Origin: Pseudobacter ginsenosidimutans
GTDB taxonomy: Bacteria > Bacteroidota > Bacteroidia > Chitinophagales > Chitinophagaceae
Assembly: GCF_007970185.1 (NCBI RefSeq)
Contig: NZ_CP042431.1
Location: 4,154,001-4,218,000, forward strand
Direction of reading: 5' to 3'
DNA: 64,000 bases
In this document: one piece after another, positions 1 to 64,000 of the stretch
How positions within the stretch are numbered: position 1 is the stretch's first letter
How the letters are laid out: every line of letters begins with the position of its first letter
Notes under the pieces: model-generated
What the model saw: only the letters and a program-made list of their open reading frames with translations
Database searches by the model: none
What the model was told of the DNA's origin: nothing
Program-made: the position numbers and the translations under genes

Positions 1-765
1 TGGTCAACAGGCCCGATCATTGCGCCTTTTGTGGGAGGTTATTTACAAACACTGTATGGGTGGCGCGCCAATTTCTGGTTCCTCGCCGTACTGGGCGCTG
101 CACTGGGTATTGCTGAATTTTTCTTCAGCGGGGAAACATTGCCGAAAAGGAATTCTTTCCAGCTCAAAAAAGTATTGGGTGTTTACAGGGAGATCCTTTC
201 GCATCTTCCCTTTGTACTGGGTGTAACATTACTCGGCCTTTCTTATGCAATGGTGATGGTCTGTAATATGACCGCGCCTTTTATCATCGAACATCATCTT
301 CAGTTCGATGCTGTGACCACGGGTTACTGTTCACTCATTCTTGGCTTTGCCTGGATGGTGGGCGGCTTTATCAGTAAGGCTGTTGTGCATCATGGATTTT
401 TCCGTAAGCTCTTCATCAATATCGGTCTGCAGGCTTTACTGATCATTGCTATGATGGTGGCGTTCCGTTATGTGGACAATATCTATGTACTGATTGCTTT
501 TGCTTTCGGAGTACATGTAGGTGCGGGCTTCACTTTCAATAATTACATGACTTTCAGCATGACCCGCTTTCCACAGAACGCAGGCGTAGCCAGTGGTCTC
601 ACCGGCGGCTTCACCTTCTTGCTGGTGTCTGCATTCAGCTATGGCATCATCAGCGTATTGCCTGCGCAGGATGGTAATCACCTGGCTATTAGCTATGGAA
701 TACTGAGTATACTGGTGATTTTGGTGGTGGCGCTGGCACGAAGACGAACTCCTGTTGTGCATTGA
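1..765 (+). CDS. MFS transporter, Bcr/CflA-like drug exporter (5' end outside window)
   Basis: The reading frame is open from base 1, so the N-terminal half lies outside the window. The first visible residues (STGPIIAPFVGGYLQ) match motif C of 12-TM drug/H+ antiporters of the Bcr/CflA type (GPxxGPxxGG), which sits in TM5. What follows is a charged cytoplasmic loop and about six hydrophobic helices ending in ILVVALARRRTP. By family knowledge it would be a proton-driven inner-membrane exporter; the substrate cannot be read from the sequence. It is followed by the independent metNIQ transcription unit with its own promoter, so no operon link is suggested. Confidence 0.85.
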   Translation, partial: WSTGPIIAPFVGGYLQTLYGWRANFWFLAVLGAALGIAEFFFSGETLPKRNSFQLKKVLGVYREILSHLPFVLGVTLLGLSYAMVMVCNMTAPFIIEHHLQFDAVTTGYCSLILGFAWMVGGFISKAVVHHGFFRKLFINIGLQALLIIAMMVAFRYVDNIYVLIAFAFGVHVGAGFTFNNYMTFSMTRFPQNAGVASGLTGGFTFLLVSAFSYGIISVLPAQDGNHLAISYGILSILVILVVALARRRTPVVH

Positions 766-798
766 TGGCATTCAAAAGGATGTTAAATCAGGAAGTAA

Positions 799-830
799 TT
801 TGGATCGATAAGAATTATACTCTACTTTTG
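799..830 (+). promoter_or_regulatory. Bacteroidota housekeeping promoter for the metNIQ leader
   Basis: TTTG at 799-802 and TACTTTTG at 823-830 match the Bacteroidota consensus TTTG-N19-21-TAnnTTTG exactly, with a 20-base spacer. Transcription would start near 837, ten bases before the leader-peptide ATG and about 195 bases before metN. Both boxes are seen directly; activity is inferred. Confidence 0.75.
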
Positions 831-846
831 CGGTGGACTAAATAAA

Positions 847-954
847 ATGATAGTGAATATCAACCTGTACAATAACAATGGCAAGCGCAGCACATCCCTG
901 TGGATGATGCCTTGTTGCATGTATACGCAAGTTATTGTACCCGGTAATGTGTAA
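847..954 (+). CDS. Met/Cys-rich leader peptide of metNIQ (35 aa)
   Basis: A 35-codon frame (ATG 847, TAA 952-954) begins right after the predicted transcription start. Its middle reads Trp-Met-Met-Pro-Cys-Cys-Met (codons 19-25, bases 901-921), so four of seven codons in the cluster are Met or Cys plus a pause-prone Pro. An intrinsic terminator follows 24 bases after its stop, and then the methionine transporter genes. This is the layout of ribosome-mediated transcription attenuation: sulfur amino-acid shortage would stall the ribosome in the cluster and favour read-through. CCCGG at 940-944, at the end of the frame, could pair with CCGGG at 998-1002 (the terminator's 3' arm) as an antiterminator. 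The pairing and regulation are inferred; the ORF, codon cluster and hairpin are visible. Confidence 0.65.
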   Translation: MIVNINLYNNNGKRSTSLWMMPCCMYTQVIVPGNV

Positions 955-978
955 GCGATATTTAAAGTTCAGCATACG

Positions 979-1010
979 ATCCCCGGTTCAATCAGATCCG
1001 GGGATTTTTT
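979..1010 (+). terminator. Intrinsic terminator in the metN leader (attenuator)
   Basis: ATCCCCGG (979-986) pairs perfectly with CCGGGGAT (998-1005) across an 11-base loop, followed by T1005-T1010. It sits between the leader-peptide stop (954) and the metN ATG (1033), downstream of the only clear promoter, so it must be conditional if metN is to be expressed. Confidence 0.8.
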
Positions 1011-1032
1011 CTTTTCACCAGAATTGTAAACG

Positions 1033-2061
1033 ATGATCGAGATAAAGCAGTTGTCAAAGACCTTCAGGCAGAAACATGCCGCCTTCAGGGCGCTCGATAA
1101 TATCAACCTGAGTATCGATGAAGGGGATATCGTTGGCATCATTGGCAGCTCAGGCGCAGGCAAGAGCACTTTGATCCGCTGCGTGAACCTGCTGGAGAAG
1201 CCGGATGAAGGACAGGTAATTTTCCGGGGGACCGATCTCACCAAACTCAACAGCAGGGCCCTGGCATCCCACCGGAAAAAGATCGGCATGATCTTCCAGC
1301 ATTTCAATCTGCTTTCTTCCCGTACAGTTTTCGATAATGTGGCCCTTCCGCTGGAACTGGATCATGTGAGCGCTGCCGAAATAGAAAAAAAAGTAACGGA
1401 ACTTTTGAAGATAGTGGGCCTGGAAGATAAGGCAGCAGCCTATCCCAACAGTCTTTCAGGAGGCCAGAAACAAAGAGTGGCCATTGCCCGTGCACTCGCC
1501 AATGATCCCTGGTTGCTGCTTTGCGACGAAGCCACCAGCGCACTCGATCCCGCTACCACACAATCCATCCTTCAACTTTTACGCGATATCAATCAAAGAC
1601 TGAAGATCACTATCCTGCTCATCACGCATGAGATGGATGTGGTGAAAGCCATTTGTAATCATGTTGCTGTGATAGATCATGGCAAACTGGTTGCGAAAGG
1701 AACCCTTCAGCAATTACTTAATGAAAATACGAATCCGATTATCCAACAATTTATCAATACAAAAGTCATGACAGTGCCGCAGGAATTACACCAGCAATTG
1801 AGACAGGAATACGCAGAGGGTTTATCCCCATTGATAGAGCTGGAGCTCGCAGGGAATATCTCTTTCGATGAATTGATAGATACCGTTTACAATCAGTTCA
1901 AGATCCCTTACAAACTGATCAAAGCCGATATTGAATATTTAGGTAAAGCCAGTTTTGGGAAATTATTGCTGCACCTCAAGGGAACCGTGGCGGACAATGA
2001 AAAAGCAGTGCAGTATTTCAATAAACGAAAAATCAAAAATGCAATAAAAGGATATGCATGA
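1033..2061 (+). CDS. metN: Methionine ABC importer, ATP-binding protein
   Basis: MetN energises uptake of methionine (D- and L-forms in characterised systems) by the MetNIQ importer on the cytoplasmic face. Walker A GSSGAGKST is at residues 38-46, the Q-loop region IFQHFNLL at 88-95, the ABC signature LSGGQ at 141-145, and Walker B LLLCDE at 161-166 with the D-loop SALD after it. Residues from about 262 to 338 form the C-terminal NIL domain, which in E. coli MetN binds methionine and inhibits transport. At 342 aa it has the length of a full MetN. The gene overlaps metI by 8 bases, indicating translational coupling. It is the first structural gene after the attenuator at 847-1010, so sulfur amino-acid control is expected. 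Confidence 0.95.
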   Translation: MIEIKQLSKTFRQKHAAFRALDNINLSIDEGDIVGIIGSSGAGKSTLIRCVNLLEKPDEGQVIFRGTDLTKLNSRALASHRKKIGMIFQHFNLLSSRTVFDNVALPLELDHVSAAEIEKKVTELLKIVGLEDKAAAYPNSLSGGQKQRVAIARALANDPWLLLCDEATSALDPATTQSILQLLRDINQRLKITILLITHEMDVVKAICNHVAVIDHGKLVAKGTLQQLLNENTNPIIQQFINTKVMTVPQELHQQLRQEYAEGLSPLIELELAGNISFDELIDTVYNQFKIPYKLIKADIEYLGKASFGKLLLHLKGTVADNEKAVQYFNKRKIKNAIKGYA

Positions 2062-2707
2062 TTCCACTGTTCCATTATTGTTGAAAGGATTGTGGGAGAC
2101 GGTCTTCATGACCTTCACTTCCGGTTTCTTTGGTTTTTTGCTGGGGCTGCCTGCGGGCATTGTGCTCTTTCTCACCAGGAAGGGGCAGTTGCTGGAACAT
2201 ACAGGATGGCACGGGATATTGTCAGCATTGATCAATGTGTTCCGCTCCATTCCCTTCATCATCCTCATCGTTTGGATGATCCCTTTCACGCGCATGATTG
2301 TTGGGACGTCCATTGGCGTTAGTGCCGCGTTGGTGCCCCTGAGTATCGGAGCAGCGCCCTTTATTGCGAGGCTGGTGGAGAACAGTCTCCTGGAAGTACC
2401 GCATGGGCTGATCGAAACCGCCAGGGCTATGGGAGCAAGTCCGTTGCAGATCGTAACCAAAGTGTTGTTGCCTGAAGCGTTGCCTTCCCTGATCAACAAT
2501 GCCACCATCACGCTGATCACCCTGGTGGGATATTCTGCCATGGGGGGCGCAGTAGGCGCGGGCGGACTGGGACAGATCGGTTACCAGTATGGATATATCG
2601 GATACGATGCATTTATAATGAACACTGTACTGTTGTTGCTGGTAGCATTGGTTTTTGCTATCCAGTTTGCGGGCGACAGGCTTTCTAAAAAATTCAATCA
2701 CAGATAA
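2054..2707 (+). CDS. metI: Methionine ABC importer, permease
   Basis: This is an inner-membrane permease of 217 aa with five hydrophobic segments (roughly residues 18-40, 57-78, 86-106, 145-168, 187-208), the size and topology of MetI. The cytoplasmic EAA coupling loop is clear at 121-144 (ETARAMGASPLQ and following residues), where MetN docks. The start ATG at 2054 lies inside the end of metN, and metQ begins 2 bases after this stop, so the three genes form one operon. The MetNIQ assignment is very secure because all three partners are adjacent in canonical order. Confidence 0.95.
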   Translation: MHDSTVPLLLKGLWETVFMTFTSGFFGFLLGLPAGIVLFLTRKGQLLEHTGWHGILSALINVFRSIPFIILIVWMIPFTRMIVGTSIGVSAALVPLSIGAAPFIARLVENSLLEVPHGLIETARAMGASPLQIVTKVLLPEALPSLINNATITLITLVGYSAMGGAVGAGGLGQIGYQYGYIGYDAFIMNTVLLLLVALVFAIQFAGDRLSKKFNHR

Positions 2708-2709
2708 AC

Positions 2710-3519
2710 ATGAACACATTTTATTCGGTTATTGTTATAGCTGCATCCGGGCTGCTCTCGGCCTGTGGTGGCGCAGCTTCCAAAAATGATCCTCATCATA
2801 TCAAAGTAGGGATCACTTCCGGCCCTGAGCGCGAGATTGCTGAGGCAGCCAAAAAGGAAGCAAAGGAAAAATACAATCTCGATGTGGAGCTGGTAACCTT
2901 CAATGACTATGTGGTTCCCAATGAAGCGCTGAACCAGGGCGATATAGATGTGAACGCTTTCCAGCACGTTCCTTACCTGGAAGCACAGTCGAAGCAAAGA
3001 GGGTATAAGCTGGCAGTGGCAGGCAATACCTTTGTATACCCGATTGTAGCGTATTCCAAAAAAATAAAGAGCGCGGCTGAATTGCAGGAAGGAAATACCA
3101 TCGCCATTCCGAATGACCCCACCAATGGCGGGCGTGCATTATTACTATTGCAGAAAAATGGAATACTGAAATTGCGCGAAGGTGTTGGCCTGCTTCCGAA
3201 AGTGATCGATATAACGGAGAACCCGAAGCAGCTGAAGATAGTGGAGATCGAAGCGCCGCAATTACCCCGCGTTCTGGACGACAGCCAGGTGACCATTGCC
3301 ATCATCAACAACAATTTTGCTGCACAGGCGGGACTGGATGCTGCCACGCTCGGCATTCTCCAGGAGGAGGGTACATCACCTTACGTGAACGTGATCGCCT
3401 CGAGAGAAGATAATAAAGACCAGGAGAAAGTAAAGAATTTCGTGAAAGCCTACCAGTCTGATGCTGTGGTGAAAGCTGCTGAGAAAGTCTTCAGGGGTGG
3501 GGCGATAAAGGGCTGGTAA
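2710..3519 (+). CDS. metQ: Methionine-binding lipoprotein
   Basis: This is the substrate-binding component of the importer (NlpA/MetQ family, 269 aa). The N-terminal signal ends in a lipobox LLSAC with acylated Cys19, so it is anchored as a lipoprotein. Family hallmarks include IKVGITSGPEREIAE near residues 30-44, NEALNQGDIDVNAFQH and YPIVAYS. It ends with a conserved stretch of Lys-rich helices (KVKNFVKAYQS). No terminator directly follows; the first strong plus-strand terminator is 280 bases downstream (3800-3859). Confidence 0.94.
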   Translation: MNTFYSVIVIAASGLLSACGGAASKNDPHHIKVGITSGPEREIAEAAKKEAKEKYNLDVELVTFNDYVVPNEALNQGDIDVNAFQHVPYLEAQSKQRGYKLAVAGNTFVYPIVAYSKKIKSAAELQEGNTIAIPNDPTNGGRALLLLQKNGILKLREGVGLLPKVIDITENPKQLKIVEIEAPQLPRVLDDSQVTIAIINNNFAAQAGLDAATLGILQEEGTSPYVNVIASREDNKDQEKVKNFVKAYQSDAVVKAAEKVFRGGAIKGW

Positions 3520-3548
3520 ACAGGGGGAACAAATTAAGGAAGATCGAT

Positions 3549-3791
3549 TTAGAAAGAACAAAGCTTTTGATAAACTGAATATATGGCAACCCCCAAAACA
3601 AGCGAATAGACCAATGTCATTTCCAGTTTATCAGGACCATTCTGAATAAATTTGAGTTTGGAAAGCCAATTGAATCTAAAATGTAAGTAAAGTAATCGCA
3701 TTCCGGTAACTACAATTGTAACAAGAAGAAAAAAGGTAGTAAAATATTGGATTATTGTTCTTATCATAATTGCATTTAACTCCCGTAGCAT
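3549..3791 (-). CDS. Small two-TM membrane protein, unknown
   Basis: An 80-aa (or 72-aa) frame on the opposite strand to metQ, AT-rich compared with it. It shows two hydrophobic segments, FTTFFLLVTIVVTGMRLLYL and MTLVYSLVLGVAIYSVYQ, separated by a basic/polar loop. The alternative ATG at 3767 is preceded by GGGAG (3784-3780), which may mark the real start. I recognise no family. A plus-strand terminator lies just upstream of it, so a metQ read-through transcript would run antisense to this gene. It could be a real small membrane protein or chance; the hydrophobic pattern favours a real gene. Confidence 0.45.
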   Translation of the reverse strand: MLRELNAIMIRTIIQYFTTFFLLVTIVVTGMRLLYLHFRFNWLSKLKFIQNGPDKLEMTLVYSLVLGVAIYSVYQKLCSF

Positions 3792-3799
3792 TTATAATT

Positions 3800-3859
3800 G
3801 CTGAAAGCACCATACAACAGGTTTGAATGATCCTGCTGTATGGTGTTCTCGGCTTTTTT
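3800..3859 (+). terminator. Long intrinsic terminator
   Basis: A long hairpin pairs 3800-3821 with 3832-3853: GCTG...CACCATACA and CAGG match CCTG, TGTATGGTG...CGGC with few mismatches and a 10-base loop. It is followed by T3854-T3859. The T-tract is only on the plus strand. It probably ends the metNIQ transcript after a 280-base 3' tail. Confidence 0.7.
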
Positions 3860-3909
3860 ATTCTGTTTTATTGTGGTTGACCGGATAATAATGGTGATGA
3901 GTATACAAA

Positions 3910-4767
3910 TTAATTTGTATCAAGGTCGGATTGAAAGTAGTTTACGATCATAGCTGTTCCGGAATAGGATGGATCGCCATTATTGTTTATTACAGTTCCG
4001 ATTACTTCATAGGCTTCTGAAGTGTTCAATCCATAGTTTGTATTTAAAAAACTAAGGAGCTTAAAATGATGTATTTCGTCAAAAGTTTCAATTCCTATAA
4101 AGAATTCAATAGGGATAGCATTGATGTCCAATTGAGTCCCGGGCACAGGTGGGGGCAATTCTTCAGTCCTGTCTATTGGATCAACATCCCACCAGTGTAA
4201 ACATGCACCAACTTCATATACCATAATACCTACACCTATTACGGTTGCCACGCGCTTACCCATTAATTTTAATGCATCTATTACCGTGCCTGCATTGTAA
4301 GAACCGGTAGCAATAGATTTCCATATATTTCTGGCTTGTGTAACACCAATGAAAGTTGAGACCGCCGTCATAAAGCAAGTCAAGTCGGTGGATGTAGGAT
4401 TACTGACATACTTGCTATTTAATTCTTCAATCAGGCCAAAAATTATAATTCTGTAATCATCGTTATCAAATTCTTGCTGTAAATCTATATTATAAGTTGT
4501 TATATAGTAATTAGCAATGTTATTTGACATTTCCTGTAAAGCAGATTCGCTACCCGAAACATCATGAGTATTAATGGCATCTGCGAGATCTGTACCAGTT
4601 GAATGATCATCGTCTATAACACTTATCAGGCTAAAGGGTTCTTCGCCATCGCCTGGCTCAAGCGATGCCTTAGCATCGGACTGTACTTTTTTTGTAGTGC
4701 CGGGAGATTCATTGGATTTTGAGCAGGCAAAAACCAATAATACAAGCAAGTAAAACAGCTTCTTCAT
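3910..4767 (-). CDS. Orphan lipoprotein, unknown function
   Basis: A 285-aa secreted lipoprotein: MKKLFYLLVLLVFAC gives a lipobox with Cys15, followed by a Ser/Lys/Gly-rich tether (SKSNESPGTTKK). The middle (about residues 125-190) contains a Cys, a hydrophobic helix and a Gly-rich hydrophobic stretch (VATVIGVGIMVYEVGACLHWWD), which is unusual for a soluble lipoprotein and could be membrane-active or buried. The C-terminal part is acidic and Thr/Asn-rich. The gene is AT-rich compared with metNIQ, stands alone, and no family is recognised. AT-richness and isolation suggest horizontal acquisition. Confidence 0.6.
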   Translation of the reverse strand: MKKLFYLLVLLVFACSKSNESPGTTKKVQSDAKASLEPGDGEEPFSLISVIDDDHSTGTDLADAINTHDVSGSESALQEMSNNIANYYITTYNIDLQQEFDNDDYRIIIFGLIEELNSKYVSNPTSTDLTCFMTAVSTFIGVTQARNIWKSIATGSYNAGTVIDALKLMGKRVATVIGVGIMVYEVGACLHWWDVDPIDRTEELPPPVPGTQLDINAIPIEFFIGIETFDEIHHFKLLSFLNTNYGLNTSEAYEVIGTVINNNGDPSYSGTAMIVNYFQSDLDTN

Positions 4768-5146
4768 ATTAGATAGATTTGGTTGAATTGATCTTAGCGA
4801 GTGGGCTGTACTCTTGTGTTCATTTGAAGATAAAACGAATGTTCAACTATTGCTAACAGTTATTGATTTATTATTCGAAATACCCAAAGGCCTTAGTTCC
4901 TTAAAAGCTCATGGACAATCACTCATAGTGTGAAACATAAACATATGAAATAGCTATCACTGATATTTTGAGGCATACAGAGCGCGTATGGTATCCGCAA
5001 CAAAGTGGAGTCTGATTGTAACAGGATTATGCCTTCTCTATTCACATTTCTTTAAATAAACGATAGGTTTTCTTTAGTAAACTTCATTCCCGTTTTCAGT
5101 CAAAGATGTAAATGTGCTCATTCAATAACTGAAAAAACTGAAGCAT
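4768..5146. other. Intergenic region, no gene recognised
   Basis: This is about 380 AT-rich bases between the divergent starts of the 285-aa lipoprotein and a 59-aa membrane protein. I find no full TTTG/TAnnTTTG promoter, tRNA or strong hairpin in either direction. It presumably holds the two divergent promoters in a degenerate form. Confidence 0.5.
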
Positions 5147-5326
5147 ATGAAAACGTTTATCTCCTTTATAACATTTATACTCATAGTAGCAGTTGGTATC
5201 GCAAGTTTTATTCTTTTTCGTCAAAGTGATTACGTACTGTCAGCCTTGCTGACCGTAGCAGGATTCCTGTCGCTCAATGGCTGGGTTTACTTCCTGCATT
5301 CAGAAAAGAAAGCTGCCCTGCAATAG
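5147..5326 (+). CDS. Small two-TM membrane protein (59 aa), unknown
   Basis: ATG 5147 opens a 59-codon frame ending in TAG at 5324-5326. Residues 4-24 (FISFITFILIVAVGIASFILF) and 30-51 (VLSALLTVAGFLSLNGWVYFL) are two clean hydrophobic helices with a short polar turn RQSDY between them and a basic tail (HSEKKAALQ). A perfect intrinsic terminator lies 37 bases downstream on the same strand, which supports a real transcription unit. It resembles many small uncharacterised inner-membrane proteins; no function can be assigned. Confidence 0.6.
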   Translation: MKTFISFITFILIVAVGIASFILFRQSDYVLSALLTVAGFLSLNGWVYFLHSEKKAALQ

Positions 5327-5363
5327 GTACTCTATAAAAATGGTGATATGTGTAGAATGGATG

Positions 5364-5387
5364 ATCCCGGTACGCCGGGATTTTTTT
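5364..5387 (+). terminator. Intrinsic terminator of the 59-aa gene
   Basis: ATCCCGG (5364-5370), TACG loop, CCGGGAT (5375-5381), then seven T (5381-5387). The T-tract overlaps the end of the convergent ABC permease gene (stop 5386-5388). The minus strand has no U-tract after the stem. Confidence 0.85.
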
Positions 5388-7794
5388 ATTCTGTTTTCAA
5401 ACTTTTTACCGGGTTGGCCAGGGCTACCCGTATTGTTTGTGCAATGATCAGCAGGGCAGTTATCACCAGCAGGCTGCCGATGCAGATCAGGAATGGAAGG
5501 ACTGTGATATCTATCCTGTATGCATAACCGTTCAGCCATTTTTGCATCATCATGAAAGCGAGCGGACAGGCTACCATGCAGGCGACCAGCATCACTCCGA
5601 GGAATTCTTTCAGGAACAGGCGGATGATGCTGCTTACCGGAGAGCCCAGCACTTTACGCACTCCGATCTCCCGCGTCCTTTTCTGAACACTGAGCGAAAC
5701 CAGCCCCGTTACACCCAGCAATACAATGATCACGGACAGTACTGTGGCAGCCATGGAGGCTTTCTGTAATCGCAGCTCTGACTTGTAGAGTAACTTGAGT
5801 CTATCGTCCATGAACTGGTATTCGAATGCTGACCCCGGCATCAGTGCAGCCCATTCTTTTTCCACTGCTTCAATAGAAGTTGCCATACTTCCGGGTTTGA
5901 TCTTGAAAGAAAAGTAACGGTATACCCTGATCAGTTTCACCTGAAGAAAAGCAGCCGGTTGAATGGCCTGTTGCATGGAACCGAAATGGAAATCCTTTGT
6001 AACGCCGGCAATAGTGAACACGGATTGCCACCCTGAAAATCTTACCTGCCTGCCGATAGCATCTGCAGCCTGAGCATAGCCCAGCGCTTTTGCCTGGGAT
6101 TCATTCACCACCACTTTCTGCGGATCGGTTGCAAAACCATCGGCAGTATAGAATACGCCGGCTGCCATGGGAATATTATACGTTTGTGCATAACGTTCGT
6201 CTGTGAACAGGGTTTGAGCGGTGCTGAATGATGTAGAGTCTGCACCGGCATTGTACATATCGATGGTGCCGGAGTTTTTTCCATCAGGTACTTCGTAGGA
6301 GAGCGAGATGTTTTGTACCTGCGGCATCGATTCAAATCGTTTACGGATATTTTCCATTCTTTCCACGCCTTCAGCACTCCAGTTCCTGGGCACCTGCGCA
6401 GCAATCACGAATTCCTTATCGAACCCGAGACTGCGGCCAAAGAACAGGTTCATCTGCTGATTGATGATATAAGCCGCAATCAAAACTACGGCAGCTGTTA
6501 CGAACTGGAAACCCAGAAAGGATTTGCGCAGCAGGATATTTTCTTTGATACTGGCCAGCCTGCCTTTCACAGCGTCTGCAGATTTGAGAGATGACAAAAT
6601 GAAGGCAGGGTAGATGCCGGCCATTATGCCGATTACCAGCGTCAACAGTAATGGATATACGATAAAGTATACCGGAAAACTGCCCAGTCCTGGCAATTCG
6701 GTTCCCAGCATCGCATTGAAGAAAGGCGTGCTTATCACATACAGGAAGAAGGCCAGTAACATGGCAAAGAAAACCAGCAGGATGGATTCCACCAGGAATT
6801 GCCCGATCAGTTGTTGTTTCAGTCCTCCCATCACCTTTCTGATACCGATCTCGCGTATACGTGATGAGGAGCGGCTTACAGCCATATTGATAAAGTTGAT
6901 GATGGCCATCAGCAAAATGAAGATGGCGGTGGCCGATAATGCATAGAGCATCTTCCTGATCAGTCCGTCATTGGCAGACAGATAGTATTCTTTGAGTGAT
7001 ACCACATACGGTTGCAGGTTCTCTGCCGCAAAAGCCGGTGCATGTGCCCTGACCAGTTGCAGCATGGCCCTGTCTACTTCTGCTGCCTGAACGCCGGGTT
7101 GCAATTCCCAATAACCTACGAGATAAAATTTGTCCCATCCTTCCACCTGCCTGTTGAGATAGCCGGCGGCGGCAAAGGGCAGGAAGATTCCATTGGCATT
7201 GTCTTCATTCACGGTGATCACGGAATTGGCAGGTTGATCATCCATTACAGCCGTGATCATGAAATCATGTTTTGAACCGGAGAAGTTCTCGATGCTGATC
7301 GTTTCTCCCACCACATCGGTTCTGCCGAAATATTTTTTGGCTTTTTCTGCCGTGATCACAGCCGAGAAAGGATCGGTGAGTGCGGTAGTGGCATCCCCAT
7401 GCAGGAGTTTGAATCCGTAGGTGGAGAGAAAGCTGTTGTCGCCCACCTGCAAACCTTCGCGGAAAACCTTACCTCTTTTGGATACATTGGTGGTAACGCC
7501 ATCCCAGTGATAATAATTGGCTACGAGATGAGGGTATTCGCGCTTAAGCGCCTCCGGTAGTTTTTCGATGGTGGTCAGTTCCTGGCCCATGCCGGGATTC
7601 TTCCATTTGCTCTGGATGATATATTGCCTGTCGGCATTTTTCAGGTGTGCGTTCACCTGCAACTGGCTCCATACGAATGCGGCTACCAGCAGTGTGAAGG
7701 CAATGCCTGCTGAAAGGCCCAGCACATTGATGGTGGAATAAAAACGATTCTTGATAATATTACGCCAGGCGATGATGAAATAGTTTCTCAGCAT
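5386..7794 (-). CDS. ABC transporter permease, MacB/FtsX type (orphan)
   Basis: An 802-aa inner-membrane permease of the double-FtsX type common in Bacteroidota. It starts MLRNYFIIAWRNIIKNRFYSTINVLGL, the family's N-terminal amphipathic signature, then TM1. A MacB-like periplasmic domain follows (about residues 50-270), a three-helix FtsX block containing SRIREIGIRKVMGG (about 285-400), a second periplasmic domain, and a second FtsX block containing RTREIGVRKVLGSPVSSII (about 680-795). By homology such permeases move lipoproteins, peptides or lipids or act in mechanotransmission. No ATPase is adjacent, so its partner must be encoded elsewhere. It is monocistronic and divergent from the kelch/SARP regulator. 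Confidence 0.9.
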   Translation of the reverse strand: MLRNYFIIAWRNIIKNRFYSTINVLGLSAGIAFTLLVAAFVWSQLQVNAHLKNADRQYIIQSKWKNPGMGQELTTIEKLPEALKREYPHLVANYYHWDGVTTNVSKRGKVFREGLQVGDNSFLSTYGFKLLHGDATTALTDPFSAVITAEKAKKYFGRTDVVGETISIENFSGSKHDFMITAVMDDQPANSVITVNEDNANGIFLPFAAAGYLNRQVEGWDKFYLVGYWELQPGVQAAEVDRAMLQLVRAHAPAFAAENLQPYVVSLKEYYLSANDGLIRKMLYALSATAIFILLMAIINFINMAVSRSSSRIREIGIRKVMGGLKQQLIGQFLVESILLVFFAMLLAFFLYVISTPFFNAMLGTELPGLGSFPVYFIVYPLLLTLVIGIMAGIYPAFILSSLKSADAVKGRLASIKENILLRKSFLGFQFVTAAVVLIAAYIINQQMNLFFGRSLGFDKEFVIAAQVPRNWSAEGVERMENIRKRFESMPQVQNISLSYEVPDGKNSGTIDMYNAGADSTSFSTAQTLFTDERYAQTYNIPMAAGVFYTADGFATDPQKVVVNESQAKALGYAQAADAIGRQVRFSGWQSVFTIAGVTKDFHFGSMQQAIQPAAFLQVKLIRVYRYFSFKIKPGSMATSIEAVEKEWAALMPGSAFEYQFMDDRLKLLYKSELRLQKASMAATVLSVIIVLLGVTGLVSLSVQKRTREIGVRKVLGSPVSSIIRLFLKEFLGVMLVACMVACPLAFMMMQKWLNGYAYRIDITVLPFLICIGSLLVITALLIIAQTIRVALANPVKSLKTE

Positions 7795-7989
7795 GGTGAA
7801 CTGTTGTTTAGAGCGGATTTAGTGGGAGCAAACCCAGTGCCATGCTCTTTATCTATTGAAAATAAGGAAGATAGAAAGATGTGATGCCATGCTTGTGTTC
7901 GCTTTCGGTACAATGTATTGTTTTGATTCCGGAACAAGTTTGCGCTATATTTCGCTAATACCTGCTTCAAATTAAGCATCTTTGAGCCA

Positions 7990-7997
7990 TATTTTTG
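7990..7997 (+). promoter_or_regulatory. Possible -7 promoter box for the kelch/SARP regulator
   Basis: TATTTTTG matches TAnnTTTG, but no TTTG is found 19-21 bases upstream. The implied start near 8004 is 14 bases before ATG 8018 and 68 before ATG 8072, both usable starts of the next gene. Confidence 0.35.
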
Positions 7998-8071
7998 CGC
8001 CAAAATTATTCGCAGGTATGCTTTATGTGAAGCCTGGTCATCTGCCTCTGACCCTGTCCGGTTTGTTCACT

Positions 8072-9910
8072 ATGCGGTATCGCCAACTGAACAGCGCCCT
8101 GTTGGTGCTGCTGTTGCTGTTGCCATCCTGCCTGCTGGCCCAGGGACTTCTCTTCAATTCCAACGACAGCCTGCTGCTCAAGCGCACCGCATACCAGGTG
8201 TTCAGCAAGCCTCCTCAATTCAACAATAATTTCAGCATCAGTTTCGATCTGAGTATCTGGGACAAGAAACATCTCGGCTATGTACTCACCGTGAAGGATG
8301 ATGCCGGCCGGCTCTACACACTGAGCTATTTGTATCCGGGGAAAGATACCGCCTACCTGCACCTGAATATCGGCAATGAAAGCAATAAGATCAGGATAAG
8401 GCTTACTCCCTCACAATTGCAGGAAAGGCAGTGGATGACCATCAGGCTTGACTTCCTCCTCCAGTCAGACAGCATGCATATGTGGGTGAACAACCAGTTG
8501 TACAGGGCAGGAGGATTCGGTTTCGGCAAAACCATGAGGCCTGGTATCTTCTTCGGAAAATTTGAATACCTCAACGATGTGCCAGCCATGGCTATCAGGG
8601 GGCTCAGGATATCCGGTGATGACCAGGATTTTCGCTTCCCGCTCAATGAATGGAGCGGAGAGGAAGTTCATAGCACCGGAGGGAAAGTGACGGGGCATGT
8701 GGATTTCCCCAACTGGCTCATCAATGAAAGCTTTTTCTGGAAAGAGCGCGTGGCGCGCAGGTTTGAAGATGTTACCGGTGTTTGTTATGTGCCCGATTCT
8801 TCCAGGTTGTACATGCTCAGCCGGCATTCAATGCAGGTATACGATATTACAAAGGACCAGTTGAAAGAAGTGAAGTACCTCAATGAGCTGCCTGTTAGAA
8901 TGATCCTGGCCAAAACGATCTACCTCCCTTCAGAGAACAGTATCTATTTATATGAAGCGAATGATGTTCAAAAAGATGATCCCACCATTGCTGCTCTCGA
9001 TCTCTCCACACTTGAATGGAAAGTGATAGGAACTGCATTCGTGCCGGAGCAAAGGCATCATCACAATATTTTGTTCGATAGTGTTGGTAAACAGTTCTAC
9101 CTGTTCGGCGGCTATGGTTCTTTTTCCTGGTTCAATACTTTCTTCCGGTACCACAGGTCAGTTGATCAATGGGAACGTACCATCTTCAAAGGTGATTCCA
9201 TCACGCCCCGTTTCTTTTCCGCTTCCGGCAATGCCGGGAAACCTGATGAGGTCTTCATCTTCGGGGGATTCGGGAATGCATCCGGGCAGCAGGTGGTGGG
9301 AGGAAAACATACTTACGATCTCTACAGGGTCAATCTTACAAACAAGACCATCAGGAAACTCTGGGAGAGAAAAATCTCAGATTCCAATTTCGTGCCTGCC
9401 AATAACCTGATCCTTTCTCCGGACAGGCAATACTTCTATGTGATCTGCTACCCGCACCATATTTCCCGGACGGCCCTTCAATTATATCGGTTTTCCATAG
9501 CCGATGGTTCTTATGAGATCGTCAGTTCCAGGGTGCCATTGATCTCCGAGAAAATAGAATCCGATATCAATCTTTACCTCAACAACAATACGGGAGAGCT
9601 GTTCTGTGTGGTCCAGGAATTTGCCGATGCGCAACGTTCGAATGTAAAGGTTTTGTCTCTGGCCTATCCTCCGGTAGTACCGGCAAATGAGGGAAATGGA
9701 TCAGGCAGGGGCCTGATATGGGCGGCTGTAGCCGGTTTGGCGGCGCTGTCCGGAATTCTCTTTTTACTGTTCCGCAAAAAACGAAAAAGCAACAAGGCGT
9801 TTGAAGGAGAGGGGAACGTTCCTGCACAGCAACCAGGCCCGGAGGTTCAGAAAGCAGGGGGGAACAGTTGTCAACCGGCGGCATTCAGAAAAACGCCATT
9901 TATATTTTAG
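8072..9910 (+). CDS. Kelch-type membrane sensor, N-terminal part of a split regulator
   Basis: Exported protein with one TM. The ATG at 8072 is preferred because MRYRQLNSALLVLLLLLPSC is a complete signal peptide; ATG 8018 or TTG 7982 would put extra polar residues before it. After the signal comes a LamG/concanavalin-like stretch (about residues 20-190) and then repeated kelch-like blades (LFGGYGSFSWFNTFFRY, FIFGGFGNASGQQV and similar), a beta-propeller of the galactose-oxidase type. A TM helix (GLIWAAVAGLAALSGILFLLF, near residue 550) and a basic stop-transfer RKKRK follow. The frame ends 43 bases inside the next ORF, which is a cytoplasmic DNA-binding domain without its own ATG. A -1 shift at the G-run 9857-9862 joins both into one ~844-aa protein. 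Whether the split is real, programmed or a sequencing error cannot be decided here. Confidence 0.75.
   Translation: MRYRQLNSALLVLLLLLPSCLLAQGLLFNSNDSLLLKRTAYQVFSKPPQFNNNFSISFDLSIWDKKHLGYVLTVKDDAGRLYTLSYLYPGKDTAYLHLNIGNESNKIRIRLTPSQLQERQWMTIRLDFLLQSDSMHMWVNNQLYRAGGFGFGKTMRPGIFFGKFEYLNDVPAMAIRGLRISGDDQDFRFPLNEWSGEEVHSTGGKVTGHVDFPNWLINESFFWKERVARRFEDVTGVCYVPDSSRLYMLSRHSMQVYDITKDQLKEVKYLNELPVRMILAKTIYLPSENSIYLYEANDVQKDDPTIAALDLSTLEWKVIGTAFVPEQRHHHNILFDSVGKQFYLFGGYGSFSWFNTFFRYHRSVDQWERTIFKGDSITPRFFSASGNAGKPDEVFIFGGFGNASGQQVVGGKHTYDLYRVNLTNKTIRKLWERKISDSNFVPANNLILSPDRQYFYVICYPHHISRTALQLYRFSIADGSYEIVSSRVPLISEKIESDINLYLNNNTGELFCVVQEFADAQRSNVKVLSLAYPPVVPANEGNGSGRGLIWAAVAGLAALSGILFLLFRKKRKSNKAFEGEGNVPAQQPGPEVQKAGGNSCQPAAFRKTPFIF
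9857..9862 (+). other. Six-G run: frameshift point between sensor and SARP domain
   Basis: The run GGGGGG is read as two Gly codons in the sensor frame. Slipping back one base here continues as GAA CAG TTG TCA and enters the SARP-domain frame without a stop. The downstream frame has no ATG near its beginning, so the two ORFs were one gene or are joined by slippage. Confidence 0.65.
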
Positions 9911-10605
9911 GTCCACTCACTGTTTATGATAAAAAGGGAACGGATATCACTCACCTGTTCAGTCCAAAGATCCGCCAGCTCTTTGTGCTCATCCTGCTGA
10001 AAACAAGGAAAGGAGGCATCACATCACGGGAGATCTCCACGGCCCTGTGGCCGGAAAAGGAAGTGGTCAAAACAAAGAATATACGCGGAGTGAATATCAA
10101 TCATCTCAGGAATGCGCTGGCGGACCTGGAAGGTATCAGGCTGATATTCCTGAACGACAGCTATGTTTTTGAAATGGATGAGCGTTTGTTCTGTGATTAT
10201 CTGGAGCTGCTCAAAGAAATCAAATCGGATTCAGGCAATGATATTACCGGGCTCTTTACCCGGGGCAACCTGCTCACAGACCTGGACGATCCCACCCTCG
10301 ATGCCTTTCGGCAGGGCTACGAGGATGAGGTGCTGCCCTTCATTTTCATAAAGATGAAGGATGCCTACCTGCAACAGGACCACAAAACAGTTCTCAGGTT
10401 AGCTGAAACGGTTTTGGAAATGGACCCCTTCAATGAACCGGCCATTCAATACCAACTGGCGGCTTTGAAAAGGTGGAAGGGAGGAGAAAGCGCCCGGAAA
10501 AAATACGAGGCCTTCGCTTCGAATTATGAAAAATCATTAGGCGTTGCATACGCCATCCCATTTGAAAAGATGCCATTACCGGAAACCGATCTGTCTTCCC
10601 AATGA
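9868..10605 (+). CDS. SARP/BTAD-like DNA-binding domain, C-terminal part of split regulator
   Basis: A cytoplasmic regulatory domain of about 245 aa. Residues 10-95 look like an OmpR/SARP winged helix (IYILGPLTVYDKKG, then KIRQLFVLILL, GGITSREISTALWP and RGVNINHLRNALADL, ending in a wing with NDSYVFEMDE). Residues from about 145 to 235 form TPR-like helices of the bacterial transcriptional activation domain (VLRLAETVLEMDPFNEPA). TTG 9868 is the only nearby start and there is no ribosome site, which argues that it is normally translated as the tail of the upstream sensor. PUL A lies directly downstream on the same strand and has no sigma/FecR pair, so this regulator is its likely activator (inference from position). 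Confidence 0.75.
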   Translation: MSTGGIQKNAIYILGPLTVYDKKGTDITHLFSPKIRQLFVLILLKTRKGGITSREISTALWPEKEVVKTKNIRGVNINHLRNALADLEGIRLIFLNDSYVFEMDERLFCDYLELLKEIKSDSGNDITGLFTRGNLLTDLDDPTLDAFRQGYEDEVLPFIFIKMKDAYLQQDHKTVLRLAETVLEMDPFNEPAIQYQLAALKRWKGGESARKKYEAFASNYEKSLGVAYAIPFEKMPLPETDLSSQ

Positions 10606-10738
10606 TTAAAAATCCGGGCGGTTAGCGAAATAGTACCTGTATTAATCCCTTTTTTAACCCCTTTATTAATCGTCTCTTCAAAATATTCGCAGTGTAATTG
10701 CGGCTCTTTAACCCCAGTTGCATCAAAATAATTGCTAT

Positions 10739-11821
10739 ATGAAAAAATCCCTGATGCCTTACCTGTTATGGGCATTTGCCATTCCGGTAATTATTGGCTC
10801 CTCCGGTTGTAAAAAGAAATTCGACACCACCCGCGAGCTCACGCTCGATTGTATCAAAGAAAAGATCGATAAGATCGGGAGCATCCTCGATACCGCCCGG
10901 GTAGGAGAAGATGATTACATGTTCCCACAGTCCAGTGTAGACGATCTGCAGCTTACCCTCGATGAAACAAAAACGAGTCTCTCCGAAGCCCTCGCCGGCA
11001 GGTTCGTATTACAGTATGAGGCCGATAACGTTTGCCTCAGGGCCGAACAGGCGATCACCCGTTTCCTGGGCTCTTACAATTTCACACTCCCCGCCGGATC
11101 CGACGGCCAGCTGCTGGTCAATGGTCTTGATCAGAAAGGAAGCATCGATTTCGGCGACAATGCCGAATACTCCGCTTCCAATACTTTCACGGTGGAGCTC
11201 TGGGTGAAGTACAATCAGAACTTCCTCGATTTTGAAATGGCCAGCATCGTGGGCACTACCAGTGAAGGTCCTGATGGCCCCAATAAATTCGAAGGCTGGA
11301 ACATACACTACCAGCGTTCAGGGAATCTCCGGGCCAGTATAGGCTGTGGTTCGGGCGTACTGGAACAGGCCCGCGCCTATCCCACCAATTATGGAGAATG
11401 GAACCATGTGGCACTGGTATGGGATATCAATGCCACTGCCGGTGCAGGAGAAGACAGACCTTATCATATGAAGATGTTCGTGAACGGAGAACTTTTCTGG
11501 CAGAAGAACAATGATATCCTCAGCGGCGGCAGTCCGCGGCCCATGCTTCCCGGCAGCCGCAAAAAAATGCGCGCTTTTATGGACCCATACCATCCCACCC
11601 GCTGCATGACGGGCTACATGAAAAAATTCAGGATCTGGAACGCAGCCAAAACGCAGGACCAGATCAAAGCACTGATGAACGGCGATGTAACCGGTACCGA
11701 AGCCGGCCTGCTTTGCGCCTGGGACTTCCTGAAAGTGCCTGCCGATCCTTCCAATATCCCGGATAAGACAGGCAGGTTCACTGCAAAGATCCAGGGATCG
11801 CACAAATGGATGCCACTTTGA
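10739..11821 (+). CDS. LamG-domain lipoprotein of PUL A
   Basis: A 360-aa lipoprotein. ATG 10739 (MKKSLMPYLL...) is chosen over the in-frame TTG at 10718 because it begins the signal peptide; the lipobox is SSGC with Cys24. Residues 30-120 are helical and acidic. From about residue 130 to the end is a LamG/concanavalin A-like jelly-roll, with typical elements TVELWVKY, WNHVALVWD, MKMFVNGEL and GYMKKFRIWNAAKTQDQI. Such domains bind glycans. It sits 28 bases before a susC gene, so it is probably a surface glycan-binding lipoprotein filling the role of SusE/F-type proteins in this PUL. Confidence 0.82.
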   Translation: MKKSLMPYLLWAFAIPVIIGSSGCKKKFDTTRELTLDCIKEKIDKIGSILDTARVGEDDYMFPQSSVDDLQLTLDETKTSLSEALAGRFVLQYEADNVCLRAEQAITRFLGSYNFTLPAGSDGQLLVNGLDQKGSIDFGDNAEYSASNTFTVELWVKYNQNFLDFEMASIVGTTSEGPDGPNKFEGWNIHYQRSGNLRASIGCGSGVLEQARAYPTNYGEWNHVALVWDINATAGAGEDRPYHMKMFVNGELFWQKNNDILSGGSPRPMLPGSRKKMRAFMDPYHPTRCMTGYMKKFRIWNAAKTQDQIKALMNGDVTGTEAGLLCAWDFLKVPADPSNIPDKTGRFTAKIQGSHKWMPL

Positions 11822-11849
11822 TTTCCTATCAATTTGTAAAGACTTCATC

Positions 11850-14800
11850 ATGAAACTTATTACTATCATGCGTATACGCTGTTTCAATATACTGCTGTTG
11901 CTTTGCCTGCTATGCCCGTCTGCATTGCTGGCGCAGCAACCAGCCTCTAAGAATATCAGGGGCACTATCCTGGATACTGCCGGTAAAGCGCTTGCCGGAG
12001 CCAGCATCACTGTCAAAGGCACCAGCCGCGGAACTACTTCAGATGCCAGTGGCGCTTTCTCTATCACGGCGCCCACTAATGCTCAACTTGAAATTTCCCT
12101 CCTGGGCTACGCTTCACAAACGATCGCTGTTGCAGATATCAATGGCGATCTCGATATCAAACTCGATGTGAGCGTCAGCGCCATGGAAGGTGTAGTGGTG
12201 ATCGGCTATGGCACCATCCGCAAAAAGGATGTGACCGGCGCCATCCAGACCATCGACGGAAGCACCCTGGAAAAATCCATGATGCCGGATATCACGCAGG
12301 CCCTCAATGGCCGCGTGAGCGGTGTGAATGTGCTCAAGACCTCCAACAGGCCGGGCGCAGGTTTCAACGTGCAGGTTCGCGGCACCAATTCATTCAATTT
12401 CTCCAATGAGCCTTTGTATGTGATCGATGGGATTCCCACCACCAACGGTATGCGCTACCTGAATCCTTCCGATATCGAATCGATAGATGTTTTGAAAGAT
12501 GCTTCCAGCAGCGCCATCTATGGTTCCCGTGGTTCAAATGGCGTGGTGATCATCACCACGAAAGGAGGGAGGAAGAAAGATGGTTTTGATGTGAACTACA
12601 ATGGTTATGCAGGTATCAAAGTGCCTGCCCGCATCCCCGATATGATCGGATCGGAAGGTAATGGCCTCGAATACGTCGATTACCGCATTGCACTCTGGAC
12701 AAACAAATATGGCCCTTCTTCATTATCCCGTCCTGATTTCCTCACAGCCGCCGAAAAGGAAAGGATCCGTTTTGGCGAATATTACGACTGGAGCAGGGAA
12801 GTGCTCAGATCCGGTGTGATCCACAGTCATAGTGTGAATGCATCCGGTGGATCGGAGAAAACCAGTTATACTTTCGGCCTTGGTTATTTCGATGAAGACG
12901 GTATCACAGGCCGCGAGCGTTTCAAAAGAATGACCGCCAACCTCGGACTGGAACATCGCATGAGCAGCAAGGTGAAAATGGGATTCAATACCTATGGCTC
13001 AAAGGTGAATATCGATGAAGGCTCTGCTGAAGCACTGATCAATGCATATTTCATTCCGCCGATCGTAAGCCCCTATGATGAGAATGGCAACAGGCTTTTC
13101 AAAGTGCAGCCTACCAGCAGTAAAGTGAACCCGATCATCGATATGGAAAACGATATCCGCGAGCGCGAAGAATATTACGCAAATATTTCCGGATACATCG
13201 AAGTCTCACCCATCAAGGATCTTAGCTTCAAGTCTCAGTTCGCCAGTCAGTATGATACCTACACCTACGGTACTTTCAAAGGATTGTACACGCAGGCGAA
13301 GAATGGCGTGAATCCTCCGGATGCTTACAAGGAAACAGGAAAGAACTTCAACTGGGTCTGGGATAATATCGTAACCTGGAAAAAGAATATCGGCAAAGCC
13401 CATAAACTGCATGCTATCGGTTTGTTCAGCATTCAGCAGGACCAGCACGAGAGCTCCAGGATGCGTGGCGAAGGATTGCCTTACAATTCAGGCTGGCATG
13501 CCATTCAAACCGCAGACCAGATCACGGGTGTGGAGTCTGATTACTGGGAGTCTGCCATGGTTTCCTTTATGGGCCGCGTGAACTATACTTACCAGGGAAA
13601 ATATCTGCTTACCCTCACCACCCGCTACGATGGTACTTCCCGTCTGGCAAAGTCCAACCGCTGGGGGATGATGCCTTCCGCCGCAGTTGGCTGGCAGATC
13701 TCCGAAGAGGACTTTATGAAAGAAGTATCGTTTGTGAATGATCTCAAACTCAGACTGAGCTATGGCCTCACAGGTAACAACAATGTTCGTCACGATGTAA
13801 CCCGCACCCGCCTTGCTATGAGCCGATATCTTTTTGGCGACAAAGGCACGGTAGGTTTTGGTCTTGGCAATGAGATCGGCAACCCCAACCTGAAATGGGA
13901 GATGACCTCAGAGTTCAATGCCGGCCTGGATTTCGGGTTCTTCCGCAACCGTATCCGCGGTACGCTCGATGTTTACAAACGCATCACCCGCGACCTGATC
14001 TTCGAAAGAAAAGTAGCCAATATCAACGGTTATCAGTCCTTTCTCGAAAATATAGGCAGCACTTCCAATGAAGGAATTGAGCTTGGCCTTACTACCGTGA
14101 ATGTTTCCATCAAAAACTTCACCTGGAAGACCGATCTAACGTTCTCCAGGAACCGAAATAAGATCCGCGATCTCTACGGCGATAAGAAAGATGATATTGC
14201 CAACCGCTGGTTCATTGGTCAGCCCATCAGAGTGATCTATGATTATAATTTCACCGGTATCTGGCAAACCAGTGAAAAAGCCGATGCAGCCCGTTACGGC
14301 AAAGCGCCGGGGCATATTAAGGTCGAAGACAGGAACAACGACAATGCCTTCGATGAGCGCGATATGAAAGTACTCGGCTCGCCCAATCCTGACTGGACAG
14401 GTGGCATCACCAACACTTTCACCTATAAGAACTGGGATCTCTCTGCCTTCGTGTATGTACGCAAGGGCGGCCTCTATGATGATCCATTCACTTTCATGTT
14501 CACGGCCTGGGACAATGAGCACTGGAACAAACTGGACGTGAATTACTGGACGCCGGACAATCCCAGTAACGAATATCCCGGCATTGGCGCTGTATCACTG
14601 CATACACAAGTGCTGAGTAAAGTGAAAGGAACATTCGTGAAGGTACAAAACCTCACAGCCGGTTACACCTTCGATGCAGACAAACTGAAAAGGGTGAAGA
14701 TGAAGAATCTTCGTGTGTACGGAACCGTGAATAATCCTTTTACTTTCAGCAAGTACCTGGGCTCTGATCCTGAATCCATCGGAGAAGATCCGTACAGTGA

Positions 14801-14852
14801 ACTGTCCATCATGCCGATGAGCTTTACACTCGGATTGAACATCACATTCTAA
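11850..14852 (+). CDS. SusC/RagA-family TonB-dependent transporter, PUL A
   Basis: A 1000-aa outer-membrane transporter. A signal peptide (ending near LLAQQP, residue 27) is followed by a CarboxypepD_reg-like domain (IRGTILDTAGKALAGASITVKG) and the SusC box VVVIGYGTIRKKDVTGA. The plug domain contains VQVRGTNSF and PLYVIDGIP and the segment DIESIDVLKDASSSAIYGSRGSNG in pieces, and the 22-strand barrel ends with aromatic F. It lacks the N-terminal STN domain present in the other three SusC proteins here, consistent with the absence of a sigma/FecR pair in PUL A. It would pair with the SusD 18 bases downstream to import an oligomeric glycan or peptide; the substrate is unknown. Confidence 0.93.
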   Translation: MKLITIMRIRCFNILLLLCLLCPSALLAQQPASKNIRGTILDTAGKALAGASITVKGTSRGTTSDASGAFSITAPTNAQLEISLLGYASQTIAVADINGDLDIKLDVSVSAMEGVVVIGYGTIRKKDVTGAIQTIDGSTLEKSMMPDITQALNGRVSGVNVLKTSNRPGAGFNVQVRGTNSFNFSNEPLYVIDGIPTTNGMRYLNPSDIESIDVLKDASSSAIYGSRGSNGVVIITTKGGRKKDGFDVNYNGYAGIKVPARIPDMIGSEGNGLEYVDYRIALWTNKYGPSSLSRPDFLTAAEKERIRFGEYYDWSREVLRSGVIHSHSVNASGGSEKTSYTFGLGYFDEDGITGRERFKRMTANLGLEHRMSSKVKMGFNTYGSKVNIDEGSAEALINAYFIPPIVSPYDENGNRLFKVQPTSSKVNPIIDMENDIREREEYYANISGYIEVSPIKDLSFKSQFASQYDTYTYGTFKGLYTQAKNGVNPPDAYKETGKNFNWVWDNIVTWKKNIGKAHKLHAIGLFSIQQDQHESSRMRGEGLPYNSGWHAIQTADQITGVESDYWESAMVSFMGRVNYTYQGKYLLTLTTRYDGTSRLAKSNRWGMMPSAAVGWQISEEDFMKEVSFVNDLKLRLSYGLTGNNNVRHDVTRTRLAMSRYLFGDKGTVGFGLGNEIGNPNLKWEMTSEFNAGLDFGFFRNRIRGTLDVYKRITRDLIFERKVANINGYQSFLENIGSTSNEGIELGLTTVNVSIKNFTWKTDLTFSRNRNKIRDLYGDKKDDIANRWFIGQPIRVIYDYNFTGIWQTSEKADAARYGKAPGHIKVEDRNNDNAFDERDMKVLGSPNPDWTGGITNTFTYKNWDLSAFVYVRKGGLYDDPFTFMFTAWDNEHWNKLDVNYWTPDNPSNEYPGIGAVSLHTQVLSKVKGTFVKVQNLTAGYTFDADKLKRVKMKNLRVYGTVNNPFTFSKYLGSDPESIGEDPYSELSIMPMSFTLGLNITF

Positions 14853-14870
14853 TCATTCAAATCAGCAGAT

Positions 14871-16529
14871 ATGAAGAAGCTATTTTTGGTTCCGGTACTG
14901 GCTGTGGCAATGCTGCTCACCATGGCAGGCTGTAACAAGATCCTGGACACTGATAACCCATCCCATACCACGGATGAGCTCTACAACTCAAAAGCAGGTC
15001 TGGACCGCCTGCTCACCGATATCTATTCCAAACTTCGTGATCATTATAACGAAGGCAAGATCCAGTATTGGGGTACAGACCTGTATATGGCTGCAGAAGC
15101 CAATCCCGATGCCAATATGTTCAATGCCTATGATGCCAGTTTCAATTCAACGGCTGGTGTGGTGGGCGGATACTGGAATAACCTGTACAAGATGGTGCAG
15201 GAATCCAATATCATCCTCACCCGTCTGAAACCTGATTGGGAGGGTGTAACGCAGGCCGATTACAATACGATGGTGGCCGAAGCGAAATTCCTTCGTACCC
15301 TTTCCTATTTCTATCTTACAGAAACCTTCGGCAAAGTGCCACTGATCAAGGAAGAGCAATTGCAGCCCATAACAGAAGTAACACAGGAACCAGAAGCCAA
15401 TCTCTACAGTTTCATGATCGCAGAACTGGAGTCAATAAAGAATGTGCTGCCTGTAAAAAGTTCTGCCCGCGGCAGGATCAACAATGCAGCAGTACTGCAA
15501 TTGCTCGGCAAGATCCATCTCACACGCGCTTACAAGCCTTTCAAAGTGGCAACTGACTTCAATAAGGCCGCTTCATATTTCGATCTGATCATTGATGATG
15601 CCGGTAAGCCTTATGAACTGTTGCCCAATTTTGCAAGCGTATTTGATGAGAACAACCAGAACAACCGCGAAGTGATCTTTGCCATTCAATATGCATCGGA
15701 CAGGAACTACAATGGGAATGGCAATCCTTTGCAAAAAATGTTCGGGTTCTGCCTTACCTGCTTTTATCCTGATATGTTCATAGAAGTGCAGAAAGATTAT
15801 TCCTACATGCAGCGTGAATTCTGGATCAATCCAAAATCTCATGAACTGTATGCCGATCCGTCTATTGATAGCCGTTATGATGCCACATTCGAGCGGTCTT
15901 TCTTCATCAATGATCCCTCCAATGCTGATTTCGGTAAACTGGGCTTATACTTCCCTGTTTGGAATGACAATTCAGGCGACAATAAGGGAGCGAAAGAATT
16001 CATTTCATTCAAAACAAATGACGGTAAATACCGCTGGTATCCGCAGGTGGCTGCGTATCCCGACCTTGCCAATGGTTCAGACAGGATGCCCATCGTAAAG
16101 AAGTTCAAGGACACGAAGATCCTCTGGCAGGGTGGTGGCAGCCGCGAAGCCGTTGTGTACCGCCTGGCAGACACTTACCTGCTTTCTGCGGAAGCGCATC
16201 TCGGCGATGGCAATCCCGGCAAGGCATTGCAGCGCGTGAATGATATCCGGCGCAGGGCTGCCGTGAACGATGCCGCCAAACCCTTGATGACCTTCAGTTC
16301 CGTGAGCCTCGATATCATACTGGATGAGCGCGGCCGCGAGATGATGGGTGAATACGACAGATGGTTCGATCTGAAAAGGACCGGCAGGCTCATCGATCGT
16401 GTACTCGCCTGGAACCCGCAGGCCATCGCAGCAGATAATCTGAACGAGAATCACCTGGTGCGACCCATCCCGCAGGATGAGATCAACAAACTCAAAGGCC
16501 TCGACCAGAATCCGGGATACATCAAATAA
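14871..16529 (+). CDS. SusD/RagB-family nutrient-binding lipoprotein, PUL A
   Basis: A 552-aa surface lipoprotein that forms the lid of the SusC pore. The lipobox is TMAGC with Cys22 (NKILDTDNPS follows, the usual SusD beginning). Helical TPR-like segments (AEAKFLRTLSYFYLTETFGKVPLI, here in parts) and the C-terminal motif RLADTYLLSAEAHL / RGREMMGEYDRWFDLKRTGRL identify RagB/SusD. It ends with NPGYIK, near the classic QNPGY tail. It lies between susC and the GxGYxYP gene with short gaps, so the three are co-transcribed. Confidence 0.93.
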   Translation: MKKLFLVPVLAVAMLLTMAGCNKILDTDNPSHTTDELYNSKAGLDRLLTDIYSKLRDHYNEGKIQYWGTDLYMAAEANPDANMFNAYDASFNSTAGVVGGYWNNLYKMVQESNIILTRLKPDWEGVTQADYNTMVAEAKFLRTLSYFYLTETFGKVPLIKEEQLQPITEVTQEPEANLYSFMIAELESIKNVLPVKSSARGRINNAAVLQLLGKIHLTRAYKPFKVATDFNKAASYFDLIIDDAGKPYELLPNFASVFDENNQNNREVIFAIQYASDRNYNGNGNPLQKMFGFCLTCFYPDMFIEVQKDYSYMQREFWINPKSHELYADPSIDSRYDATFERSFFINDPSNADFGKLGLYFPVWNDNSGDNKGAKEFISFKTNDGKYRWYPQVAAYPDLANGSDRMPIVKKFKDTKILWQGGGSREAVVYRLADTYLLSAEAHLGDGNPGKALQRVNDIRRRAAVNDAAKPLMTFSSVSLDIILDERGREMMGEYDRWFDLKRTGRLIDRVLAWNPQAIAADNLNENHLVRPIPQDEINKLKGLDQNPGYIK

Positions 16530-16559
16530 GCCGTATTGCTCATCATCAAACAAAAAATC

Positions 16560-18389
16560 ATGTTCATCAAAAATATATTACTGCTGGCGCTCGCTTCTTC
16601 GATGCTGACCTGCTGTTACAAATACAATCGCCCTTCCGGCGACCGTCCCAAACAGGATGAAAAGAAACTTTACAATGAACAGTTCGACGCCTTTGCGGAT
16701 GAAGGTCAGTACTGGATGCCCAAACTCAAACCAGGAAAGAATTACTGGCTGGTGGTTGATAGCCGGAGCAATGAGAATAACGACGATAATAACAGTCTCC
16801 GCAATCATATACTCGCAGAGAGCATCATCGGCGTTACTGCCCTGGCTGTGAACGAAGGCAGGAGCGAAACGATGGTCTGGACACAGGACCCCAATTCCAA
16901 CTATTCTGAAGTGGTGAAGAAAACAGGTATGAGCCATAACGGTAACCAGAGTACCTGGGAGCTGATAGAACATCACGGCAATGTGAAATCCTATATCGAA
17001 GGTTATATCCTTTGCGATGTGAACAAGGAGGAAAGTGTGAATGCTGCTACCATGGCCGCGCATGTACATCATTCCATTATTGCAGATGTGAAATACGAAG
17101 CGCGCGTGAAAGCGCTGGGTTATACCATGAAGTATGATGCCACCAACAAAACACTGGCCGATGCCTGGGCTGAATTCAAGGACAAGTGCAATAACAATGC
17201 CCTGGTGATGATGCCCGTAATGACCGGGAACCAGCGCGGATACGCCATCGCCAATAAACTGATGATGGTGAACTACAATAAAAAATACAACCAGCCTGCT
17301 TCCGGAAATAATCAGCCATTGATCAGAGATATCCTCGCATGGCTGAAGCCGCTGTCGCCGGTGATCGGATGGGAGCAGGGGCTGGAAGAAAAAACATTCG
17401 TGGACATGGTTTCGCAAAGCGGTAACCTGATGGTGCCCTTCGACTGGGCCTGGAATGCCACGATGATGAGTGCAGGGTATGAGAACAAACAAGCCGGTCT
17501 GGCTAAAGTAACCAATCCGCAATTCATCAAGTACGATGACACCAAACACTATGCTAGTTTCCTGCTCACCGATGGAGATAATGTTATGTGGATGATGAAC
17601 GATTTCAACAATAGTTCATATTATGGTAATCCTGCCGGTGCAGGTATCAATATGTCTTATGGATTGCCGGTGGCCAACCTGGGTATGTTATCGCCTTACC
17701 AGTTGGAGCGATTGATGGGTACGCAGCATCAGAGTGCATCCCTGGTGGAGTACGGCGGTGGAGGTTATTATTATCCCGATAATTTCGGGGAGCTGAAGAA
17801 CAGAACTGAATTACTGGATCTGATCGCTACGAAGATCGGTTCGCATATGCGCCAGCATCGTACAAAAGTGTTGGGACTGATCTGCGGGGATGTGGTGTCC
17901 GCAAAATCAAAAGAAGCCTATCAGGCCTATATCAATAAGAATGATCAGTTGGCCGGTATCGTGGCGGTCCAGTATACGCCCTATGCAGGCGGCAATGGTG
18001 AGATCATGTGGTTCAAGAACAAACAGGGAGTGGATATCCCGGTGATCACGGCAAGGTACAGCATCTGGAATCATGGCGCACAGAACCATGCCAGTGAAGG
18101 AACGCCGGCCTATATCGCTTCGAAGATCAATACACTGGCGGCGGGTAATGAAAAAACACATACGCTTACCATGGTGCATGCCTGGTCTTCTTTTAAGGAT
18201 ATCGGCAATGCCACTGATCCGCTGGCTGAGAACAATGGCGGTGATCAGCGCGGTGTTACCCCCGCCACCTGGTGTGCGAGGAGGCTGAATGAAAATGTAA
18301 GAGTAGTGAATGTGGAAGAGCTGATCTGGCAGGTGAGAATGAAATACAGACCCGAGCAAACAAAGGAATTCCTGAATAAATACTTCTAA
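16560..18389 (+). CDS. GxGYxYP-domain lipoprotein, putative glycoside hydrolase-like
   Basis: A 609-aa lipoprotein; ATG 16560 is preferred to TTG 16536 because it starts the signal peptide, with lipobox MLTCC (Cys18 or Cys19). The namesake motif GGGGYYYP is at residues 399-406, with FLLTDGDNVMWMMNDF about 60 residues before it and RYSIWNHGAQNHASEG near 505, all characteristic of the GxGYxYP family (Pfam GxGYxYP_N and _C), which is annotated as a putative glycoside hydrolase with no proven activity that I know. It is the only enzyme-like gene of PUL A and its terminator follows at 18421. Function of the whole PUL probably depends on it. Confidence 0.88.
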   Translation: MFIKNILLLALASSMLTCCYKYNRPSGDRPKQDEKKLYNEQFDAFADEGQYWMPKLKPGKNYWLVVDSRSNENNDDNNSLRNHILAESIIGVTALAVNEGRSETMVWTQDPNSNYSEVVKKTGMSHNGNQSTWELIEHHGNVKSYIEGYILCDVNKEESVNAATMAAHVHHSIIADVKYEARVKALGYTMKYDATNKTLADAWAEFKDKCNNNALVMMPVMTGNQRGYAIANKLMMVNYNKKYNQPASGNNQPLIRDILAWLKPLSPVIGWEQGLEEKTFVDMVSQSGNLMVPFDWAWNATMMSAGYENKQAGLAKVTNPQFIKYDDTKHYASFLLTDGDNVMWMMNDFNNSSYYGNPAGAGINMSYGLPVANLGMLSPYQLERLMGTQHQSASLVEYGGGGYYYPDNFGELKNRTELLDLIATKIGSHMRQHRTKVLGLICGDVVSAKSKEAYQAYINKNDQLAGIVAVQYTPYAGGNGEIMWFKNKQGVDIPVITARYSIWNHGAQNHASEGTPAYIASKINTLAAGNEKTHTLTMVHAWSSFKDIGNATDPLAENNGGDQRGVTPATWCARRLNENVRVVNVEELIWQVRMKYRPEQTKEFLNKYF

Positions 18390-18420
18390 CCATTTACGTC
18401 CGATAAGGCAGTATTGGCAA

Positions 18421-18450
18421 AGCATCCGGTTTTATCCGGGTGCTTTTTTT
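18421..18450 (+). terminator. Intrinsic terminator of PUL A
   Basis: AGCATCCGG (18421-18429) pairs with CCGGGTGCT (18436-18444; one G-U) around a 6-base loop, then T18444-T18450. Confidence 0.85.
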
Positions 18451-18533
18451 ATTGGTACAGTTTGCCGTAGCAAATGTTTCCTTCCTTTTTGCGATTTTTA
18501 TTCTAGTTTGCCACAAATTAATGTGAGGAAGTT

Positions 18534-19151
18534 TTGTCTGCCAATCAAACACAGAATGAAAGTGAACTGCTGTTACGCATAGCCCGGGGCGAAGAGGAAG
18601 CCATGCGTATGATCTTCGATCTTTATTATTCCAGGCTGCGTTATTATGCCAGCTCCATCATTGAGCACGAAGAAGACGCCAGGGATCTTGCGCAGGATGC
18701 GCTGCTCCAGCTCTGGAATAATCGCTCACAATTCGCAGCGCAAAAGGAAACTAACCTTGCCGCCTGGCTTTTCACTGTTGTCCGCCGCGACTGCCTGGAT
18801 TACTGCAAACATCGAAAAGTGAAAAACAGTAAGGAAGAACAGATCGCTTCGCTGGCGCCGATCACCAGTGAAGGGGCAGACAGTGGCATGGTGCTCACGG
18901 AAGTATTGGTACTCATTTACCAGGAGATAGACCGCCTGCCTCCCGGCCTGGCGGAGATCGTAAGGATGGCCTATATTGAAGAACTGCCTGCGGCCACTAT
19001 CGCAGAAAAACTGAACATCACTCCCAATCATGTGCGCGTACAAAAATCCAGGGCAGTGGAAAAATTACGGAATGCACTGCTGAAGCGGAATCTGGGAGCT
19101 CCGGCATCCATCGCAATAATTATTTCAGAATTTTTCAGGACAAGATTGTAA
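18534..19151 (+). CDS. ECF sigma-70 factor, PUL B
   Basis: A 205-aa extracytoplasmic-function sigma factor. Region 2 contains AMRMIFDLYYSRLRYYASSI and DARDLAQDALLQLWNN, and region 4 contains IDRLPPGLAEIVRMAYIEEL, TIAEKLNITPNHVRVQKSRAVEKLR. The start is a TTG at 18534: an in-frame TAA lies 15 bases upstream, a GAGGAA ribosome site is at 18525-18530, and the first in-frame ATG would delete part of region 2. In Bacteroidota, such a sigma is held by the FecR-type anti-sigma encoded next (19183) and is freed by a signal from the STN-containing SusC. Its expected target is the susC promoter of this PUL. Confidence 0.92.
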   Translation: MSANQTQNESELLLRIARGEEEAMRMIFDLYYSRLRYYASSIIEHEEDARDLAQDALLQLWNNRSQFAAQKETNLAAWLFTVVRRDCLDYCKHRKVKNSKEEQIASLAPITSEGADSGMVLTEVLVLIYQEIDRLPPGLAEIVRMAYIEELPAATIAEKLNITPNHVRVQKSRAVEKLRNALLKRNLGAPASIAIIISEFFRTRL

Positions 19152-19182
19152 TGAATCGGCGTTTCAGTCGCTTTACTTCTAT

Positions 19183-20379
19183 ATGCCTACCCATCATCAA
19201 CAAATAGCTGCCCTCTTGTACAGGTATTGTTCAGGCGAACCGCTTGCTGATGAAGAGCAGTCGGCGCTTGACAATTGGTTGCTCGCTTCGCCTGCAAACA
19301 GGGAAGTGATGGAGAAACTGCAGCGGGAAGACTGGTTGCAGCAATCGATGCAGCAATGGGCAAAAATGGAAAAGGAGCAAGAGACCGACTGGCAATCATT
19401 TGCCGGAAGGATCGGGTTTGCAGAACCATTGGAAACACCAGGGATCAGAAAGATGCAATGGACCTGGTTGAAATACGCTGCTGCTGTGCTTTTGCTGCTG
19501 GCAGTGGGAGCCTGGCTCTGGCTGTCGCAATCAGAAAAGAGAAGTTCAGTAACTACTGCTCCTGTAGCAGTGGCCGATATCAAGCCCGGCAAAGATGGTG
19601 CGTTGCTTACGCTGGCCGATGGCAGTCAGATCCGGCTGGACAGTATTGGCAACGGCTGGCAAATTCAGGAAAACGGAACAACGCTGAAAATGGAAAACGG
19701 GAAACTGGCTTACAGGTCCGGGAACGGATCGGAGCTTGCCTACAATACCATCTCCACACCCAATGGCAGGCAGTTCCATGTACAGTTGCCTGATGGTTCC
19801 CATGTATGGCTGAATGCAGCATCTTCATTGACCTATCCAACCAGCTTCAATGGAAACAAGCGCCAGGTGCAGATCACAGGCGAAGTGTATTTTGATGTGG
19901 CGCCCAATCCAAAGCAGCCTTTCATGGTACAGGTAGATGCAAGCACATCCGTGGAAGTATTGGGAACAGTTTTCAATGTGAATGCTTATGCCAATGAAAC
20001 TGTGATGAGAACAACCCTGGTGGAAGGCAGCATTCGCATCAAAGCAGGGCAGGAGCAGGTTCTGTTGCAACCCGGACAGCAGGCGCTTTACCAGCAGGGA
20101 AAGTCTACAGGCATCCGCATTGTTGAAGCAGACACTGAACAGGAACTGGCATGGAAAAACGGATTTTTCAATTTCAATAACGAAGATATTCCGGCTTTTC
20201 TCCGTCAGCTGGAAAGATGGTACGATATCCATGTGATCATAGACGGAACGATACCTTCCATGAAATTCAAAGGAGGGCTCGACAGGAATACAAGCCTGTC
20301 TGAGATCCTGAAAGTCTTATCCAAACTGAATATTCCTTACAGGCTCGAAGGGAAGACCCTGAGCGTGGGGAACAAATAA
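19183..20379 (+). CDS. FecR-family anti-sigma factor, PUL B
   Basis: A 398-aa single-pass inner-membrane protein. The cytoplasmic N-terminus (about residues 1-85) would bind the sigma factor. One TM helix (WLKYAAAVLLLLAVGAWLWL) lies near 88-108. The periplasmic FecR domain is at about 188-290 (TPNGRQFHVQLPDGSHVWLNA, EVYFDVAPNPKQPF, VEVLGTVFNVNAY) and the C-terminal DUF4974 domain at about 320-395, which contacts the STN domain of SusC. It is 31 bases downstream of the sigma gene. A predicted antisense RNA terminator lies in the 129-base gap to susC. Confidence 0.93.
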   Translation: MPTHHQQIAALLYRYCSGEPLADEEQSALDNWLLASPANREVMEKLQREDWLQQSMQQWAKMEKEQETDWQSFAGRIGFAEPLETPGIRKMQWTWLKYAAAVLLLLAVGAWLWLSQSEKRSSVTTAPVAVADIKPGKDGALLTLADGSQIRLDSIGNGWQIQENGTTLKMENGKLAYRSGNGSELAYNTISTPNGRQFHVQLPDGSHVWLNAASSLTYPTSFNGNKRQVQITGEVYFDVAPNPKQPFMVQVDASTSVEVLGTVFNVNAYANETVMRTTLVEGSIRIKAGQEQVLLQPGQQALYQQGKSTGIRIVEADTEQELAWKNGFFNFNNEDIPAFLRQLERWYDIHVIIDGTIPSMKFKGGLDRNTSLSEILKVLSKLNIPYRLEGKTLSVGNK

Positions 20380-20402
20380 GCAAGTATTCTAAAGAGTAGC
20401 TG

Positions 20403-20495
20403 AAAACAAAACCGGAAGTGCTGGTAACACTCCCGGAAACATTCGGGTATTCGAATAACCATAGTCTGACAGGACTGATTGATTCTTTCACCCAA
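20403..20495 (-). ncRNA. Predicted cis-antisense sRNA opposite the susC leader, PUL B
   Basis: The minus strand has a textbook terminator here. CCGGGAGTG (20436-20428) pairs with CACTTCCGG (20420-20412) through a 7-base loop, followed by TTTTGTTTTC down to 20402. One pair is G-U only when read on the minus strand (it is A-C on the plus strand), and the U-tract is also only on the minus strand. A near-consensus -7 box TACTTTTA (20509-20502) overlaps the susC start codon and would start RNA near 20495, giving about 93 nt. No -33 box is seen. PULs C and D have the same arrangement. Confidence 0.45.
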
Positions 20496-20508
20496 ACGCT
20501 GTAAAAGT

Positions 20509-23500
20509 ATGCAAAAAACTGCTATGGGGAACCGTACTGCCCGTGGGGGTATACGACCCATAACCAAAATTTTGTTAGTAATGAAACTGACAATGATTCT
20601 GCTGACTGCCGCCTTCCTGACCGTAAGTGCAAAAGGCATTTCGCAAAAGATCAACTACCGGGCAGACAATGCCCCGCTGGAAAAAGTACTGGATGTGGTA
20701 AAGAAACAGACCGGCTACATTTTCCTGTACGATGAAAATCTGCTGAAACAGGTAAAACCTGTTTCCGTAACGGCTACCAATATGCCGCTCGACCAATTCC
20801 TGAAAGAAGTGCTTACAGGAAGAGGGATCGAGTTCACCTATTTCAACAAATCCATTCTCCTGACTGCGCAGCCTGCAGCTGATCCGGTTCCCGTAACCAG
20901 GCCATTGCTTCAATTCCCTGTAACTGGCGTGATCACCGATTGTGGAGGAGCCGGATTACCAGGCGCCACTATCCTGGTGAAGGGCAGCAACAGGTCGGCT
21001 GTAACCGGCCCCGATGGCCGATTTACGCTCAATGCAAATGTGAATGATGTGCTGCGCATCAGTTATGTTGGATATGAAAGCAAAGAGTGCAAGATCGTTT
21101 CCGCTACCAGGGCATTGGTGCAATCATTATCTGGAAATGGAAAAAAGAACACAGTTTCTGAAATGGAAATTGCCAGCGGAGTCCATATTTGCTTGTCGCC
21201 CGCGGCTGAAGCTATGCAGGAAGTATCTGTGGTAAGTACAGGCTACCAGATCTTGCCGAAAGAAAGATCCTCCGGATCATTCGGACAATTGAGCGGTGCA
21301 GAAATTCGCAAGAAAGCTACACCCAATATTGTGGACCGGCTGGAAGGTACTATCAGCGGGGTTTTGGTGAACATCACACAGGCAGATGCAGGACTCATCA
21401 ATTCCAATAGTCGTAGCAGCATCCGTGTGCGTGGTCGCAATACCATCAATGCCAACCAGGATCCGCTGGTGGTGGTAGATGGTTTTCCTACCGAGCTCGA
21501 CCTCCGCTTCATCAATCCCGATGATATCGAAAATATTACTGTTCTCAAAGATGCCGCCGCCGCTTCCATTTGGGGAGCAAGATCTGCCAATGGCGTGATC
21601 GTGATCGAAACCAGAAAAGGAAATTTCAACAAAGGATGGAACTTCAATTATTCCAGCACACTTAGCTGGACGGGCAAGCCCAGGCTCTCTTACCAGCCAA
21701 CACTCAATTCGGCGCAACAGATAGATCTCGAAGAGGAAATGGTGAGCAAGAATGTGCTGGCCGATCCTTTCGCTCAAACCAATCCGCCTCCCACAACACT
21801 CGCAGCTGATATTCTCTTCAGGCATAAACATGGTATGATCAGTACCGAACAAAAAGATGCCATGCTGGATGAATTACGTGGCCGCGATTTCAGGGACCAG
21901 TACGAGAAATACCTGTTACAGCAACCTTTCAACCAGGTGCACAGTATTTCACTTTCCGGCGGAGAACGTTTTTCCAAAACCTATCTCTCCGCTTCCTATG
22001 CCAATGAAAAACCAAATGCTGTGGGAGATAAAGCGCAGCGCATCACAGTGGATGCCACGCATACCCTCAACTTCCTGGAGAAATTCACCTTCTCCGGCAA
22101 CTTCAATGTGGCGATGGTGAAGGAAAACAGGAATGGTTTCGGTATCAGTGCACTCGCGCCCGGCATCAATACTTTCATGCCCTATGATCAGATTGTGGAT
22201 GCCGATGGCAACCGCGTGCAGCAATACAGGAATTATTATCGAACCAAGATCGATGACCTGGTCTCGAAAGGCTACCTGCCATGGACCTTCAACTACCTGG
22301 ATGAGCTGGATAATCGCGACATTACCAACCGCGACAATACCTATCGTCTAAACTTCGGTCTTGATTACAAAGTGATCAAAGGATTGACCATTGGCGTAAA
22401 ATACATGCTGGAGAAGAGCTATCTCAAAACCCGCAACTATGCTAACCCCAATACCTATGCGGCGCGTAACCTGGTGAACACTGCTACTTCCATCAATCCT
22501 GCTACACAGGCCCTTGTATACGGATATCAGAAAGGTGGGATCCTCACGGAAAGCACCACTGAAATGAATCATTACAATCTCCGTGGATTGATCAACTATT
22601 CCAGGGATTTTGGCGCTGATCATCATATCGATGCCGTGGCAGGTGCAGAAATGCGTGAATTCTATCGCATGGCTTCCGGCAATACTAGATATGGTTATAA
22701 CGACAGGGATCTGACCTCACAGCCCGTTGCATATGGCACCAGGTATACCGCTGCCGTTACCAATTCACAGATCTTGCTCACTGATCCTGCCTTTAATACC
22801 GAAGATAAAGACAGGTATCTTTCTTACTATGCCAACGCTGCTTATACTTTCAGGAACCGCTATACCATCACAGGAAGTGCGCGTATGGATGACAGTAACC
22901 TCTTTGGTGCAGACAGCAAGTACAGGGCAACTCCGCTCTGGTCTGCCGGCGCTGCCTGGAAGATCAACCGCGAAACCTGGTTCAATCAGTCCTGGGTGGA
23001 TATGCTCAATCTTCGTCTGACCTATGGCGTTAATGGAAATGTGGACAAAACCACCAGCCCATTCCTGATTGCCACCATCAGCGGCAATGATATTAATCTC
23101 GGTCAGGCCTATGCGAACATTTCCAATCCCTCCAATCCTTACCTGCGCTGGGAGAAAACCACCACGCTGAACCTGGGTATGGATTTCGCTGTTCTTAACA
23201 ACAGGATCTCCGGATCAGTGGAATACTACAATAAGAAGAATACTGACCTGCTGGGGCCTGCCGCTGTGAACCCAACAGTAGGTTTCACACGCGTAACGGT
23301 GAATACCGCCGATATGAAAGGAAAGGGATTTGAAGTGACCCTGAACGGAAAGATCATCGATAAAAAAGATTTCGGATGGGAATCCCGCATCACCTTTGCC
23401 TGGAATACCAATGAAGTGGTGAAGACCGATCTCCAGCTGAACACCGCCACTTATTATCTTAACCAGGCAAATCCAGTTGTAGGTGATCCGCTCGACAGGT

Positions 23501-24126
23501 TGTACAGCTATCGCTGGGCTTCGCTGGATACAAAAGGACAACCCCTGGTATATGATGAGACCGGAAAAGAAATGGACGTTACCAAAACCATTTCCAGTAA
23601 TAACGCACTCCTATACAGTGGTCGTACTGTTCCACCATATTTCGGTGGATGGAACAATACATTCACCTGGAAAGGATTTGAATTGTCTGCACTCTTCACC
23701 TATAAGCTCGGGCATGTGTACCGATATCCTTCCGGCGGCAATTATTCCAGCTACATCACACAGAAAAGACTGAACAGCGATGTGGCCAACCGGTGGCGCA
23801 AGGCGGGCGATGAAGCGATCACCAATGTGCCGGGTTTACCATCGCAGGGACAGCCTTCCAATTATTCGCGTTATGAACAGGCGGATCTCCTGATCAGGAA
23901 TGCAGATCATGTTCGCCTTCGTGAACTGATGCTGATCTATTCCTTCCCCGCAAAAATGCTGGGCAAAAGTTTCCTGAAAGGATTGCAGGTGAGCCTGCAG
24001 GGCCGTAACCTCTGGATCTGGACAAGTGGCAACCAGGGTATCGATCCGGATTTCATTCCTTATGAAGGGCAGCTGAACCTGCCTCCGGCTGCTTCCGTGA
24101 TCGGCGCCGTTCGTATTAACTTCTAA
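20509..24126 (+). CDS. SusC-family TonB-dependent transporter with STN domain, PUL B
   Basis: A 1205-aa outer-membrane importer. ATG 20509 follows the A-rich tract AAAAGT that also precedes the PUL C susC start; the TTG at 20479 is less likely. The signal peptide core is MKLTMILLTAAFLTVSA. Then come the STN (secretin/TonB N-terminal) domain at about residues 45-125 (APLEKVLDVVKKQTGYIFLY, MPLDQFLKEVL), a CarboxypepD_reg-like domain at about 140-200, the plug (SIRVRGRNTINANQDPLVVVDG; DDIENITVLKDAAAASIWGAR) and the barrel ending in VRINF. The STN domain signals to FecR (19183). The SusC box is VSVVSTGYQILPKERSSGSFG, a variant found in peptide/protein-type as well as glycan systems. Substrate unknown. 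Confidence 0.93.
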   Translation: MQKTAMGNRTARGGIRPITKILLVMKLTMILLTAAFLTVSAKGISQKINYRADNAPLEKVLDVVKKQTGYIFLYDENLLKQVKPVSVTATNMPLDQFLKEVLTGRGIEFTYFNKSILLTAQPAADPVPVTRPLLQFPVTGVITDCGGAGLPGATILVKGSNRSAVTGPDGRFTLNANVNDVLRISYVGYESKECKIVSATRALVQSLSGNGKKNTVSEMEIASGVHICLSPAAEAMQEVSVVSTGYQILPKERSSGSFGQLSGAEIRKKATPNIVDRLEGTISGVLVNITQADAGLINSNSRSSIRVRGRNTINANQDPLVVVDGFPTELDLRFINPDDIENITVLKDAAAASIWGARSANGVIVIETRKGNFNKGWNFNYSSTLSWTGKPRLSYQPTLNSAQQIDLEEEMVSKNVLADPFAQTNPPPTTLAADILFRHKHGMISTEQKDAMLDELRGRDFRDQYEKYLLQQPFNQVHSISLSGGERFSKTYLSASYANEKPNAVGDKAQRITVDATHTLNFLEKFTFSGNFNVAMVKENRNGFGISALAPGINTFMPYDQIVDADGNRVQQYRNYYRTKIDDLVSKGYLPWTFNYLDELDNRDITNRDNTYRLNFGLDYKVIKGLTIGVKYMLEKSYLKTRNYANPNTYAARNLVNTATSINPATQALVYGYQKGGILTESTTEMNHYNLRGLINYSRDFGADHHIDAVAGAEMREFYRMASGNTRYGYNDRDLTSQPVAYGTRYTAAVTNSQILLTDPAFNTEDKDRYLSYYANAAYTFRNRYTITGSARMDDSNLFGADSKYRATPLWSAGAAWKINRETWFNQSWVDMLNLRLTYGVNGNVDKTTSPFLIATISGNDINLGQAYANISNPSNPYLRWEKTTTLNLGMDFAVLNNRISGSVEYYNKKNTDLLGPAAVNPTVGFTRVTVNTADMKGKGFEVTLNGKIIDKKDFGWESRITFAWNTNEVVKTDLQLNTATYYLNQANPVVGDPLDRLYSYRWASLDTKGQPLVYDETGKEMDVTKTISSNNALLYSGRTVPPYFGGWNNTFTWKGFELSALFTYKLGHVYRYPSGGNYSSYITQKRLNSDVANRWRKAGDEAITNVPGLPSQGQPSNYSRYEQADLLIRNADHVRLRELMLIYSFPAKMLGKSFLKGLQVSLQGRNLWIWTSGNQGIDPDFIPYEGQLNLPPAASVIGAVRINF

Positions 24127-24136
24127 ATTCAACCTG

Positions 24137-25492
24137 ATGAGAATCGCAATCATAATCAGTATAAGTTTCATGGCGGCGCTGGCGTCCTGCAAGAAATATG
24201 TTGACATTGTGCCGAAGGGAAAGATCATCCCGAAGGAAACAAGGGACTACCGCCTGCTGCTCAACAACACCAATAAACTGCTGCCCGGATACGGCACTCA
24301 GGAACTGATGACAGATAACCTCGACTACAGTTCCGATCCCGCCCTGGAGAACGGGCTGGGACTCACTTCGGTTAACCTCTTCACTTTTCAGAACGATATC
24401 TACCTGCAAAATGCAGATGATGCTGAGTGGAATAATATGTACGCGCAGATCTATGTTGCCAATGTGGTGATCAATGAAGTGATGAAGTCAACTGGCGGTA
24501 CTGAACGCGAAAAAGAATTGTTACTGGGAGAAGCATTGACGCTCCGCGCACATAACTACTGGGCGCTGGTTAATATCTATGCGAAAGCATATGACGCAGC
24601 TACTGCAGCAGCGGATCATGGCGTGCCTTTGGTGCTGCAAGCTGATCTGCAGGCTGACCTCATGAGAAAACCTGTCAGTGAAGTATATACGCAAATCATC
24701 AAAGACCTGGAACAGGCGGCTTCTTTATTGCCCGCTACTACGGCCAATAATTATATCCCTTCCAAAGCCTCGGCCTTTGCCATGCTTTGCAGAACCAGGC
24801 TGATGATGCGTGATTATGCGAATGCAGAGAAGATGGCCGACAGCACTTTGAAATACAGGAGCACTGTTCTCGACCTCAACACCGTTGTTGCGAATCCGCG
24901 CTCATTGCCTTTGTACATCAGTCACCCCGAAGTGATCTACCAGCGGCATGCCGGTAATCCCTATGCGACGATGTTCATCAGTCCGGATCTGCTGAACCTG
25001 CTGGGCACTCAGGACCTGCGCCGCGTATTGTTCACGGCAGATGGAAAAACAACGCTCAACCTGGTAGGCGTAACATTTTATGGTGAGTTCATCGATTTTC
25101 GCACCAGGAATACCGGGCCTACTGTTCCCGAAATGATGCTGGTGAAAGCCGAATGCCTGGCCAGGTCAGGGGACAAAGATGGCGCCATTGGCCTGTTGAA
25201 CCAGCTCAGGCAAAAAAGATTCAAGCCCCTGGAGTATGCAGATCTTTCCGCTGCCACACCGGCTGAAGCATTGAATACAGTGCTGGATGAAAGAAGGAGA
25301 GAACTGTTCTGTACTGCTGCCAGGTTCTTTGATCTGAAAAGAATTAACAAAGAAGCTGCACTTGCAAAAACAATTATACATACTTTCAAGTCGGCTACCT
25401 ATACCCTGGCTCCTGATAGTAAACTCTATGCATATCCGATCCCTCCAAGAGTACTGGAGATCAGTCCCGGTATAGTACCCAATGAAAGATGA
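24137..25492 (+). CDS. SusD/RagB-family lipoprotein, PUL B
   Basis: A 451-aa lipoprotein starting 10 bases after susC. Its lipobox is ALASC (Cys18) followed by KKYVDIVPKGKIIP, a standard SusD beginning. Helical segments such as LLGEALTLRAHNYWALVNIYAKAYD and the C-terminal LNTVLDERRRELFCTAARFFDLKRIN identify RagB/SusD. It is shorter than most SusD proteins (about 500-550 aa) and close in sequence layout to the variant that travels with thioredoxin-fold partners in Chitinophagaceae. Its role is to capture substrate over the SusC channel. Confidence 0.92.
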   Translation: MRIAIIISISFMAALASCKKYVDIVPKGKIIPKETRDYRLLLNNTNKLLPGYGTQELMTDNLDYSSDPALENGLGLTSVNLFTFQNDIYLQNADDAEWNNMYAQIYVANVVINEVMKSTGGTEREKELLLGEALTLRAHNYWALVNIYAKAYDAATAAADHGVPLVLQADLQADLMRKPVSEVYTQIIKDLEQAASLLPATTANNYIPSKASAFAMLCRTRLMMRDYANAEKMADSTLKYRSTVLDLNTVVANPRSLPLYISHPEVIYQRHAGNPYATMFISPDLLNLLGTQDLRRVLFTADGKTTLNLVGVTFYGEFIDFRTRNTGPTVPEMMLVKAECLARSGDKDGAIGLLNQLRQKRFKPLEYADLSAATPAEALNTVLDERRRELFCTAARFFDLKRINKEAALAKTIIHTFKSATYTLAPDSKLYAYPIPPRVLEISPGIVPNER

Positions 25493-25516
25493 ACACTCAT
25501 CCTGAAAAAAGATATC

Positions 25517-26773
25517 ATGGAAAACAAGAAAACGATCTTAGCCATCTGTTGTACGTTTTTTCTCTTTGTAATGCTGAACCTGTCTGTGTCTGCACAGGAA
25601 AAAGGAATTCATTTCGAACATGGCCTTACCTGGCAGGAAGTAAAAGAGAAAGCGAAAAAAGAAAACAAGTTCATCTTCATGGATTGCTTCACCACCTGGT
25701 GCGGCCCCTGCAAAATGATGAGCCAGCAGGTGTTCCCTTTGGAAGAAGTAGGTGAATTTTTCAATGAAAAGTTCGTGAACGTGAAAGTGCAGATGGATAA
25801 AACGAACAAAGACAATGAGGAAATTCAGAAATGGTATGATGATGCTGCCGCCATTGCCAGAGAATACAATGTACTGGCCTATCCAACATTCCTGTATTTC
25901 AATCCTGATGGCAAGCTGGTGCATTTGTACGTAGGTTCCACCAAAGAAGGGAAGGAGTTCATAAAAGTTTCAGGCCAGGCCCTTGATCCTTCCACACAAC
26001 ATTATACAAAAATGGAAAATGCTGTGAAGGAGGCCGAAGGCAATCCTGCGAAGCTGCGGGAAATGGCTATCGAAGCAAAACAGAAATATGATGGAGTGAA
26101 TGCTGCACGTTTATCTCAGGCATACCTGAAGCAACAGACCAATCTGTTCACCAAAGAGAACCTGGAATTCCTTGACCAGTTCACCAATCATTCTTCCGAT
26201 CTCAGTTTCCGTTTGTTCCTGGAAAATCCTGCAAAGATCAATGCTATCATGGGTAAAGGTTTTGCACAGCGTAAAGTTACCCGCGTAGCCATGATGGAAT
26301 CCGGCGCCAATGAATGGCTGATGAGCAAATCAGATGATGGAGCTCCTGCGGTGAAGGAAAAGATCCGTCAGCAGTTTCCGGGCATGGCAGACATGCTGAT
26401 CAAAAAAGTGGACCTCCTGCACCTGCAATTCTCCGGTAAAAAAGAGGATTTTGCTAAAGAGGTGATCCCCTTTGTGAAAAAATATAAAAATGAACTCCAT
26501 TCCGAAGAGCTGGTCTCCTTTGCCAGGAGCCTGGGCCGGAGTGACGATAAGAAAGTGATGAAAACTGCACTGGAGTGGAGTAAGCAAGCCTGGGAGGAAA
26601 GTCCATCTGAAGGTTCCGCTTTTGTGTATGCTACCTTGCTCTACAGGAGCGGCGCAAAAGAAAATGCTATCGCCATGCAGAAAAAAGTGCTGGAGCTTGT
26701 CAAAGACAATAAACAGGGAGTCAAACATTACGAAGACGTACTGGCCAAAATGGAAAAAGGCGATCCGTTGTAG
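25517..26773 (+). CDS. Exported thioredoxin-fold protein, PUL B
   Basis: A 418-aa exported protein with a signal peptide (residues 1-26, ending SVSAQ) and a thioredoxin domain at about 35-160. The active site is WCGPC (Cys62, Cys65), with the cis-Pro segment YPTFLYFNPDG further on. The C-terminal 250 residues are helical and charged, without a domain I recognise. In Bacteroidota, such DUF255/thioredoxin_7-like proteins are periplasmic or surface disulfide reductases. It follows susD by 24 bases and ends PUL B, with a terminator 25 bases downstream, so its job is probably linked to the imported substrate. Confidence 0.88.
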   Translation: MENKKTILAICCTFFLFVMLNLSVSAQEKGIHFEHGLTWQEVKEKAKKENKFIFMDCFTTWCGPCKMMSQQVFPLEEVGEFFNEKFVNVKVQMDKTNKDNEEIQKWYDDAAAIAREYNVLAYPTFLYFNPDGKLVHLYVGSTKEGKEFIKVSGQALDPSTQHYTKMENAVKEAEGNPAKLREMAIEAKQKYDGVNAARLSQAYLKQQTNLFTKENLEFLDQFTNHSSDLSFRLFLENPAKINAIMGKGFAQRKVTRVAMMESGANEWLMSKSDDGAPAVKEKIRQQFPGMADMLIKKVDLLHLQFSGKKEDFAKEVIPFVKKYKNELHSEELVSFARSLGRSDDKKVMKTALEWSKQAWEESPSEGSAFVYATLLYRSGAKENAIAMQKKVLELVKDNKQGVKHYEDVLAKMEKGDPL

Positions 26774-26798
26774 AAATATATTTTCTGTAAAAGTGCAG

Positions 26799-26829
26799 GC
26801 CGTTCCGGTGATCCGGAGCGGCTTTTTTT
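26799..26829 (+). terminator. Intrinsic terminator of PUL B
   Basis: GCCGTTCCGG (26799-26808), TGAT loop, CCGGAGCGGC (26813-26822; one G-U), then T26823-T26829. Confidence 0.9.
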
Positions 26830-26935
26830 ATGGCTTGTTCCGCCAATTAATTGTTAAAGGCCCTGCTCTATTTATGTAATCCTGCCGGTTGGAACATCAT
26901 TCCGGGAAACCACTCTATCAACTTAACCATTACTT

Positions 26936-28330
26936 ATGCGCATACTCCTCATCGCAGCGGCATTGTTCATCCTGGGCATTGTTTTCCTCATGGCAGGCCA
27001 GCCACGGAAAGGGGCCAGGGCAACAATAGCTGATCCGGAACAGCCATCGGATATCGATACTTCAAAACTCATCAATTGGTCCGTGAAGCCCGGCAATGCC
27101 TGGTACCTGCGTGGCGCCAATGATGCCATCTATCTGTATGTTCAGGTGCAGAGCGGCGAAATAAAACAACAGAAGCCCCGCACGCCATTGAATGTTTCGC
27201 TGGTACTTGACCGCAGCGGCTCCATGCGCGGAGATAAGATCCGTTATGCCAGAGAGGCCGCGAAATTCCTGGTGAATCAACTGAACAGCGAAGATTATTT
27301 GTCAATCGTAAATTATGATGATGATGTAGAGGTCACCAGTCCTTCGCAGCTCATCAAAAACAAAGAATACCTGCGCAAGAGTATTGATAAGATCATGGAC
27401 CGCGGAAGCACCAATCTCAGTGGCGGTATGCTGGAAGGTTATACACAGGTGAAGTCGACCAAAAAAGAAGGTTATGTGAACCGCGTGCTTCTGCTCACCG
27501 ATGGCCTTGCCAATACCGGCGTCACAGCTCCTGAGGACCTCAGAAAAATCGTAGAGAAAAAATATACAGATGAAGGGATCGCTCTTTCCACGTTCGGACT
27601 GGGAGCGGATTATAATGAAGATCTGCTCACCATGCTGGCAGAAACAGGCCGTGCCAATTATTATTTTATTGATAGCCCTGATAAGATCCCTGCACTGTTT
27701 GCCAGTGAATTGAAAGGATTGCTCAGTGTGGTGGCTCAGAATGCACTTGTGCAGATCGATCTGCCTGCCGGCGTGAAATGTGAAAAAGTGTACGGCTATC
27801 CTCATGAAATAAAAGATGGAAAAGTGCAAATCCGCTTCAACGATATCTATGCGAAGGATGAAAAAGCCATCTTACTCAAACTGACCGCTTCACCAGCTAT
27901 CAATGAAATGCTGGCTTTCAATTGCAGACTCAAATACACCGATGCGGAAACTGTGAAAGAGGTGAGTCTTGAAAAAGGTGTGCTGGTAAAGCCCACCGGC
28001 AGTGCTTCACTATATAAGGAAGGGGAAGACAAACAGGTGCAGGAAATGCTGGCGCTGTTTGAATCCGCTGAAGAATTCGATAAACTGATGGCCGATGTGG
28101 ATGAAGGAAGATATGAAGGTGCTAAGGCAGAAGCCGCTATCAGTATGCAAAAACTGGAATTACGGGCCGCCTCCTACGATTCCGAAAAACTGAGGGAACA
28201 GCATGCACGGATGAAAACCTATGTGAAGAGTATCGACAGTGTAAGAACGATGCAGGATTCAGACCGGAAGATCTACCAAAAAAGCAATAAAGCTGTAAAC
28301 TATGAAGTGAAAAAACAAAAAAGAAACTGA
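26936..28330 (+). CDS. von Willebrand factor A domain protein
   Basis: A 464-aa protein with an N-terminal TM or signal anchor (ILLIAAALFILGIVFLMAG). A vWA domain spans about residues 85-260: the MIDAS motif DRSGSM, later Thr in GSTNLSGGM and the Asp in LLLTDGLANTG complete the metal-binding set. The C-terminal third is helical and Lys/Glu-rich. This matches the single-protein vWA family of Bacteroidota, similar to YfbK/BatA-type proteins without the von Willebrand-associated VIT part. It is monocistronic, bounded by terminators at 26829 and 28389, and no partner MoxR ATPase is nearby. Role is unknown; metal-dependent protein binding at the membrane is likely. Confidence 0.85.
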   Translation: MRILLIAAALFILGIVFLMAGQPRKGARATIADPEQPSDIDTSKLINWSVKPGNAWYLRGANDAIYLYVQVQSGEIKQQKPRTPLNVSLVLDRSGSMRGDKIRYAREAAKFLVNQLNSEDYLSIVNYDDDVEVTSPSQLIKNKEYLRKSIDKIMDRGSTNLSGGMLEGYTQVKSTKKEGYVNRVLLLTDGLANTGVTAPEDLRKIVEKKYTDEGIALSTFGLGADYNEDLLTMLAETGRANYYFIDSPDKIPALFASELKGLLSVVAQNALVQIDLPAGVKCEKVYGYPHEIKDGKVQIRFNDIYAKDEKAILLKLTASPAINEMLAFNCRLKYTDAETVKEVSLEKGVLVKPTGSASLYKEGEDKQVQEMLALFESAEEFDKLMADVDEGRYEGAKAEAAISMQKLELRAASYDSEKLREQHARMKTYVKSIDSVRTMQDSDRKIYQKSNKAVNYEVKKQKRN

Positions 28331-28352
28331 GGAGAGATAAATGCAATAAATG

Positions 28353-28389
28353 AAAAAAGCCCGTGATGTTTGGATCACGGGCTTTTTTT
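28353..28389. terminator. Bidirectional intrinsic terminator
   Basis: GCCCGTGAT (28359-28367) pairs with ATCACGGGC (28374-28382) over a 6-base loop. It is flanked by A28353-A28358 on the left and T28383-T28389 on the right, so it could work on both strands; it ends the vWA gene. Confidence 0.9.
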
Positions 28390-28485
28390 GTACTTTAGCC
28401 TGAACCATTTCAACCTTCCCCATCCACTACGGGGCATTGGCCAGTGGCAACCTTGACATCCTCTGATAGAAAAACCTAAACAATT

Positions 28486-29094
28486 GTGCCTGTGGCTGCT
28501 GAGCAATTACATAATGAGAAAGATCTGCTGATAAGGATTGCCGATGGCGATGAATCCGCTTTTGCAGAACTTTTCCATTTTTACACCGCCCGTCTCCACC
28601 TGCATGTTACCGGTCTTGTTAAATCCGCTCCCATAGCGGAAGAGATCATACAGGAAACCTTCCTTCGCGTATGGATGAACCGCGACCAGCTGCCGGGTAT
28701 CGAATTTCCCCGCGCCTGGATCTTCTCCATCGCCAGTAATATCTGTTTCAATCACCTGCGTCAACAATTGCGAAAAGAAAAACATCTCCGGGTGCTGGCA
28801 AGTCGTGCGGAAGACAGCCAGAACGAAATACCTGTCCTCACAGAGCTCAAAGAGATCAGAACCGCCATTCACGATGCAGTGGACCATCTCTCCGGCCAGC
28901 GCCGTTTGATCTGGTTGCTCTATCGCGAACAAGGCCTCAAACAATCTGAGATTGCCAGTCAGCTGAACATTTCCGTTTCCACCGTTAAGAACACCATCGC
29001 GCAATCGCTTGATTTTATCCGCAAGCATATGCGCGACAAAGGCTTCTGGATACCGGTCTGTCTGCTGGAAGCCATTATGAAAATTTCTTCTTAA
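28486..29094 (+). CDS. ECF sigma-70 factor, PUL C
   Basis: A 202-aa ECF sigma factor. Region 2: ADGDESAFAELFHFYTARLH, IAEEIIQETFLRVWMNRDQL, FPRAWIFSIASNICFNHLRQ. Region 4: AVDHLSGQRRLIWLLYREQGL, QSEIASQLNISVSTVKNTIAQSL. The chosen start is GTG 28486, because no in-frame ATG occurs before region 2; ribosome-site support is weak. It is the first gene of PUL C and is followed 48 bases later by its FecR anti-sigma. The predicted role is activation of the downstream susCD genes when the STN-SusC senses substrate. Confidence 0.91.
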   Translation: MPVAAEQLHNEKDLLIRIADGDESAFAELFHFYTARLHLHVTGLVKSAPIAEEIIQETFLRVWMNRDQLPGIEFPRAWIFSIASNICFNHLRQQLRKEKHLRVLASRAEDSQNEIPVLTELKEIRTAIHDAVDHLSGQRRLIWLLYREQGLKQSEIASQLNISVSTVKNTIAQSLDFIRKHMRDKGFWIPVCLLEAIMKISS

Positions 29095-29142
29095 CCGTAT
29101 AGTACCTTTTCCTTCCTGTGGTTACATAGTATCAGGGCGGCC

Positions 29143-30366
29143 ATGGCCAACCCTCAAAATACCCATATGCAACAGAGAGCAGCGTACCTGTTAGAAAGAT
29201 ACATTACAGGCAGTATCAATGATGCTGAAATGGCTGAACTGCAGGAGCTGACTGAATCGTCGGCCCCTGAAGTGCAGCAGGGAATTCAGCAATGGCTGGA
29301 AGGCCGTGAAGCCGATCCTGCCTACAATCCGCAACAATGGCAACATGTGCTGGGCCATATCATCAGTGCAGACAGGCAGGAAGAGAAAAATAGGAAAACA
29401 GTACCGATGTACAAACGGTCCTGGTTCCGTTATGCAGCCGCTGCCGCAGTTGTGATTGTTGCCGGTCTCGGTTTCTGGAGATCAAATGAAAAAATAGAAA
29501 AGGAAACCATCAGCCCTCAGCCCATCGTACAGAAGGAAGTGCCGCCGGGAAAAGATGGCGCCATCCTCACGCTGGCAGATGGAACAACATTGGTGCTTGA
29601 CAGTATGGGCAATGGTGTAGTGGCCAGTCAGAACGGAACACAGGTGGTATTGAAAGACGGAAAGCTCGCTTATTATGGAGGAGCAACTGATATCGCTGTA
29701 GCCTACAATACCATGACCACGCCCAGGGGAAGGCAATTCAATGTGACCCTGCCCGATGGCACCAGGGTATGGCTCAATGCAGCATCATCACTGCGTTATC
29801 CAACTGTGTTCAATGGCACTGAAAGAAAAGTACAGATAACTGGTGAAGCCTATTTTGAAGTGGCGCAAAATAAGAACCAACCATTCAAAGTGGAAACCGG
29901 CAAGGGAATTGAAGTAGAAGTATTGGGCACTCATTTCAATGTCAACAGTTATGATGATGAGCCCACTATCAATACCACACTGCTGGAAGGAAGTGTAAAA
30001 GTAGTTGCAAAGAATAGTCCGCAGGAAAATGGAAATTCTGTGGTGCTGAGACCTGGTCAGCAGGCGCAAAACAGCAATACGGAAGATGGAAAAGGCCTGC
30101 GCATCAGGCAGGTTGACCTGGATGAAGTAGTGGCCTGGAAAGACGGAGCCTTCTCCTTCAATGATGCAGACCTGAAAGCCGTGATGCGTCAGCTCAGCAG
30201 ATGGTACGATGTGGAAGTTGAATATGCAGGAGAAATTTCAGAACAACAGAGATTCACCGGAAAGCTCGGAAGGTCAATACCCCTCGCGGACCTGCTGGCT
30301 GAGATGAAAGATTATGATGTGAAGTTCAGGATCGAAGGAGGGAATAAGATAGTTGTGTTACCCTGA
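29143..30366 (+). CDS. FecR-family anti-sigma factor, PUL C
   Basis: A 407-aa single-pass inner-membrane anti-sigma. ATG 29143 is used; ATG 29167 is an alternative eight codons later. The N-terminal cytoplasmic helical region carries ERYITGSINDAEMAELQEL. The TM (FRYAAAAAVVIVAGLGFW) is near residues 92-110. The FecR domain is at about 195-300 (TPRGRQFNVTLPDGTRVWLNA, EAYFEVAQNKNQPFKV) and DUF4974 follows to the C-terminus (AVMRQLSRWYDVEVEYAG). It closely resembles the PUL B protein over the FecR core, suggesting that the two PULs share ancestry. A predicted antisense terminator begins 9 bases after its stop. Confidence 0.93.
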   Translation: MANPQNTHMQQRAAYLLERYITGSINDAEMAELQELTESSAPEVQQGIQQWLEGREADPAYNPQQWQHVLGHIISADRQEEKNRKTVPMYKRSWFRYAAAAAVVIVAGLGFWRSNEKIEKETISPQPIVQKEVPPGKDGAILTLADGTTLVLDSMGNGVVASQNGTQVVLKDGKLAYYGGATDIAVAYNTMTTPRGRQFNVTLPDGTRVWLNAASSLRYPTVFNGTERKVQITGEAYFEVAQNKNQPFKVETGKGIEVEVLGTHFNVNSYDDEPTINTTLLEGSVKVVAKNSPQENGNSVVLRPGQQAQNSNTEDGKGLRIRQVDLDEVVAWKDGAFSFNDADLKAVMRQLSRWYDVEVEYAGEISEQQRFTGKLGRSIPLADLLAEMKDYDVKFRIEGGNKIVVLP

Positions 30367-30374
30367 TCGAAATG

Positions 30375-30463
30375 AAAAAACCGGGTGGAAGATTGGACCC
30401 TTTACCCGGTTATCGTTGAGGTCAGTGATCAAATAGCGTGAACTGCTTAATTACTTAACCAAA
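30375..30463 (-). ncRNA. Predicted cis-antisense sRNA opposite the susC leader, PUL C
   Basis: Read on the minus strand, AACCGGGT (30411-30404) pairs with ACCCGGTT (30386-30379) over a 17-base loop and runs directly into T down to 30375. The plus strand has no U-tract after the hairpin. TACTTTTG on the minus strand (30477-30470) is a perfect TAnnTTTG box that overlaps the susC start codon. RNA from there (about 30463) to the terminator is roughly 88 nt and would be complementary to the whole susC leader. No clear -33 element. Confidence 0.5.
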
Positions 30464-30476
30464 ACATTGCAAAAGT

Positions 30477-33400
30477 ATGCAATTAAATGCTGTTAAGCAG
30501 CGGAATTATTCCGCCTGCTTTGCCAAAACTGCCTCGGTGGATGAAGGACTTGTGTACAGAACGTTCCGGCGGTCCACCGTGGGAACAACTGTGAATGCGA
30601 TGAAACTGACAATCATCTTCCTGATCGTGGCCGTATTCCAGGTAAATGCTCATACCTCGGCCCAGACTGTTTCTTACTCCGCCAAAGCGGCGAGCATCCC
30701 AACAGTGCTATCCGCTTTCGAGAAACAAACAGGTTATCTTTTCTTTTTCCGGAAAGAAGACATGAGTACAGTGAAGCCAGTATCGGTTGACCTGAACAAT
30801 GTTCCGCTTACCGATGCCCTCCACGAATTGCTCAAGGGACTTCCCCTCAAATTCACCATCCGCGGCAATACCGTTTTCATCAAGAAGGATGAAACGCTTG
30901 CTTTTGTTCGTCCTCCCGGATTGGAGATCGAACTTCGGAAAGCCGTTATCGGAAAGGTAGTGGATATGAAAGGTGTGCCCATCCAGGGGGTAAGTGTAAC
31001 GGTAAAGGGAACCTCACGGGCAACAACAACCGATATCGCTGGCCGTTATTCCATCGATGTGCCGGAAGACGGCACCCTGGTGTTCACCAGCGTTTCGCAT
31101 GAGACCCAGTCTGTACCCGTGAAAGGGAAAACACAGATCGATGTGATGCTCAGACTTAAGATCTCTTCCCTCGAAGACTATATCGTGGTAGGCTATGGCT
31201 CTACCAAAAGAAAAGACCTCACCGGTTCCGTTTCGTCTGTGGATGTGAAGGAAGTGAGGGACGCTCCCTTTGTGAGCATTGATCAGGCGCTCACCGGAAA
31301 AGCAGCAGGGGTGCAGGTTGTACAGGCCGATGGTTCTCCCGGCGGCGTGGCCAAGATCCGTATCCGTGGCGGTACCTCACTCATGGGCAGCAATGATCCG
31401 CTCTATATCATCGATGGTGTACAGGTGCAGATCCAAAACCGCTATCTGCAGAACCAGGCAGAAGCGGTGAACCCCATCGAGCGTTTCGGCAGCGATGATC
31501 CCAACTCATCCGTTTCCGGCGCTTTTGCCAGAGGACTGAACAGTCTCGCCGGCTTAAATATCAACGACATTGAAAGTATTGATATCCTGAAGGACGCATC
31601 CGCAACAGCCATCTATGGATCACGCGCCGCCAACGGCGTGGTGATCATCACTACCAAAAAAGGAAAACAGAACCAGAAGCCGGTGCTGGAAGCTAATTAC
31701 TACACAGGTTTCACCAAAGCCATTAAACAGGATCTGCTGGATGCCGAACAATACAAGATGATCACGAAGGAAGCGGCGAAGAACCTCAATGATGAGCGCG
31801 CCAATGCAGGTCTTCCCCTCAATGCCCGTGCCTATGCCATCTTAACCAATCCCGATTACCTGGGCACAGCCAATACTGACTGGCTGGGACTGGTTATGCG
31901 TACTGGCATCACACAGAATGCAGATATCTCCGTTCGTGGCGGTGGCACTGGCTCCCGTTACTACACTTCACTGGCTTACCAGAAACAACAGGGCGCCCTG
32001 AAGGGAACAGATTTTCAGCGTATCTCCGGAAAGATCAATCTGGATAACGAGATCACGCATCGTCTGCGCATCATCGCCAACCTCGATTACGGCTTTACCA
32101 AAAACAATATCACCAACGGTATCTATGCACAGGCGCTCTATGCACCACCCACATTGCCTGCATACAATCCCGATGGCAGCGTATACCAGTTCACCGGCTC
32201 CAGGATCGGTGGATATGATTACGAAGGTTACCAGAACCCGCTCGCCTTACTGCAAGGGATAAACGAAGGAAAGACTTCCACCTTGCTGGGATCACTCGCT
32301 GCTGAAGTGGATATCCTGAAAGACCTGAAATTCCGCAGTGTTGTATCTGTGAACTATACCAACTATCATCAGCTGAACTATGTGCCCAGCACTGCTGTGA
32401 TTGCCTCTCCCAATGGTATCGGCAGCTCCAATGGCGGTACAGGCTCTCAGTCGCAAACCGAGAACACCAGCATGTTCTATGAGAATACGCTTACATGGGA
32501 CAAGCAATTCAATGACCAGCACAGACTGAATGTTGTAGGCGGAACCACCTGGCAGAAAGATCGTTTCAATACGTTCTCAGCCAGCGGACAGGGATTCCCC
32601 GACGATAAATTCCTGAACAATCTCTCTTCAGCCGCCGTTGCCCTGGCGCCAACCGGTACATCAGGACAAAGCTCCCTGCTGAGCTTTTTCATGCGCGCCA
32701 ACTACTCACTGAAGGAGCGCTATCTTTTCACATTCACCGGTCGTTCAGACGCATCTTCCAAATTCCCGAAGGTGAACCGGGTTGGGTATTTCCCTTCCGG
32801 TGGCGTGGCCTGGAGGATCTCCGAAGAGAATTTCCTGAAAGATGTGAAATGGCTGGATGAGCTGAAGATCAGAGCCAGCGCTGGTTTGACCGGTACACAG
32901 AACATTGGCGATAACCTCTTCTATACACTGTATACCCCAGGTTCTTACAACAGGGTGAATGCCATGATCCCCACACAGCTCGGCAACGACGATATCAAAT
33001 GGGAATCCACTATGCAGAAAGATCTTGGTCTGGATTTCAGTTTCCTCAATGCACGTATCCGTGGATCATTCGGATATTATGAAAAGAAAACAGATGGACT
33101 GTTGATGAGCACCATCCTTCCTCCCAGCTCTTCCTATGCAAGTGTGATCTCCAATTTTGCCACCATCGTTAATAAAGGACTGGAATTCGATATCCGCGCA
33201 GATATCATTCGCGGCAGGGACTTCCAGTGGAATGCCGCTTTCAATATTTCAGGCAACCGATCCAAAGTGCTGGATATTGCCGGTGATTTCACTGATCCGA
33301 ATGGAGATCCTGCCCTGGCGCAGTATTATCTCGGTAACAGCATCGTGAGAAAAGGAGAGCCTATCGGACTGTTCTATGGAAAGATCTTCCAGGGACTTTA

Positions 33401-34040
33401 CCAAAATCAAAAACAGATCGATGATTACAAGGCCGCAAATCCATACTGGATCTATTTCAATCCTTTCGTGAATATCGGGGATGCTATGTATGAGCGCGAC
33501 AGTACCGGTTTCGATAAGCAGGATGTGATCGGTCATGCACAACCGAAATTCTATGGCGGATTCACCAATACGCTCAATTACAAGAATTTCAACCTGATAG
33601 TTCTCTTCACATATTCCTATGGTGGCGAAGTGCTTTATCTCCAGGATGTACAGAATAAATTTGTGAGCGGCCAAACTAATAAGAGCACGGCGATACTGGA
33701 CAGGTGGACGCCGGAGAATCCTAATGCAGACAGGCCACGCCTGATCATGGGAGGCAACTCTACTGCCTACACAGCCAGCAATGATGTGTATGATGCCAGT
33801 TTCATCAAACTGAAATCCGTAACGCTTTCTTACAGACTGCCGGATAACCTGATGAAGAAATGGAGAATGAGAGACGTGAATGTTTACGTTTCCGGCACCA
33901 ACCTGATCACCATTTCTTCCTATCCCGGACCTGATCCTGAAGTGAGCGGTGATCCTTACAGCCTGATCAACGGAGCTACCGATTCCGGCACCTTCCCCAC
34001 AGTTCGTCAATACAGTGCAGGTGTGAGGATTGGATTTTAA
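30477..34040 (+). CDS. SusC-family TonB-dependent transporter with STN domain, PUL C
   Basis: A 1187-aa outer-membrane importer. The ATG at 30477 follows GCAAAAGT, as in PUL B. The signal core is MKLTIIFLIVAVFQVNA. The STN domain is at about residues 62-130 (IPTVLSAFEKQTGYLFFFRK, VPLTDALHELLKG), the CarboxypepD_reg-like domain follows (GVPIQGVSVTVKGTSRATTTD), then the SusC box YIVVGYGSTKRKDLTGSVSS, the plug (IRIRGGTSLMGSNDPLYIIDG, INDIESIDILKDASATAIYGS) and a barrel ending VRIGF. The plug has an insertion between PLYIIDG and the DIESIDILKDAS segment (RFGSDDPNSSVSGAFARG), which is longer than usual. The STN domain places this protein under the sigma/FecR pair upstream. Confidence 0.94.
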   Translation: MQLNAVKQRNYSACFAKTASVDEGLVYRTFRRSTVGTTVNAMKLTIIFLIVAVFQVNAHTSAQTVSYSAKAASIPTVLSAFEKQTGYLFFFRKEDMSTVKPVSVDLNNVPLTDALHELLKGLPLKFTIRGNTVFIKKDETLAFVRPPGLEIELRKAVIGKVVDMKGVPIQGVSVTVKGTSRATTTDIAGRYSIDVPEDGTLVFTSVSHETQSVPVKGKTQIDVMLRLKISSLEDYIVVGYGSTKRKDLTGSVSSVDVKEVRDAPFVSIDQALTGKAAGVQVVQADGSPGGVAKIRIRGGTSLMGSNDPLYIIDGVQVQIQNRYLQNQAEAVNPIERFGSDDPNSSVSGAFARGLNSLAGLNINDIESIDILKDASATAIYGSRAANGVVIITTKKGKQNQKPVLEANYYTGFTKAIKQDLLDAEQYKMITKEAAKNLNDERANAGLPLNARAYAILTNPDYLGTANTDWLGLVMRTGITQNADISVRGGGTGSRYYTSLAYQKQQGALKGTDFQRISGKINLDNEITHRLRIIANLDYGFTKNNITNGIYAQALYAPPTLPAYNPDGSVYQFTGSRIGGYDYEGYQNPLALLQGINEGKTSTLLGSLAAEVDILKDLKFRSVVSVNYTNYHQLNYVPSTAVIASPNGIGSSNGGTGSQSQTENTSMFYENTLTWDKQFNDQHRLNVVGGTTWQKDRFNTFSASGQGFPDDKFLNNLSSAAVALAPTGTSGQSSLLSFFMRANYSLKERYLFTFTGRSDASSKFPKVNRVGYFPSGGVAWRISEENFLKDVKWLDELKIRASAGLTGTQNIGDNLFYTLYTPGSYNRVNAMIPTQLGNDDIKWESTMQKDLGLDFSFLNARIRGSFGYYEKKTDGLLMSTILPPSSSYASVISNFATIVNKGLEFDIRADIIRGRDFQWNAAFNISGNRSKVLDIAGDFTDPNGDPALAQYYLGNSIVRKGEPIGLFYGKIFQGLYQNQKQIDDYKAANPYWIYFNPFVNIGDAMYERDSTGFDKQDVIGHAQPKFYGGFTNTLNYKNFNLIVLFTYSYGGEVLYLQDVQNKFVSGQTNKSTAILDRWTPENPNADRPRLIMGGNSTAYTASNDVYDASFIKLKSVTLSYRLPDNLMKKWRMRDVNVYVSGTNLITISSYPGPDPEVSGDPYSLINGATDSGTFPTVRQYSAGVRIGF

Positions 34041-34063
34041 TTAACTCTAAATCATTTGAAGGA

Positions 34064-35476
34064 ATGAAACAGCTTACATATATCTTTTCTGCCTCGCTGC
34101 TGCTCTTTGCTTCCTGCAGCAAGGAACTGGGGAAATTACCAGAAAATGCAAAAGTGGACGGTAATACCATACTTGATCAGAAAACTGCCGTGGTGGCACT
34201 TAATGGCGTGTACTATCGTTTTGCCAATGTGCAGGCAGGTAATAATGTTACTGACTGGGGCGCCAATGAAACCTATCCAGGTTTCTTCTCGGGCTTCCTC
34301 GGTTATGGTTACGGAGAAATGAATGAAGAAAGAAATCAATACAATGTAACAGGTGATTATTTCTGGACTTATTCCTATTCCATCATCAATGCCGCCAATG
34401 GCGTGATTGGTGCAGTTGATAAACTGCCAGACACAAAGTTCACCGGCGACGGAAAGAAAAACATCCTTGCCGAAGCACGCTTTCTCAGGGCTTATGGAAA
34501 TGCCAAATTACTGAGCTATTACGGGCAATGGTGGGATCTCAACAGCAAGTACGGTGTAATGCTGCGCACAGAGCTCGTTGCCCTTGGCAATGTTCCCAAG
34601 GACCGCAGCACTGTTGCTGAATCTTATACCAGCATTTTCGAAGACCTGGATTATGCCATCGCCAATGGCCCGGATCTTACTGATAATTCCTATGCTAGCA
34701 AATGGACAGCCATGGCGCTGAAAATGCGCGTGCTCCTGATGCACGGACAAGCGGCGGACTATACTGCAGCTATTACCCTGGCAGATCAGATCATCGGCAG
34801 CGGAAAATTCAACCTGGAACCTAAGCTCATCGACCTGTTCAGAACAAAGGGAATGGCCAGCAAAGAAGTGATCCTCGGTGTGCGTCCGCAACAAAACCAG
34901 GAAACTTACTACTACAATGTGAGCAAGCAATACTGGCCCGGCGCGTCTTCTCTGTATGTGGCTGTACAGGGATTCAAAGACCTGTTGCAGAGTGATCCCA
35001 GGAACAGCTGGATGGTGGGGACGGAAAATGATTCAAGGGAAGATTCTTATTATTTCACAAAATACATCGCTGAAGGAAGTACTCCTTCCCAGATCACAGA
35101 AAGCGTATACCCATTCAGGTTATCTGAGGTGTATCTCATGAAAGCAGAAGCCATCGTGAGATCAGGCGGTACCGTTGCCAATGCAAGAACGATTCTGAAA
35201 GAAGTGATGACGAAAGCGGAAGTGACCAACTTTACGGCGGTAGACAATGCAGCCACTCCGGATGCAATGCTGGAGCAGATCTGGCTGGAAACTGCCAGGA
35301 ACCTCACCGGTGAAGACGGACAGGAATGGCTGGCCCTGCTCAGATTGCCTTTCGAGAAAGTGAAGGAGCTGAAACCTCTTATCACTGACAAGATCCAGTA
35401 CATCCTGCCTGTGCCCCGCACTGAATTATTGAACAATCCGGAGTTCGGAGATCAGAACCCGGGTTATTCCCGATAG
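34064..35476 (+). CDS. SusD/RagB-family lipoprotein, PUL C
   Basis: A 470-aa lipoprotein 23 bases after susC. The lipobox is LLFASC (Cys14) with SKELGKLPENAKVDG behind it. Family elements include AEARFLRAYGNAKLLSYYGQWWD and the C-terminal RLSEVYLMKAEAIVRSGG, LEQIWLETARNLTGEDGQEWLALLRL. It ends NPEFGDQNPGYSR, the standard SusD tail. It should sit over the PUL C SusC at the cell surface; two thioredoxin-fold lipoproteins follow in the same transcript. Confidence 0.92.
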   Translation: MKQLTYIFSASLLLFASCSKELGKLPENAKVDGNTILDQKTAVVALNGVYYRFANVQAGNNVTDWGANETYPGFFSGFLGYGYGEMNEERNQYNVTGDYFWTYSYSIINAANGVIGAVDKLPDTKFTGDGKKNILAEARFLRAYGNAKLLSYYGQWWDLNSKYGVMLRTELVALGNVPKDRSTVAESYTSIFEDLDYAIANGPDLTDNSYASKWTAMALKMRVLLMHGQAADYTAAITLADQIIGSGKFNLEPKLIDLFRTKGMASKEVILGVRPQQNQETYYYNVSKQYWPGASSLYVAVQGFKDLLQSDPRNSWMVGTENDSREDSYYFTKYIAEGSTPSQITESVYPFRLSEVYLMKAEAIVRSGGTVANARTILKEVMTKAEVTNFTAVDNAATPDAMLEQIWLETARNLTGEDGQEWLALLRLPFEKVKELKPLITDKIQYILPVPRTELLNNPEFGDQNPGYSR

Positions 35477-35499
35477 AAACCTAAACGAAAAATTCAGCC

Positions 35500-36591
35500 A
35501 TGCAAAAAATGAAAACAACAATCGGGTATGCGCTCATCCTCGGCTGCGCATATGCCTGCCAGACAGCCGAAGCGCCCAGGAAAGCCAGTATCGACGCCCA
35601 TATCACCGGCCTCAAAGATTCGGTAGTGTACATTTCCGGTCTGAACGATGAGCCGGCGAAAAGCGATACCGTGCCGGTGAAAGATGGAAAATTCTCCTGG
35701 TCAGGAACGGTAACGGATCCACGAAAAGTGTTTATCAGCACAAGCGGACAATACATGGAATTCTTCATGGAAAATAACCCGGTAAAAATCGAAGGAACAG
35801 TGGATTCTTTCTATTATAGTAAGGTTACAGGTTCTGCTTCGCAGGACGAACACATGGGTTTTGAGAAATCGGTTAAAGATATTACCGATGGCCAGTGGCC
35901 TCTTTACCAGCAATTGCATGTGGCGAAGGATGATAAAGTGAAGGCAGCATTGGAAGCGAGGATCGATTCTTTCAGGATGGCAAAAAGAGCACGCATCAAA
36001 ACTTATGTGCTGCAACATCCGGCCAGTCCTGTTTCCGTGGCCCTGCTCGCTGATATGGCGGTGATGGGAGAGTTTGCCCCGATCGACAGCCTTTACCGTC
36101 AACTGGATCCGGTAGCTAAACAATCTGTATCCGGACAGAAGCTGAGCGAAAGGCTGATAGTGATCAAACGCAGCTCGCTTGGGCAAACCATCAAAGATTT
36201 CTCTCAGAACGATCTCGATGGAAGGCCTGTGAAATTCTCCGACTTCAAAGGCAAATACCTGTTTGTTGATTTCTGGGCCAGTTGGTGCGGCCCCTGCAGG
36301 GCTGAGAACCCGAATGTGCTCAGGGCTTACAATACATTCAAGGGAAAGAATTTCGAAGTGTTGGGCATCTCGCTGGACGATAATGCTTCCAAATGGAAGG
36401 AAGCGGTGGAGAAAGATGGTATGCCCTGGAAACAGTTGTCTGATCTCAAAGGATACAACAATGAGATCGCGGAATATTACGGCATCCAGGCTATTCCTTC
36501 CTCTTTCCTGCTCGATCCCAATGGCGTGATCATCGCCAAGGACCTTCGTGGCACAGAATTGCAAACCAAACTCGCTGAAATATTACAATAA
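35500..36591 (+). CDS. TlpA/ResA-like thioredoxin-fold lipoprotein with DUF4369-like N-terminus
   Basis: A 363-aa exported lipoprotein with signal MKTTIGYALILGCAYAC (lipobox Cys20). Residues 28-130 resemble the DUF4369 beta-domain (IDAHITGLKDSVVYISGL, KDGKFSWSGTVTDPRKVFIS). A helical linker follows. From about residue 225 there is an AhpC/TSA-TlpA thioredoxin fold with active site WCGPC (Cys263, Cys266) and GIQAIPSSFLLDPNGVIIAKDLRG. Such proteins are periplasm-facing thiol reductases in Bacteroidota. It starts 24 bases after susD and ends 8 bases before a paralogue, so both belong to PUL C. Confidence 0.9.
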   Translation: MQKMKTTIGYALILGCAYACQTAEAPRKASIDAHITGLKDSVVYISGLNDEPAKSDTVPVKDGKFSWSGTVTDPRKVFISTSGQYMEFFMENNPVKIEGTVDSFYYSKVTGSASQDEHMGFEKSVKDITDGQWPLYQQLHVAKDDKVKAALEARIDSFRMAKRARIKTYVLQHPASPVSVALLADMAVMGEFAPIDSLYRQLDPVAKQSVSGQKLSERLIVIKRSSLGQTIKDFSQNDLDGRPVKFSDFKGKYLFVDFWASWCGPCRAENPNVLRAYNTFKGKNFEVLGISLDDNASKWKEAVEKDGMPWKQLSDLKGYNNEIAEYYGIQAIPSSFLLDPNGVIIAKDLRGTELQTKLAEILQ

Positions 36592-36598
36592 CAAACCC

Positions 36599-37807
36599 AT
36601 GAACAAGAATTTCATCATCATGTCTGCGCTTGCACTGGCCGGTTTGGCTGTGCAGGCACAATCAGGCCCTTTCGAGATCAAAGGGACCCTGAAAGGAAGT
36701 CATAACGGATATGTGTACCTGATGTATAGTACAGAGGGACGCATACAGAAAATGGACAGCTCCCTGGTGAAGAATGGACAATTCAGTTTCGCCGGCGAGT
36801 TGCCGAATCCGGTATCTGCCACGGTACTACTTGAAAACGTAAAAGTCTGGACGGGGAAAGAAGATATGGCCCGGCTCTTTATCGAACCAGGAAAAATGAA
36901 ATTGGCGATCACGAAGGGAAACCTTAAAGCGGCATCGCTCACAGGATCAGTATCGCAGAAAGAAAATGCAGAGCTGGAACTTATTAGTGCAGGACCCAGG
37001 CAAAAAATGAAAAGTTTCAGCGACGCTTATGATAAGGCCAATGAAGCATACATCGCTGCCAGGAAAGCCGGTAAAGATGAAGCAACACTGGAGAAACTAA
37101 AGGATAAGGCCACGGAAGCCAAAGACAAACTGGATCCCTTCTATGAAGAAATGAGGACCAATACCATCACCTGGATGAAACAACATCCGGCATCCTGGGT
37201 AACGGCCTCCAATATGCGATGGTATGTCAGCTCCATGAAATTGCAGGAATCTGAAGAGATGTATGGGAAGATGCCTGAGGCTATCCGTCAAAGCCCGATC
37301 GGCCAGGAATTGAAAAAAGAGATCGATGGTCTGCGCATGGGATCACCCGGCAGCAAGGCGCATTTATTTACGAAAAAAGATATCAATGGCCAGGACCTCA
37401 GTCTTGCCGATCTCAAAGGCAAATATGTATTGGTGGATTTCTGGGCCAGCTGGTGCGTGCCCTGTCGCAAAGGCAATCCACATCTGTTGAGCCTCTATTC
37501 AAAGTATAAAGACAAAGGCTTCGAGATCATCGGCATCTCCGACGACGATAGCAATCATGAAGCCTGGAAGAAAGCCGTTGAAAAGGACGGTATCGGTGTA
37601 TGGAAACATGTACTGCGCGGGCTGGACATGAAGAAGAAAATGGCCGGAGAAGAAAACCCCGAAGATGTGAGTGATTATTACGGCATCCATTCACTGCCCA
37701 CCAAGATCCTCATCGATCCCAATGGCGTGATCGTTGGTCGTTATGGTGGCGGCGGTGAGAACGATGAAGCAATGGACAAAAAACTGAAAGAGATCTTCGG
37801 AAGTTGA
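36599..37807 (+). CDS. TlpA-like thioredoxin-fold protein, second copy in PUL C
   Basis: A 402-aa exported protein. ATG 36599 (MNKNFIIMSALALAGLAVQAQ) gives a complete signal peptidase I-type signal; the frame extends upstream into the previous gene but has no better start. A DUF4369-like domain (IKGTLKGSHNGYVYLMYS) at about 25-125 and a Lys-rich helical linker are followed by the TlpA fold with active site WCVPC (Cys286, Cys289) instead of the usual WCGPC of the neighbour, so the two reductases probably differ in redox potential. It is the last gene of PUL C, with the terminator 40 bases later. Confidence 0.9.
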   Translation: MNKNFIIMSALALAGLAVQAQSGPFEIKGTLKGSHNGYVYLMYSTEGRIQKMDSSLVKNGQFSFAGELPNPVSATVLLENVKVWTGKEDMARLFIEPGKMKLAITKGNLKAASLTGSVSQKENAELELISAGPRQKMKSFSDAYDKANEAYIAARKAGKDEATLEKLKDKATEAKDKLDPFYEEMRTNTITWMKQHPASWVTASNMRWYVSSMKLQESEEMYGKMPEAIRQSPIGQELKKEIDGLRMGSPGSKAHLFTKKDINGQDLSLADLKGKYVLVDFWASWCVPCRKGNPHLLSLYSKYKDKGFEIIGISDDDSNHEAWKKAVEKDGIGVWKHVLRGLDMKKKMAGEENPEDVSDYYGIHSLPTKILIDPNGVIVGRYGGGGENDEAMDKKLKEIFGS

Positions 37808-37846
37808 TCACACACTATAGACAGTTACGAACTGTTATACATGAGC

Positions 37847-37874
37847 GCCGGGCCTGAAAGGGCCCGGCTTTTTT
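37847..37874 (+). terminator. Intrinsic terminator of PUL C
   Basis: GCCGGGCC (37847-37854) pairs with GGCCCGGC (37861-37868) around TGAAAG, then T37869-T37874. Confidence 0.9.
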
Positions 37875-37918
37875 GTGCTATTCTTGATTTTCGATTTCCA
37901 GGTAATTTTATTACATTG

Positions 37919-38017
37919 ATGGACCATATTAAACCTAAATCTAAAGGAGGAAGTGGAACTGCTGAAAATGGGCAGGTGCTTTGCCGAGGATGTAATAGAA
38001 CAAAAAGTGATAATTAA
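37919..38017 (+). pseudogene. 3' relic of an HNH-nuclease toxin
   Basis: A 32-codon tail starting Met-Asp-His-Ile reads DHIKPKSKGGSG, then ENGQVLC and CNRTKSDN before TAA at 38015-38017. This is the C-terminal half of an HNH endonuclease: the DH dyad, the Asn of the middle N and the CxxC-N-K zinc/metal-binding end. The specific wording DHIKPKSKGGSGTxxNGQVLC is typical of toxin tips of polymorphic toxins. The rest of the toxin (hundreds of residues expected) is missing: PUL C ends only 110 bases upstream. The frame is open back to ATG 37841, but that part overlaps the PUL C terminator and is not HNH-like. The DUF4265 gene starts one base after its stop. Confidence 0.7.
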
Positions 38018-38018
38018 T

Positions 38019-38453
38019 ATGAAACATGTAAAAATTTATTTTGAACACAATAATACACCAGAAGGAAAATTTGGTATCGAAAGCGCTTGGGCTATTCCTG
38101 ATGGCGAATTTTATAAACTTGATAATATTTTATTCTATGCACCTGAATATTCTTTAGGTGATGTTGTGAGCGTTGAAAATAGAAATGGAGAGTTATTTGT
38201 AACGGGGTTAATTAAGGAGTCTGGACATAGTACAGTAAGAATTATCTTCTACAATGCTGATGATATTATTAAAACCAGGAAATTTTTAGAAGATTTAGGT
38301 TGTGAATCTGAAATAAGTGATATTCCAACCTTGCTCGCAGTAGATATACCAACAAATGTAAATTACCAAATAGTAAAGGAAGCTTTAATGCAAGGAGAAG
38401 CAATGTCTAAATGGGGGTATGAGGAGGCATGTATAGCACATCCCAATGCCTAA
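38019..38453 (+). CDS. DUF4265 protein, candidate immunity protein
   Basis: A 144-aa cytosolic protein. ATG 38019 is chosen because it sits one base after the toxin-relic stop; an in-frame GTG at 37953 would overlap the relic. The sequence fits DUF4265: ESAWAIPDGEFYKLDNILFY, YSLGDVVSVENRNGELFVTG, ESGHSTVRIIF, LEDLGCESEI, LLAVDIPTNVNYQIVKEALM and YEEACIAHPN. No catalytic motif or signal peptide is visible. Position directly after an HNH toxin tip, with stop-start coupling, suggests an immunity protein retained after loss of the toxin body. The gene is strikingly AT-rich compared with PUL C. Function remains inferred; DUF4265 itself is uncharacterised as far as I know. Confidence 0.75.
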   Translation: MKHVKIYFEHNNTPEGKFGIESAWAIPDGEFYKLDNILFYAPEYSLGDVVSVENRNGELFVTGLIKESGHSTVRIIFYNADDIIKTRKFLEDLGCESEISDIPTLLAVDIPTNVNYQIVKEALMQGEAMSKWGYEEACIAHPNA

Positions 38454-38599
38454 TTATGGTAATTAGAAATGAGTTAATAATATTCAATGCTTTGCTGAGA
38501 TTAATGATTCTAAATACTGGTTCCTAATGATTCTTGACTTGTTTCAGCCGACAGATGGAATAATTTAAAAGGGTACCCTGTTACGGTAGTATGGATTTT

Positions 38600-38634
38600 A
38601 GCCGCCATTTCGAGAGCTGGCGGCTCTTCTTTTA
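38600..38634 (+). terminator. Probable terminator of the DUF4265 unit
   Basis: AGCCGCCA (38600-38607) pairs with TGGCGGCT (38618-38625) over a 10-base loop, followed by CTTCTTTTAT. The U-tract is interrupted, so efficiency is uncertain. Confidence 0.55.
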
Positions 38635-38652
38635 TATTGTCAGAAGATAATA

Positions 38653-39138
38653 ATGGACGAAAGAACCACTTTTAGAATCTCACTTATATTCATCCTTCAT
38701 TTTGCAATTGGTTGTAATGGTCCAGCTGGAGTTGGCCAAGATCAGGGCAATAGTGATGTAGTCTCTCTGCCTGAGAGCAGTGTTTCTGGCGTTGCAGACA
38801 CTGATATTCATTCACTGTCTGACTCGTCGATTACCATTGTCTTTTCGTATGCTGCGATCGCTTGTAGGTGTCCGCAATGGTTTGAAACGAAACATGCAAA
38901 TGTAAAGTTCCAGGAAGGGGTTGAGCGTTTTTATTTAGAACCAATCAACAATAAATTAGTCAATGCAAATTCATTGTGGGATGGCGTGCATCTACCTCTT
39001 ACCGTAAAAGTTACTGGCAAGTTTTCAAAGGAAAAAGAAACGGCAAAGACATACCGAACGAAAGGCGTCCCCGAAAATGCCAGGATTTTTTGGTATGATT
39101 CGATAACTGTTGTTTCCCCGGTTTTAACTTCTAATTAG
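38653..39138 (+). CDS. Orphan exported protein, unknown
   Basis: A 161-aa protein with an N-terminal signal (FRISLIFILHFAIGC) and lipobox-like IGC (Cys21), followed by a low-complexity Ser/Asp/Val tether. The core begins with FSYAAIACRCPQWFE, a Cys-x-Cys-Pro-x-Trp motif, then a small beta-rich domain ending in RTKGVPENARIFWYDSI. The CxCPQW signature recurs in small Bacteroidota lipoproteins of unknown role as far as I recall, but I cannot name a family. It is moderately AT-rich and lies in the same islet as the toxin relic. It converges on the RibD-like reductase gene. Confidence 0.6.
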   Translation: MDERTTFRISLIFILHFAIGCNGPAGVGQDQGNSDVVSLPESSVSGVADTDIHSLSDSSITIVFSYAAIACRCPQWFETKHANVKFQEGVERFYLEPINNKLVNANSLWDGVHLPLTVKVTGKFSKEKETAKTYRTKGVPENARIFWYDSITVVSPVLTSN

Positions 39139-39159
39139 CGCCTTCCACTCATTTTGTTT

Positions 39160-39726
39160 TTATCTTTTCCTAAAACTTAATGCGGTAACGCCACAGGAAA
39201 ATCTTTTGGTCTCGCCAGGTTCCAGTTTCAGTTGTTGAATATCTTTTGAATACATTGAAATGCCTGAGCCCAGAATAATGGGATTCATCATCAGCCAGTA
39301 TTCATCGATCAGATTGTGTTCTTCCAGCTGCCTCACAATGGAAGGACTTCCAAATACAAGGATATCGCCGCCTGTTTCCTTTTTCAGTTTTTCAATATTT
39401 GCTTTCAGGTCGGCGCTGATCACCTGGAGTTTTTTGGAGGGATCAGGTTGAAGGGTAGTGGACACTACTACTTTCGTGACTTTATTATACCAGGCGGAAT
39501 GATGTTTGGCATGTCTGTTAGCATTTGGTTGCGATCCTGCAGTAGGCCAGTAGGCATCCATCATGTCAAATGTAACACGTCCGTACAAAGCTGTATCGGA
39601 GCGGTCTGTAAACTCTCCCACAAAATCGAACAATGCATCATCGAATCTGATCCAGTCCATTTCGCCGTTCGGACCTGCTGTATATCCATCGAGTGAAGTA
39701 TGCATGGAAATGATCAATTTGCGCAT
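39160..39726 (-). CDS. Dihydrofolate reductase/RibD C-terminal-family protein
   Basis: A 188-aa cytosolic reductase of the RibD_C (YwjB/YyaP) family. Fold landmarks: MRKLIISMHTSLDGYTAGPNG at the N-terminus, DTALYGRVTFDMMDAYWP (NADPH-site GR-x-T), KVVVSTTL, GGDILVFGSPSIVRQLEEHNLIDEY, and NPIILGSG near the C-terminus. These proteins use NADPH but their substrates are mostly unknown. It is monocistronic, 77 bases downstream of the outer-membrane receptor gene on the same strand. The adjacent AT-rich islet ends here, and its composition is like the chromosomal background. Confidence 0.88.
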   Translation of the reverse strand: MRKLIISMHTSLDGYTAGPNGEMDWIRFDDALFDFVGEFTDRSDTALYGRVTFDMMDAYWPTAGSQPNANRHAKHHSAWYNKVTKVVVSTTLQPDPSKKLQVISADLKANIEKLKKETGGDILVFGSPSIVRQLEEHNLIDEYWLMMNPIILGSGISMYSKDIQQLKLEPGETKRFSCGVTALSFRKR

Positions 39727-39803
39727 ATGATTTATTTTATGCTGCTAAATTGATCCATTTTCCTGTATTTCACAGGGGCTGACTGCGACAAAAAATGGTC
39801 TGT

Positions 39804-42212
39804 TTATCCCTTCGAATTCCCTTTGATATCGTCGTTCACGATCTTCTTCCTTGTTTTTTGCTGGAAAATATTCCCGAATTCCCAGTTCACCGTGAGCTTG
39901 AAGGCGCGCAGGTAGTACCTGTTGGTTGCCAGGGAATGGAAGCTGGCCGACTGCAATACGATCTCCTGCGGAATATAGGTGGAGAAAGGATTGATGGCCG
40001 CAGCTGTGATACTTAGTTTCGGTTTTACAATTTCTTTCTTCACAGCAAAAGTGTACATGTATTGATAAGATTCATGCCCCTGCAATGTGATCATGCGGGT
40101 ACTGTATTCTCCGAATGCCTGCACAGAAAAACGGTTGGGTAGTTTGATGGTAGCATTGAGGTCGATATCAGCAGCCCAGCCTTCATTGAAAATGTGCAGC
40201 GCCTGGCTGGTGAATTCCAGGTGATTTACATTGAAGTTGCCATTCAGGCTCAGCCAGCTATTGATCATTGCATTGGAAGAAAAATTCAATCCATACATTT
40301 TGTTGCCTGCAAGATTCTGTTTTTTAGTAGAAGAAATCCCCTCTGCATTGGTCTGGGTATAGTCCACAATGGCATCGTCTGTTTGTTTCCAGAACAGGGA
40401 TGAATTGAGGAAGAATTTTGTGCCTCTGTTCCATCCGTATACCAGCTCGGCCTGGTGCATGGTTTCAGGCTCCAGGTCGGGATTGCCGCTGTAGTGGTTT
40501 TTCGGATCGCTGGCGTCGATATTGGGATTGAGGTCCCAGATATATGGACGGGTAAGCCTTTGTGTATAGCTCAGAGACAAATGATGTTCATCATTCAGTT
40601 TCTTAGATACCGTAATATTCGGAATGAAGTTGGTGAAATTATTATTGAACTGAGGTCCTGAGCTGAATCGTCCTTTGATCTCCGTTCTTTCCACGCGAAG
40701 TCCGCCTTCCAGGTACCAGTCCTTTTTAAAATTGTTTTTCAGCAAGGCATAAGCGCTGTATACATCCTGACTGTATTTGAACTGGTCCGTACGCAATGGA
40801 TCGGGTTGCAGTCCTGCAGGATCCTGTGGGTTGCCTGAGCTTGTGCTGTACTGGTTGTTTACATTGCGGAGGATGATCTTCACGCCGGTTTCCAGCGTCA
40901 TTCGGTCTTCATCCAGGATGGGATGCTGGTAATCCGCCTGTGCTGTCCATTCCCGGTTCCTGGTTTTGTTGCTGTTGATCTCCTCATAGACGGGGAGGGT
41001 ATGAATGTTTTCGGTTAACCATGTCTGATATGGATTACGGCTATGGGAGGGTGAGAATTGCGCCAGCAGGTTGAACTCCTGTCCGGGTCTCTTGAATTTC
41101 CTCGTATAACCCAGGTTGAAGTCAGCGCCGAGATAGTTTTCTTTGGCAGTGGTGGTCTGGAGGTATTGATCGGAGATAGCGCCGCCGGCCTGTTTCACGA
41201 TCGTTTGTTGCTGACGGTTATGCGGCCATTTGCCGAACCAGGTATTCACACCGAAATTGAATTCGGAAACGGAGTCGGGTTTGAATGTGATGGTGAGATC
41301 GCCGGAACCGTGTGGAGCTGCGTTATCGCTTTCCTGTTGCTGGATAAGCTCCCCATCGGGAATCCCATCTTTCCACTGTTGCCGGTTTGTATTCACGGCT
41401 TCCTTTGTTCGATAACGATGGAGATGGCCATTGAGTGCAATATTCCATTTTTCCTGATTGATGGCGATGCGCGGATTCAGCACCTGCTCCAGGTTGGAGC
41501 CTGCTGCTTCCAGTGCGCCGCTGAATTCTTTTCTTCCTTTTTTGGTGATGATATTGATCACGCCTGCTGCGCCTTCTGCATCATAGCGGGCCGATGGGGT
41601 AGTGATCACTTCAACAGACTGGATAATATCTGCGGGCATCATGTTCAGCGCATCAGCAGCGTTCCTGGCCATCTGCCCGGAATATTTTCCGTTTACGAGG
41701 ATCTTCAGATTCTTGCTTCCGCGCATACTCACGTTGCCCTGAGCATCCACATTCAGCACAGGCGCTTTGCGCAATACATCGGCAGCAGTTCCTCCTTTAT
41801 TGGTTGCGTCATTGGCAGCATGGTATACCAGCATGCCTGGCCTGGATTCCACCAGCTTCTTTCGGGAACTGACCGTTACCTCGCGAAGCCCTTCCACTGC
41901 GGGTGCCAGCCAGATGGTGTCCGGAATGGATTGCCCATTCAGTTCTTTCTTACTGTAGCTGATGGCGGTGATCAGGAGAGTGAACTTGCTTTGTAATATT
42001 CCATTCAGGTTGAAGCTTCCTGCTTCACTGGTGGTGGTTGAGCCCAGTTGTTGCTGTTTTTCATTTAATAATACCACGGTAGCATGGGCCACAGGCTTGC
42101 GTGTGAGCGAGTCTATAACTACACTGTGTATACGCTGCTGTGCTGTTGCGGATGAGGCAATGCTCAGCAGCAACACTAAAAATACGGGATAAGAACGGGG
42201 CGGATTTGTCAT
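39804..42212 (-). CDS. Outer-membrane beta-barrel receptor (TonB-dependent receptor-like, OMP_b-brl_3)
   Basis: An 802-aa outer-membrane protein. The start ATG at 42212 gives the signal MTNPPRSYPVFLVLLLSIAS...TAQ; the frame is open further upstream to 42737, but that part overlaps a terminator, a palindrome and the next gene and has no protein-like composition. A CarboxypepD_reg-like domain (about residues 27-105), a plug-like region (GTAADVLRKAPVLNVDAQGNV, GSKNLKILVNGKYSG, MPADIIQSVEVITTPSARYDAEG) and a large barrel with OMP_b-brl_3 features (SLSYTQRLTRPYIWDLNP) follow. Such receptors bind peptides, siderophores or act in uptake. It is probably monocistronic with its own -7 box at 42243-42250. 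Confidence 0.88.
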   Translation of the reverse strand: MTNPPRSYPVFLVLLLSIASSATAQQRIHSVVIDSLTRKPVAHATVVLLNEKQQQLGSTTTSEAGSFNLNGILQSKFTLLITAISYSKKELNGQSIPDTIWLAPAVEGLREVTVSSRKKLVESRPGMLVYHAANDATNKGGTAADVLRKAPVLNVDAQGNVSMRGSKNLKILVNGKYSGQMARNAADALNMMPADIIQSVEVITTPSARYDAEGAAGVINIITKKGRKEFSGALEAAGSNLEQVLNPRIAINQEKWNIALNGHLHRYRTKEAVNTNRQQWKDGIPDGELIQQQESDNAAPHGSGDLTITFKPDSVSEFNFGVNTWFGKWPHNRQQQTIVKQAGGAISDQYLQTTTAKENYLGADFNLGYTRKFKRPGQEFNLLAQFSPSHSRNPYQTWLTENIHTLPVYEEINSNKTRNREWTAQADYQHPILDEDRMTLETGVKIILRNVNNQYSTSSGNPQDPAGLQPDPLRTDQFKYSQDVYSAYALLKNNFKKDWYLEGGLRVERTEIKGRFSSGPQFNNNFTNFIPNITVSKKLNDEHHLSLSYTQRLTRPYIWDLNPNIDASDPKNHYSGNPDLEPETMHQAELVYGWNRGTKFFLNSSLFWKQTDDAIVDYTQTNAEGISSTKKQNLAGNKMYGLNFSSNAMINSWLSLNGNFNVNHLEFTSQALHIFNEGWAADIDLNATIKLPNRFSVQAFGEYSTRMITLQGHESYQYMYTFAVKKEIVKPKLSITAAAINPFSTYIPQEIVLQSASFHSLATNRYYLRAFKLTVNWEFGNIFQQKTRKKIVNDDIKGNSKG

Positions 42213-42242
42213 TTGGTCAATAGTAAATGTTCCTAAAACAGG

Positions 42243-42250
42243 CAAATCTA
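42243..42250 (-). promoter_or_regulatory. Possible -7 promoter box of the beta-barrel receptor
   Basis: On the minus strand 42250-42243 reads TAGATTTG, matching TAnnTTTG, about 31 bases before the ATG at 42212. No TTTG is seen at the -33 position. Confidence 0.4.
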
Positions 42251-42330
42251 TTGATACCCCTATCGGTGAGAAGTAGTAATCAAGAACTTTTCTTACGAAT
42301 TCAGGAATTTGAAAATACAGCGGAGTGTGG

Positions 42331-42436
42331 CAGTCGCTCGCCTCCCGGCGAGTGACCTGTATTTCGTCGCCTCCGGCGACACCGTGTTCGCCGGAGGCGA
42401 ACAAACAAAAGCCACTCGCCGGGAAGCGAGCGACTG
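42331..42436. repeat. Nested 106-base palindrome between two genes
   Basis: Outer arms of 24 bases, 42331-42354 and 42413-42436, are reverse complements with one mismatch (CAGTCGCTCGC... / ...GCGAGCGACTG). Inner arms TCGCCTCCGGCGA (42367-42379) and TCGCCGGAGGCGA (42388-42400) are perfect reverse complements, and each inner arm is itself a small hairpin. The 8-base centre is CACCGTGT. No U-tract follows on either strand, so it is not a simple terminator. It is GC-richer than its flanks and could be a REP-like mobile palindrome. Confidence 0.75.
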
Positions 42437-42445
42437 AGCACTGCG

Positions 42446-42478
42446 AAAGAAAAAGGGCCAGCCTTTTACAGCCGGCCC
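42446..42478 (-). terminator. Intrinsic terminator of the PUL D operon
   Basis: On the minus strand GGGCCGGC (42478-42471) pairs with GCTGGCCC (42462-42455; one G-U) over an 8-base loop, then TTTTTCTTTC. It lies 28 bases beyond the stop of the DUF819 gene, the last gene of the long minus-strand run. Confidence 0.8.
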
Positions 42479-42505
42479 CGGTACACCAAATTGACAAGCA
42501 AGTTA

Positions 42506-43759
42506 TCAGGAAACCCACTGCATCAGCAGTCCGCTGATATAACCGCCGTAATTGCCCAGTACATAACCGAGCACGGCCAGCAGCACACCAACCGGCGCTA
42601 ATGCGGGATGAAATGCGGAAGCGATAAGCGAAGCCTGTACTGCACCACCGAGGTTGGCCTCCCCGGAAACTGCAAAAAAGAAATAAGGCGCTTTGATGAT
42701 TCTTCCCGCAATGATCATGGCCAATGCGTGGAAACAAAGCCAGATGAAGCCTACAAGAAAAAGACCGCTGTTCCTGAACACCCCGAGAATATCCATCTGC
42801 AATCCTACGGCAGTGATGAACAGATACAGGAAAACTGTACCTACGCGGGAAGCGCCTGCTCCTTCCAGCTTACGCAAAGGTGTAAACGAAAGTATCACAC
42901 CAATGCTGGTGCAGAGGATCACTACCCAGAAAAAATTGGAAGTGAGACTGAATTTCTCGAGATAAGGAAAATTGGTCTGAATGAAACTGACCAGCGGACC
43001 TGCTATGAGGTAGGCCAGTCCGCATCCTCCGAAGGCTACGGCCAGGATGGAAAGCGAATCGGAGAGATTTGGTATTTTGGCAGTAGCCTGCTGGTAGGCC
43101 TGCATCTTTTCTTTCACTTCTTCCACATCATGATCATTGGCACGGAAGAATTTGTTGATTTTTTTATTTTTTCCCACTCCATAAAGCAGAATGGCCAGCC
43201 AGATATTGGCGATCACGGCATCCAGCACTACCATGGTAGAGAACAGCTGCGGGCTGGGTTTGAACACTTCATTCAATGCTGCGAGATTGGCGCTGCCGCC
43301 GATCCAGCTGCCGGCCACAGTAGCAAGGCCGCGCCAGACGGCATCGGGCCCTTCTCCACCCACCAGGTCAGGAGCAAAACTTTTGACGATCAGGATCGTC
43401 AGCGGACCGCCGATGATCACTCCGATGGCGCCGGCCAGGAACATCACACCGGCCTTCTTCCTGAGCTTCCATAATTCCTTCATATCTACACTCAGGGTGA
43501 ACAATACCAAACCTGCCGGTAACAAGTATTGCGAAATGAGTCCATATAGTTTTGATTCTTCCCCCGACACAATATTGGCAGTATTCAAGATGCCTGGAAA
43601 AAAATACAAAGCCAAAAGTGGCGGACAGAAAAAATAGAATTTCCTGAAGAATCGATTATTGCCGGTGCTCGTTTTTTGAACGAATGCCATGAAAACGACC
43701 AGTATCGCAAATATTACAATATCACTGCTGATCAGGGGTGCGGTTGCCAGTAAAACCAT
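42506..43759 (-). CDS. DUF819-family membrane protein (putative permease)
   Basis: A 417-aa polytopic inner-membrane protein with about ten hydrophobic helices. It has the DUF819 (YjcL-like) features PGILNTANIVSGEESKLYGLIS, YLLPAGLVLFTLSVDMKEL, GGPLTILIV, TVAGSWIGGSANLAALNEVF and SGEANLGGAVQASLIASAF. The family is regarded as a putative permease. It is the last gene of the run, 6 bases after the dipeptide epimerase, so co-translation is likely. By position, import or export of the epimerised dipeptide is the best guess, but this is inference. The name YjcL is a family label only. Confidence 0.87.
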   Translation of the reverse strand: MVLLATAPLISSDIVIFAILVVFMAFVQKTSTGNNRFFRKFYFFCPPLLALYFFPGILNTANIVSGEESKLYGLISQYLLPAGLVLFTLSVDMKELWKLRKKAGVMFLAGAIGVIIGGPLTILIVKSFAPDLVGGEGPDAVWRGLATVAGSWIGGSANLAALNEVFKPSPQLFSTMVVLDAVIANIWLAILLYGVGKNKKINKFFRANDHDVEEVKEKMQAYQQATAKIPNLSDSLSILAVAFGGCGLAYLIAGPLVSFIQTNFPYLEKFSLTSNFFWVVILCTSIGVILSFTPLRKLEGAGASRVGTVFLYLFITAVGLQMDILGVFRNSGLFLVGFIWLCFHALAMIIAGRIIKAPYFFFAVSGEANLGGAVQASLIASAFHPALAPVGVLLAVLGYVLGNYGGYISGLLMQWVS

Positions 43760-43765
43760 GTTGCG

Positions 43766-44788
43766 CTATTTGTTTGAATGTTGCTGAAGACCAAGTCCAG
43801 GCTGATTGCTCAGGATGATCTTTCCTTCTTTGAGTACGGGATCCTGGTAAGGATTGTTGCTGATGAGCCAGGTGCTGTCAAGATCCACCCAGTCGCACTG
43901 CGGAGCAATGGCAGCCGCCCCGAGGATGGCAACGGAGGATTCGCCCATACAGCCTACCATCAGTTTTAGACCGAGCTCCCTGGCTCGTTTGATGATCTTA
44001 TAACCCTCATGCATACCCGTACATTTCACCATTTTGATATTCACGCCGTGATAGGCGCCTTTGGCCTTATCTACATCTGCCAGCCTTTGTACGGCTTCAT
44101 CGGCCACAATGGGAAGCGGACTGTGTTGTGTAAGCCAGGCATGATTGTCCCATTGATCTTTAGGCATCGGTTGCTCCACGAAAATGGTATTCTGTTCTTT
44201 CAGCCAGTGGATCATTTCCAGTGCCTGGCTGCGATCGGTCCAGCCCTGGTTGGCATCTACAGTAAGAGGTTGCTGACTCACGGAGCGGATGGTTTCGATG
44301 ATCTGCCTGTCATTATCACTACCCAGTTTTACTTTCAGCAATTTGAAATCGGTTGCTTCCAATACTTTCTTACGGATCATATCAGGCGTATCGATACCGA
44401 TAGTGAGGGTAGTGGCTGGCATCATAGCCGGATCGGAACCGAAGAGTTCGTAACAGGGACGGTTGGTGAGTTTGCCAACGAGATCGTGCAGCGCAATATC
44501 AACGCCTGCTTTGGCGGCAGTATGACCGGGATGCAGACTGTTTACATAAGATAAGATCGTTTCGATGTCCTGCGGATCCTTGAATTGTTCCAGTTTTACG
44601 GTTGAAAGGAAGTTGATGCTATCGTCCAGTGTTTCTGTGAAATAGTAACCGGGACAGGCTTCGCCGTAACCGATGATGCCCTCGTGCTCAATTTCAGTCA
44701 TGATCACGGTGTCTGCAATAGTAGTATGGCCGGAAATCGTGAAAGGATATTTTCTTTTCAATTCTTTTAAATACCAGGTCAGTTTCAT
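43766..44788 (-). CDS. Dipeptide epimerase, enolase superfamily (L-Ala-D/L-Glu type)
   Basis: A 340-aa cytosolic epimerase of the muconate-lactonising subgroup. The catalytic set is complete: KxK at Lys152/Lys154, metal ligands Asp178 (DANQGW), Glu205 (VEQP) and Asp230 (ADE), and the opposite-face acid/base Lys252 (NIKMVK). The spacing follows characterised L-Ala-D/L-Glu epimerases. These convert D-Glu in murein-derived dipeptides to L-Glu so that peptidases can use it; related enzymes have other dipeptide specificities, so the exact substrate is open. It lies 15 bases after a serine hydrolase gene and 6 before the DUF819 gene. Confidence 0.9.
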   Translation of the reverse strand: MKLTWYLKELKRKYPFTISGHTTIADTVIMTEIEHEGIIGYGEACPGYYFTETLDDSINFLSTVKLEQFKDPQDIETILSYVNSLHPGHTAAKAGVDIALHDLVGKLTNRPCYELFGSDPAMMPATTLTIGIDTPDMIRKKVLEATDFKLLKVKLGSDNDRQIIETIRSVSQQPLTVDANQGWTDRSQALEMIHWLKEQNTIFVEQPMPKDQWDNHAWLTQHSPLPIVADEAVQRLADVDKAKGAYHGVNIKMVKCTGMHEGYKIIKRARELGLKLMVGCMGESSVAILGAAAIAPQCDWVDLDSTWLISNNPYQDPVLKEGKIILSNQPGLGLQQHSNK

Positions 44789-44803
44789 TTTTATCGATTT
44801 AAA

Positions 44804-46441
44804 TTATTTGCTTTTGCTTCTGGAGAAGGGGATGTAATTGGCGCGGGGCAGGTTAATGGTGCAATCATTCACTGCGCCTTTTTTGGATTGGGTAAAAAGA
44901 TAGATGGCCCTGAGACCATGATCGAATCCCCTGAAGGCTGTTTGATTGCCGCGCTGATACGCCGGCGTTAGTACAACCGAATCGTAGCCATTGCGGAAGG
45001 CTACCAGTTTGTTGCCGCGCAGTTCAAATGTTAGTTCCACTATTGCATCTTTGCTGTAGAAGGCTCCGGTAAAGGGTTTGAGGGCTGCTGCATCCGGTTT
45101 GAAGCTGGTAGCTTTTCTGAACCAGGTTTCTTCTCCGCCACGTTTTACGATCAGTGTATCGCCGCCGGAAGAGAATCGGTACCCCGTGGTTTCATAGATG
45201 AACTCATTTGTTCCAACGGGTTGCAGCAGGGCTTCATGACAGATCAGTTTATTGTTGCTGATATGGAAGCTGAAGAATTCTGATTCGTCTTCAACGCCAT
45301 AATAAGCGCCGGTCTTGTTTTGGAGTGTGGCAACATCAGGATAGTTCGTTTGTACTGCCGGGATCGCTGCTTTTCTTTTCTTTCCGAATAAGATCTCGAA
45401 GATCTTCACCTGCAAATCTGCCGTGATGATATTCTTGTTATTGGTCATATAGGTAACAGATATATCGTATTGCGGGTAATAAAGTACCAGCGCGCGGTAA
45501 CCGCTAAGGAGCCCCGAATGGCTGATCTCACGGATGCCATCGAAGTCCATCACATGCACGCCGCCAACAGCATAGCTGATGGTGTCCCCACTAATGAGCA
45601 CATAGCGCTGAAGCCGGGTCTGGGCCAGTTTCCCTTTGTTGATGAATTCGTTCCAGCGGCGAAGGTCATCGGCGCAGGTGATCAGTCCTGCTGCTCCATA
45701 GGTTTCATCGGTGGTATAACCATGACGGAGATGGGTAACCGGTCCGTAATAAGCAGAGGCCATGTTCGGGATTATATCTTCAAACCTGTTCCTGAAAGCG
45801 GAATGTTTCATTCCTGCCGGAGTAAGCAGACTGTCTTTCACGAAGGCAGCGAAAGATTTTTTGGTGACCCGCTCCACTACGATCCCCAGCAAGTCGAATC
45901 CCGCATTGGTATAGGAATATCGTGTACCCGGTTTGTAATTGAGATTGGATTGCCGGCAGATCATATCGATAGCATCATCCTGGTTGAATAATCGCTGCCC
46001 GGTTGGTAATGCAGAAAGATAGGTCACATTGCGCCAGTCTTTTAGCCCACTGGTATGCGTGAGGCACATGCGTACATCGATCTTGTTGCCATAGTCCGGC
46101 AATTCAGGCACGAACTTGCGGATATCATCGTCCAGCGAGATCCGTCCCTGCTGCACCAGCAGCAGCACAGCTGCAGCGGTGAACTGTTTGGACACGGAGG
46201 CTGCTTCAAAAACAGTTTCGTTGGTGATGGGTACTTTGTGTTCAAGGCTGGCATAACCGAATTCCTTGTGGAATAGCTGTTGCCCATTGCGCGACACGAT
46301 CAATACTGCACCCGGACCATCATTCAGATACTGATTGAATAATGTGTCCAGCGATGCGCCGGCATTGGGCGATACCTGTGCACTGGCGTTGCCGCCAATA
46401 CAACAGGAACCCAATGCCAGTGCTGCAAAAAAACGTTTCAT
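44804..46441 (-). CDS. Serine hydrolase, class C beta-lactamase/peptidase S12 type, with C-terminal domain
   Basis: A 545-aa secreted hydrolase with a signal peptide ending ASAQ (residue 22). The catalytic motifs are SVSK (Ser82-Lys85), YTN (Tyr176-Asn178) and HSG (His307-Gly309). After the roughly 360-residue hydrolase domain there is a beta-rich C-terminal extension (DVATLQNKTGAYYG, AALKPFTGAFYSKDAIVEL), as in D-aminopeptidases and DUF3471-type proteins. Family members act on D-amino-acid peptides, beta-lactams or esters. Lying directly before a dipeptide epimerase, it is a good candidate for a periplasmic D-peptide-cleaving enzyme. Confidence 0.88.
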   Translation of the reverse strand: MKRFFAALALGSCCIGGNASAQVSPNAGASLDTLFNQYLNDGPGAVLIVSRNGQQLFHKEFGYASLEHKVPITNETVFEAASVSKQFTAAAVLLLVQQGRISLDDDIRKFVPELPDYGNKIDVRMCLTHTSGLKDWRNVTYLSALPTGQRLFNQDDAIDMICRQSNLNYKPGTRYSYTNAGFDLLGIVVERVTKKSFAAFVKDSLLTPAGMKHSAFRNRFEDIIPNMASAYYGPVTHLRHGYTTDETYGAAGLITCADDLRRWNEFINKGKLAQTRLQRYVLISGDTISYAVGGVHVMDFDGIREISHSGLLSGYRALVLYYPQYDISVTYMTNNKNIITADLQVKIFEILFGKKRKAAIPAVQTNYPDVATLQNKTGAYYGVEDESEFFSFHISNNKLICHEALLQPVGTNEFIYETTGYRFSSGGDTLIVKRGGEETWFRKATSFKPDAAALKPFTGAFYSKDAIVELTFELRGNKLVAFRNGYDSVVLTPAYQRGNQTAFRGFDHGLRAIYLFTQSKKGAVNDCTINLPRANYIPFSRSKSK

Positions 46442-46468
46442 GAGTTACTGATTTTTATGATAAGGAAT

Positions 46469-47596
46469 CTATTGATTGGATAAAGCGGGTGTGAACGTAA
46501 GACCGAAATGCAGGGTGTTCGACAATGCATATGCGCCCGCATTCCTGCCGGTGGGGACGATGTAAGCGAAATTGAAACCGAACTGTTTTACATGGGCTCC
46601 GATACCGGCGCTCATGTACTTCCTGCCGCCATAGGCCTTGCTTTCTGAGAAGTAACCGACACGGGCAGAAAAGAGCTCTTTGTAATTGTATTCGGCGCCG
46701 CCGGCAATACTGAGGGCAGAATTGCTCAATCCTTCGCTGTAACTTTTGAATACACTGTACCTGGAATATTCCTCCATGCCATTGGGGCCTTCGGGGATTA
46801 ACGGCGCCAGGGATTTATTGAGCTCGGCTGAAAAAGAGATCCTGCTGTCCTCATCTAACGGGTAGGTATAACCTGCGCCTGCGCCGATCCTCGCAGGAAT
46901 GAAACCGGCATTACCGTTGCCCTGGTTGATCTTTGAAGCGCCTGCATTGGCGAGTATCAGTCCCGCTGTGAAACCTTGTCCCTCCTGATTGAGGCCATTG
47001 TAGAAGGCGGCAATATCACCGGTGAAGGCGCTGCCTGTTCCGTTGCCGTTATTATCGATGGTCTTGCCGATGCTGCTGCGGATATAGCGGAAGGTGAGGG
47101 CCAGCGAGATCTTGTCGGACAATGTTCTCGCATAACCTGCATCGATAGCGAACTCATTGGGATTAGCAAGTTGCAGCAAAGTATTGTTGAAATCCCTTTC
47201 TTCCACTTTTCCTGTATTGTAGTAACGGATGGATCCGCTCACTGCCTGCTTCTCGTCCAGTTTCTGGTAGCCTGAAAGACTGAGCATATAAAAGCCGGGT
47301 GTGATCTGTTTCAGCCAGTTCACATAATTGAGGGAATAGCCTCCTTCATTCTTTGCGAATACGGTCTTGGCTGCATTATAAAAAATGGATGCTCCGTCTG
47401 CTGAAGTGCTGATACCCGTTTCTCCCATCGCGGCGGCGCGTGCGTCTGGGGCAATGCGCAGCATGGGAACGGCAGTATTCACCATTTTGGATTCCGTTCC
47501 TTCCTGCGCCCTGGCTGCCTGTGGAAGAAGACCACAGGCAGCGATAAGGAGCATTGACAATGATGTTCTGGTTGACTTGATATATTGACGAGTCAT
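46469..47596 (-). CDS. PorV/PorQ-family outer-membrane protein (T9SS-associated)
   Basis: A 375-aa outer-membrane beta-barrel with a signal peptide (ending ARAQEG). N-terminal family features are VNTAVPMLRIAPDARAAAMGETGISTSADG followed by SIFYNAAKTVFA and YVNWL, characteristic of PorV (LptO), with the FadL-like barrel and C-terminal LHFGLTFTPALSNQ. PorV shuttles T9SS cargo proteins to the attachment complex. The gene starts 10 bases after the stop of the 1730-aa T9SS cargo, so a dedicated cargo partner is likely; it may also be the genome's only PorV. Confidence 0.86.
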   Translation of the reverse strand: MTRQYIKSTRTSLSMLLIAACGLLPQAARAQEGTESKMVNTAVPMLRIAPDARAAAMGETGISTSADGASIFYNAAKTVFAKNEGGYSLNYVNWLKQITPGFYMLSLSGYQKLDEKQAVSGSIRYYNTGKVEERDFNNTLLQLANPNEFAIDAGYARTLSDKISLALTFRYIRSSIGKTIDNNGNGTGSAFTGDIAAFYNGLNQEGQGFTAGLILANAGASKINQGNGNAGFIPARIGAGAGYTYPLDEDSRISFSAELNKSLAPLIPEGPNGMEEYSRYSVFKSYSEGLSNSALSIAGGAEYNYKELFSARVGYFSESKAYGGRKYMSAGIGAHVKQFGFNFAYIVPTGRNAGAYALSNTLHFGLTFTPALSNQ

Positions 47597-47606
47597 TGTA
47601 AAGGCT

Positions 47607-50600
47607 TTAGCGTTTTATGAATTTTTTATCCAGCTTCAGTCCGGCTCCATTTACATTGATGATGTAAATGCCCGGGATCAACCTGTCTGCAGGAACAGTG
47701 AACTGATTCCTTCCCTGTTTCAGCGTAATACCGGTATGGTATATGCGCTGACCGGCGCTGGTGAACAGCGATACGGTGCCTTCTGTTTCACCTGGCATAT
47801 CCACTCTCACCTGCAATGTGGTATTGTTACTGAACCAGGCATCGAGCGTTGCATTGTCAACGGCTATCGGCTGGATGGTAAGAACACCATTTGTGTAACT
47901 GATCTCGTAGTTGGCAGCCGCAGCGCCGGAAACGGTGATCGGATAGGTGCCAATAGGAGAACTGGTAGTAGCCGTGGTGTTGAAGACAGGCTGACCGGAA
48001 AGCACACCCAAAGTTTCTCCGTTCACGAAACCGGTAAAGCTGGCCGTGAATGCAGGTATAGCCTGTTGCTGCACCATGTTTGCATCATTGGCTTTGATCA
48101 GCAGTGGCGCTTTGTTCACAGTGAGCGTGGTAGTAGCATCGGGAGCGGCCAGATAAATATCGTTGCCCGGCTGCCAGGCCCTGATGGTAGCAGTACCTGC
48201 AGCTTTGATCTTCACTTTCCCATTTTCGATAGTGGCAACATTGGTATTGTTGCTGGTGTAGTAAACAGTGAGACCTGAGCTGGCTGTTGCGCCGGGATCG
48301 AAATCTGCTTCGCCATAGGTTTTGGTGATGGCGGCGGCGATATCGATAGTTTGTGATTCAGTGGGTATTGATTGTCCGGAGAAATATTCATAGGCTCCCA
48401 TATCAGCGATGCCATTCACGATCCTGGCATTGCCGCCCAGATCAAGAGAAGTGCCCTGGGTGAGCAGGAGATTGTCTCCCTTGTCGATAGCAGGGCTTCC
48501 GGACATAAGGCGGAGGTAATTGTTGGAATTTGCATCGGTACTGAGGAATTTCGGATCCACACCGGTGATCACACCATCCACGCCGTTGGTGCCATATGCT
48601 TGTGTGAGGGTGTTCTTCAGCTCCACGATGGCATCTGCATTCTTGTAAATATCTGCGCCGTTTCCATTTATCACGGAGTTACCGTATATGATACAGTTAT
48701 GGATAGCCGCTTTCGTGTTCACAGTGCCGCCAACATAAATAGCGCCTCCATCTTTCTGTGCTTTGTTGTTATAAAAAGTACAGTTGAGGATCCGGGGTGT
48801 ATTGTAGGTGGTGGTGATATACAGTGCGCCTGCGCCGAGGTTCTGGCTGCCTGATTCATTATTGGCGAAACGTGAATTGGAAATAGTGCAATTCAGTACA
48901 GGGCCTGATGCAGTGCCTGTACCGGAAGCCCATACTGCTCCTGCATGCGCGCCTGCACTGTTGCCCGAGAAATCAACCCGGTCTATTTGATAGCCGGCGC
49001 CGGTGGAGATAACGATAGCGGCTCCGAATTGTGGTGTACGGTTATTGATGAAAGAGCCTCCGTTGATCACCAGGTTCGAAGGCTTGCTGTTCCTGCCTCC
49101 GATCTGGAAGGCGCCTGTGGCAACATTCCCATAGTTTTCGATCGCTTTCACATTGGTGAACACGGCATCCCAGTTACCCTGGAGATAAACAGCACCACCG
49201 GTGCCTGAGCCCGGTCCGTTTGCCTGGTTCTTCCTGAATTCCACATTGGTCATGCGGATCTGAGCCAGGATCTGGTCGTCTGTATTTCCCTGCAGGTAAT
49301 AGCCTGCACCGGAAGAGATACATTTATTTTCGCTGAACACAACATCGGTAAAAGTGGAATGCGTGTAATAAGAAAGCATCATACCTCCGCCGCTGCCGGT
49401 GAGGGTTTCGTTCCTGCTTACATTCACTCTCTCGAGTATCAGGTGGTTGTCTGCTCCGCTGACGGACCTGGAGAAAACACCTCCGCCCGAAGAATTGGTT
49501 CCCTTATTGTCTGCAATGTTCCCGTCTTTCATCGTAACGGTGGAGTAAATACCCATGTAGATACCTCCGCCCAGGTTCCGGGAAGTGTTGAATGTGATAT
49601 CAGATCGTGTAAGGGTCACCGTTGATGCAGTGTCCGCATTTCCTTCCGTGTAGATCCCACCGCCGCCTGCACCGGTAGATGAAGCGGAAACAGTGCTGTT
49701 CTGCGTGATGAGGGCATCCTGGAATTGAATTTGGCTGGCATAGCTGTACACACCGCCGCCAAAGCCCGGCGTAGAAGTAGTGGCGCTGCTATTGCCTTTG
49801 ATGATGCTATTGGAGAAACTGGCCTTGCTTCCTCTTGCATGGATACCGCCACCGCTGTTCCTCAGAATGCTTTTACCATTCACAGAGCTGAAGCCTTCCC
49901 CGTCGGCATTACCACCGGTAATGGTGAAGCCATCCAGTAATGTGCTGGCAGTATTGTACACGGATAGCACAACGTGATAGGCATTGTCTGATGCGTCGTT
50001 GACTGTGCCGATATCACCACTCAGGATACTTGGATTGGCCGTAGTATTCCTGTCGGATATGATGGTTTCGGTACCGGCGAAGCCTCCAAAGATCTTCACA
50101 TCATTCTTTAACACGAATGCTACATCCCTTGCGCTGATTGTGCCGGAGCCGCCTTCGAGTGTTGCTGGTTTATAGGTGCCGCCTGCTACCCAGATCTGAT
50201 CGCCGGCAGCAGCTGCATTGATCATCGCCTGCAGGTTGCCGGAAGCATTGGCCCAGCTGCTGCCATTGCCGGTACCGCCTTGCTTCACATAATGAACATT
50301 GCCACCGGAGCCGGAACCCGGCAAAATGGTGAGCGTGCCTGTTTCATAGGTGATGGTGTAATTGGGCGAAGCGGCGTCGCTGGCTGTGAGCGTGTAATCA
50401 CCGGGTGCGGATGCTGAATTGGCTGTAGTGGTGATGGTTGGTTGGGTGGTGAGACTGGCCGCATTATCACCATTCACAAAACTGGTGTACACGGCTGTGA
50501 AACCCGGGAAAGGCAGGTATTGCTCCACACTTATATTGGCTGGTTTAATGATCAGCGGGGCTTTGCTTACTGTGAGTATTTTCTTCACTGGCGTGGCAGG

Positions 50601-52799
50601 AAGATAAGTCTGGTTACCTGGCTGGGAAGCAGTGATCTCTGCTGTTCCGGCTCCTACGATACGGATCTGGTTACTAACGATGGTGGCTACCTGAAGATCG
50701 CTGCTCGTATAAGTAACCTGTAATCCTGAACTGGCCGTTGCGGCAGGATCATGGTCTGCATCTCCGTATTGCAGGTTGATATCGTTTTCAAAAGTTATTG
50801 TCTGGGATTCGGTGGGCGTCTGACTGATACCGGATTCGTACGCGCCCATATCGATCACATTATCATTGATCCTGGAACCACCCGCGAGGTCTTTGATATA
50901 GGCTGCAGGCAGCAGGTTGTTTGCTCCCTTGTCTATGGCAGGGCTGCCGGATGCCAAACGAAGGAAATCGGCGGATGCAGGATCGGTGCTCAGGAAAGAA
51001 GGATTGCTGCCAACGATCACACCGTCCACTCCATTGGTGCCTTTGGTCTGTGTCAGTGAGTTCTTCAGGAAGAAACCTGCGTTGGCCGGCTCTTCGATAT
51101 CGGCAGATGCACCACCTGTAGTGTTACCGTAAAAAATGGAATTGTATACAGTTGCAATGGCAGTTGCACTGTTGTTGATACCGATGCCTCCGCCATTGTA
51201 GAGGGAATAGTTGGAATAGAATGTTGAGTTGATGATAATGGGCCTGGAATTGTTGGAGACGAAAATGCCGCCGCCACCGAGTGTGGCCAGGTTGGCCCTG
51301 TTGCCGTAGAACAGGCAGTTGGAAATCTGCGCATCTTCATTCGAACCGGTAGCAGCACTGAATATGAACAGGCCGCCGCCGGCGCTGGCAGTGGCTTCAT
51401 TCTCCAGGAACTTCACACGATCGATCACATACTTGTTATAGCTGGAGATATAACCTGCACCACCAGCCGTAGTGGATTTATTTTTCGAGAAAACCGCATC
51501 GGTGACCCTGAAAGTATTGTAGGCAGCGGATGCTCCGATTACAAACATGGCTCCACCAGTGGCGCCGGCACTGTTCTCTGTAAAACTTGCTTTATTGAAA
51601 ATGCAATTGTTGTAGTTGTTGATATACATCGCTCCGCCGGATGTGCCTGATTTGTTTTTGGTGAAGCTGGTATTGGTAAATTCGAGATTGCTGAAAGCGT
51701 CAGCGCCGCCGATGCAATACAATGCGCCCGCCAGGGCGCTGGATTCGTTTTCGGTGAAGCTGAGGTTGTTCATAGTAGCGTTCACGTAATTGGAAAGGAA
51801 AAGTGCGCCGCCATTACCGGCATTGGCCTTGTTCTTTGTGAAGCTCACATTATTGAGGGTGGCCACATTGTTGCCGGCTGAATTACCGATAATGATCAGG
51901 CCTCCTGCAGATGTGCCGGCGATATTCTCTGTGAAAACAACATCCGTGAATACTGGTTTGGACCATGCCTGAACGAAGATGCCTGCACCTGCATTGGTGG
52001 TTTCGTTGCCCGTTACCGTTACATTGGTGAAGCTGGTATTGTTCACGGAGTCGGCAGTGCCAATCATGCAAAGGCCGCCGCCAAGTCCACCGGATGTTGT
52101 TGAAGAGCTGGCTTTGTTCTGTTGAAGTCTGGCATCTTTGAGCACCAGGCTGCTGTTGATGGAATAGATGCCTGCGCCGCTTCCATTGCCGGTTCCTGCT
52201 GTGGCACATTGATTGGAGGCTACAATAATATTGCTGAAGGTGGCAGAGCTGCCGCGCGCCAGAATGCCGCCACCGCAGTAGCGGAAAACAGACCGGTTAT
52301 CGATGGAGTAGAAGCCTTCTCCGTTGGCATTACCGCCTGAAACAGTAAAGCCATCAAGCAGGGTGCCGGCAGTATTGTTGATGGACACTACCACGTGATA
52401 AGCATTGTCCGTTGCATCGGAAGCAACACCGATATCTCCGCTGAGCGTGGTGGTATTGGTAGTGGCATTACGCTGGCCCAGGGCGGTTTCTGTGCCACTG
52501 AAGCCGCCGTAGATCTTTACATCGCTTTTCAATACGAAAGCTACATCGCGGGGGCCGGATGTATTGCTGCCGCCAGGAAGGGAAGCGGGTTTGTAAGTGC
52601 CGGCAGCCACCCATATTTCATCTCCTGCCGCAGCCGCATTGATCATGGCCTGGAGATCGGCAGAGGCATTGTCCCAGCTGCTGCCACTGCCATTGCCACT
52701 GGCAGTGGGCTTGACGAAGAACACTCCGGGAGCTCTTTTCCCCGCCATGAAAAAAAGAAAACATGCGATGAGCAAGCAGTAGGTATACCATTGTCTCAT
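47607..52799 (-). CDS. Giant T9SS-secreted beta-helix surface protein, duplicated
   Basis: A 1730-aa secreted protein. After a short signal (YCLLIACFLFFMAG) come two copies of the same module. Each opens with a Ser/Gly segment and NGSSWxNASxxLQAMINAAAAGDxIWVA (a pectin-lyase-like start), then a right-handed parallel beta-helix of short repeats of the form FTxNxAGxxGGAMY, an anchor-Q-like SGSPAIDKG/DMGAYE end, an Ig-like strand set (YTSSDLQVATI / AGTAEITASQPG) and an MBG-type domain (FxxxxTSFVNGDN). Module 2 begins near residue 835. The C-terminal 80 residues (SLFTSAGQRIYHTGITL, IPGIYIINVNG, KKFIKR) are a T9SS type A sorting tail. A PorV-like gene follows by 10 bases. It is probably a surface adhesin or polysaccharide-binding scaffold; no catalytic residues are assigned. 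Confidence 0.9.
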   Translation of the reverse strand: MRQWYTYCLLIACFLFFMAGKRAPGVFFVKPTASGNGSGSSWDNASADLQAMINAAAAGDEIWVAAGTYKPASLPGGSNTSGPRDVAFVLKSDVKIYGGFSGTETALGQRNATTNTTTLSGDIGVASDATDNAYHVVVSINNTAGTLLDGFTVSGGNANGEGFYSIDNRSVFRYCGGGILARGSSATFSNIIVASNQCATAGTGNGSGAGIYSINSSLVLKDARLQQNKASSSTTSGGLGGGLCMIGTADSVNNTSFTNVTVTGNETTNAGAGIFVQAWSKPVFTDVVFTENIAGTSAGGLIIIGNSAGNNVATLNNVSFTKNKANAGNGGALFLSNYVNATMNNLSFTENESSALAGALYCIGGADAFSNLEFTNTSFTKNKSGTSGGAMYINNYNNCIFNKASFTENSAGATGGAMFVIGASAAYNTFRVTDAVFSKNKSTTAGGAGYISSYNKYVIDRVKFLENEATASAGGGLFIFSAATGSNEDAQISNCLFYGNRANLATLGGGGIFVSNNSRPIIINSTFYSNYSLYNGGGIGINNSATAIATVYNSIFYGNTTGGASADIEEPANAGFFLKNSLTQTKGTNGVDGVIVGSNPSFLSTDPASADFLRLASGSPAIDKGANNLLPAAYIKDLAGGSRINDNVIDMGAYESGISQTPTESQTITFENDINLQYGDADHDPAATASSGLQVTYTSSDLQVATIVSNQIRIVGAGTAEITASQPGNQTYLPATPVKKILTVSKAPLIIKPANISVEQYLPFPGFTAVYTSFVNGDNAASLTTQPTITTTANSASAPGDYTLTASDAASPNYTITYETGTLTILPGSGSGGNVHYVKQGGTGNGSSWANASGNLQAMINAAAAGDQIWVAGGTYKPATLEGGSGTISARDVAFVLKNDVKIFGGFAGTETIISDRNTTANPSILSGDIGTVNDASDNAYHVVLSVYNTASTLLDGFTITGGNADGEGFSSVNGKSILRNSGGGIHARGSKASFSNSIIKGNSSATTSTPGFGGGVYSYASQIQFQDALITQNSTVSASSTGAGGGGIYTEGNADTASTVTLTRSDITFNTSRNLGGGIYMGIYSTVTMKDGNIADNKGTNSSGGGVFSRSVSGADNHLILERVNVSRNETLTGSGGGMMLSYYTHSTFTDVVFSENKCISSGAGYYLQGNTDDQILAQIRMTNVEFRKNQANGPGSGTGGAVYLQGNWDAVFTNVKAIENYGNVATGAFQIGGRNSKPSNLVINGGSFINNRTPQFGAAIVISTGAGYQIDRVDFSGNSAGAHAGAVWASGTGTASGPVLNCTISNSRFANNESGSQNLGAGALYITTTYNTPRILNCTFYNNKAQKDGGAIYVGGTVNTKAAIHNCIIYGNSVINGNGADIYKNADAIVELKNTLTQAYGTNGVDGVITGVDPKFLSTDANSNNYLRLMSGSPAIDKGDNLLLTQGTSLDLGGNARIVNGIADMGAYEYFSGQSIPTESQTIDIAAAITKTYGEADFDPGATASSGLTVYYTSNNTNVATIENGKVKIKAAGTATIRAWQPGNDIYLAAPDATTTLTVNKAPLLIKANDANMVQQQAIPAFTASFTGFVNGETLGVLSGQPVFNTTATTSSPIGTYPITVSGAAAANYEISYTNGVLTIQPIAVDNATLDAWFSNNTTLQVRVDMPGETEGTVSLFTSAGQRIYHTGITLKQGRNQFTVPADRLIPGIYIINVNGAGLKLDKKFIKR
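47860..52715 (-). repeat. Tandem duplication of ~800 codons inside the beta-helix gene
   Basis: Residues about 29-830 and 835-1640 align along their whole length in order: LQAMINAAAAGD, IWVA-GTYKPA, RDVAFVLK, GGF-GTET, LSGDIG, DNAYHVV, LLDGFT, GGNA-GEGF, GGGI-ARGS, LTIxP. The copies have diverged in DNA, so the duplication is old. Confidence 0.75.
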
Positions 52800-52820
52800 A
52801 AGCTGAAAATTTTGTTCTGG

Positions 52821-54407
52821 TTAATTTGTTGAAATGGGTTTCAATAGGAGGTCATGGAAGTCATAACTGGGATCAGTAACCGGGGAAATGGCTTTCATCC
52901 TTACCTGCCCGATGCGGCCATCGGGCTCCAGGGAGAAGGTTACATAGGCATCGGCTTTGAACTCCCGGTGCCTCCATCTTACAATGAAGGAGTCATATTG
53001 CCAATGCTCCATATCGCCGGTCATTCCTGGTGAATGCGTGAAATTCATCACCAGGTGGCCACCTTCCTTTGTAATGGTGACGGTGCCATACCAGGCATCC
53101 TTATACGATCCTGCATATTGCTCAAGGGGTAGTGAAGGACGAGAAGCGGCGTTTCGTTGCGTGATGGCGGCCTGTTCTGTTTTCCTGATATTTTCGAAAC
53201 CGATGTCCTGTGCTTTCTTGTATCCGGCTACCCAATCGAAAGCCGGTACGCGCATTACATGATCGCAGATATGATTGATGATGGCGCTGATAGCCCCGCC
53301 GGATTCCTGGTTGGTGAGAATGGCGATGCCCAGGTTTTTTGAAGGGATCATGAATACGCGGGAGACGAAGCCATCCAGTTTGCCGCCATGCACGATGGCC
53401 CTTTCGGAGCGGTAATTGTAGGTGTAGAAGCCAAGTGCATACGACTGGTAATCCATCTGTGCGGGTTTGAGATATGCTGGTAACTGCGCTACGGGCATGG
53501 GGGTTACACCTTTCCACAAAGTGGTGGTGGTAGCGGGCTTGAACAATACCTTGCTATTGATGGCCCTGCCTGAATCCAGTTGCAGCGCCATCCATTTGGC
53601 CATATCTGTTGCATTGGAGGCGATGCCGCCTGCCGGATTGGTAAGATCAGAAATGCCATATTGAAGGAAGCCGGTCACTTCTTTCACAGCGCCATCGAAG
53701 CGGGCATGTGAGGAAGAACGGTTGGCGGATCTTTCAAATTGTGAAATGCGGCTAAGGGTCTCCGTCATACCAATTGGTTGCAGTATGCGCAATCTCACTT
53801 CGTCTTCCCAATCATTTCCTGTAACCTGTTTGATCAGCTCCCCTGCTGCCAGGTAGAGGATATTATCGTATGCGTAATTGTTCCTGAAACTATTGGTGAG
53901 CGGAATGTATTTCAGCTTTTTCACGATCTCTTCCCGGCTGTAATCAGTAGGAGGGAATTGCAGCAGGTCGCCTGCATAAGCGCCAATACCGCTGCGATGC
54001 ACCAGCAGGTCCTTCACGGTCAGTTGGCTGGTCACATAAGCATCGGACATGCGGAACCAGGGCAGATAATCGATCACGGGCTTGTCCCAGTCGAGTTTCT
54101 TTTCTTCCACCAGCATGGCCAGCATGGTGGCGGTGAAGGCTTTTGAATTGGAAGCGATAGGGAAGAGCGTATGTTCATTCACGTGATCTGTGGTGCCCAG
54201 TTTCTTTGTGCCATAGCCTTTGGTGAGTATGGGCTTTCCATCTTTAACAACGGCAATGCAAAGGCCTGGAACCTCAAAGGTTTTCATCACCTGCGTGATG
54301 TAATTGTCCAGTCCCTGTGGCAATGCTGCATTGGTCTGCGCTTTGAGGGCAGTTGGTCCGGGGAGCAGCGCAGACAGTGCCAGGGCTAGTAAACGAGTTT
54401 TGATCAT
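52821..54407 (-). CDS. Serine hydrolase, class C beta-lactamase type (DUF3471-like C-terminus)
   Basis: A 528-aa exported hydrolase; the signal peptide ends ALKAQ (residue 24). Catalytic motifs are SNSK (Ser86-Lys89), YDN (Tyr180-Asn182) and the KTG-equivalent HGG in AIVHGGKLDGF. The C-terminal 140 residues (ASRPSLPLEQYAGSYKDAWYGTVTI, LVMNFTHSPGMTGDMEHWQYDSF) fit DUF3471. It lies 21 bases before the giant surface protein. Beta-lactamases of this kind in Bacteroidota are usually peptidases or esterases rather than resistance enzymes. It is encoded third after SusD in the same run. Confidence 0.88.
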   Translation of the reverse strand: MIKTRLLALALSALLPGPTALKAQTNAALPQGLDNYITQVMKTFEVPGLCIAVVKDGKPILTKGYGTKKLGTTDHVNEHTLFPIASNSKAFTATMLAMLVEEKKLDWDKPVIDYLPWFRMSDAYVTSQLTVKDLLVHRSGIGAYAGDLLQFPPTDYSREEIVKKLKYIPLTNSFRNNYAYDNILYLAAGELIKQVTGNDWEDEVRLRILQPIGMTETLSRISQFERSANRSSSHARFDGAVKEVTGFLQYGISDLTNPAGGIASNATDMAKWMALQLDSGRAINSKVLFKPATTTTLWKGVTPMPVAQLPAYLKPAQMDYQSYALGFYTYNYRSERAIVHGGKLDGFVSRVFMIPSKNLGIAILTNQESGGAISAIINHICDHVMRVPAFDWVAGYKKAQDIGFENIRKTEQAAITQRNAASRPSLPLEQYAGSYKDAWYGTVTITKEGGHLVMNFTHSPGMTGDMEHWQYDSFIVRWRHREFKADAYVTFSLEPDGRIGQVRMKAISPVTDPSYDFHDLLLKPISTN

Positions 54408-54542
54408 GGTGTTCCGGTTTGAGTATTTAAAGGCAAAGCAGTCCCTTACCGTCTTTCAGACAGTGTTAAAGGGTGTCGCGGAAACGGAGAGGCCGCGGTG
54501 GGCGGCGCTCTCAAACGATTCCGCAGTTACTGCATAACCAAA

Positions 54543-55718
54543 CTAGAAAAGGTCCTTATCCGGCCAGGCCGTGGATGAATTGTTCACTGCAGGCCATACC
54601 AGTCTGTCGAGATCTGTATTGAAATTGCCACTGGCAGATGTATTGATCAGGATCACCCAGTTGTAACCAGTGGTGGTGCGCACCATCCAGTTGCGCGTAC
54701 CCGTGTAGGTGCCGCCATGGTACCAGTTGCCATTGCTGCTCACGAGGAAGCCGCAGGCGTAGTTGCCGCTGGCAGTGGTTTTGGAGGACATGATATTGAG
54801 CGCATTGGCATCAAGTACATCAGGTACAGTATTGAACCCGTCTACCCTCACCAGGAAACGCATCATGTCTATCGGTGAAGCAAGCCAGGCGCCGGCACCG
54901 CCGATACGGGGTATCACTCCTTCCGCATATCCATATGGGTTAGTGCCACCAACACCATAGTATTTCACTTCTTTTGGTTTCCTGCCAGCAAGACTGGTAT
55001 TGGCAAAGCTCATATTGGCAATGCCCATGGGCTTGAGGATAGAATCGGTTACATATGTCTGATAGGTCTTTCCGGTGATCTTCTCGATGATCATTCCAAG
55101 AATGAAGAAACCTGCATTGGAATAATCAGAAACGGTTCCGGGGGTATTGGCAAGCGGCCTGTCGTTGATCATCCAGCCGAGCAGTTGCGCCTGTGTGTAA
55201 GTGGAGTTGGCGAACATGGGATCATTACTGCTGTTGCCCCAGCCACCGCCGGTATGGTGCAGCAATTGCTCCACCGTGATCTGTGTTACGTTGCCGGGAT
55301 AGGGTGCAGCGCCGAAAGTGGTGCCCAGCACAGCGCCTGTTCCGAATACTTTATCGTTGAATCCCAGTCTTCCCTGCTGGATCAGTTTCATGATGGTAGT
55401 GGATGTGATCCATTTGCTGAGACTGGCCAGTCGGAACTGGCTGCCGGTGTCCACTTTCAGGCCGGCTTCCCTGTCGGCAAAACCGTATCCTTTTGCATAT
55501 ACCAGTTTTCCATTTTTGGTGATGGCCAGCGAAAGTCCGGGAACATTATAGCGTGTCATGAATGCTTCGATATCATTATCCACCACTTCCAGCACCAGGT
55601 CTTCCGTGGAAGTGCCGGGAAGTTCCGGTATCTCCACCGGATCAGGTTTATAATCACTTTTGTTACAGGATGCAAACCAGAGCAGGGCTATGATCCAGAT
55701 CCAATTAATATTTTTCAT
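54543..55718 (-). CDS. Serine hydrolase lipoprotein, class C beta-lactamase type
   Basis: A 391-aa lipoprotein with lipobox FASC (Cys18) and an acidic Pro-rich tether (DYKPDPVEIPELPG). Catalytic motifs are SLSK (Ser99-Lys102), YSN in SDYSNAGFF and HGG in WYHGGTYTG. It is of normal length for the catalytic domain alone, without the C-terminal extension of its two paralogues. The gene lies 42 bases after susD. A surface-exposed D-peptidase acting before uptake by SusCD is the simplest reading. The 135-base gap to the next gene is the longest within the run and could hold an internal promoter, though no consensus box is seen. Confidence 0.9.
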   Translation of the reverse strand: MKNINWIWIIALLWFASCNKSDYKPDPVEIPELPGTSTEDLVLEVVDNDIEAFMTRYNVPGLSLAITKNGKLVYAKGYGFADREAGLKVDTGSQFRLASLSKWITSTTIMKLIQQGRLGFNDKVFGTGAVLGTTFGAAPYPGNVTQITVEQLLHHTGGGWGNSSNDPMFANSTYTQAQLLGWMINDRPLANTPGTVSDYSNAGFFILGMIIEKITGKTYQTYVTDSILKPMGIANMSFANTSLAGRKPKEVKYYGVGGTNPYGYAEGVIPRIGGAGAWLASPIDMMRFLVRVDGFNTVPDVLDANALNIMSSKTTASGNYACGFLVSSNGNWYHGGTYTGTRNWMVRTTTGYNWVILINTSASGNFNTDLDRLVWPAVNNSSTAWPDKDLF

Positions 55719-55760
55719 ATTTCTATTTTTTAACGATCGATGTTGATGGAAAGGGATTTG

Positions 55761-57182
55761 TTATTGCGCCCATCCGGGGTTCTGTTTCATATTCCTGTTG
55801 GCTTTCGTTTCAGCGAAAGGGATCGGCATGATGAACCTGTTATTGGGATATGTGTAAATGGTTTCGTCGGTGGAGCGGATATGTCTCACATCCATCTTTC
55901 TCCTGTTAAGATCGAACAGGCGGTGGCCTTCGAAAGCAAACTCTTTTCTTCTTTCCAGAATGATCCTGTCTATGAGCGCATCTCCTGTAAGTGTAATAGC
56001 GGCGGCAACATTATCGGCCCTCTGCACGATGGTGGTGAGGTCCTGCTGTGCAAGGGTAGTTTTGGCCGGATCTGATTTGCCCAGTTCTGCCCTTGCTTCC
56101 GCTCTGATCAGGTAAGCGTCCGACAGGCGAAGCACTTTGATATGATCGTCATTGGTGGATGCTCCTCTCGGATATTTTTTTACAAAGTAGGCGGGATTCT
56201 CGAAGGTGGCATTGCGAACCCCCACGATGATCAGTGAACGGCGCACATCGGTGCCGGTGTATTGATCATAGAGGTCTTGCGTGGCAAGGCCTTCACCATA
56301 CCTGGATTGCTCATAGATATATCCGAGGGAGTTGGTGCCGGCATTATCCGTTGGGAGATTCACCACTTCGAACAAAGATTCGGAACTGTAATCGGTGGCC
56401 CAGCTGGCTACATAACTGGCGCGGGGCAGGAGGGTGAAGGGACCATTGATCGCTTCGGTGGCATATTGCTCTGCCAGTTCCCAGTTGCCCATGTAGAGAT
56501 AGGCTTTGGCAAGCAATGTTTGCGCAGCGGCAGGCACCATATAACCATTCTTCTTCGACACATTCATCAGTGTAAGGGCTTTCTTCAGGTCTTCAGTGAT
56601 ACGCTCGTACACTTCTTTTACGGTTGCCCTTGCAGGTGAGATGATGCCTGTTTGCGGTTCGGTAACGATGGGAACACCCATGTGCGATGCATCGCTGGTG
56701 AAATTATAGGGTTGCGCCCAGAAGCGCACCAGGTCAAAATAGGCGAGGGCCCTTACAGCGTACAGTTCACCAATCACCTGCTGGATGGGAGCAGTGGGAT
56801 CGAGTTTTTCTCCTTCTGCGATGGCGAGATTGGCATTGCCGATCACGCGGTACATGGAGTTCCAGCAGGCAGTGGTATAGCCGTCGGTACTGACGATGGC
56901 AAAATTGTCGTGGTCCAGGAACCGGCCTCCGTTGGAGCGGCTGATGAACACGTTATCGCCCAGCAGATCGGGTACGAGTGTGAAAGTTCTCGAGTAATAG
57001 TTATTGTCCTTGAAATGCAGGTAGGCACCATTGGCTGCTGTAGTAAGCGTGGCGAGGTCCTTGATGGTCCCTGTGAGTGGTAATGATTGCGGGTTCTTCA
57101 GCTCAAGGAACTCTTTGTTGCATGCCGTGGTACAACAGGCTGCTACCATGAGTGCGGTTATATATAAGCGTGATATTTTCAT
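55761..57182 (-). CDS. SusD/RagB-family lipoprotein, PUL D
   Basis: A 473-aa lipoprotein. ATG 57182 starts MKISRLYITALMVAACCTTAC with the lipobox at Cys21; longer in-frame starts (to 57299) would overlap susC and lack a signal. SusD features: EFLELKNPQSLPLTGTIKD, GELYAVRALAYFDLVRFWAQPY, LAKAYLYMGNWELAEQYATEAI and the C-terminal LILERRKEFAFEGHRLFDLNRR ending KQNPGWAQ. It starts 28 bases after susC. It forms the substrate lid of the PUL D transporter. Confidence 0.92.
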   Translation of the reverse strand: MKISRLYITALMVAACCTTACNKEFLELKNPQSLPLTGTIKDLATLTTAANGAYLHFKDNNYYSRTFTLVPDLLGDNVFISRSNGGRFLDHDNFAIVSTDGYTTACWNSMYRVIGNANLAIAEGEKLDPTAPIQQVIGELYAVRALAYFDLVRFWAQPYNFTSDASHMGVPIVTEPQTGIISPARATVKEVYERITEDLKKALTLMNVSKKNGYMVPAAAQTLLAKAYLYMGNWELAEQYATEAINGPFTLLPRASYVASWATDYSSESLFEVVNLPTDNAGTNSLGYIYEQSRYGEGLATQDLYDQYTGTDVRRSLIIVGVRNATFENPAYFVKKYPRGASTNDDHIKVLRLSDAYLIRAEARAELGKSDPAKTTLAQQDLTTIVQRADNVAAAITLTGDALIDRIILERRKEFAFEGHRLFDLNRRKMDVRHIRSTDETIYTYPNNRFIMPIPFAETKANRNMKQNPGWAQ

Positions 57183-57210
57183 CTTGAATGATTTAAACAT
57201 GCTGCAATGA

Positions 57211-60200
57211 TCAGAAAGTAAGGTTGAGTCCGGCGAGGAATTGCCTTGCGATTGGCAGGTTCTGGTTGAGGATACCACCGATATAGGTTTCAGGGTCATG
57301 TCTCAGTCTGTCGTCTTTCACCATGGTCAGCAGGTTATTACCTCTCAGGTATACCTGCAGTTTCTGGAAAACAGTATTCTTTACCGGTACGTCGTAGGTA
57401 ATGGATACATCACGCAGACGGATATACGAACCGTCGTACATGAACCTGGAAGAATTCTGCCCGGAAAGACCTGTCTGGGTTCCGCGGTATACCATTTTGG
57501 GGGAACTGGCTTTGTCGCCTGGTTTCTGCCAGCGGTTATCGTAATCCACTCTTGCTATTACGCCGTAATCGGTAATGCCTGAAGAAGCATCGTTGGAAGT
57601 GAATGCTCCCCAGCTGTCATACAATTTGTTGCCATAGTTGAAATAGAACATGAAGGAGAGGCTGAAGTTGCGGTATTCGAATGTGTTTGTTAAACCTCCG
57701 AAGAAATGCGGCGTGGCGCTGCCCTGGTTGAAAGCTTTTGCTTCGGTGAATTTGGTAGTGGTAGCTTTTTTAGTGCCATCCACCCACCACAATCCTTCGC
57801 CGGTCTGTACATCCACACCAGCCCATCCGGGCAAATAGTATTCGTAATAATCGCCACCGATCTCGCGGTTGAAGACACCGCTGATGATCTGGTTGGAGCC
57901 GCTCAGGGTCAGCATCTTGTTCTTGTTGGTGGAGATATTGAAACTGGTTTTCCAGCTGAGTCCATTCTTGTTGGCGGCGCGGATATTCTCGGAGCTCAAT
58001 GAAACTTCGATGCCGGAGTTTTCAAAGGAGCCGACATTCCGGTTCTGGGTGGCGGCGGTGCCGGCGGCATTGGTAGCGGAAATGGGGGCGTCCATCAGCA
58101 GGTCGGATGTAACGCGGCGATAGTAATCGAAAGAGCCGGTGAGCCTGTTGTCCAGGATGCCGAACTCGAATCCGATATCGAATGGATTGTTCTTTTCCCA
58201 GGTCAGGTTGGCATTCTCGATCTGCGAGATCGAGTAGGCGGGACTGTTATTATACGAACCGGAGGTTGTATACACGCCCAGTACGCCGTAGAGGTCTGAT
58301 GCCTGGTTGCCGCTGGTGCCGTAGCTGGCGCGGAGCTTCAGCATATCGATGAAACCAAGATCGCGGATGATATCTTCCTGATCGAGGTTCCAGGCAAGAC
58401 CGATAGAACCGAATTTCGCGTAGCGGACATTCCTGCCGAAGCGGGAAGAACCATCGATCCGTCCGGTCAGGTTCAGGTAATATTTTCTCTGGTAATTGAT
58501 ACTGGTATTGAGGAAATAAGAAACCAGCGAAGAAGCTGCCTGGCTGCTCCATGCCACAAATGGCGTGGCGGCGCTGGCGAGCGTATACAGGTCGGACTGT
58601 GCAAAGCCGTCTGCCTGTGTACTGATGTATTTGCTGGTGAACTTCTGCGCTTCCTGACCCAGGGTGGCGTTGAGGCTGAAATCACCAAGTTGTTTACTGT
58701 AGCGGAGAAGGTTGGTGATATTCCAGCTGATCAGGAGGCTGGTATATTCAGCGGCCCTTCCTTTTACACTGGCCGCATCCACCCAGAGAGGGCTCCAGAA
58801 CCGGTAGTCATCGGTAAAGCTCATATCGATAGCCATCTTGCTTTCTGCAGAGAGGCCCGGCAATATTTTGAACTCTGCACCGATATCACCGAGAAAAGCA
58901 TAGATGCGGGTATCGTACCTGTTTTCTTTACGCACGATCTCGGGGTTGTAGGTGATGGCGGTATAGGAGCCGTCTGTATTGTAAGGTGCAACCCAGGGTA
59001 CCAGCCTGTTGAGTGAGCGGATGGGATTGGCTCCCAGACCGGCATTGCCGATGGTACTCAGTTTCTGAAAGTTTGGCGCCATACCAACGTTGATGGACAG
59101 CCGGTTACTGGCTTTATGCTTCAAACGGAGACGCACATTCGCTCTTTCAAATCCCTGGTCGCGCACCGTGGCGTCCTGCTTGTAATAACCAGCAGAGGTA
59201 AAGAAGGTGGTTTTATCGTTGCCGCCTGAGGCTGAGATATCATATTGACTGAATTTGCCCCGGCGGAGGATCACATCGGCCCAATCTGTATTGATATTAG
59301 GTTTCAAGCCCTGATCAACCAGGTATTGGTAAGCTGCCTGGTTGGTAGTGATGCCGGCGAGTGTGGTATTGTTATTGAGAACGCCTTCGATCAGCAGCTC
59401 GGTCATTTCGCGGGTGTTGAGAGGTTTGTTCCTGTCTGACATCGCGATCTGGCTAAAGCCTGTTTGCACACCCAGCTGCACTTTCGTTTTTCCTGCTGCA
59501 CCGCTCTTGGTAGTGATCAGGATCACACCATTGGCGCCGCGGGAACCATAAATAGAAGTGGCGGAAGCATCTTTCAATACAGTAATGGACTCGATATCAT
59601 TCGGATTGATACCAGCCAGCGTGTTGGAAGAGAAAGCGAGTACGGTGGTAGGCCCATCAACAAATGGAACACCGTCTACCACATAGAGCGGAGAGCTGGA
59701 GGCGCTGTAGGAACCGATACCACGGATCCGTACGTTGCCACTGGCGCCCGGTTGCCCGGTACCGGTAGTGGATTGAAGACCGGCCACATTGCCCTGGAGG
59801 CTTTCCTGGAATGAGGCCCTGGGCTTTCCTTCCAGGTCTTTCCCAGAAACTACGGAAGCGGAGCCTGTGTATGAAGCTCTCGACTGTTTTCCGTAGGCCA
59901 CTACAATCTCCACTTCTTTGAGATCGGAAACTTTTTCGTTGAGGCGGTAATGATGTGCTGCATTGATATTGGCGGCCGTGAGAGCAATCTCGCGGGTTTC
60001 ATATCCCACGAAACTGATCACCAGTACATCACCCGGCTCTGCATTGATGGTGAATTTACCTTCAGCATCAGTGGTGGTGCTGGGCGAACCTTTCTTCAGG
60101 GCAACGGTGGCGCCGGCCAGCGGCTTATCGTCGGGGCCGGTAACAGTGCCTGTGATCTTGTTGAAGGCATCACTGCCTGTGATCAGCAGCCTGTCTTTCA

Positions 60201-60609
60201 AAGGTATCACCGGTTTGTCTGCCAAAACAATAGTGGAATTTTTGATCACATAGTTCAGTGGCTGATTACGGAAAATCACATCCAGCACTGATTTCAGTGG
60301 GGTGTTGGCCACCTGGAGATTTACCGGCAGGGCGCGTTCCAGTTGATCATCCGTATACGTGAACGTAAAATTGGTTTGCCTTTCTATTTCCCGGAAAGCG
60401 GCTTTGAGGGGAGCCGATTTGAGATTCAGGGAAACGTTTTGCGAAAGACCATTAGCAGAAACCTGCATGAGAGCGGTAAGCCAGAAGAGCACAGCTAGTT
60501 TCATAATCCGCAACATTTTAAGCACTGACGGGCTTTGAACAGGAAAGCAGCCCCATAATAGGTTCTTATCTGCCGCGGCTGGCCGCGCAGAAAGACAGGT
60601 TAATTCCAT
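57211..60609 (-). CDS. SusC-family TonB-dependent transporter with STN domain, PUL D
   Basis: A 1132-aa outer-membrane importer. The signal core is MKLAVLFWLTALMQVSANG (internal Met36 is an alternative start). The STN domain lies at about residues 55-125 (APLKAAFREIERQTNFTFTYTD, TPLKSVLDVIF), then a CarboxypepD_reg-like domain (GPDDKPLAGATVALKKG), the SusC box VEIVVAYGKQSRASYTGSASV, the plug (VRIRGIGSYSASSSPLYVVDG, DIESITVLKDASATSIYGSRG) and a barrel ending GLNLTF. The STN domain makes it the sensor arm of the sigma/FecR pair at 60816-62605. A predicted antisense RNA starts opposite its start codon. Downstream peptide-active enzymes suggest a peptide-type substrate (inference). Confidence 0.94.
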   Translation of the reverse strand: MELTCLSARPAAADKNLLWGCFPVQSPSVLKMLRIMKLAVLFWLTALMQVSANGLSQNVSLNLKSAPLKAAFREIERQTNFTFTYTDDQLERALPVNLQVANTPLKSVLDVIFRNQPLNYVIKNSTIVLADKPVIPLKDRLLITGSDAFNKITGTVTGPDDKPLAGATVALKKGSPSTTTDAEGKFTINAEPGDVLVISFVGYETREIALTAANINAAHHYRLNEKVSDLKEVEIVVAYGKQSRASYTGSASVVSGKDLEGKPRASFQESLQGNVAGLQSTTGTGQPGASGNVRIRGIGSYSASSSPLYVVDGVPFVDGPTTVLAFSSNTLAGINPNDIESITVLKDASATSIYGSRGANGVILITTKSGAAGKTKVQLGVQTGFSQIAMSDRNKPLNTREMTELLIEGVLNNNTTLAGITTNQAAYQYLVDQGLKPNINTDWADVILRRGKFSQYDISASGGNDKTTFFTSAGYYKQDATVRDQGFERANVRLRLKHKASNRLSINVGMAPNFQKLSTIGNAGLGANPIRSLNRLVPWVAPYNTDGSYTAITYNPEIVRKENRYDTRIYAFLGDIGAEFKILPGLSAESKMAIDMSFTDDYRFWSPLWVDAASVKGRAAEYTSLLISWNITNLLRYSKQLGDFSLNATLGQEAQKFTSKYISTQADGFAQSDLYTLASAATPFVAWSSQAASSLVSYFLNTSINYQRKYYLNLTGRIDGSSRFGRNVRYAKFGSIGLAWNLDQEDIIRDLGFIDMLKLRASYGTSGNQASDLYGVLGVYTTSGSYNNSPAYSISQIENANLTWEKNNPFDIGFEFGILDNRLTGSFDYYRRVTSDLLMDAPISATNAAGTAATQNRNVGSFENSGIEVSLSSENIRAANKNGLSWKTSFNISTNKNKMLTLSGSNQIISGVFNREIGGDYYEYYLPGWAGVDVQTGEGLWWVDGTKKATTTKFTEAKAFNQGSATPHFFGGLTNTFEYRNFSLSFMFYFNYGNKLYDSWGAFTSNDASSGITDYGVIARVDYDNRWQKPGDKASSPKMVYRGTQTGLSGQNSSRFMYDGSYIRLRDVSITYDVPVKNTVFQKLQVYLRGNNLLTMVKDDRLRHDPETYIGGILNQNLPIARQFLAGLNLTF

Positions 60610-60622
60610 AACTTTGTTTTGG

Positions 60623-60714
60623 TTGGGTTAACAAAAGAGCGTCTTACAGCAGATTACTTTTTTGGGTAAACTCAATCGTCAACCGGAAGTGCCGCAAACA
60701 CGACCGGTTTTTTT
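60623..60714 (+). ncRNA. Predicted cis-antisense sRNA opposite the susC leader, PUL D
   Basis: On the plus strand (antisense to PUL D) AACCGG (60681-60686) and GTG (60689-60691) pair with CAC (60699-60701) and CCGGTT (60704-60709), with a 2x2 internal loop and a 7-base apical loop, followed by T60708-T60714. TAACTTTG (60609-60616) is a perfect TAnnTTTG box overlapping the susC start codon. RNA from about 60623 to 60712 would be about 90 nt, as in PULs B and C. No -33 box is seen. Confidence 0.5.
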
Positions 60715-60815
60715 ATTGGTGAACCCTGTTGTTATCAGGTATACATAGCAAAAAGTTTTACAGACTTAAGCAATTAGTTGTTTGGTGTTCTGTTCTTGTG
60801 CCGTTTCGTTGCGTG

Positions 60816-61961
60816 CTATTTGGTAATGGTCACTTTTTTGCCTTCTATGATGAACTTCACTTTTCCTGTGAGCTCAAACACTTCCAGGAGTTCTTTGATG
60901 GGAACGTCCCTTGATATTTTCGAATTGAATTTATTTTCTGGTTTGGCCAGCATGATGATATCTGCATCGTACCAGCGCGAAATATGCCGCATGATCTTTT
61001 CTATGTCCTGTCCCTTGAAGTAGAAATATCCATTCTTCCATGCCAGCTCGGCTTCCATATCCACCTGCTCTGCAATTTTGATATTCCCGGCTCTGTCCAC
61101 TTCCGACTGTTGTCCTTCTTTCAAGATCACTTTCTGATTTCCTGCCGCTACACTTACGCTGCCGCTGATCAGGGTGGTTCTGATGCCTTCTTCATCCTTG
61201 TAGGCATTCACGTTGAAACTGGTGCCGAGCACCTGTATCGTGGAATTGCCTGTTGTTACGATGAATGGCTGTTTACTGTTTTTCACTATTTCAAAATAGG
61301 CTTCACCATTGATCTCCACATTCCTTTCCTTGCCATCGAATGCGGTTGGGAAGCGGATCGAGCTCATGGCGTTCAGCCATACGCGCGAACTGTCCGGCAA
61401 TGTGATCTGGTACTGACCTCCACGCGGTGTGGCGATGGTATTGAAACCTGCTGCCTTCCCTTTGGCGCTTTCATAGGCTAGTTGTCCATTCGCTGTTTTG
61501 CGGATCCTGGTGAGCCCCTGTTCAGCGAGATAACCATTGGACGCACTGTCAAGGATAATGGTACTTCCATCTGCGAGTGTCAGCATCGCTTTGTTGCCGC
61601 CCGGTTGAATGATCACTGGCTGCTGAACGGTTTCGGTTCCTGATTCGGCTTGTCTGCTGGTAAAGAACCATGCTCCTGCGCCGGCCACCAGGATCACTGC
61701 CGCCACCCAGCCCCATCTTCTCAAAAAATGGACACGGTGTACGGGAGCAGCTTTGGGAAATAATTTTCTCCTGATCTGTGCATCGATATTGTCAGGCATC
61801 TCTTCCGATGGCTCATAACCCTGCCAGGCCTCCGCAATGATGGCTTCTAGGTCTTCATTATCTGTGCCGGACCTTAACAGTCTGAACAATTCTTTTTCTT
61901 CTTCTGGTGCAATCGTGCTGTTGAAATATTTTCTTAACAGATCGCCTGTTTGCTGATGCAT
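60816..61961 (-). CDS. FecR-family anti-sigma factor, PUL D
   Basis: A 381-aa single-pass inner-membrane protein. The cytoplasmic N-terminus contains DLLRKYFNSTIAPEEEKELFRLL. The TM helix (WGWVAAVILVAGAGAWFF) is near residues 87-104. The FecR domain (TPRGGQYQITLPDSSRVWLNA, EAYFEIVKNSKQPFIV, IQVLGTSFNVNAY) lies at about 175-275 and the C-terminal DUF4974 (IMRHISRWYDADIIMLA, ELLEVFELTGKVKFIIEG) closes it. It is 62 bases downstream of the sigma gene and 206 bases upstream of susC. The shared WYD-plus-LGTSFNVNAY layout with the other two FecR proteins shows common descent. Confidence 0.93.
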   Translation of the reverse strand: MHQQTGDLLRKYFNSTIAPEEEKELFRLLRSGTDNEDLEAIIAEAWQGYEPSEEMPDNIDAQIRRKLFPKAAPVHRVHFLRRWGWVAAVILVAGAGAWFFTSRQAESGTETVQQPVIIQPGGNKAMLTLADGSTIILDSASNGYLAEQGLTRIRKTANGQLAYESAKGKAAGFNTIATPRGGQYQITLPDSSRVWLNAMSSIRFPTAFDGKERNVEINGEAYFEIVKNSKQPFIVTTGNSTIQVLGTSFNVNAYKDEEGIRTTLISGSVSVAAGNQKVILKEGQQSEVDRAGNIKIAEQVDMEAELAWKNGYFYFKGQDIEKIMRHISRWYDADIIMLAKPENKFNSKISRDVPIKELLEVFELTGKVKFIIEGKKVTITK

Positions 61962-62023
61962 AGGATTGTATTATACAAATAGACAAGTGGTAGAAATAAA
62001 AGTATGACAAGCCCCCAAAAAAA

Positions 62024-62605
62024 TTATTGCTGCAAAGCCATTTGCCAGCAAATGATCACCAGACCGGAGCCGAGCCCGCTTCTGATAAAGGTCATGGAGC
62101 GTGAAAGATGTGTTTTGACGGTGCTAAGGCTGATGTTCAGTTGCCGGGCGATCTCTTCCTGTTTCAGTCCTTCTTCCTTGCTGAGGCGATAAACCACCCG
62201 CTGCTGTTCCGGCAGCTGATCCACCAGATGCCTCAGCTTCCGGCGAAGTTCATTGTACAGCACGGGATCGCTCTCTTCACTGTTGCCTGCCTCTTTGGAA
62301 AGCTGGTTCACAATCTCATCTTCAAATGCGATCCGCTTCAGCAGGTTGATGCTGCGATTGTATACCATGCTGTGGAAATAGTGGGAGAAGGATTGAACAT
62401 GGGAGAACCTGGCGCGGTCTTCCCAGATCTTGAGGAATACGTCCTGAACAATGTCGGCAGTCATTTCGGGCGATTTGGTCAATCGCAGAATAAAACCATA
62501 GAGCTTATGACGGTACTGGTTGTACAGTGTTTCAAAGGCGCCTGCGTCACCTTGCTGAATACGTTCCAGCAAGTCTTTCTCATTATATGGTATAATTTCT
62601 GCCAA
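62024..62605 (-). CDS. ECF sigma-70 factor, PUL D
   Basis: A 193-aa ECF sigma factor. Region 2: IQQGDAGAFETLYNQYRHKLYG, MTADIVQDVFLKIWEDRARF, FSHYFHSMVYNRSINLLKR. Region 4: LVDQLPEQQRVVYRLSKEEGL, QEEIARQLNISLSTVKTHLSRSM. This is the first gene of the PUL D run and has the clearest promoter of the three sigma genes (TACATTTG at 62698-62691 with TTTG 18 bases upstream). It is predicted to activate the susCD promoter and through it the long operon when FecR is released. Confidence 0.93.
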   Translation of the reverse strand: MAEIIPYNEKDLLERIQQGDAGAFETLYNQYRHKLYGFILRLTKSPEMTADIVQDVFLKIWEDRARFSHVQSFSHYFHSMVYNRSINLLKRIAFEDEIVNQLSKEAGNSEESDPVLYNELRRKLRHLVDQLPEQQRVVYRLSKEEGLKQEEIARQLNISLSTVKTHLSRSMTFIRSGLGSGLVIICWQMALQQ

Positions 62606-62690
62606 CTACTCGTAATTCCTGTTGTTATGGGGTTATGAATGGAAATTATATCCTGCAGTTTCGGTAGGATGAGGCCTATGGGTATCCAAA

Positions 62691-62720
62691 CAAATGTATC
62701 GAATATTATAAAATAGCAAA
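62691..62720 (-). promoter_or_regulatory. Promoter of the PUL D sigma/FecR pair
   Basis: On the minus strand TTTG (62720-62717) and TACATTTG (62698-62691) match the Bacteroidota consensus with an 18-base spacer, one base shorter than the usual 19-21. The start would be near 62684, leaving a leader of about 80 bases to ATG 62605. Confidence 0.6.
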
Positions 62721-62739
62721 CTTTTCAGTTGGAAATGTG

Positions 62740-62765
62740 AAGAGGCGACCCAGGGGCCGCCTCTT
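62740..62765 (-). terminator. Hairpin after the alpha/beta hydrolase gene
   Basis: AAGAGGCG (62740-62747) pairs perfectly with CGCCTCTT (62758-62765) over a 10-base loop. On the minus strand it is followed only by CACATTTCC, so it is a weak or factor-assisted terminator 50 bases past the stop at 62814. Confidence 0.45.
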
Positions 62766-62813
62766 ATGCTGTAGTGTTGATGATATTTTTATTTATACGA
62801 TGTGTTCACTTTT

Positions 62814-63944
62814 CTATTTCTTCTCTTCCGGTTTTACTGCAACAGGGAAATAGCTTGCCCTGATCAGCGCATCCAGATCTTTGAAAGGAGCAGCCGGTTT
62901 GAGAATGGGTTGCAGGAACTGGTAGATCTTCAGTCGGATCTCCTTGCTGGCGTAATTATCGATCCTGTCAAAATGATGGCCACCGGGGAAGCTGTCGTAG
63001 ATCTTGTATTCGAATTTCTTGTTCTCGGCCTTGAGTGATTTGATCAGGTGCTCCACTTCCAGGATATTCACATCCTCATCGTTGGTATTGGCATGGATGA
63101 GCAGTGGTGTTTTGAGTTTCTCTGCATTCCAGGCCGGTGAACGTTTCCGGTACTCGGCAATATTCTGGTACACTTCCTTACCGAGATGATAATCGGCAGA
63201 GAATAGTTTACGGTACTCTTCATTCATATATCCCATCCGCGCTACCAGGTCGCTCACAGGCACGCCTGCATAACCGACTGCATAGCTTTCAGGGAAGCGG
63301 AAAAGATTGAGAAGCGTGAGCATCCCGCCATGGCTCCATCCGATAATGCCTACACGGCTCTTGTCGATAAAATCATAGTTCTGCACCATGTAGTCCCGGC
63401 TTGCTTTTGTATCGTCCACTTCGCGTCCGCCATAATCGATCTGGCGCTGGAATGTTTTGCCGTAACCTGTACTGCCACGGTATTCGGGAGCAGTCACTAC
63501 ATAGCCTTGTGCTATCAGCTCCTTCACGATATGCGCATTGCCACTGCCGAAATTGCCATGAACACCCCCATGTGGCAAAACGATCAGCGGATATTTCTTT
63601 TTGTGATCGATATTCTTCGGGATGAACACGTAGGCCTGGATGGTGACGGGGTTCTTCACACCCTTGCCGGTAGGATTCTTTACTACAGTGGGGGGAAGAC
63701 TGCTGATCCTTACTTTGTCTACATACGCTATCTCTTCCATCTTTTTATACCAGTTGAGATCATCCACTGCTTTGGCGAGCTGCTCATTATCGAATTGCAG
63801 ATTTTCAATTTCTGTTTTCAATTCTTTTACTTTGGATTCCAGTGAAGCGGAACTGCCGGATTCCTGTGCCTGCAATGCAGCTGGAAACAAAAGGGGGCTG
63901 GCCAGAACAGTTGCCAGCACAATTCCGGGAATGCTTTTTTTCAT
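62814..63944 (-). CDS. Prolyl-oligopeptidase-like alpha/beta hydrolase (S9 family)
   Basis: A 376-aa secreted hydrolase. The ATG at 63944 begins MKKSIPGIVLATVLASPLLFPAALQAQ, a full signal peptide; ATG 63968 would add eight unlikely residues. A coiled-coil-like helix (about residues 30-65) precedes the catalytic domain. The nucleophile elbow is GWSHGG (Ser in IIGWSHGGML), the acid is expected in HANTNDEDVNI and the histidine in FPGGHHFDR, the S9 order. Usual S9 proteins also carry a large beta-propeller; here it is absent, so this is a stand-alone hydrolase of about half the typical size. It acts on peptides or esters. The downstream hairpin separates it from PUL D. Confidence 0.85.
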   Translation of the reverse strand: MKKSIPGIVLATVLASPLLFPAALQAQESGSSASLESKVKELKTEIENLQFDNEQLAKAVDDLNWYKKMEEIAYVDKVRISSLPPTVVKNPTGKGVKNPVTIQAYVFIPKNIDHKKKYPLIVLPHGGVHGNFGSGNAHIVKELIAQGYVVTAPEYRGSTGYGKTFQRQIDYGGREVDDTKASRDYMVQNYDFIDKSRVGIIGWSHGGMLTLLNLFRFPESYAVGYAGVPVSDLVARMGYMNEEYRKLFSADYHLGKEVYQNIAEYRKRSPAWNAEKLKTPLLIHANTNDEDVNILEVEHLIKSLKAENKKFEYKIYDSFPGGHHFDRIDNYASKEIRLKIYQFLQPILKPAAPFKDLDALIRASYFPVAVKPEEKK

Positions 63945-64000
63945 TATACAACAATTAATAGTGATCAATGATTTTGGACAGTGTGTTTTTGACGGCGCTC

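Follow-up and report, generated by a model that had tools for sequence, protein, structure and literature searches.

Nine structural genes (SusC, SusD, SH1, SH2, T9SS cargo, PorV paralogue, SH3, EPI and DUF819) follow one another on the minus strand of a 64,000-nucleotide stretch of the Pseudobacter ginsenosidimutans genome, here called the window, and a sigma/FecR pair lies upstream of them on the same strand (Table 1). All genes were found where an earlier note on this DNA had described a nine-gene run with gaps of 6 to 135 bases. The gaps among the nine genes, computed from the coordinates, are 6, 15, 27, 10, 21, 135 and 42 bases. The gap between SusD and SusC is 10 or 28 bases, depending on the SusD start chosen: the mechanical open reading frame start at 57299 overlaps SusC, and the internal ATG codons at 57200 and 57182 suit a lipoprotein signal. 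FecR and SusC are separated by 206 bases, sigma factor and FecR by 62 bases. With a SusC/RagA transporter, followed by a SusD lipoprotein and codirectional enzymes, the run has the composition of a SusCD utilisation locus.

Table 1. Genes and terminator-like features of the operon in window coordinates.
Feature	Coordinates	Strand	Profile, motif or structure matches
ECF sigma factor	62024..62605	(-)	PF08281/PF04542
FecR anti-sigma factor	60816..61961	(-)	PF04773, PF16344
SusC outer-membrane transporter, N-terminal STN signalling domain	57211..60609	(-)	TIGR04056 720 bits, TIGR04057, PF07660
SusD lipoprotein	55761..57200	(-)	PF07980, PF14322
SH1, S12-family serine hydrolase, probable lipoprotein	54543..55718	(-)	PF00144 182 bits; SLSK/YSN/HGG
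SH2, S12-family serine hydrolase, C-terminal DUF3471	52821..54407	(-)	PF00144, PF11954; SNSK/YDN/HGG
1730-aa T9SS cargo	47607..52799	(-)	PF18676, NF041518, TIGR04183
PorV paralogue, adjoins cargo gene	46469..47596	(-)	NF033710 300.3 bits
SH3, S12-family serine hydrolase	44804..46441	(-)	PF00144 208.6 bits; SVSK/YTN/HSG
EPI, dipeptide-epimerase homologue, enolase superfamily	43766..44788	(-)	PF13378/PF02746; PDB 3iji/3ijl/3ijq 388.7 bits
DUF819 membrane protein	42506..43759	(-)	PF05684 254.7 bits
Two terminator-like hairpins, 3' of DUF819	42479-42454, 42435-42410	(-)	hairpin scan

The terminator proposed for the end of the run is borne out by two terminator-like hairpins after DUF819. This case rests on hairpin position and not on hairpin number, because the whole scan (27 hairpins) exceeds the shuffled sequences (mean 20.5, sd 4.1) only slightly, and the remaining minus-strand candidates all lie inside genes. 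Upstream of the sigma factor, the window contains an S9 hydrolase gene (62814-63968) codirectional with the operon. Further upstream and beyond the window, a gene of the S13 (D-Ala-D-Ala carboxypeptidase) family and an S9/DPPIV peptidase gene have the same direction.

Gene order in relatives, which had been suggested as a check, is preserved. The identical order of nine genes is found in Pseudoflavitalea rhizosphaerae (loci L007, L031) and in Gynurincola endophyticus, a member of a different genus (loci L037/L038), and the module is rare among the genomes sampled. Identities to Gynurincola are 67% for SusC, 68% for SusD, 66% for SH1 (92% to P. rhizosphaerae), 68-70% for SH2, 57% for the cargo, 62% for the PorV paralogue, 59% for SH3, 79% for the epimerase and 84% for DUF819. 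The Gynurincola DNA 3' of DUF819 displays no match to positions 30001-42500 of the window. Conserved order in three species of two genera, together with this unmatched flank, suggests that the whole set is retained or transferred together. Hence, the operon exceeds chance adjacency; it is real and conserved. The sigma factor is 94% identical to its counterpart in P. rhizosphaerae and 37% identical to that of the Gynurincola operon, with 90% and 37%, respectively, for FecR. Compared in bins of 50 residues, SusC of the two genera displays 28-48% identity across residues 1-250 and 64-94% across residues 251-1132. Judging from these sequences, the sigma/FecR pair and the signalling end of SusC appear to have been exchanged in Gynurincola.

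The best solved relative of the window SusC is 8aa4 (SusC homologue, 317 bits), followed by RagA (297 bits). The SusC-SusD core is shared with RagAB of Porphyromonas gingivalis and with BT_2263-2264, which we take to be SusCD systems with peptide ligands; the window operon additionally comprises the epimerase, S12 hydrolases, DUF819 and the T9SS cargo/PorV pair. SusD matches at E values up to 1e-70 occur in 8 of 345 genomes of the class, own genome included, at 38-45% identity excluding the window copy, and the eight loci inspected do not have the window operon in common. SusCD relatives were rejected as a guide to the substrate, as ten chosen neighbours lacked a common theme.

The T9SS cargo consists of two beta-helix plus MBG units and a type A C-terminal sorting domain (TIGR04183, 28.0 bits, cut-off 23); its orthologue in P. 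rhizosphaerae is a protein of 913 amino acids with a single unit. The barrel encoded beside it belongs to the PorV family (cut-off of NF033710, 250 bits) and is 43% identical to the only other match of the genome, at 918332. A FadL-type outer-membrane barrel gene likewise stands beside its cargo in pairs of a PorP-like protein and a type B cargo such as SprF-SprB, according to an excerpt of PMC9143113; in contrast to those pairs, the window combines a PorV-family barrel with a cargo that carries a type A sorting domain. Residues 1-700 of the cargo were modelled as a beta-helix (pLDDT 73.6). Foldseek analysis of this model returned a best E value of 2e-3 and TM scores of at most 0.39 among the best 50 of 239 matches, and the weak neighbours are mostly carbohydrate-active. 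The structure was rejected as a guide to function, since there was no match at E values up to 0.001 and the weak matches were generic beta-helices. Two bacterial self-association/adhesin proteins are also among these weak matches. It is possible that the surface protein acts as a helper which holds the material.

All three serine hydrolases belong to PF00144 and carry the SxxK, YxN and HxG motifs; the lipoprotein signal of SH1 was judged by eye. None of SH1, SH2 and SH3 reaches an NCBIfam cut-off among the best 25 of 48, 48 and 45 families, respectively, and SH3 scores 137.5 bits against the D-aminopeptidase model NF009622 (cut-off 443). Their S12 matches include D-aminopeptidase, alkaline D-peptidase, ClbP and DD-carboxypeptidases, and also esterases (1ci8, 4ivi). 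The assertion that all recognisable enzymes of the operon are active on peptides or D-peptides is thus unproven, since S12 covers esterases as well.

EPI belongs to the dipeptide-epimerase group of the enolase superfamily by its domains, both above cut-off (PF02746, 44.5 bits; PF13378, 114.1 bits), and by its motifs: alignments show that KxK, the Asp-Glu-Asp metal ligands, the second Lys and a C-terminal DLD (DxD) motif are retained. The DxD motif of dipeptide epimerases serves the free amino group of the substrate. No signal peptide was recognized by eye. The best solved relative is represented by 3iji, 3ijl and 3ijq, presumably BT_1313 of Bacteroides thetaiotaomicron, and the structure titles name L-Ala-D-Glu complexes; a search with the EPI model gave 52% identity and a TM score of 0.94 to 3ijq. 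Fold and catalytic motifs are shared with BT_1313 and the ykfB-ykfC pair. The NCBIfam models for L-Ala-D/L-Glu epimerase remain below their cut-offs (NF011708, 125.9 of 343 bits; NF041118, 121.3 of 500 bits). The top NCBIfam match of EPI is NF042940 for DgcA, the N-acetyl-D-Glu racemase of the DgcN-DgcA D-glutamate pathway, again below cut-off (207.5 of 400 bits), and no DgcN-family gene occurs among the nine genes.

The 20s loop of EPI (SGHTT) differs from that of its solved relatives. We presume that a basic residue of this loop holds the Glu side chain in L-Ala-D/L-Glu epimerases, such as Arg24 in YkfB. The loops of 3iji, 1jpd, 4gfi and 1jpm contain Arg, though at no single shared position. 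At the site in question Thr is present in five of five enzymes of the window clade, every one adjoining a DUF819 gene, and Arg in BT_1313 and in all 17 BT_1313-type relatives compared. This count excludes five enzymes: three more distant ones with Lys (own3, G001 and G005; 35-38% identical) and two others of the own genome with Met (EPI3, L005). The loops of G1031 and G1073 carry Arg. The loop comparison concerns Arg alone, as the His at F+5 is retained in EPI; the 50s loop is changed relative to BT_1313-type enzymes as well. In a sequence tree, the five enzymes without Arg lie together on the same side of a branch whose support is modest (71/99; present in 72% of bootstrap trees); the tree has long branches and was calculated without G1031 and G005 and with G1073 misplaced. 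Without the Arg that BT_1313-type enzymes retain, the EPI clade would not be expected to act on L-Ala-D/L-Glu, and L-Ala-D-Glu was downgraded as the expected dipeptide. The earlier assignment to an L-Ala-D/L-Glu-type epimerase is supported as to the dipeptide-epimerase group and weakened as to the Glu dipeptide. Going by the loop residues, the second residue is probably non-acidic, and our leading guess is a dipeptide whose C-terminal residue is D-Ala or a different neutral D-residue.

DUF819 contains hydrophobic segments over its whole length and belongs to the CPA/AT transporter clan, whose topology is covered in PMC8396727; its sequence makes it a probable inner-membrane importer. The own genome holds a second EPI-DUF819 pair together with an SH2-like gene in one run (identities 62%, 57% and 56%), and each of the two DUF819 genes detected there lies next to an EPI paralogue. 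The paralogous run also includes RraA, SDR, MFS, UxuA and two GH115 genes, another epimerase homologue, and the only DUF1611 match of the genome, a gene of the DUF1611/DgcN family (173 bits; NF041892 109 bits, below the cut-off of 480). The paralogous epimerase-DUF819-S12 trio is set in a hexuronate/GH115, that is glycan, context. Outside the own genome, no EPI-like gene lies closer than about 1.5 kb to DUF819 at any of 29 loci compared in other Bacteroidota, and a general EPI-DUF819 linkage across Bacteroidota was rejected. DUF819 is found beside an S9 peptidase in Xanthomonas sacchari, an M23 peptidase at locus L049, and DapB, DapA and a beta-lactamase-fold protein at L058. Six of ten scanned DUF819 neighbours have no cell-wall link, and none was seen in the Aureibacter neighbourhood. 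An excerpt of PMC12671195 places the DUF819 gene of Neisseria meningitidis next to an M15 peptidase gene.

Based on this dataset, the operon is best read as a SusCD system for the utilisation of short peptides containing D-residues, and we regard this as an even call. This reading draws on the conserved gene order, the kinship of EPI with BT_1313, the EPI motifs, the second EPI-DUF819 pair, the peptidase and cell-wall genes that adjoin DUF819 at some other loci, the D-peptidases among the S12 matches and the upstream S13 and S9 genes; against it stand the S12 esterases, the sub-cut-off NCBIfam scores of SH1-SH3, the lack of EPI-DUF819 linkage in the other genomes compared, the DUF819 neighbours with no cell-wall link, the GH115 genes of the paralogous run and the carbohydrate-type fold of the cargo. 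The lack of a dipeptidase gene in the operon also counts against it. The earlier proposal of D-peptide uptake and processing is sustained in this general form by the conserved SusCD operon, the epimerase group, the S12 motifs and the upstream S13 gene, and is weakened by the loop in its claim on stem peptides.

Scavenging of peptidoglycan stem peptides from cell walls, with EPI epimerising L-Ala-D-Glu, would agree with the L-Ala-D-Glu complexes of BT_1313, the DD-carboxypeptidases known in the S13 and S12 families, the DAP-pathway and M23 genes beside DUF819 elsewhere and two NlpC/P60 genes elsewhere in the own genome. However, the loop Arg is missing throughout the EPI clade, and profile matches of the Pfam/NCBIfam type assign none of the nine genes to an NlpC/P60, amidase or LD-carboxypeptidase family; of stem-peptide recycling, only the S13 gene of the upstream operon is seen. 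The latter argument is weak, because an NlpC/P60 gene adjoins only two of six BT_1313-type relatives with a neighbour looked at (B. finegoldii, by annotation, and G191, by scan; one chosen neighbour each of G071, G029, G1031 and L011 is not NlpC/P60), and this family was rejected as their regular partner. The window EPI instead adjoins DUF819 and S12 genes. For the B. thetaiotaomicron relative, an adjoining NlpC/P60 gene is given in an excerpt of PMC2954226. Stem-peptide scavenging with L-Ala-D-Glu as the dipeptide appears unlikely.

D-stereospecific resistance peptidases exist, and as a sub-case of the D-residue reading the operon may serve to attack and feed on non-ribosomal peptides of competitors (e.g. 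lipopeptide antibiotics), with the S12 enzymes cutting at D-residues and EPI converting the D-dipeptides. The D-stereospecific S12 relatives (alkaline D-peptidase, ClbP, D-aminopeptidase), the loss of a presumably acid-binding Arg, which suits neutral D-residues, and the species name of the nearest relative, which hints at the rhizosphere, point this way, but SH1-SH3 score far under the NCBIfam cut-offs (same best 25 families each), and we rate this slightly lower than stem-peptide scavenging. The least probable reading, to which we give little credence, is a glycan or glycoconjugate operon in which the S12 enzymes act as esterases and the beta-helix protein as a binder or cleaver of polysaccharide, with EPI and DUF819 handling an amino-acid or peptide decoration. 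In its favour are the mostly carbohydrate-active neighbours of the cargo beta-helix and the UxuA, MFS and two GH115 genes that accompany the paralogous trio, besides the carboxylesterases among the S12 relatives. Against it, no PL or GH family match is found in the operon at the sequence level, in line with the earlier remark that no glycosidase is present, the cargo matches are weak, and a dipeptide-group epimerase with a DLD motif is ill-suited to a sugar substrate.

Returning to short peptides with D-residues, we hypothesize that sigma/FecR, as is usual for the family, would turn the operon on once SusC is occupied, and that SusC-SusD would take up the peptide. The T9SS beta-helix protein may bind or present material on the cell surface, and its own PorV paralogue may carry or anchor it. 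SH1, SH2 and SH3, whose catalytic motifs are in place, may shorten the peptide, either on the cell surface or in the periplasm. The resulting dipeptide would cross the inner membrane via DUF819, as fold clan and gene pairing suggest. In the cytoplasm EPI, with the residues of the two-Lys mechanism of its family, would invert the alpha-carbon of the C-terminal residue, after which ordinary L,L-dipeptidases could split the dipeptide. A bolder version, offered tentatively and as rather doubtful, is that the epimerase has shifted from L-Ala-D-Glu to another D-residue dipeptide, within a full route of D-peptide import and "unmirroring" from outer membrane to cytoplasm (for cell-wall D-Ala or non-ribosomal peptides), in which DUF819 would carry the dipeptide and a PorV paralogue would be dedicated to one surface protein.

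No published account of such an operon was found in the searched literature, which excludes subscription papers, nor any publication there on a dipeptide epimerase in Bacteroidetes. No title on DUF819 deals with peptide transport, and the matches found for BT_1313 are unrelated. For SusCD with peptidoglycan or D-amino acids, one review among the matches listed mentions SusCD; others may be missed.

SusCD loci are nearly always read as glycan loci. If the proposed reading is true, a conserved SusCD system with a cytoplasmic dipeptide epimerase would show an outer-membrane route for D-residue peptides in Bacteroidota, and a private PorV/cargo pair would be linked to nutrient capture. DUF819, of "unknown function" in Pfam, would gain a testable substrate class. 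The change in the 20s loop makes the substrate question of EPI testable, and a switch in epimerase specificity would be traceable to one loop.

This is a genuine and conserved operon of an unusual kind. Every gene listed for it in the earlier note, together with the preceding sigma/FecR pair, was found in the window, which covers positions 4154001-4218000 of a genome consisting of a single contig of 7.8 Mb; the reported spacing of 6–135 bases matches the distances between the nine structural genes (SusC, SusD, the S12-family serine hydrolases SH1 and SH2, the T9SS cargo, a PorV paralogue, a third hydrolase SH3, the dipeptide-epimerase homologue EPI, and DUF819). Two terminator-like hairpins are present on the minus strand 3′ of DUF819. 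A search for the same gene order in relatives, which had been suggested, recovered the nine-gene run in the window, in Pseudoflavitalea rhizosphaerae (loci L007 and L031) and in Gynurincola endophyticus (L037 and L038). Epimerase matches occur in 7 of 294 family genomes (E<=1e-90) and 6 of 348 order genomes (E<=1e-95), own genome included in each case; both sets are samples of larger groups, and their match lists share genomes G000, G002 (taken to be P. rhizosphaerae) and G040, the only ones within these searches with at least 79% identity to EPI. At the same bound, a pattern-based scan of named genomes returned only P. rhizosphaerae (96% in the epimerase search) and Gynurincola.

Coordinates of the features in the window and in fetched loci (L numbers, local coordinates)
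Feature	Genome	Coordinates	Remark
TonB-dependent receptor gene (OMP_b-brl_3)	window genome	39804-42281	between DUF819 and RibD_C gene
Equivalent place	P. rhizosphaerae	L007:12284-12451	too short for an OMP_b-brl_3 receptor gene
T9SS cargo	window genome	47607-52799	two beta-helix/MBG units
T9SS cargo	P. rhizosphaerae	L007:4441-7182	913 aa; one beta-helix unit
SusD start	window genome	57200 or 57182	needs shifting to either position
Segment compared with Gynurincola	window genome	57211-62605	sharp conservation edge near SusC residue 250; SusC barrel and rest of operon conserved
Segment compared with window	Gynurincola	L038:3489-9030	
S13 gene (D-Ala-D-Ala carboxypeptidase family), 5′ of operon	window genome	L027:3956-5250	two overlapping ORFs
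S13 counterpart	P. rhizosphaerae	L031:1806-3101	single 431-aa ORF
Paralogous run	window genome	L025:1342-18507	17 kb, one strand: RraA-SDR-MFS-UxuA-EPI2-DUF819-EPI3-DUF1611-S15-S12-GH115-GH115

Sigma and FecR of Gynurincola are only ~37% identical to the window pair, which they resemble no more than they do two further sigma/FecR pairs encoded elsewhere in that genome. In 50-residue bins, SusC of window and Gynurincola displays 28–48% identity over residues 1–250 and 64–94% beyond. By sequence comparison, a regulatory cassette reaching from sigma through FecR to about residue 250 of SusC seems to be swapped as a unit in Gynurincola. The DNA 3′ of the operon is common to the window and P. rhizosphaerae; that of Gynurincola displayed no sharing with window 30001-42500.

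The number of cargo units differs between the sister species; the Gynurincola cargo (1731 aa) has two, judged from length and full-length alignment. The operon PorV gene, adjoining the cargo, is one of two PorV matches in the genome. Among 27 further family loci (L108-L134), ten carry a same-strand gene with a type A-like sorting tail directly upstream of PorV (five tails from sequence pattern, five by eye), and seven of these ten upstream proteins match TIGR04183 (E<=1e-3), four above cut-off. Hence, a cargo with its own PorV seems, from these sequences, to recur in Chitinophagaceae, comparable to the PorP-like/type B pairs of PMC9143113.

DUF819 is matched (E<=1e-40) in 82 of 296 sampled Bacteroidota genomes, and no EPI-like gene lies within ~1.5 kb of it in 29 loci from other Bacteroidota genomes. 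Of ten chosen neighbours scanned for families, L058 supplied three (DapB, DapA and a protein of beta-lactamase fold at 23.8 bits against a cut-off of 22) and L049 an M23 peptidase; the rest were an esterase, a phytase, a NusG-like protein and three proteins without family. By eye only, dapB/dapA-like neighbours are seen in L055-L060 and a beta-lactamase-fold-type neighbour in 14 of the 29 loci; L058-like neighbourhoods are probably one lineage. The pairing of DUF819 with an M15 gene in N. meningitidis (PMC12671195) and with an S9 gene in Xanthomonas sacchari fits a peptide role; the Aureibacter DUF819 neighbourhood has no peptidase-type neighbour, and two further plasmid records are unannotated at the site.

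The window genome holds a second EPI-DUF819 pair (62% and 57% identity) plus an SH2-like S12 gene (56%). The RraA-to-S15 portion of this paralogous run is also found in P. rhizosphaerae (L030). Its DgcN-family gene hints at D-Glu or other D-amino acids; UxuA and GH115 give the opposite hint, towards hexuronates. The run is perhaps for a uronic-acid glycan bearing amino-acid decoration.

EPI retains the catalytic motifs. Its nearest enzyme is BT_1313 of Bacteroides thetaiotaomicron (388.7 bits), and its structure model (pLDDT 89.9) reaches TM 0.94 to the BT_1313 entry 3ijq, the PDB titles naming L-Ala-D-Glu complexes. All 17 other BT_1313-type enzymes compared (45–55% identical) have an Arg seven residues past the conserved Phe of the 20s loop, as has BT_1313 itself; the residue at this position is Thr in all five of window EPI, two orthologues and two copies of the paralogue. 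The 50s loop of these five reads CPGYYF or SPGHYL, versus SMPPYL, SMVPYM/L, SLPPYL or AMPPYY in BT_1313-type enzymes. In YkfB of B. subtilis, Arg24, the residue holding the Glu side chain, stands two residues closer to the Phe, so that it can be equated with the BT_1313 Arg only tentatively. At the Arg position, Lys is found in three more distant homologues and Met in two others; the Enterococcus faecalis dipeptide epimerase 3jva, second-best by sequence, likewise has a 20s-loop stretch without Arg. Substrate specificity does shift within the family: the titles of solved structures name L-Arg-D-Lys, D-Ala-L-Val or L-Ala-L-Leu, and an epimerase from Thermotoga acts on L-Ala-D/L-Phe, -Tyr and -His (PMC5808125).

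The earlier note had proposed cell-wall scavenging, with uptake of peptidoglycan stem peptides or other D-amino-acid peptides. An NlpC/P60 gene adjoins the epimerase in B. thetaiotaomicron (PMC2954226) and the epimerase relative in B. finegoldii and genome G191; the neighbour scanned beside the relatives in G071, G029, G1031 and L011 is not NlpC/P60. With Thr in the loop of EPI, we regard L-Ala-D-Glu from peptidoglycan as an unlikely dipeptide, at about one chance in four. The best reading, to which we give an even chance, is that the operon serves to use D-residue peptides different from L-Ala-D-Glu, and the loop change in EPI is the new, testable point.
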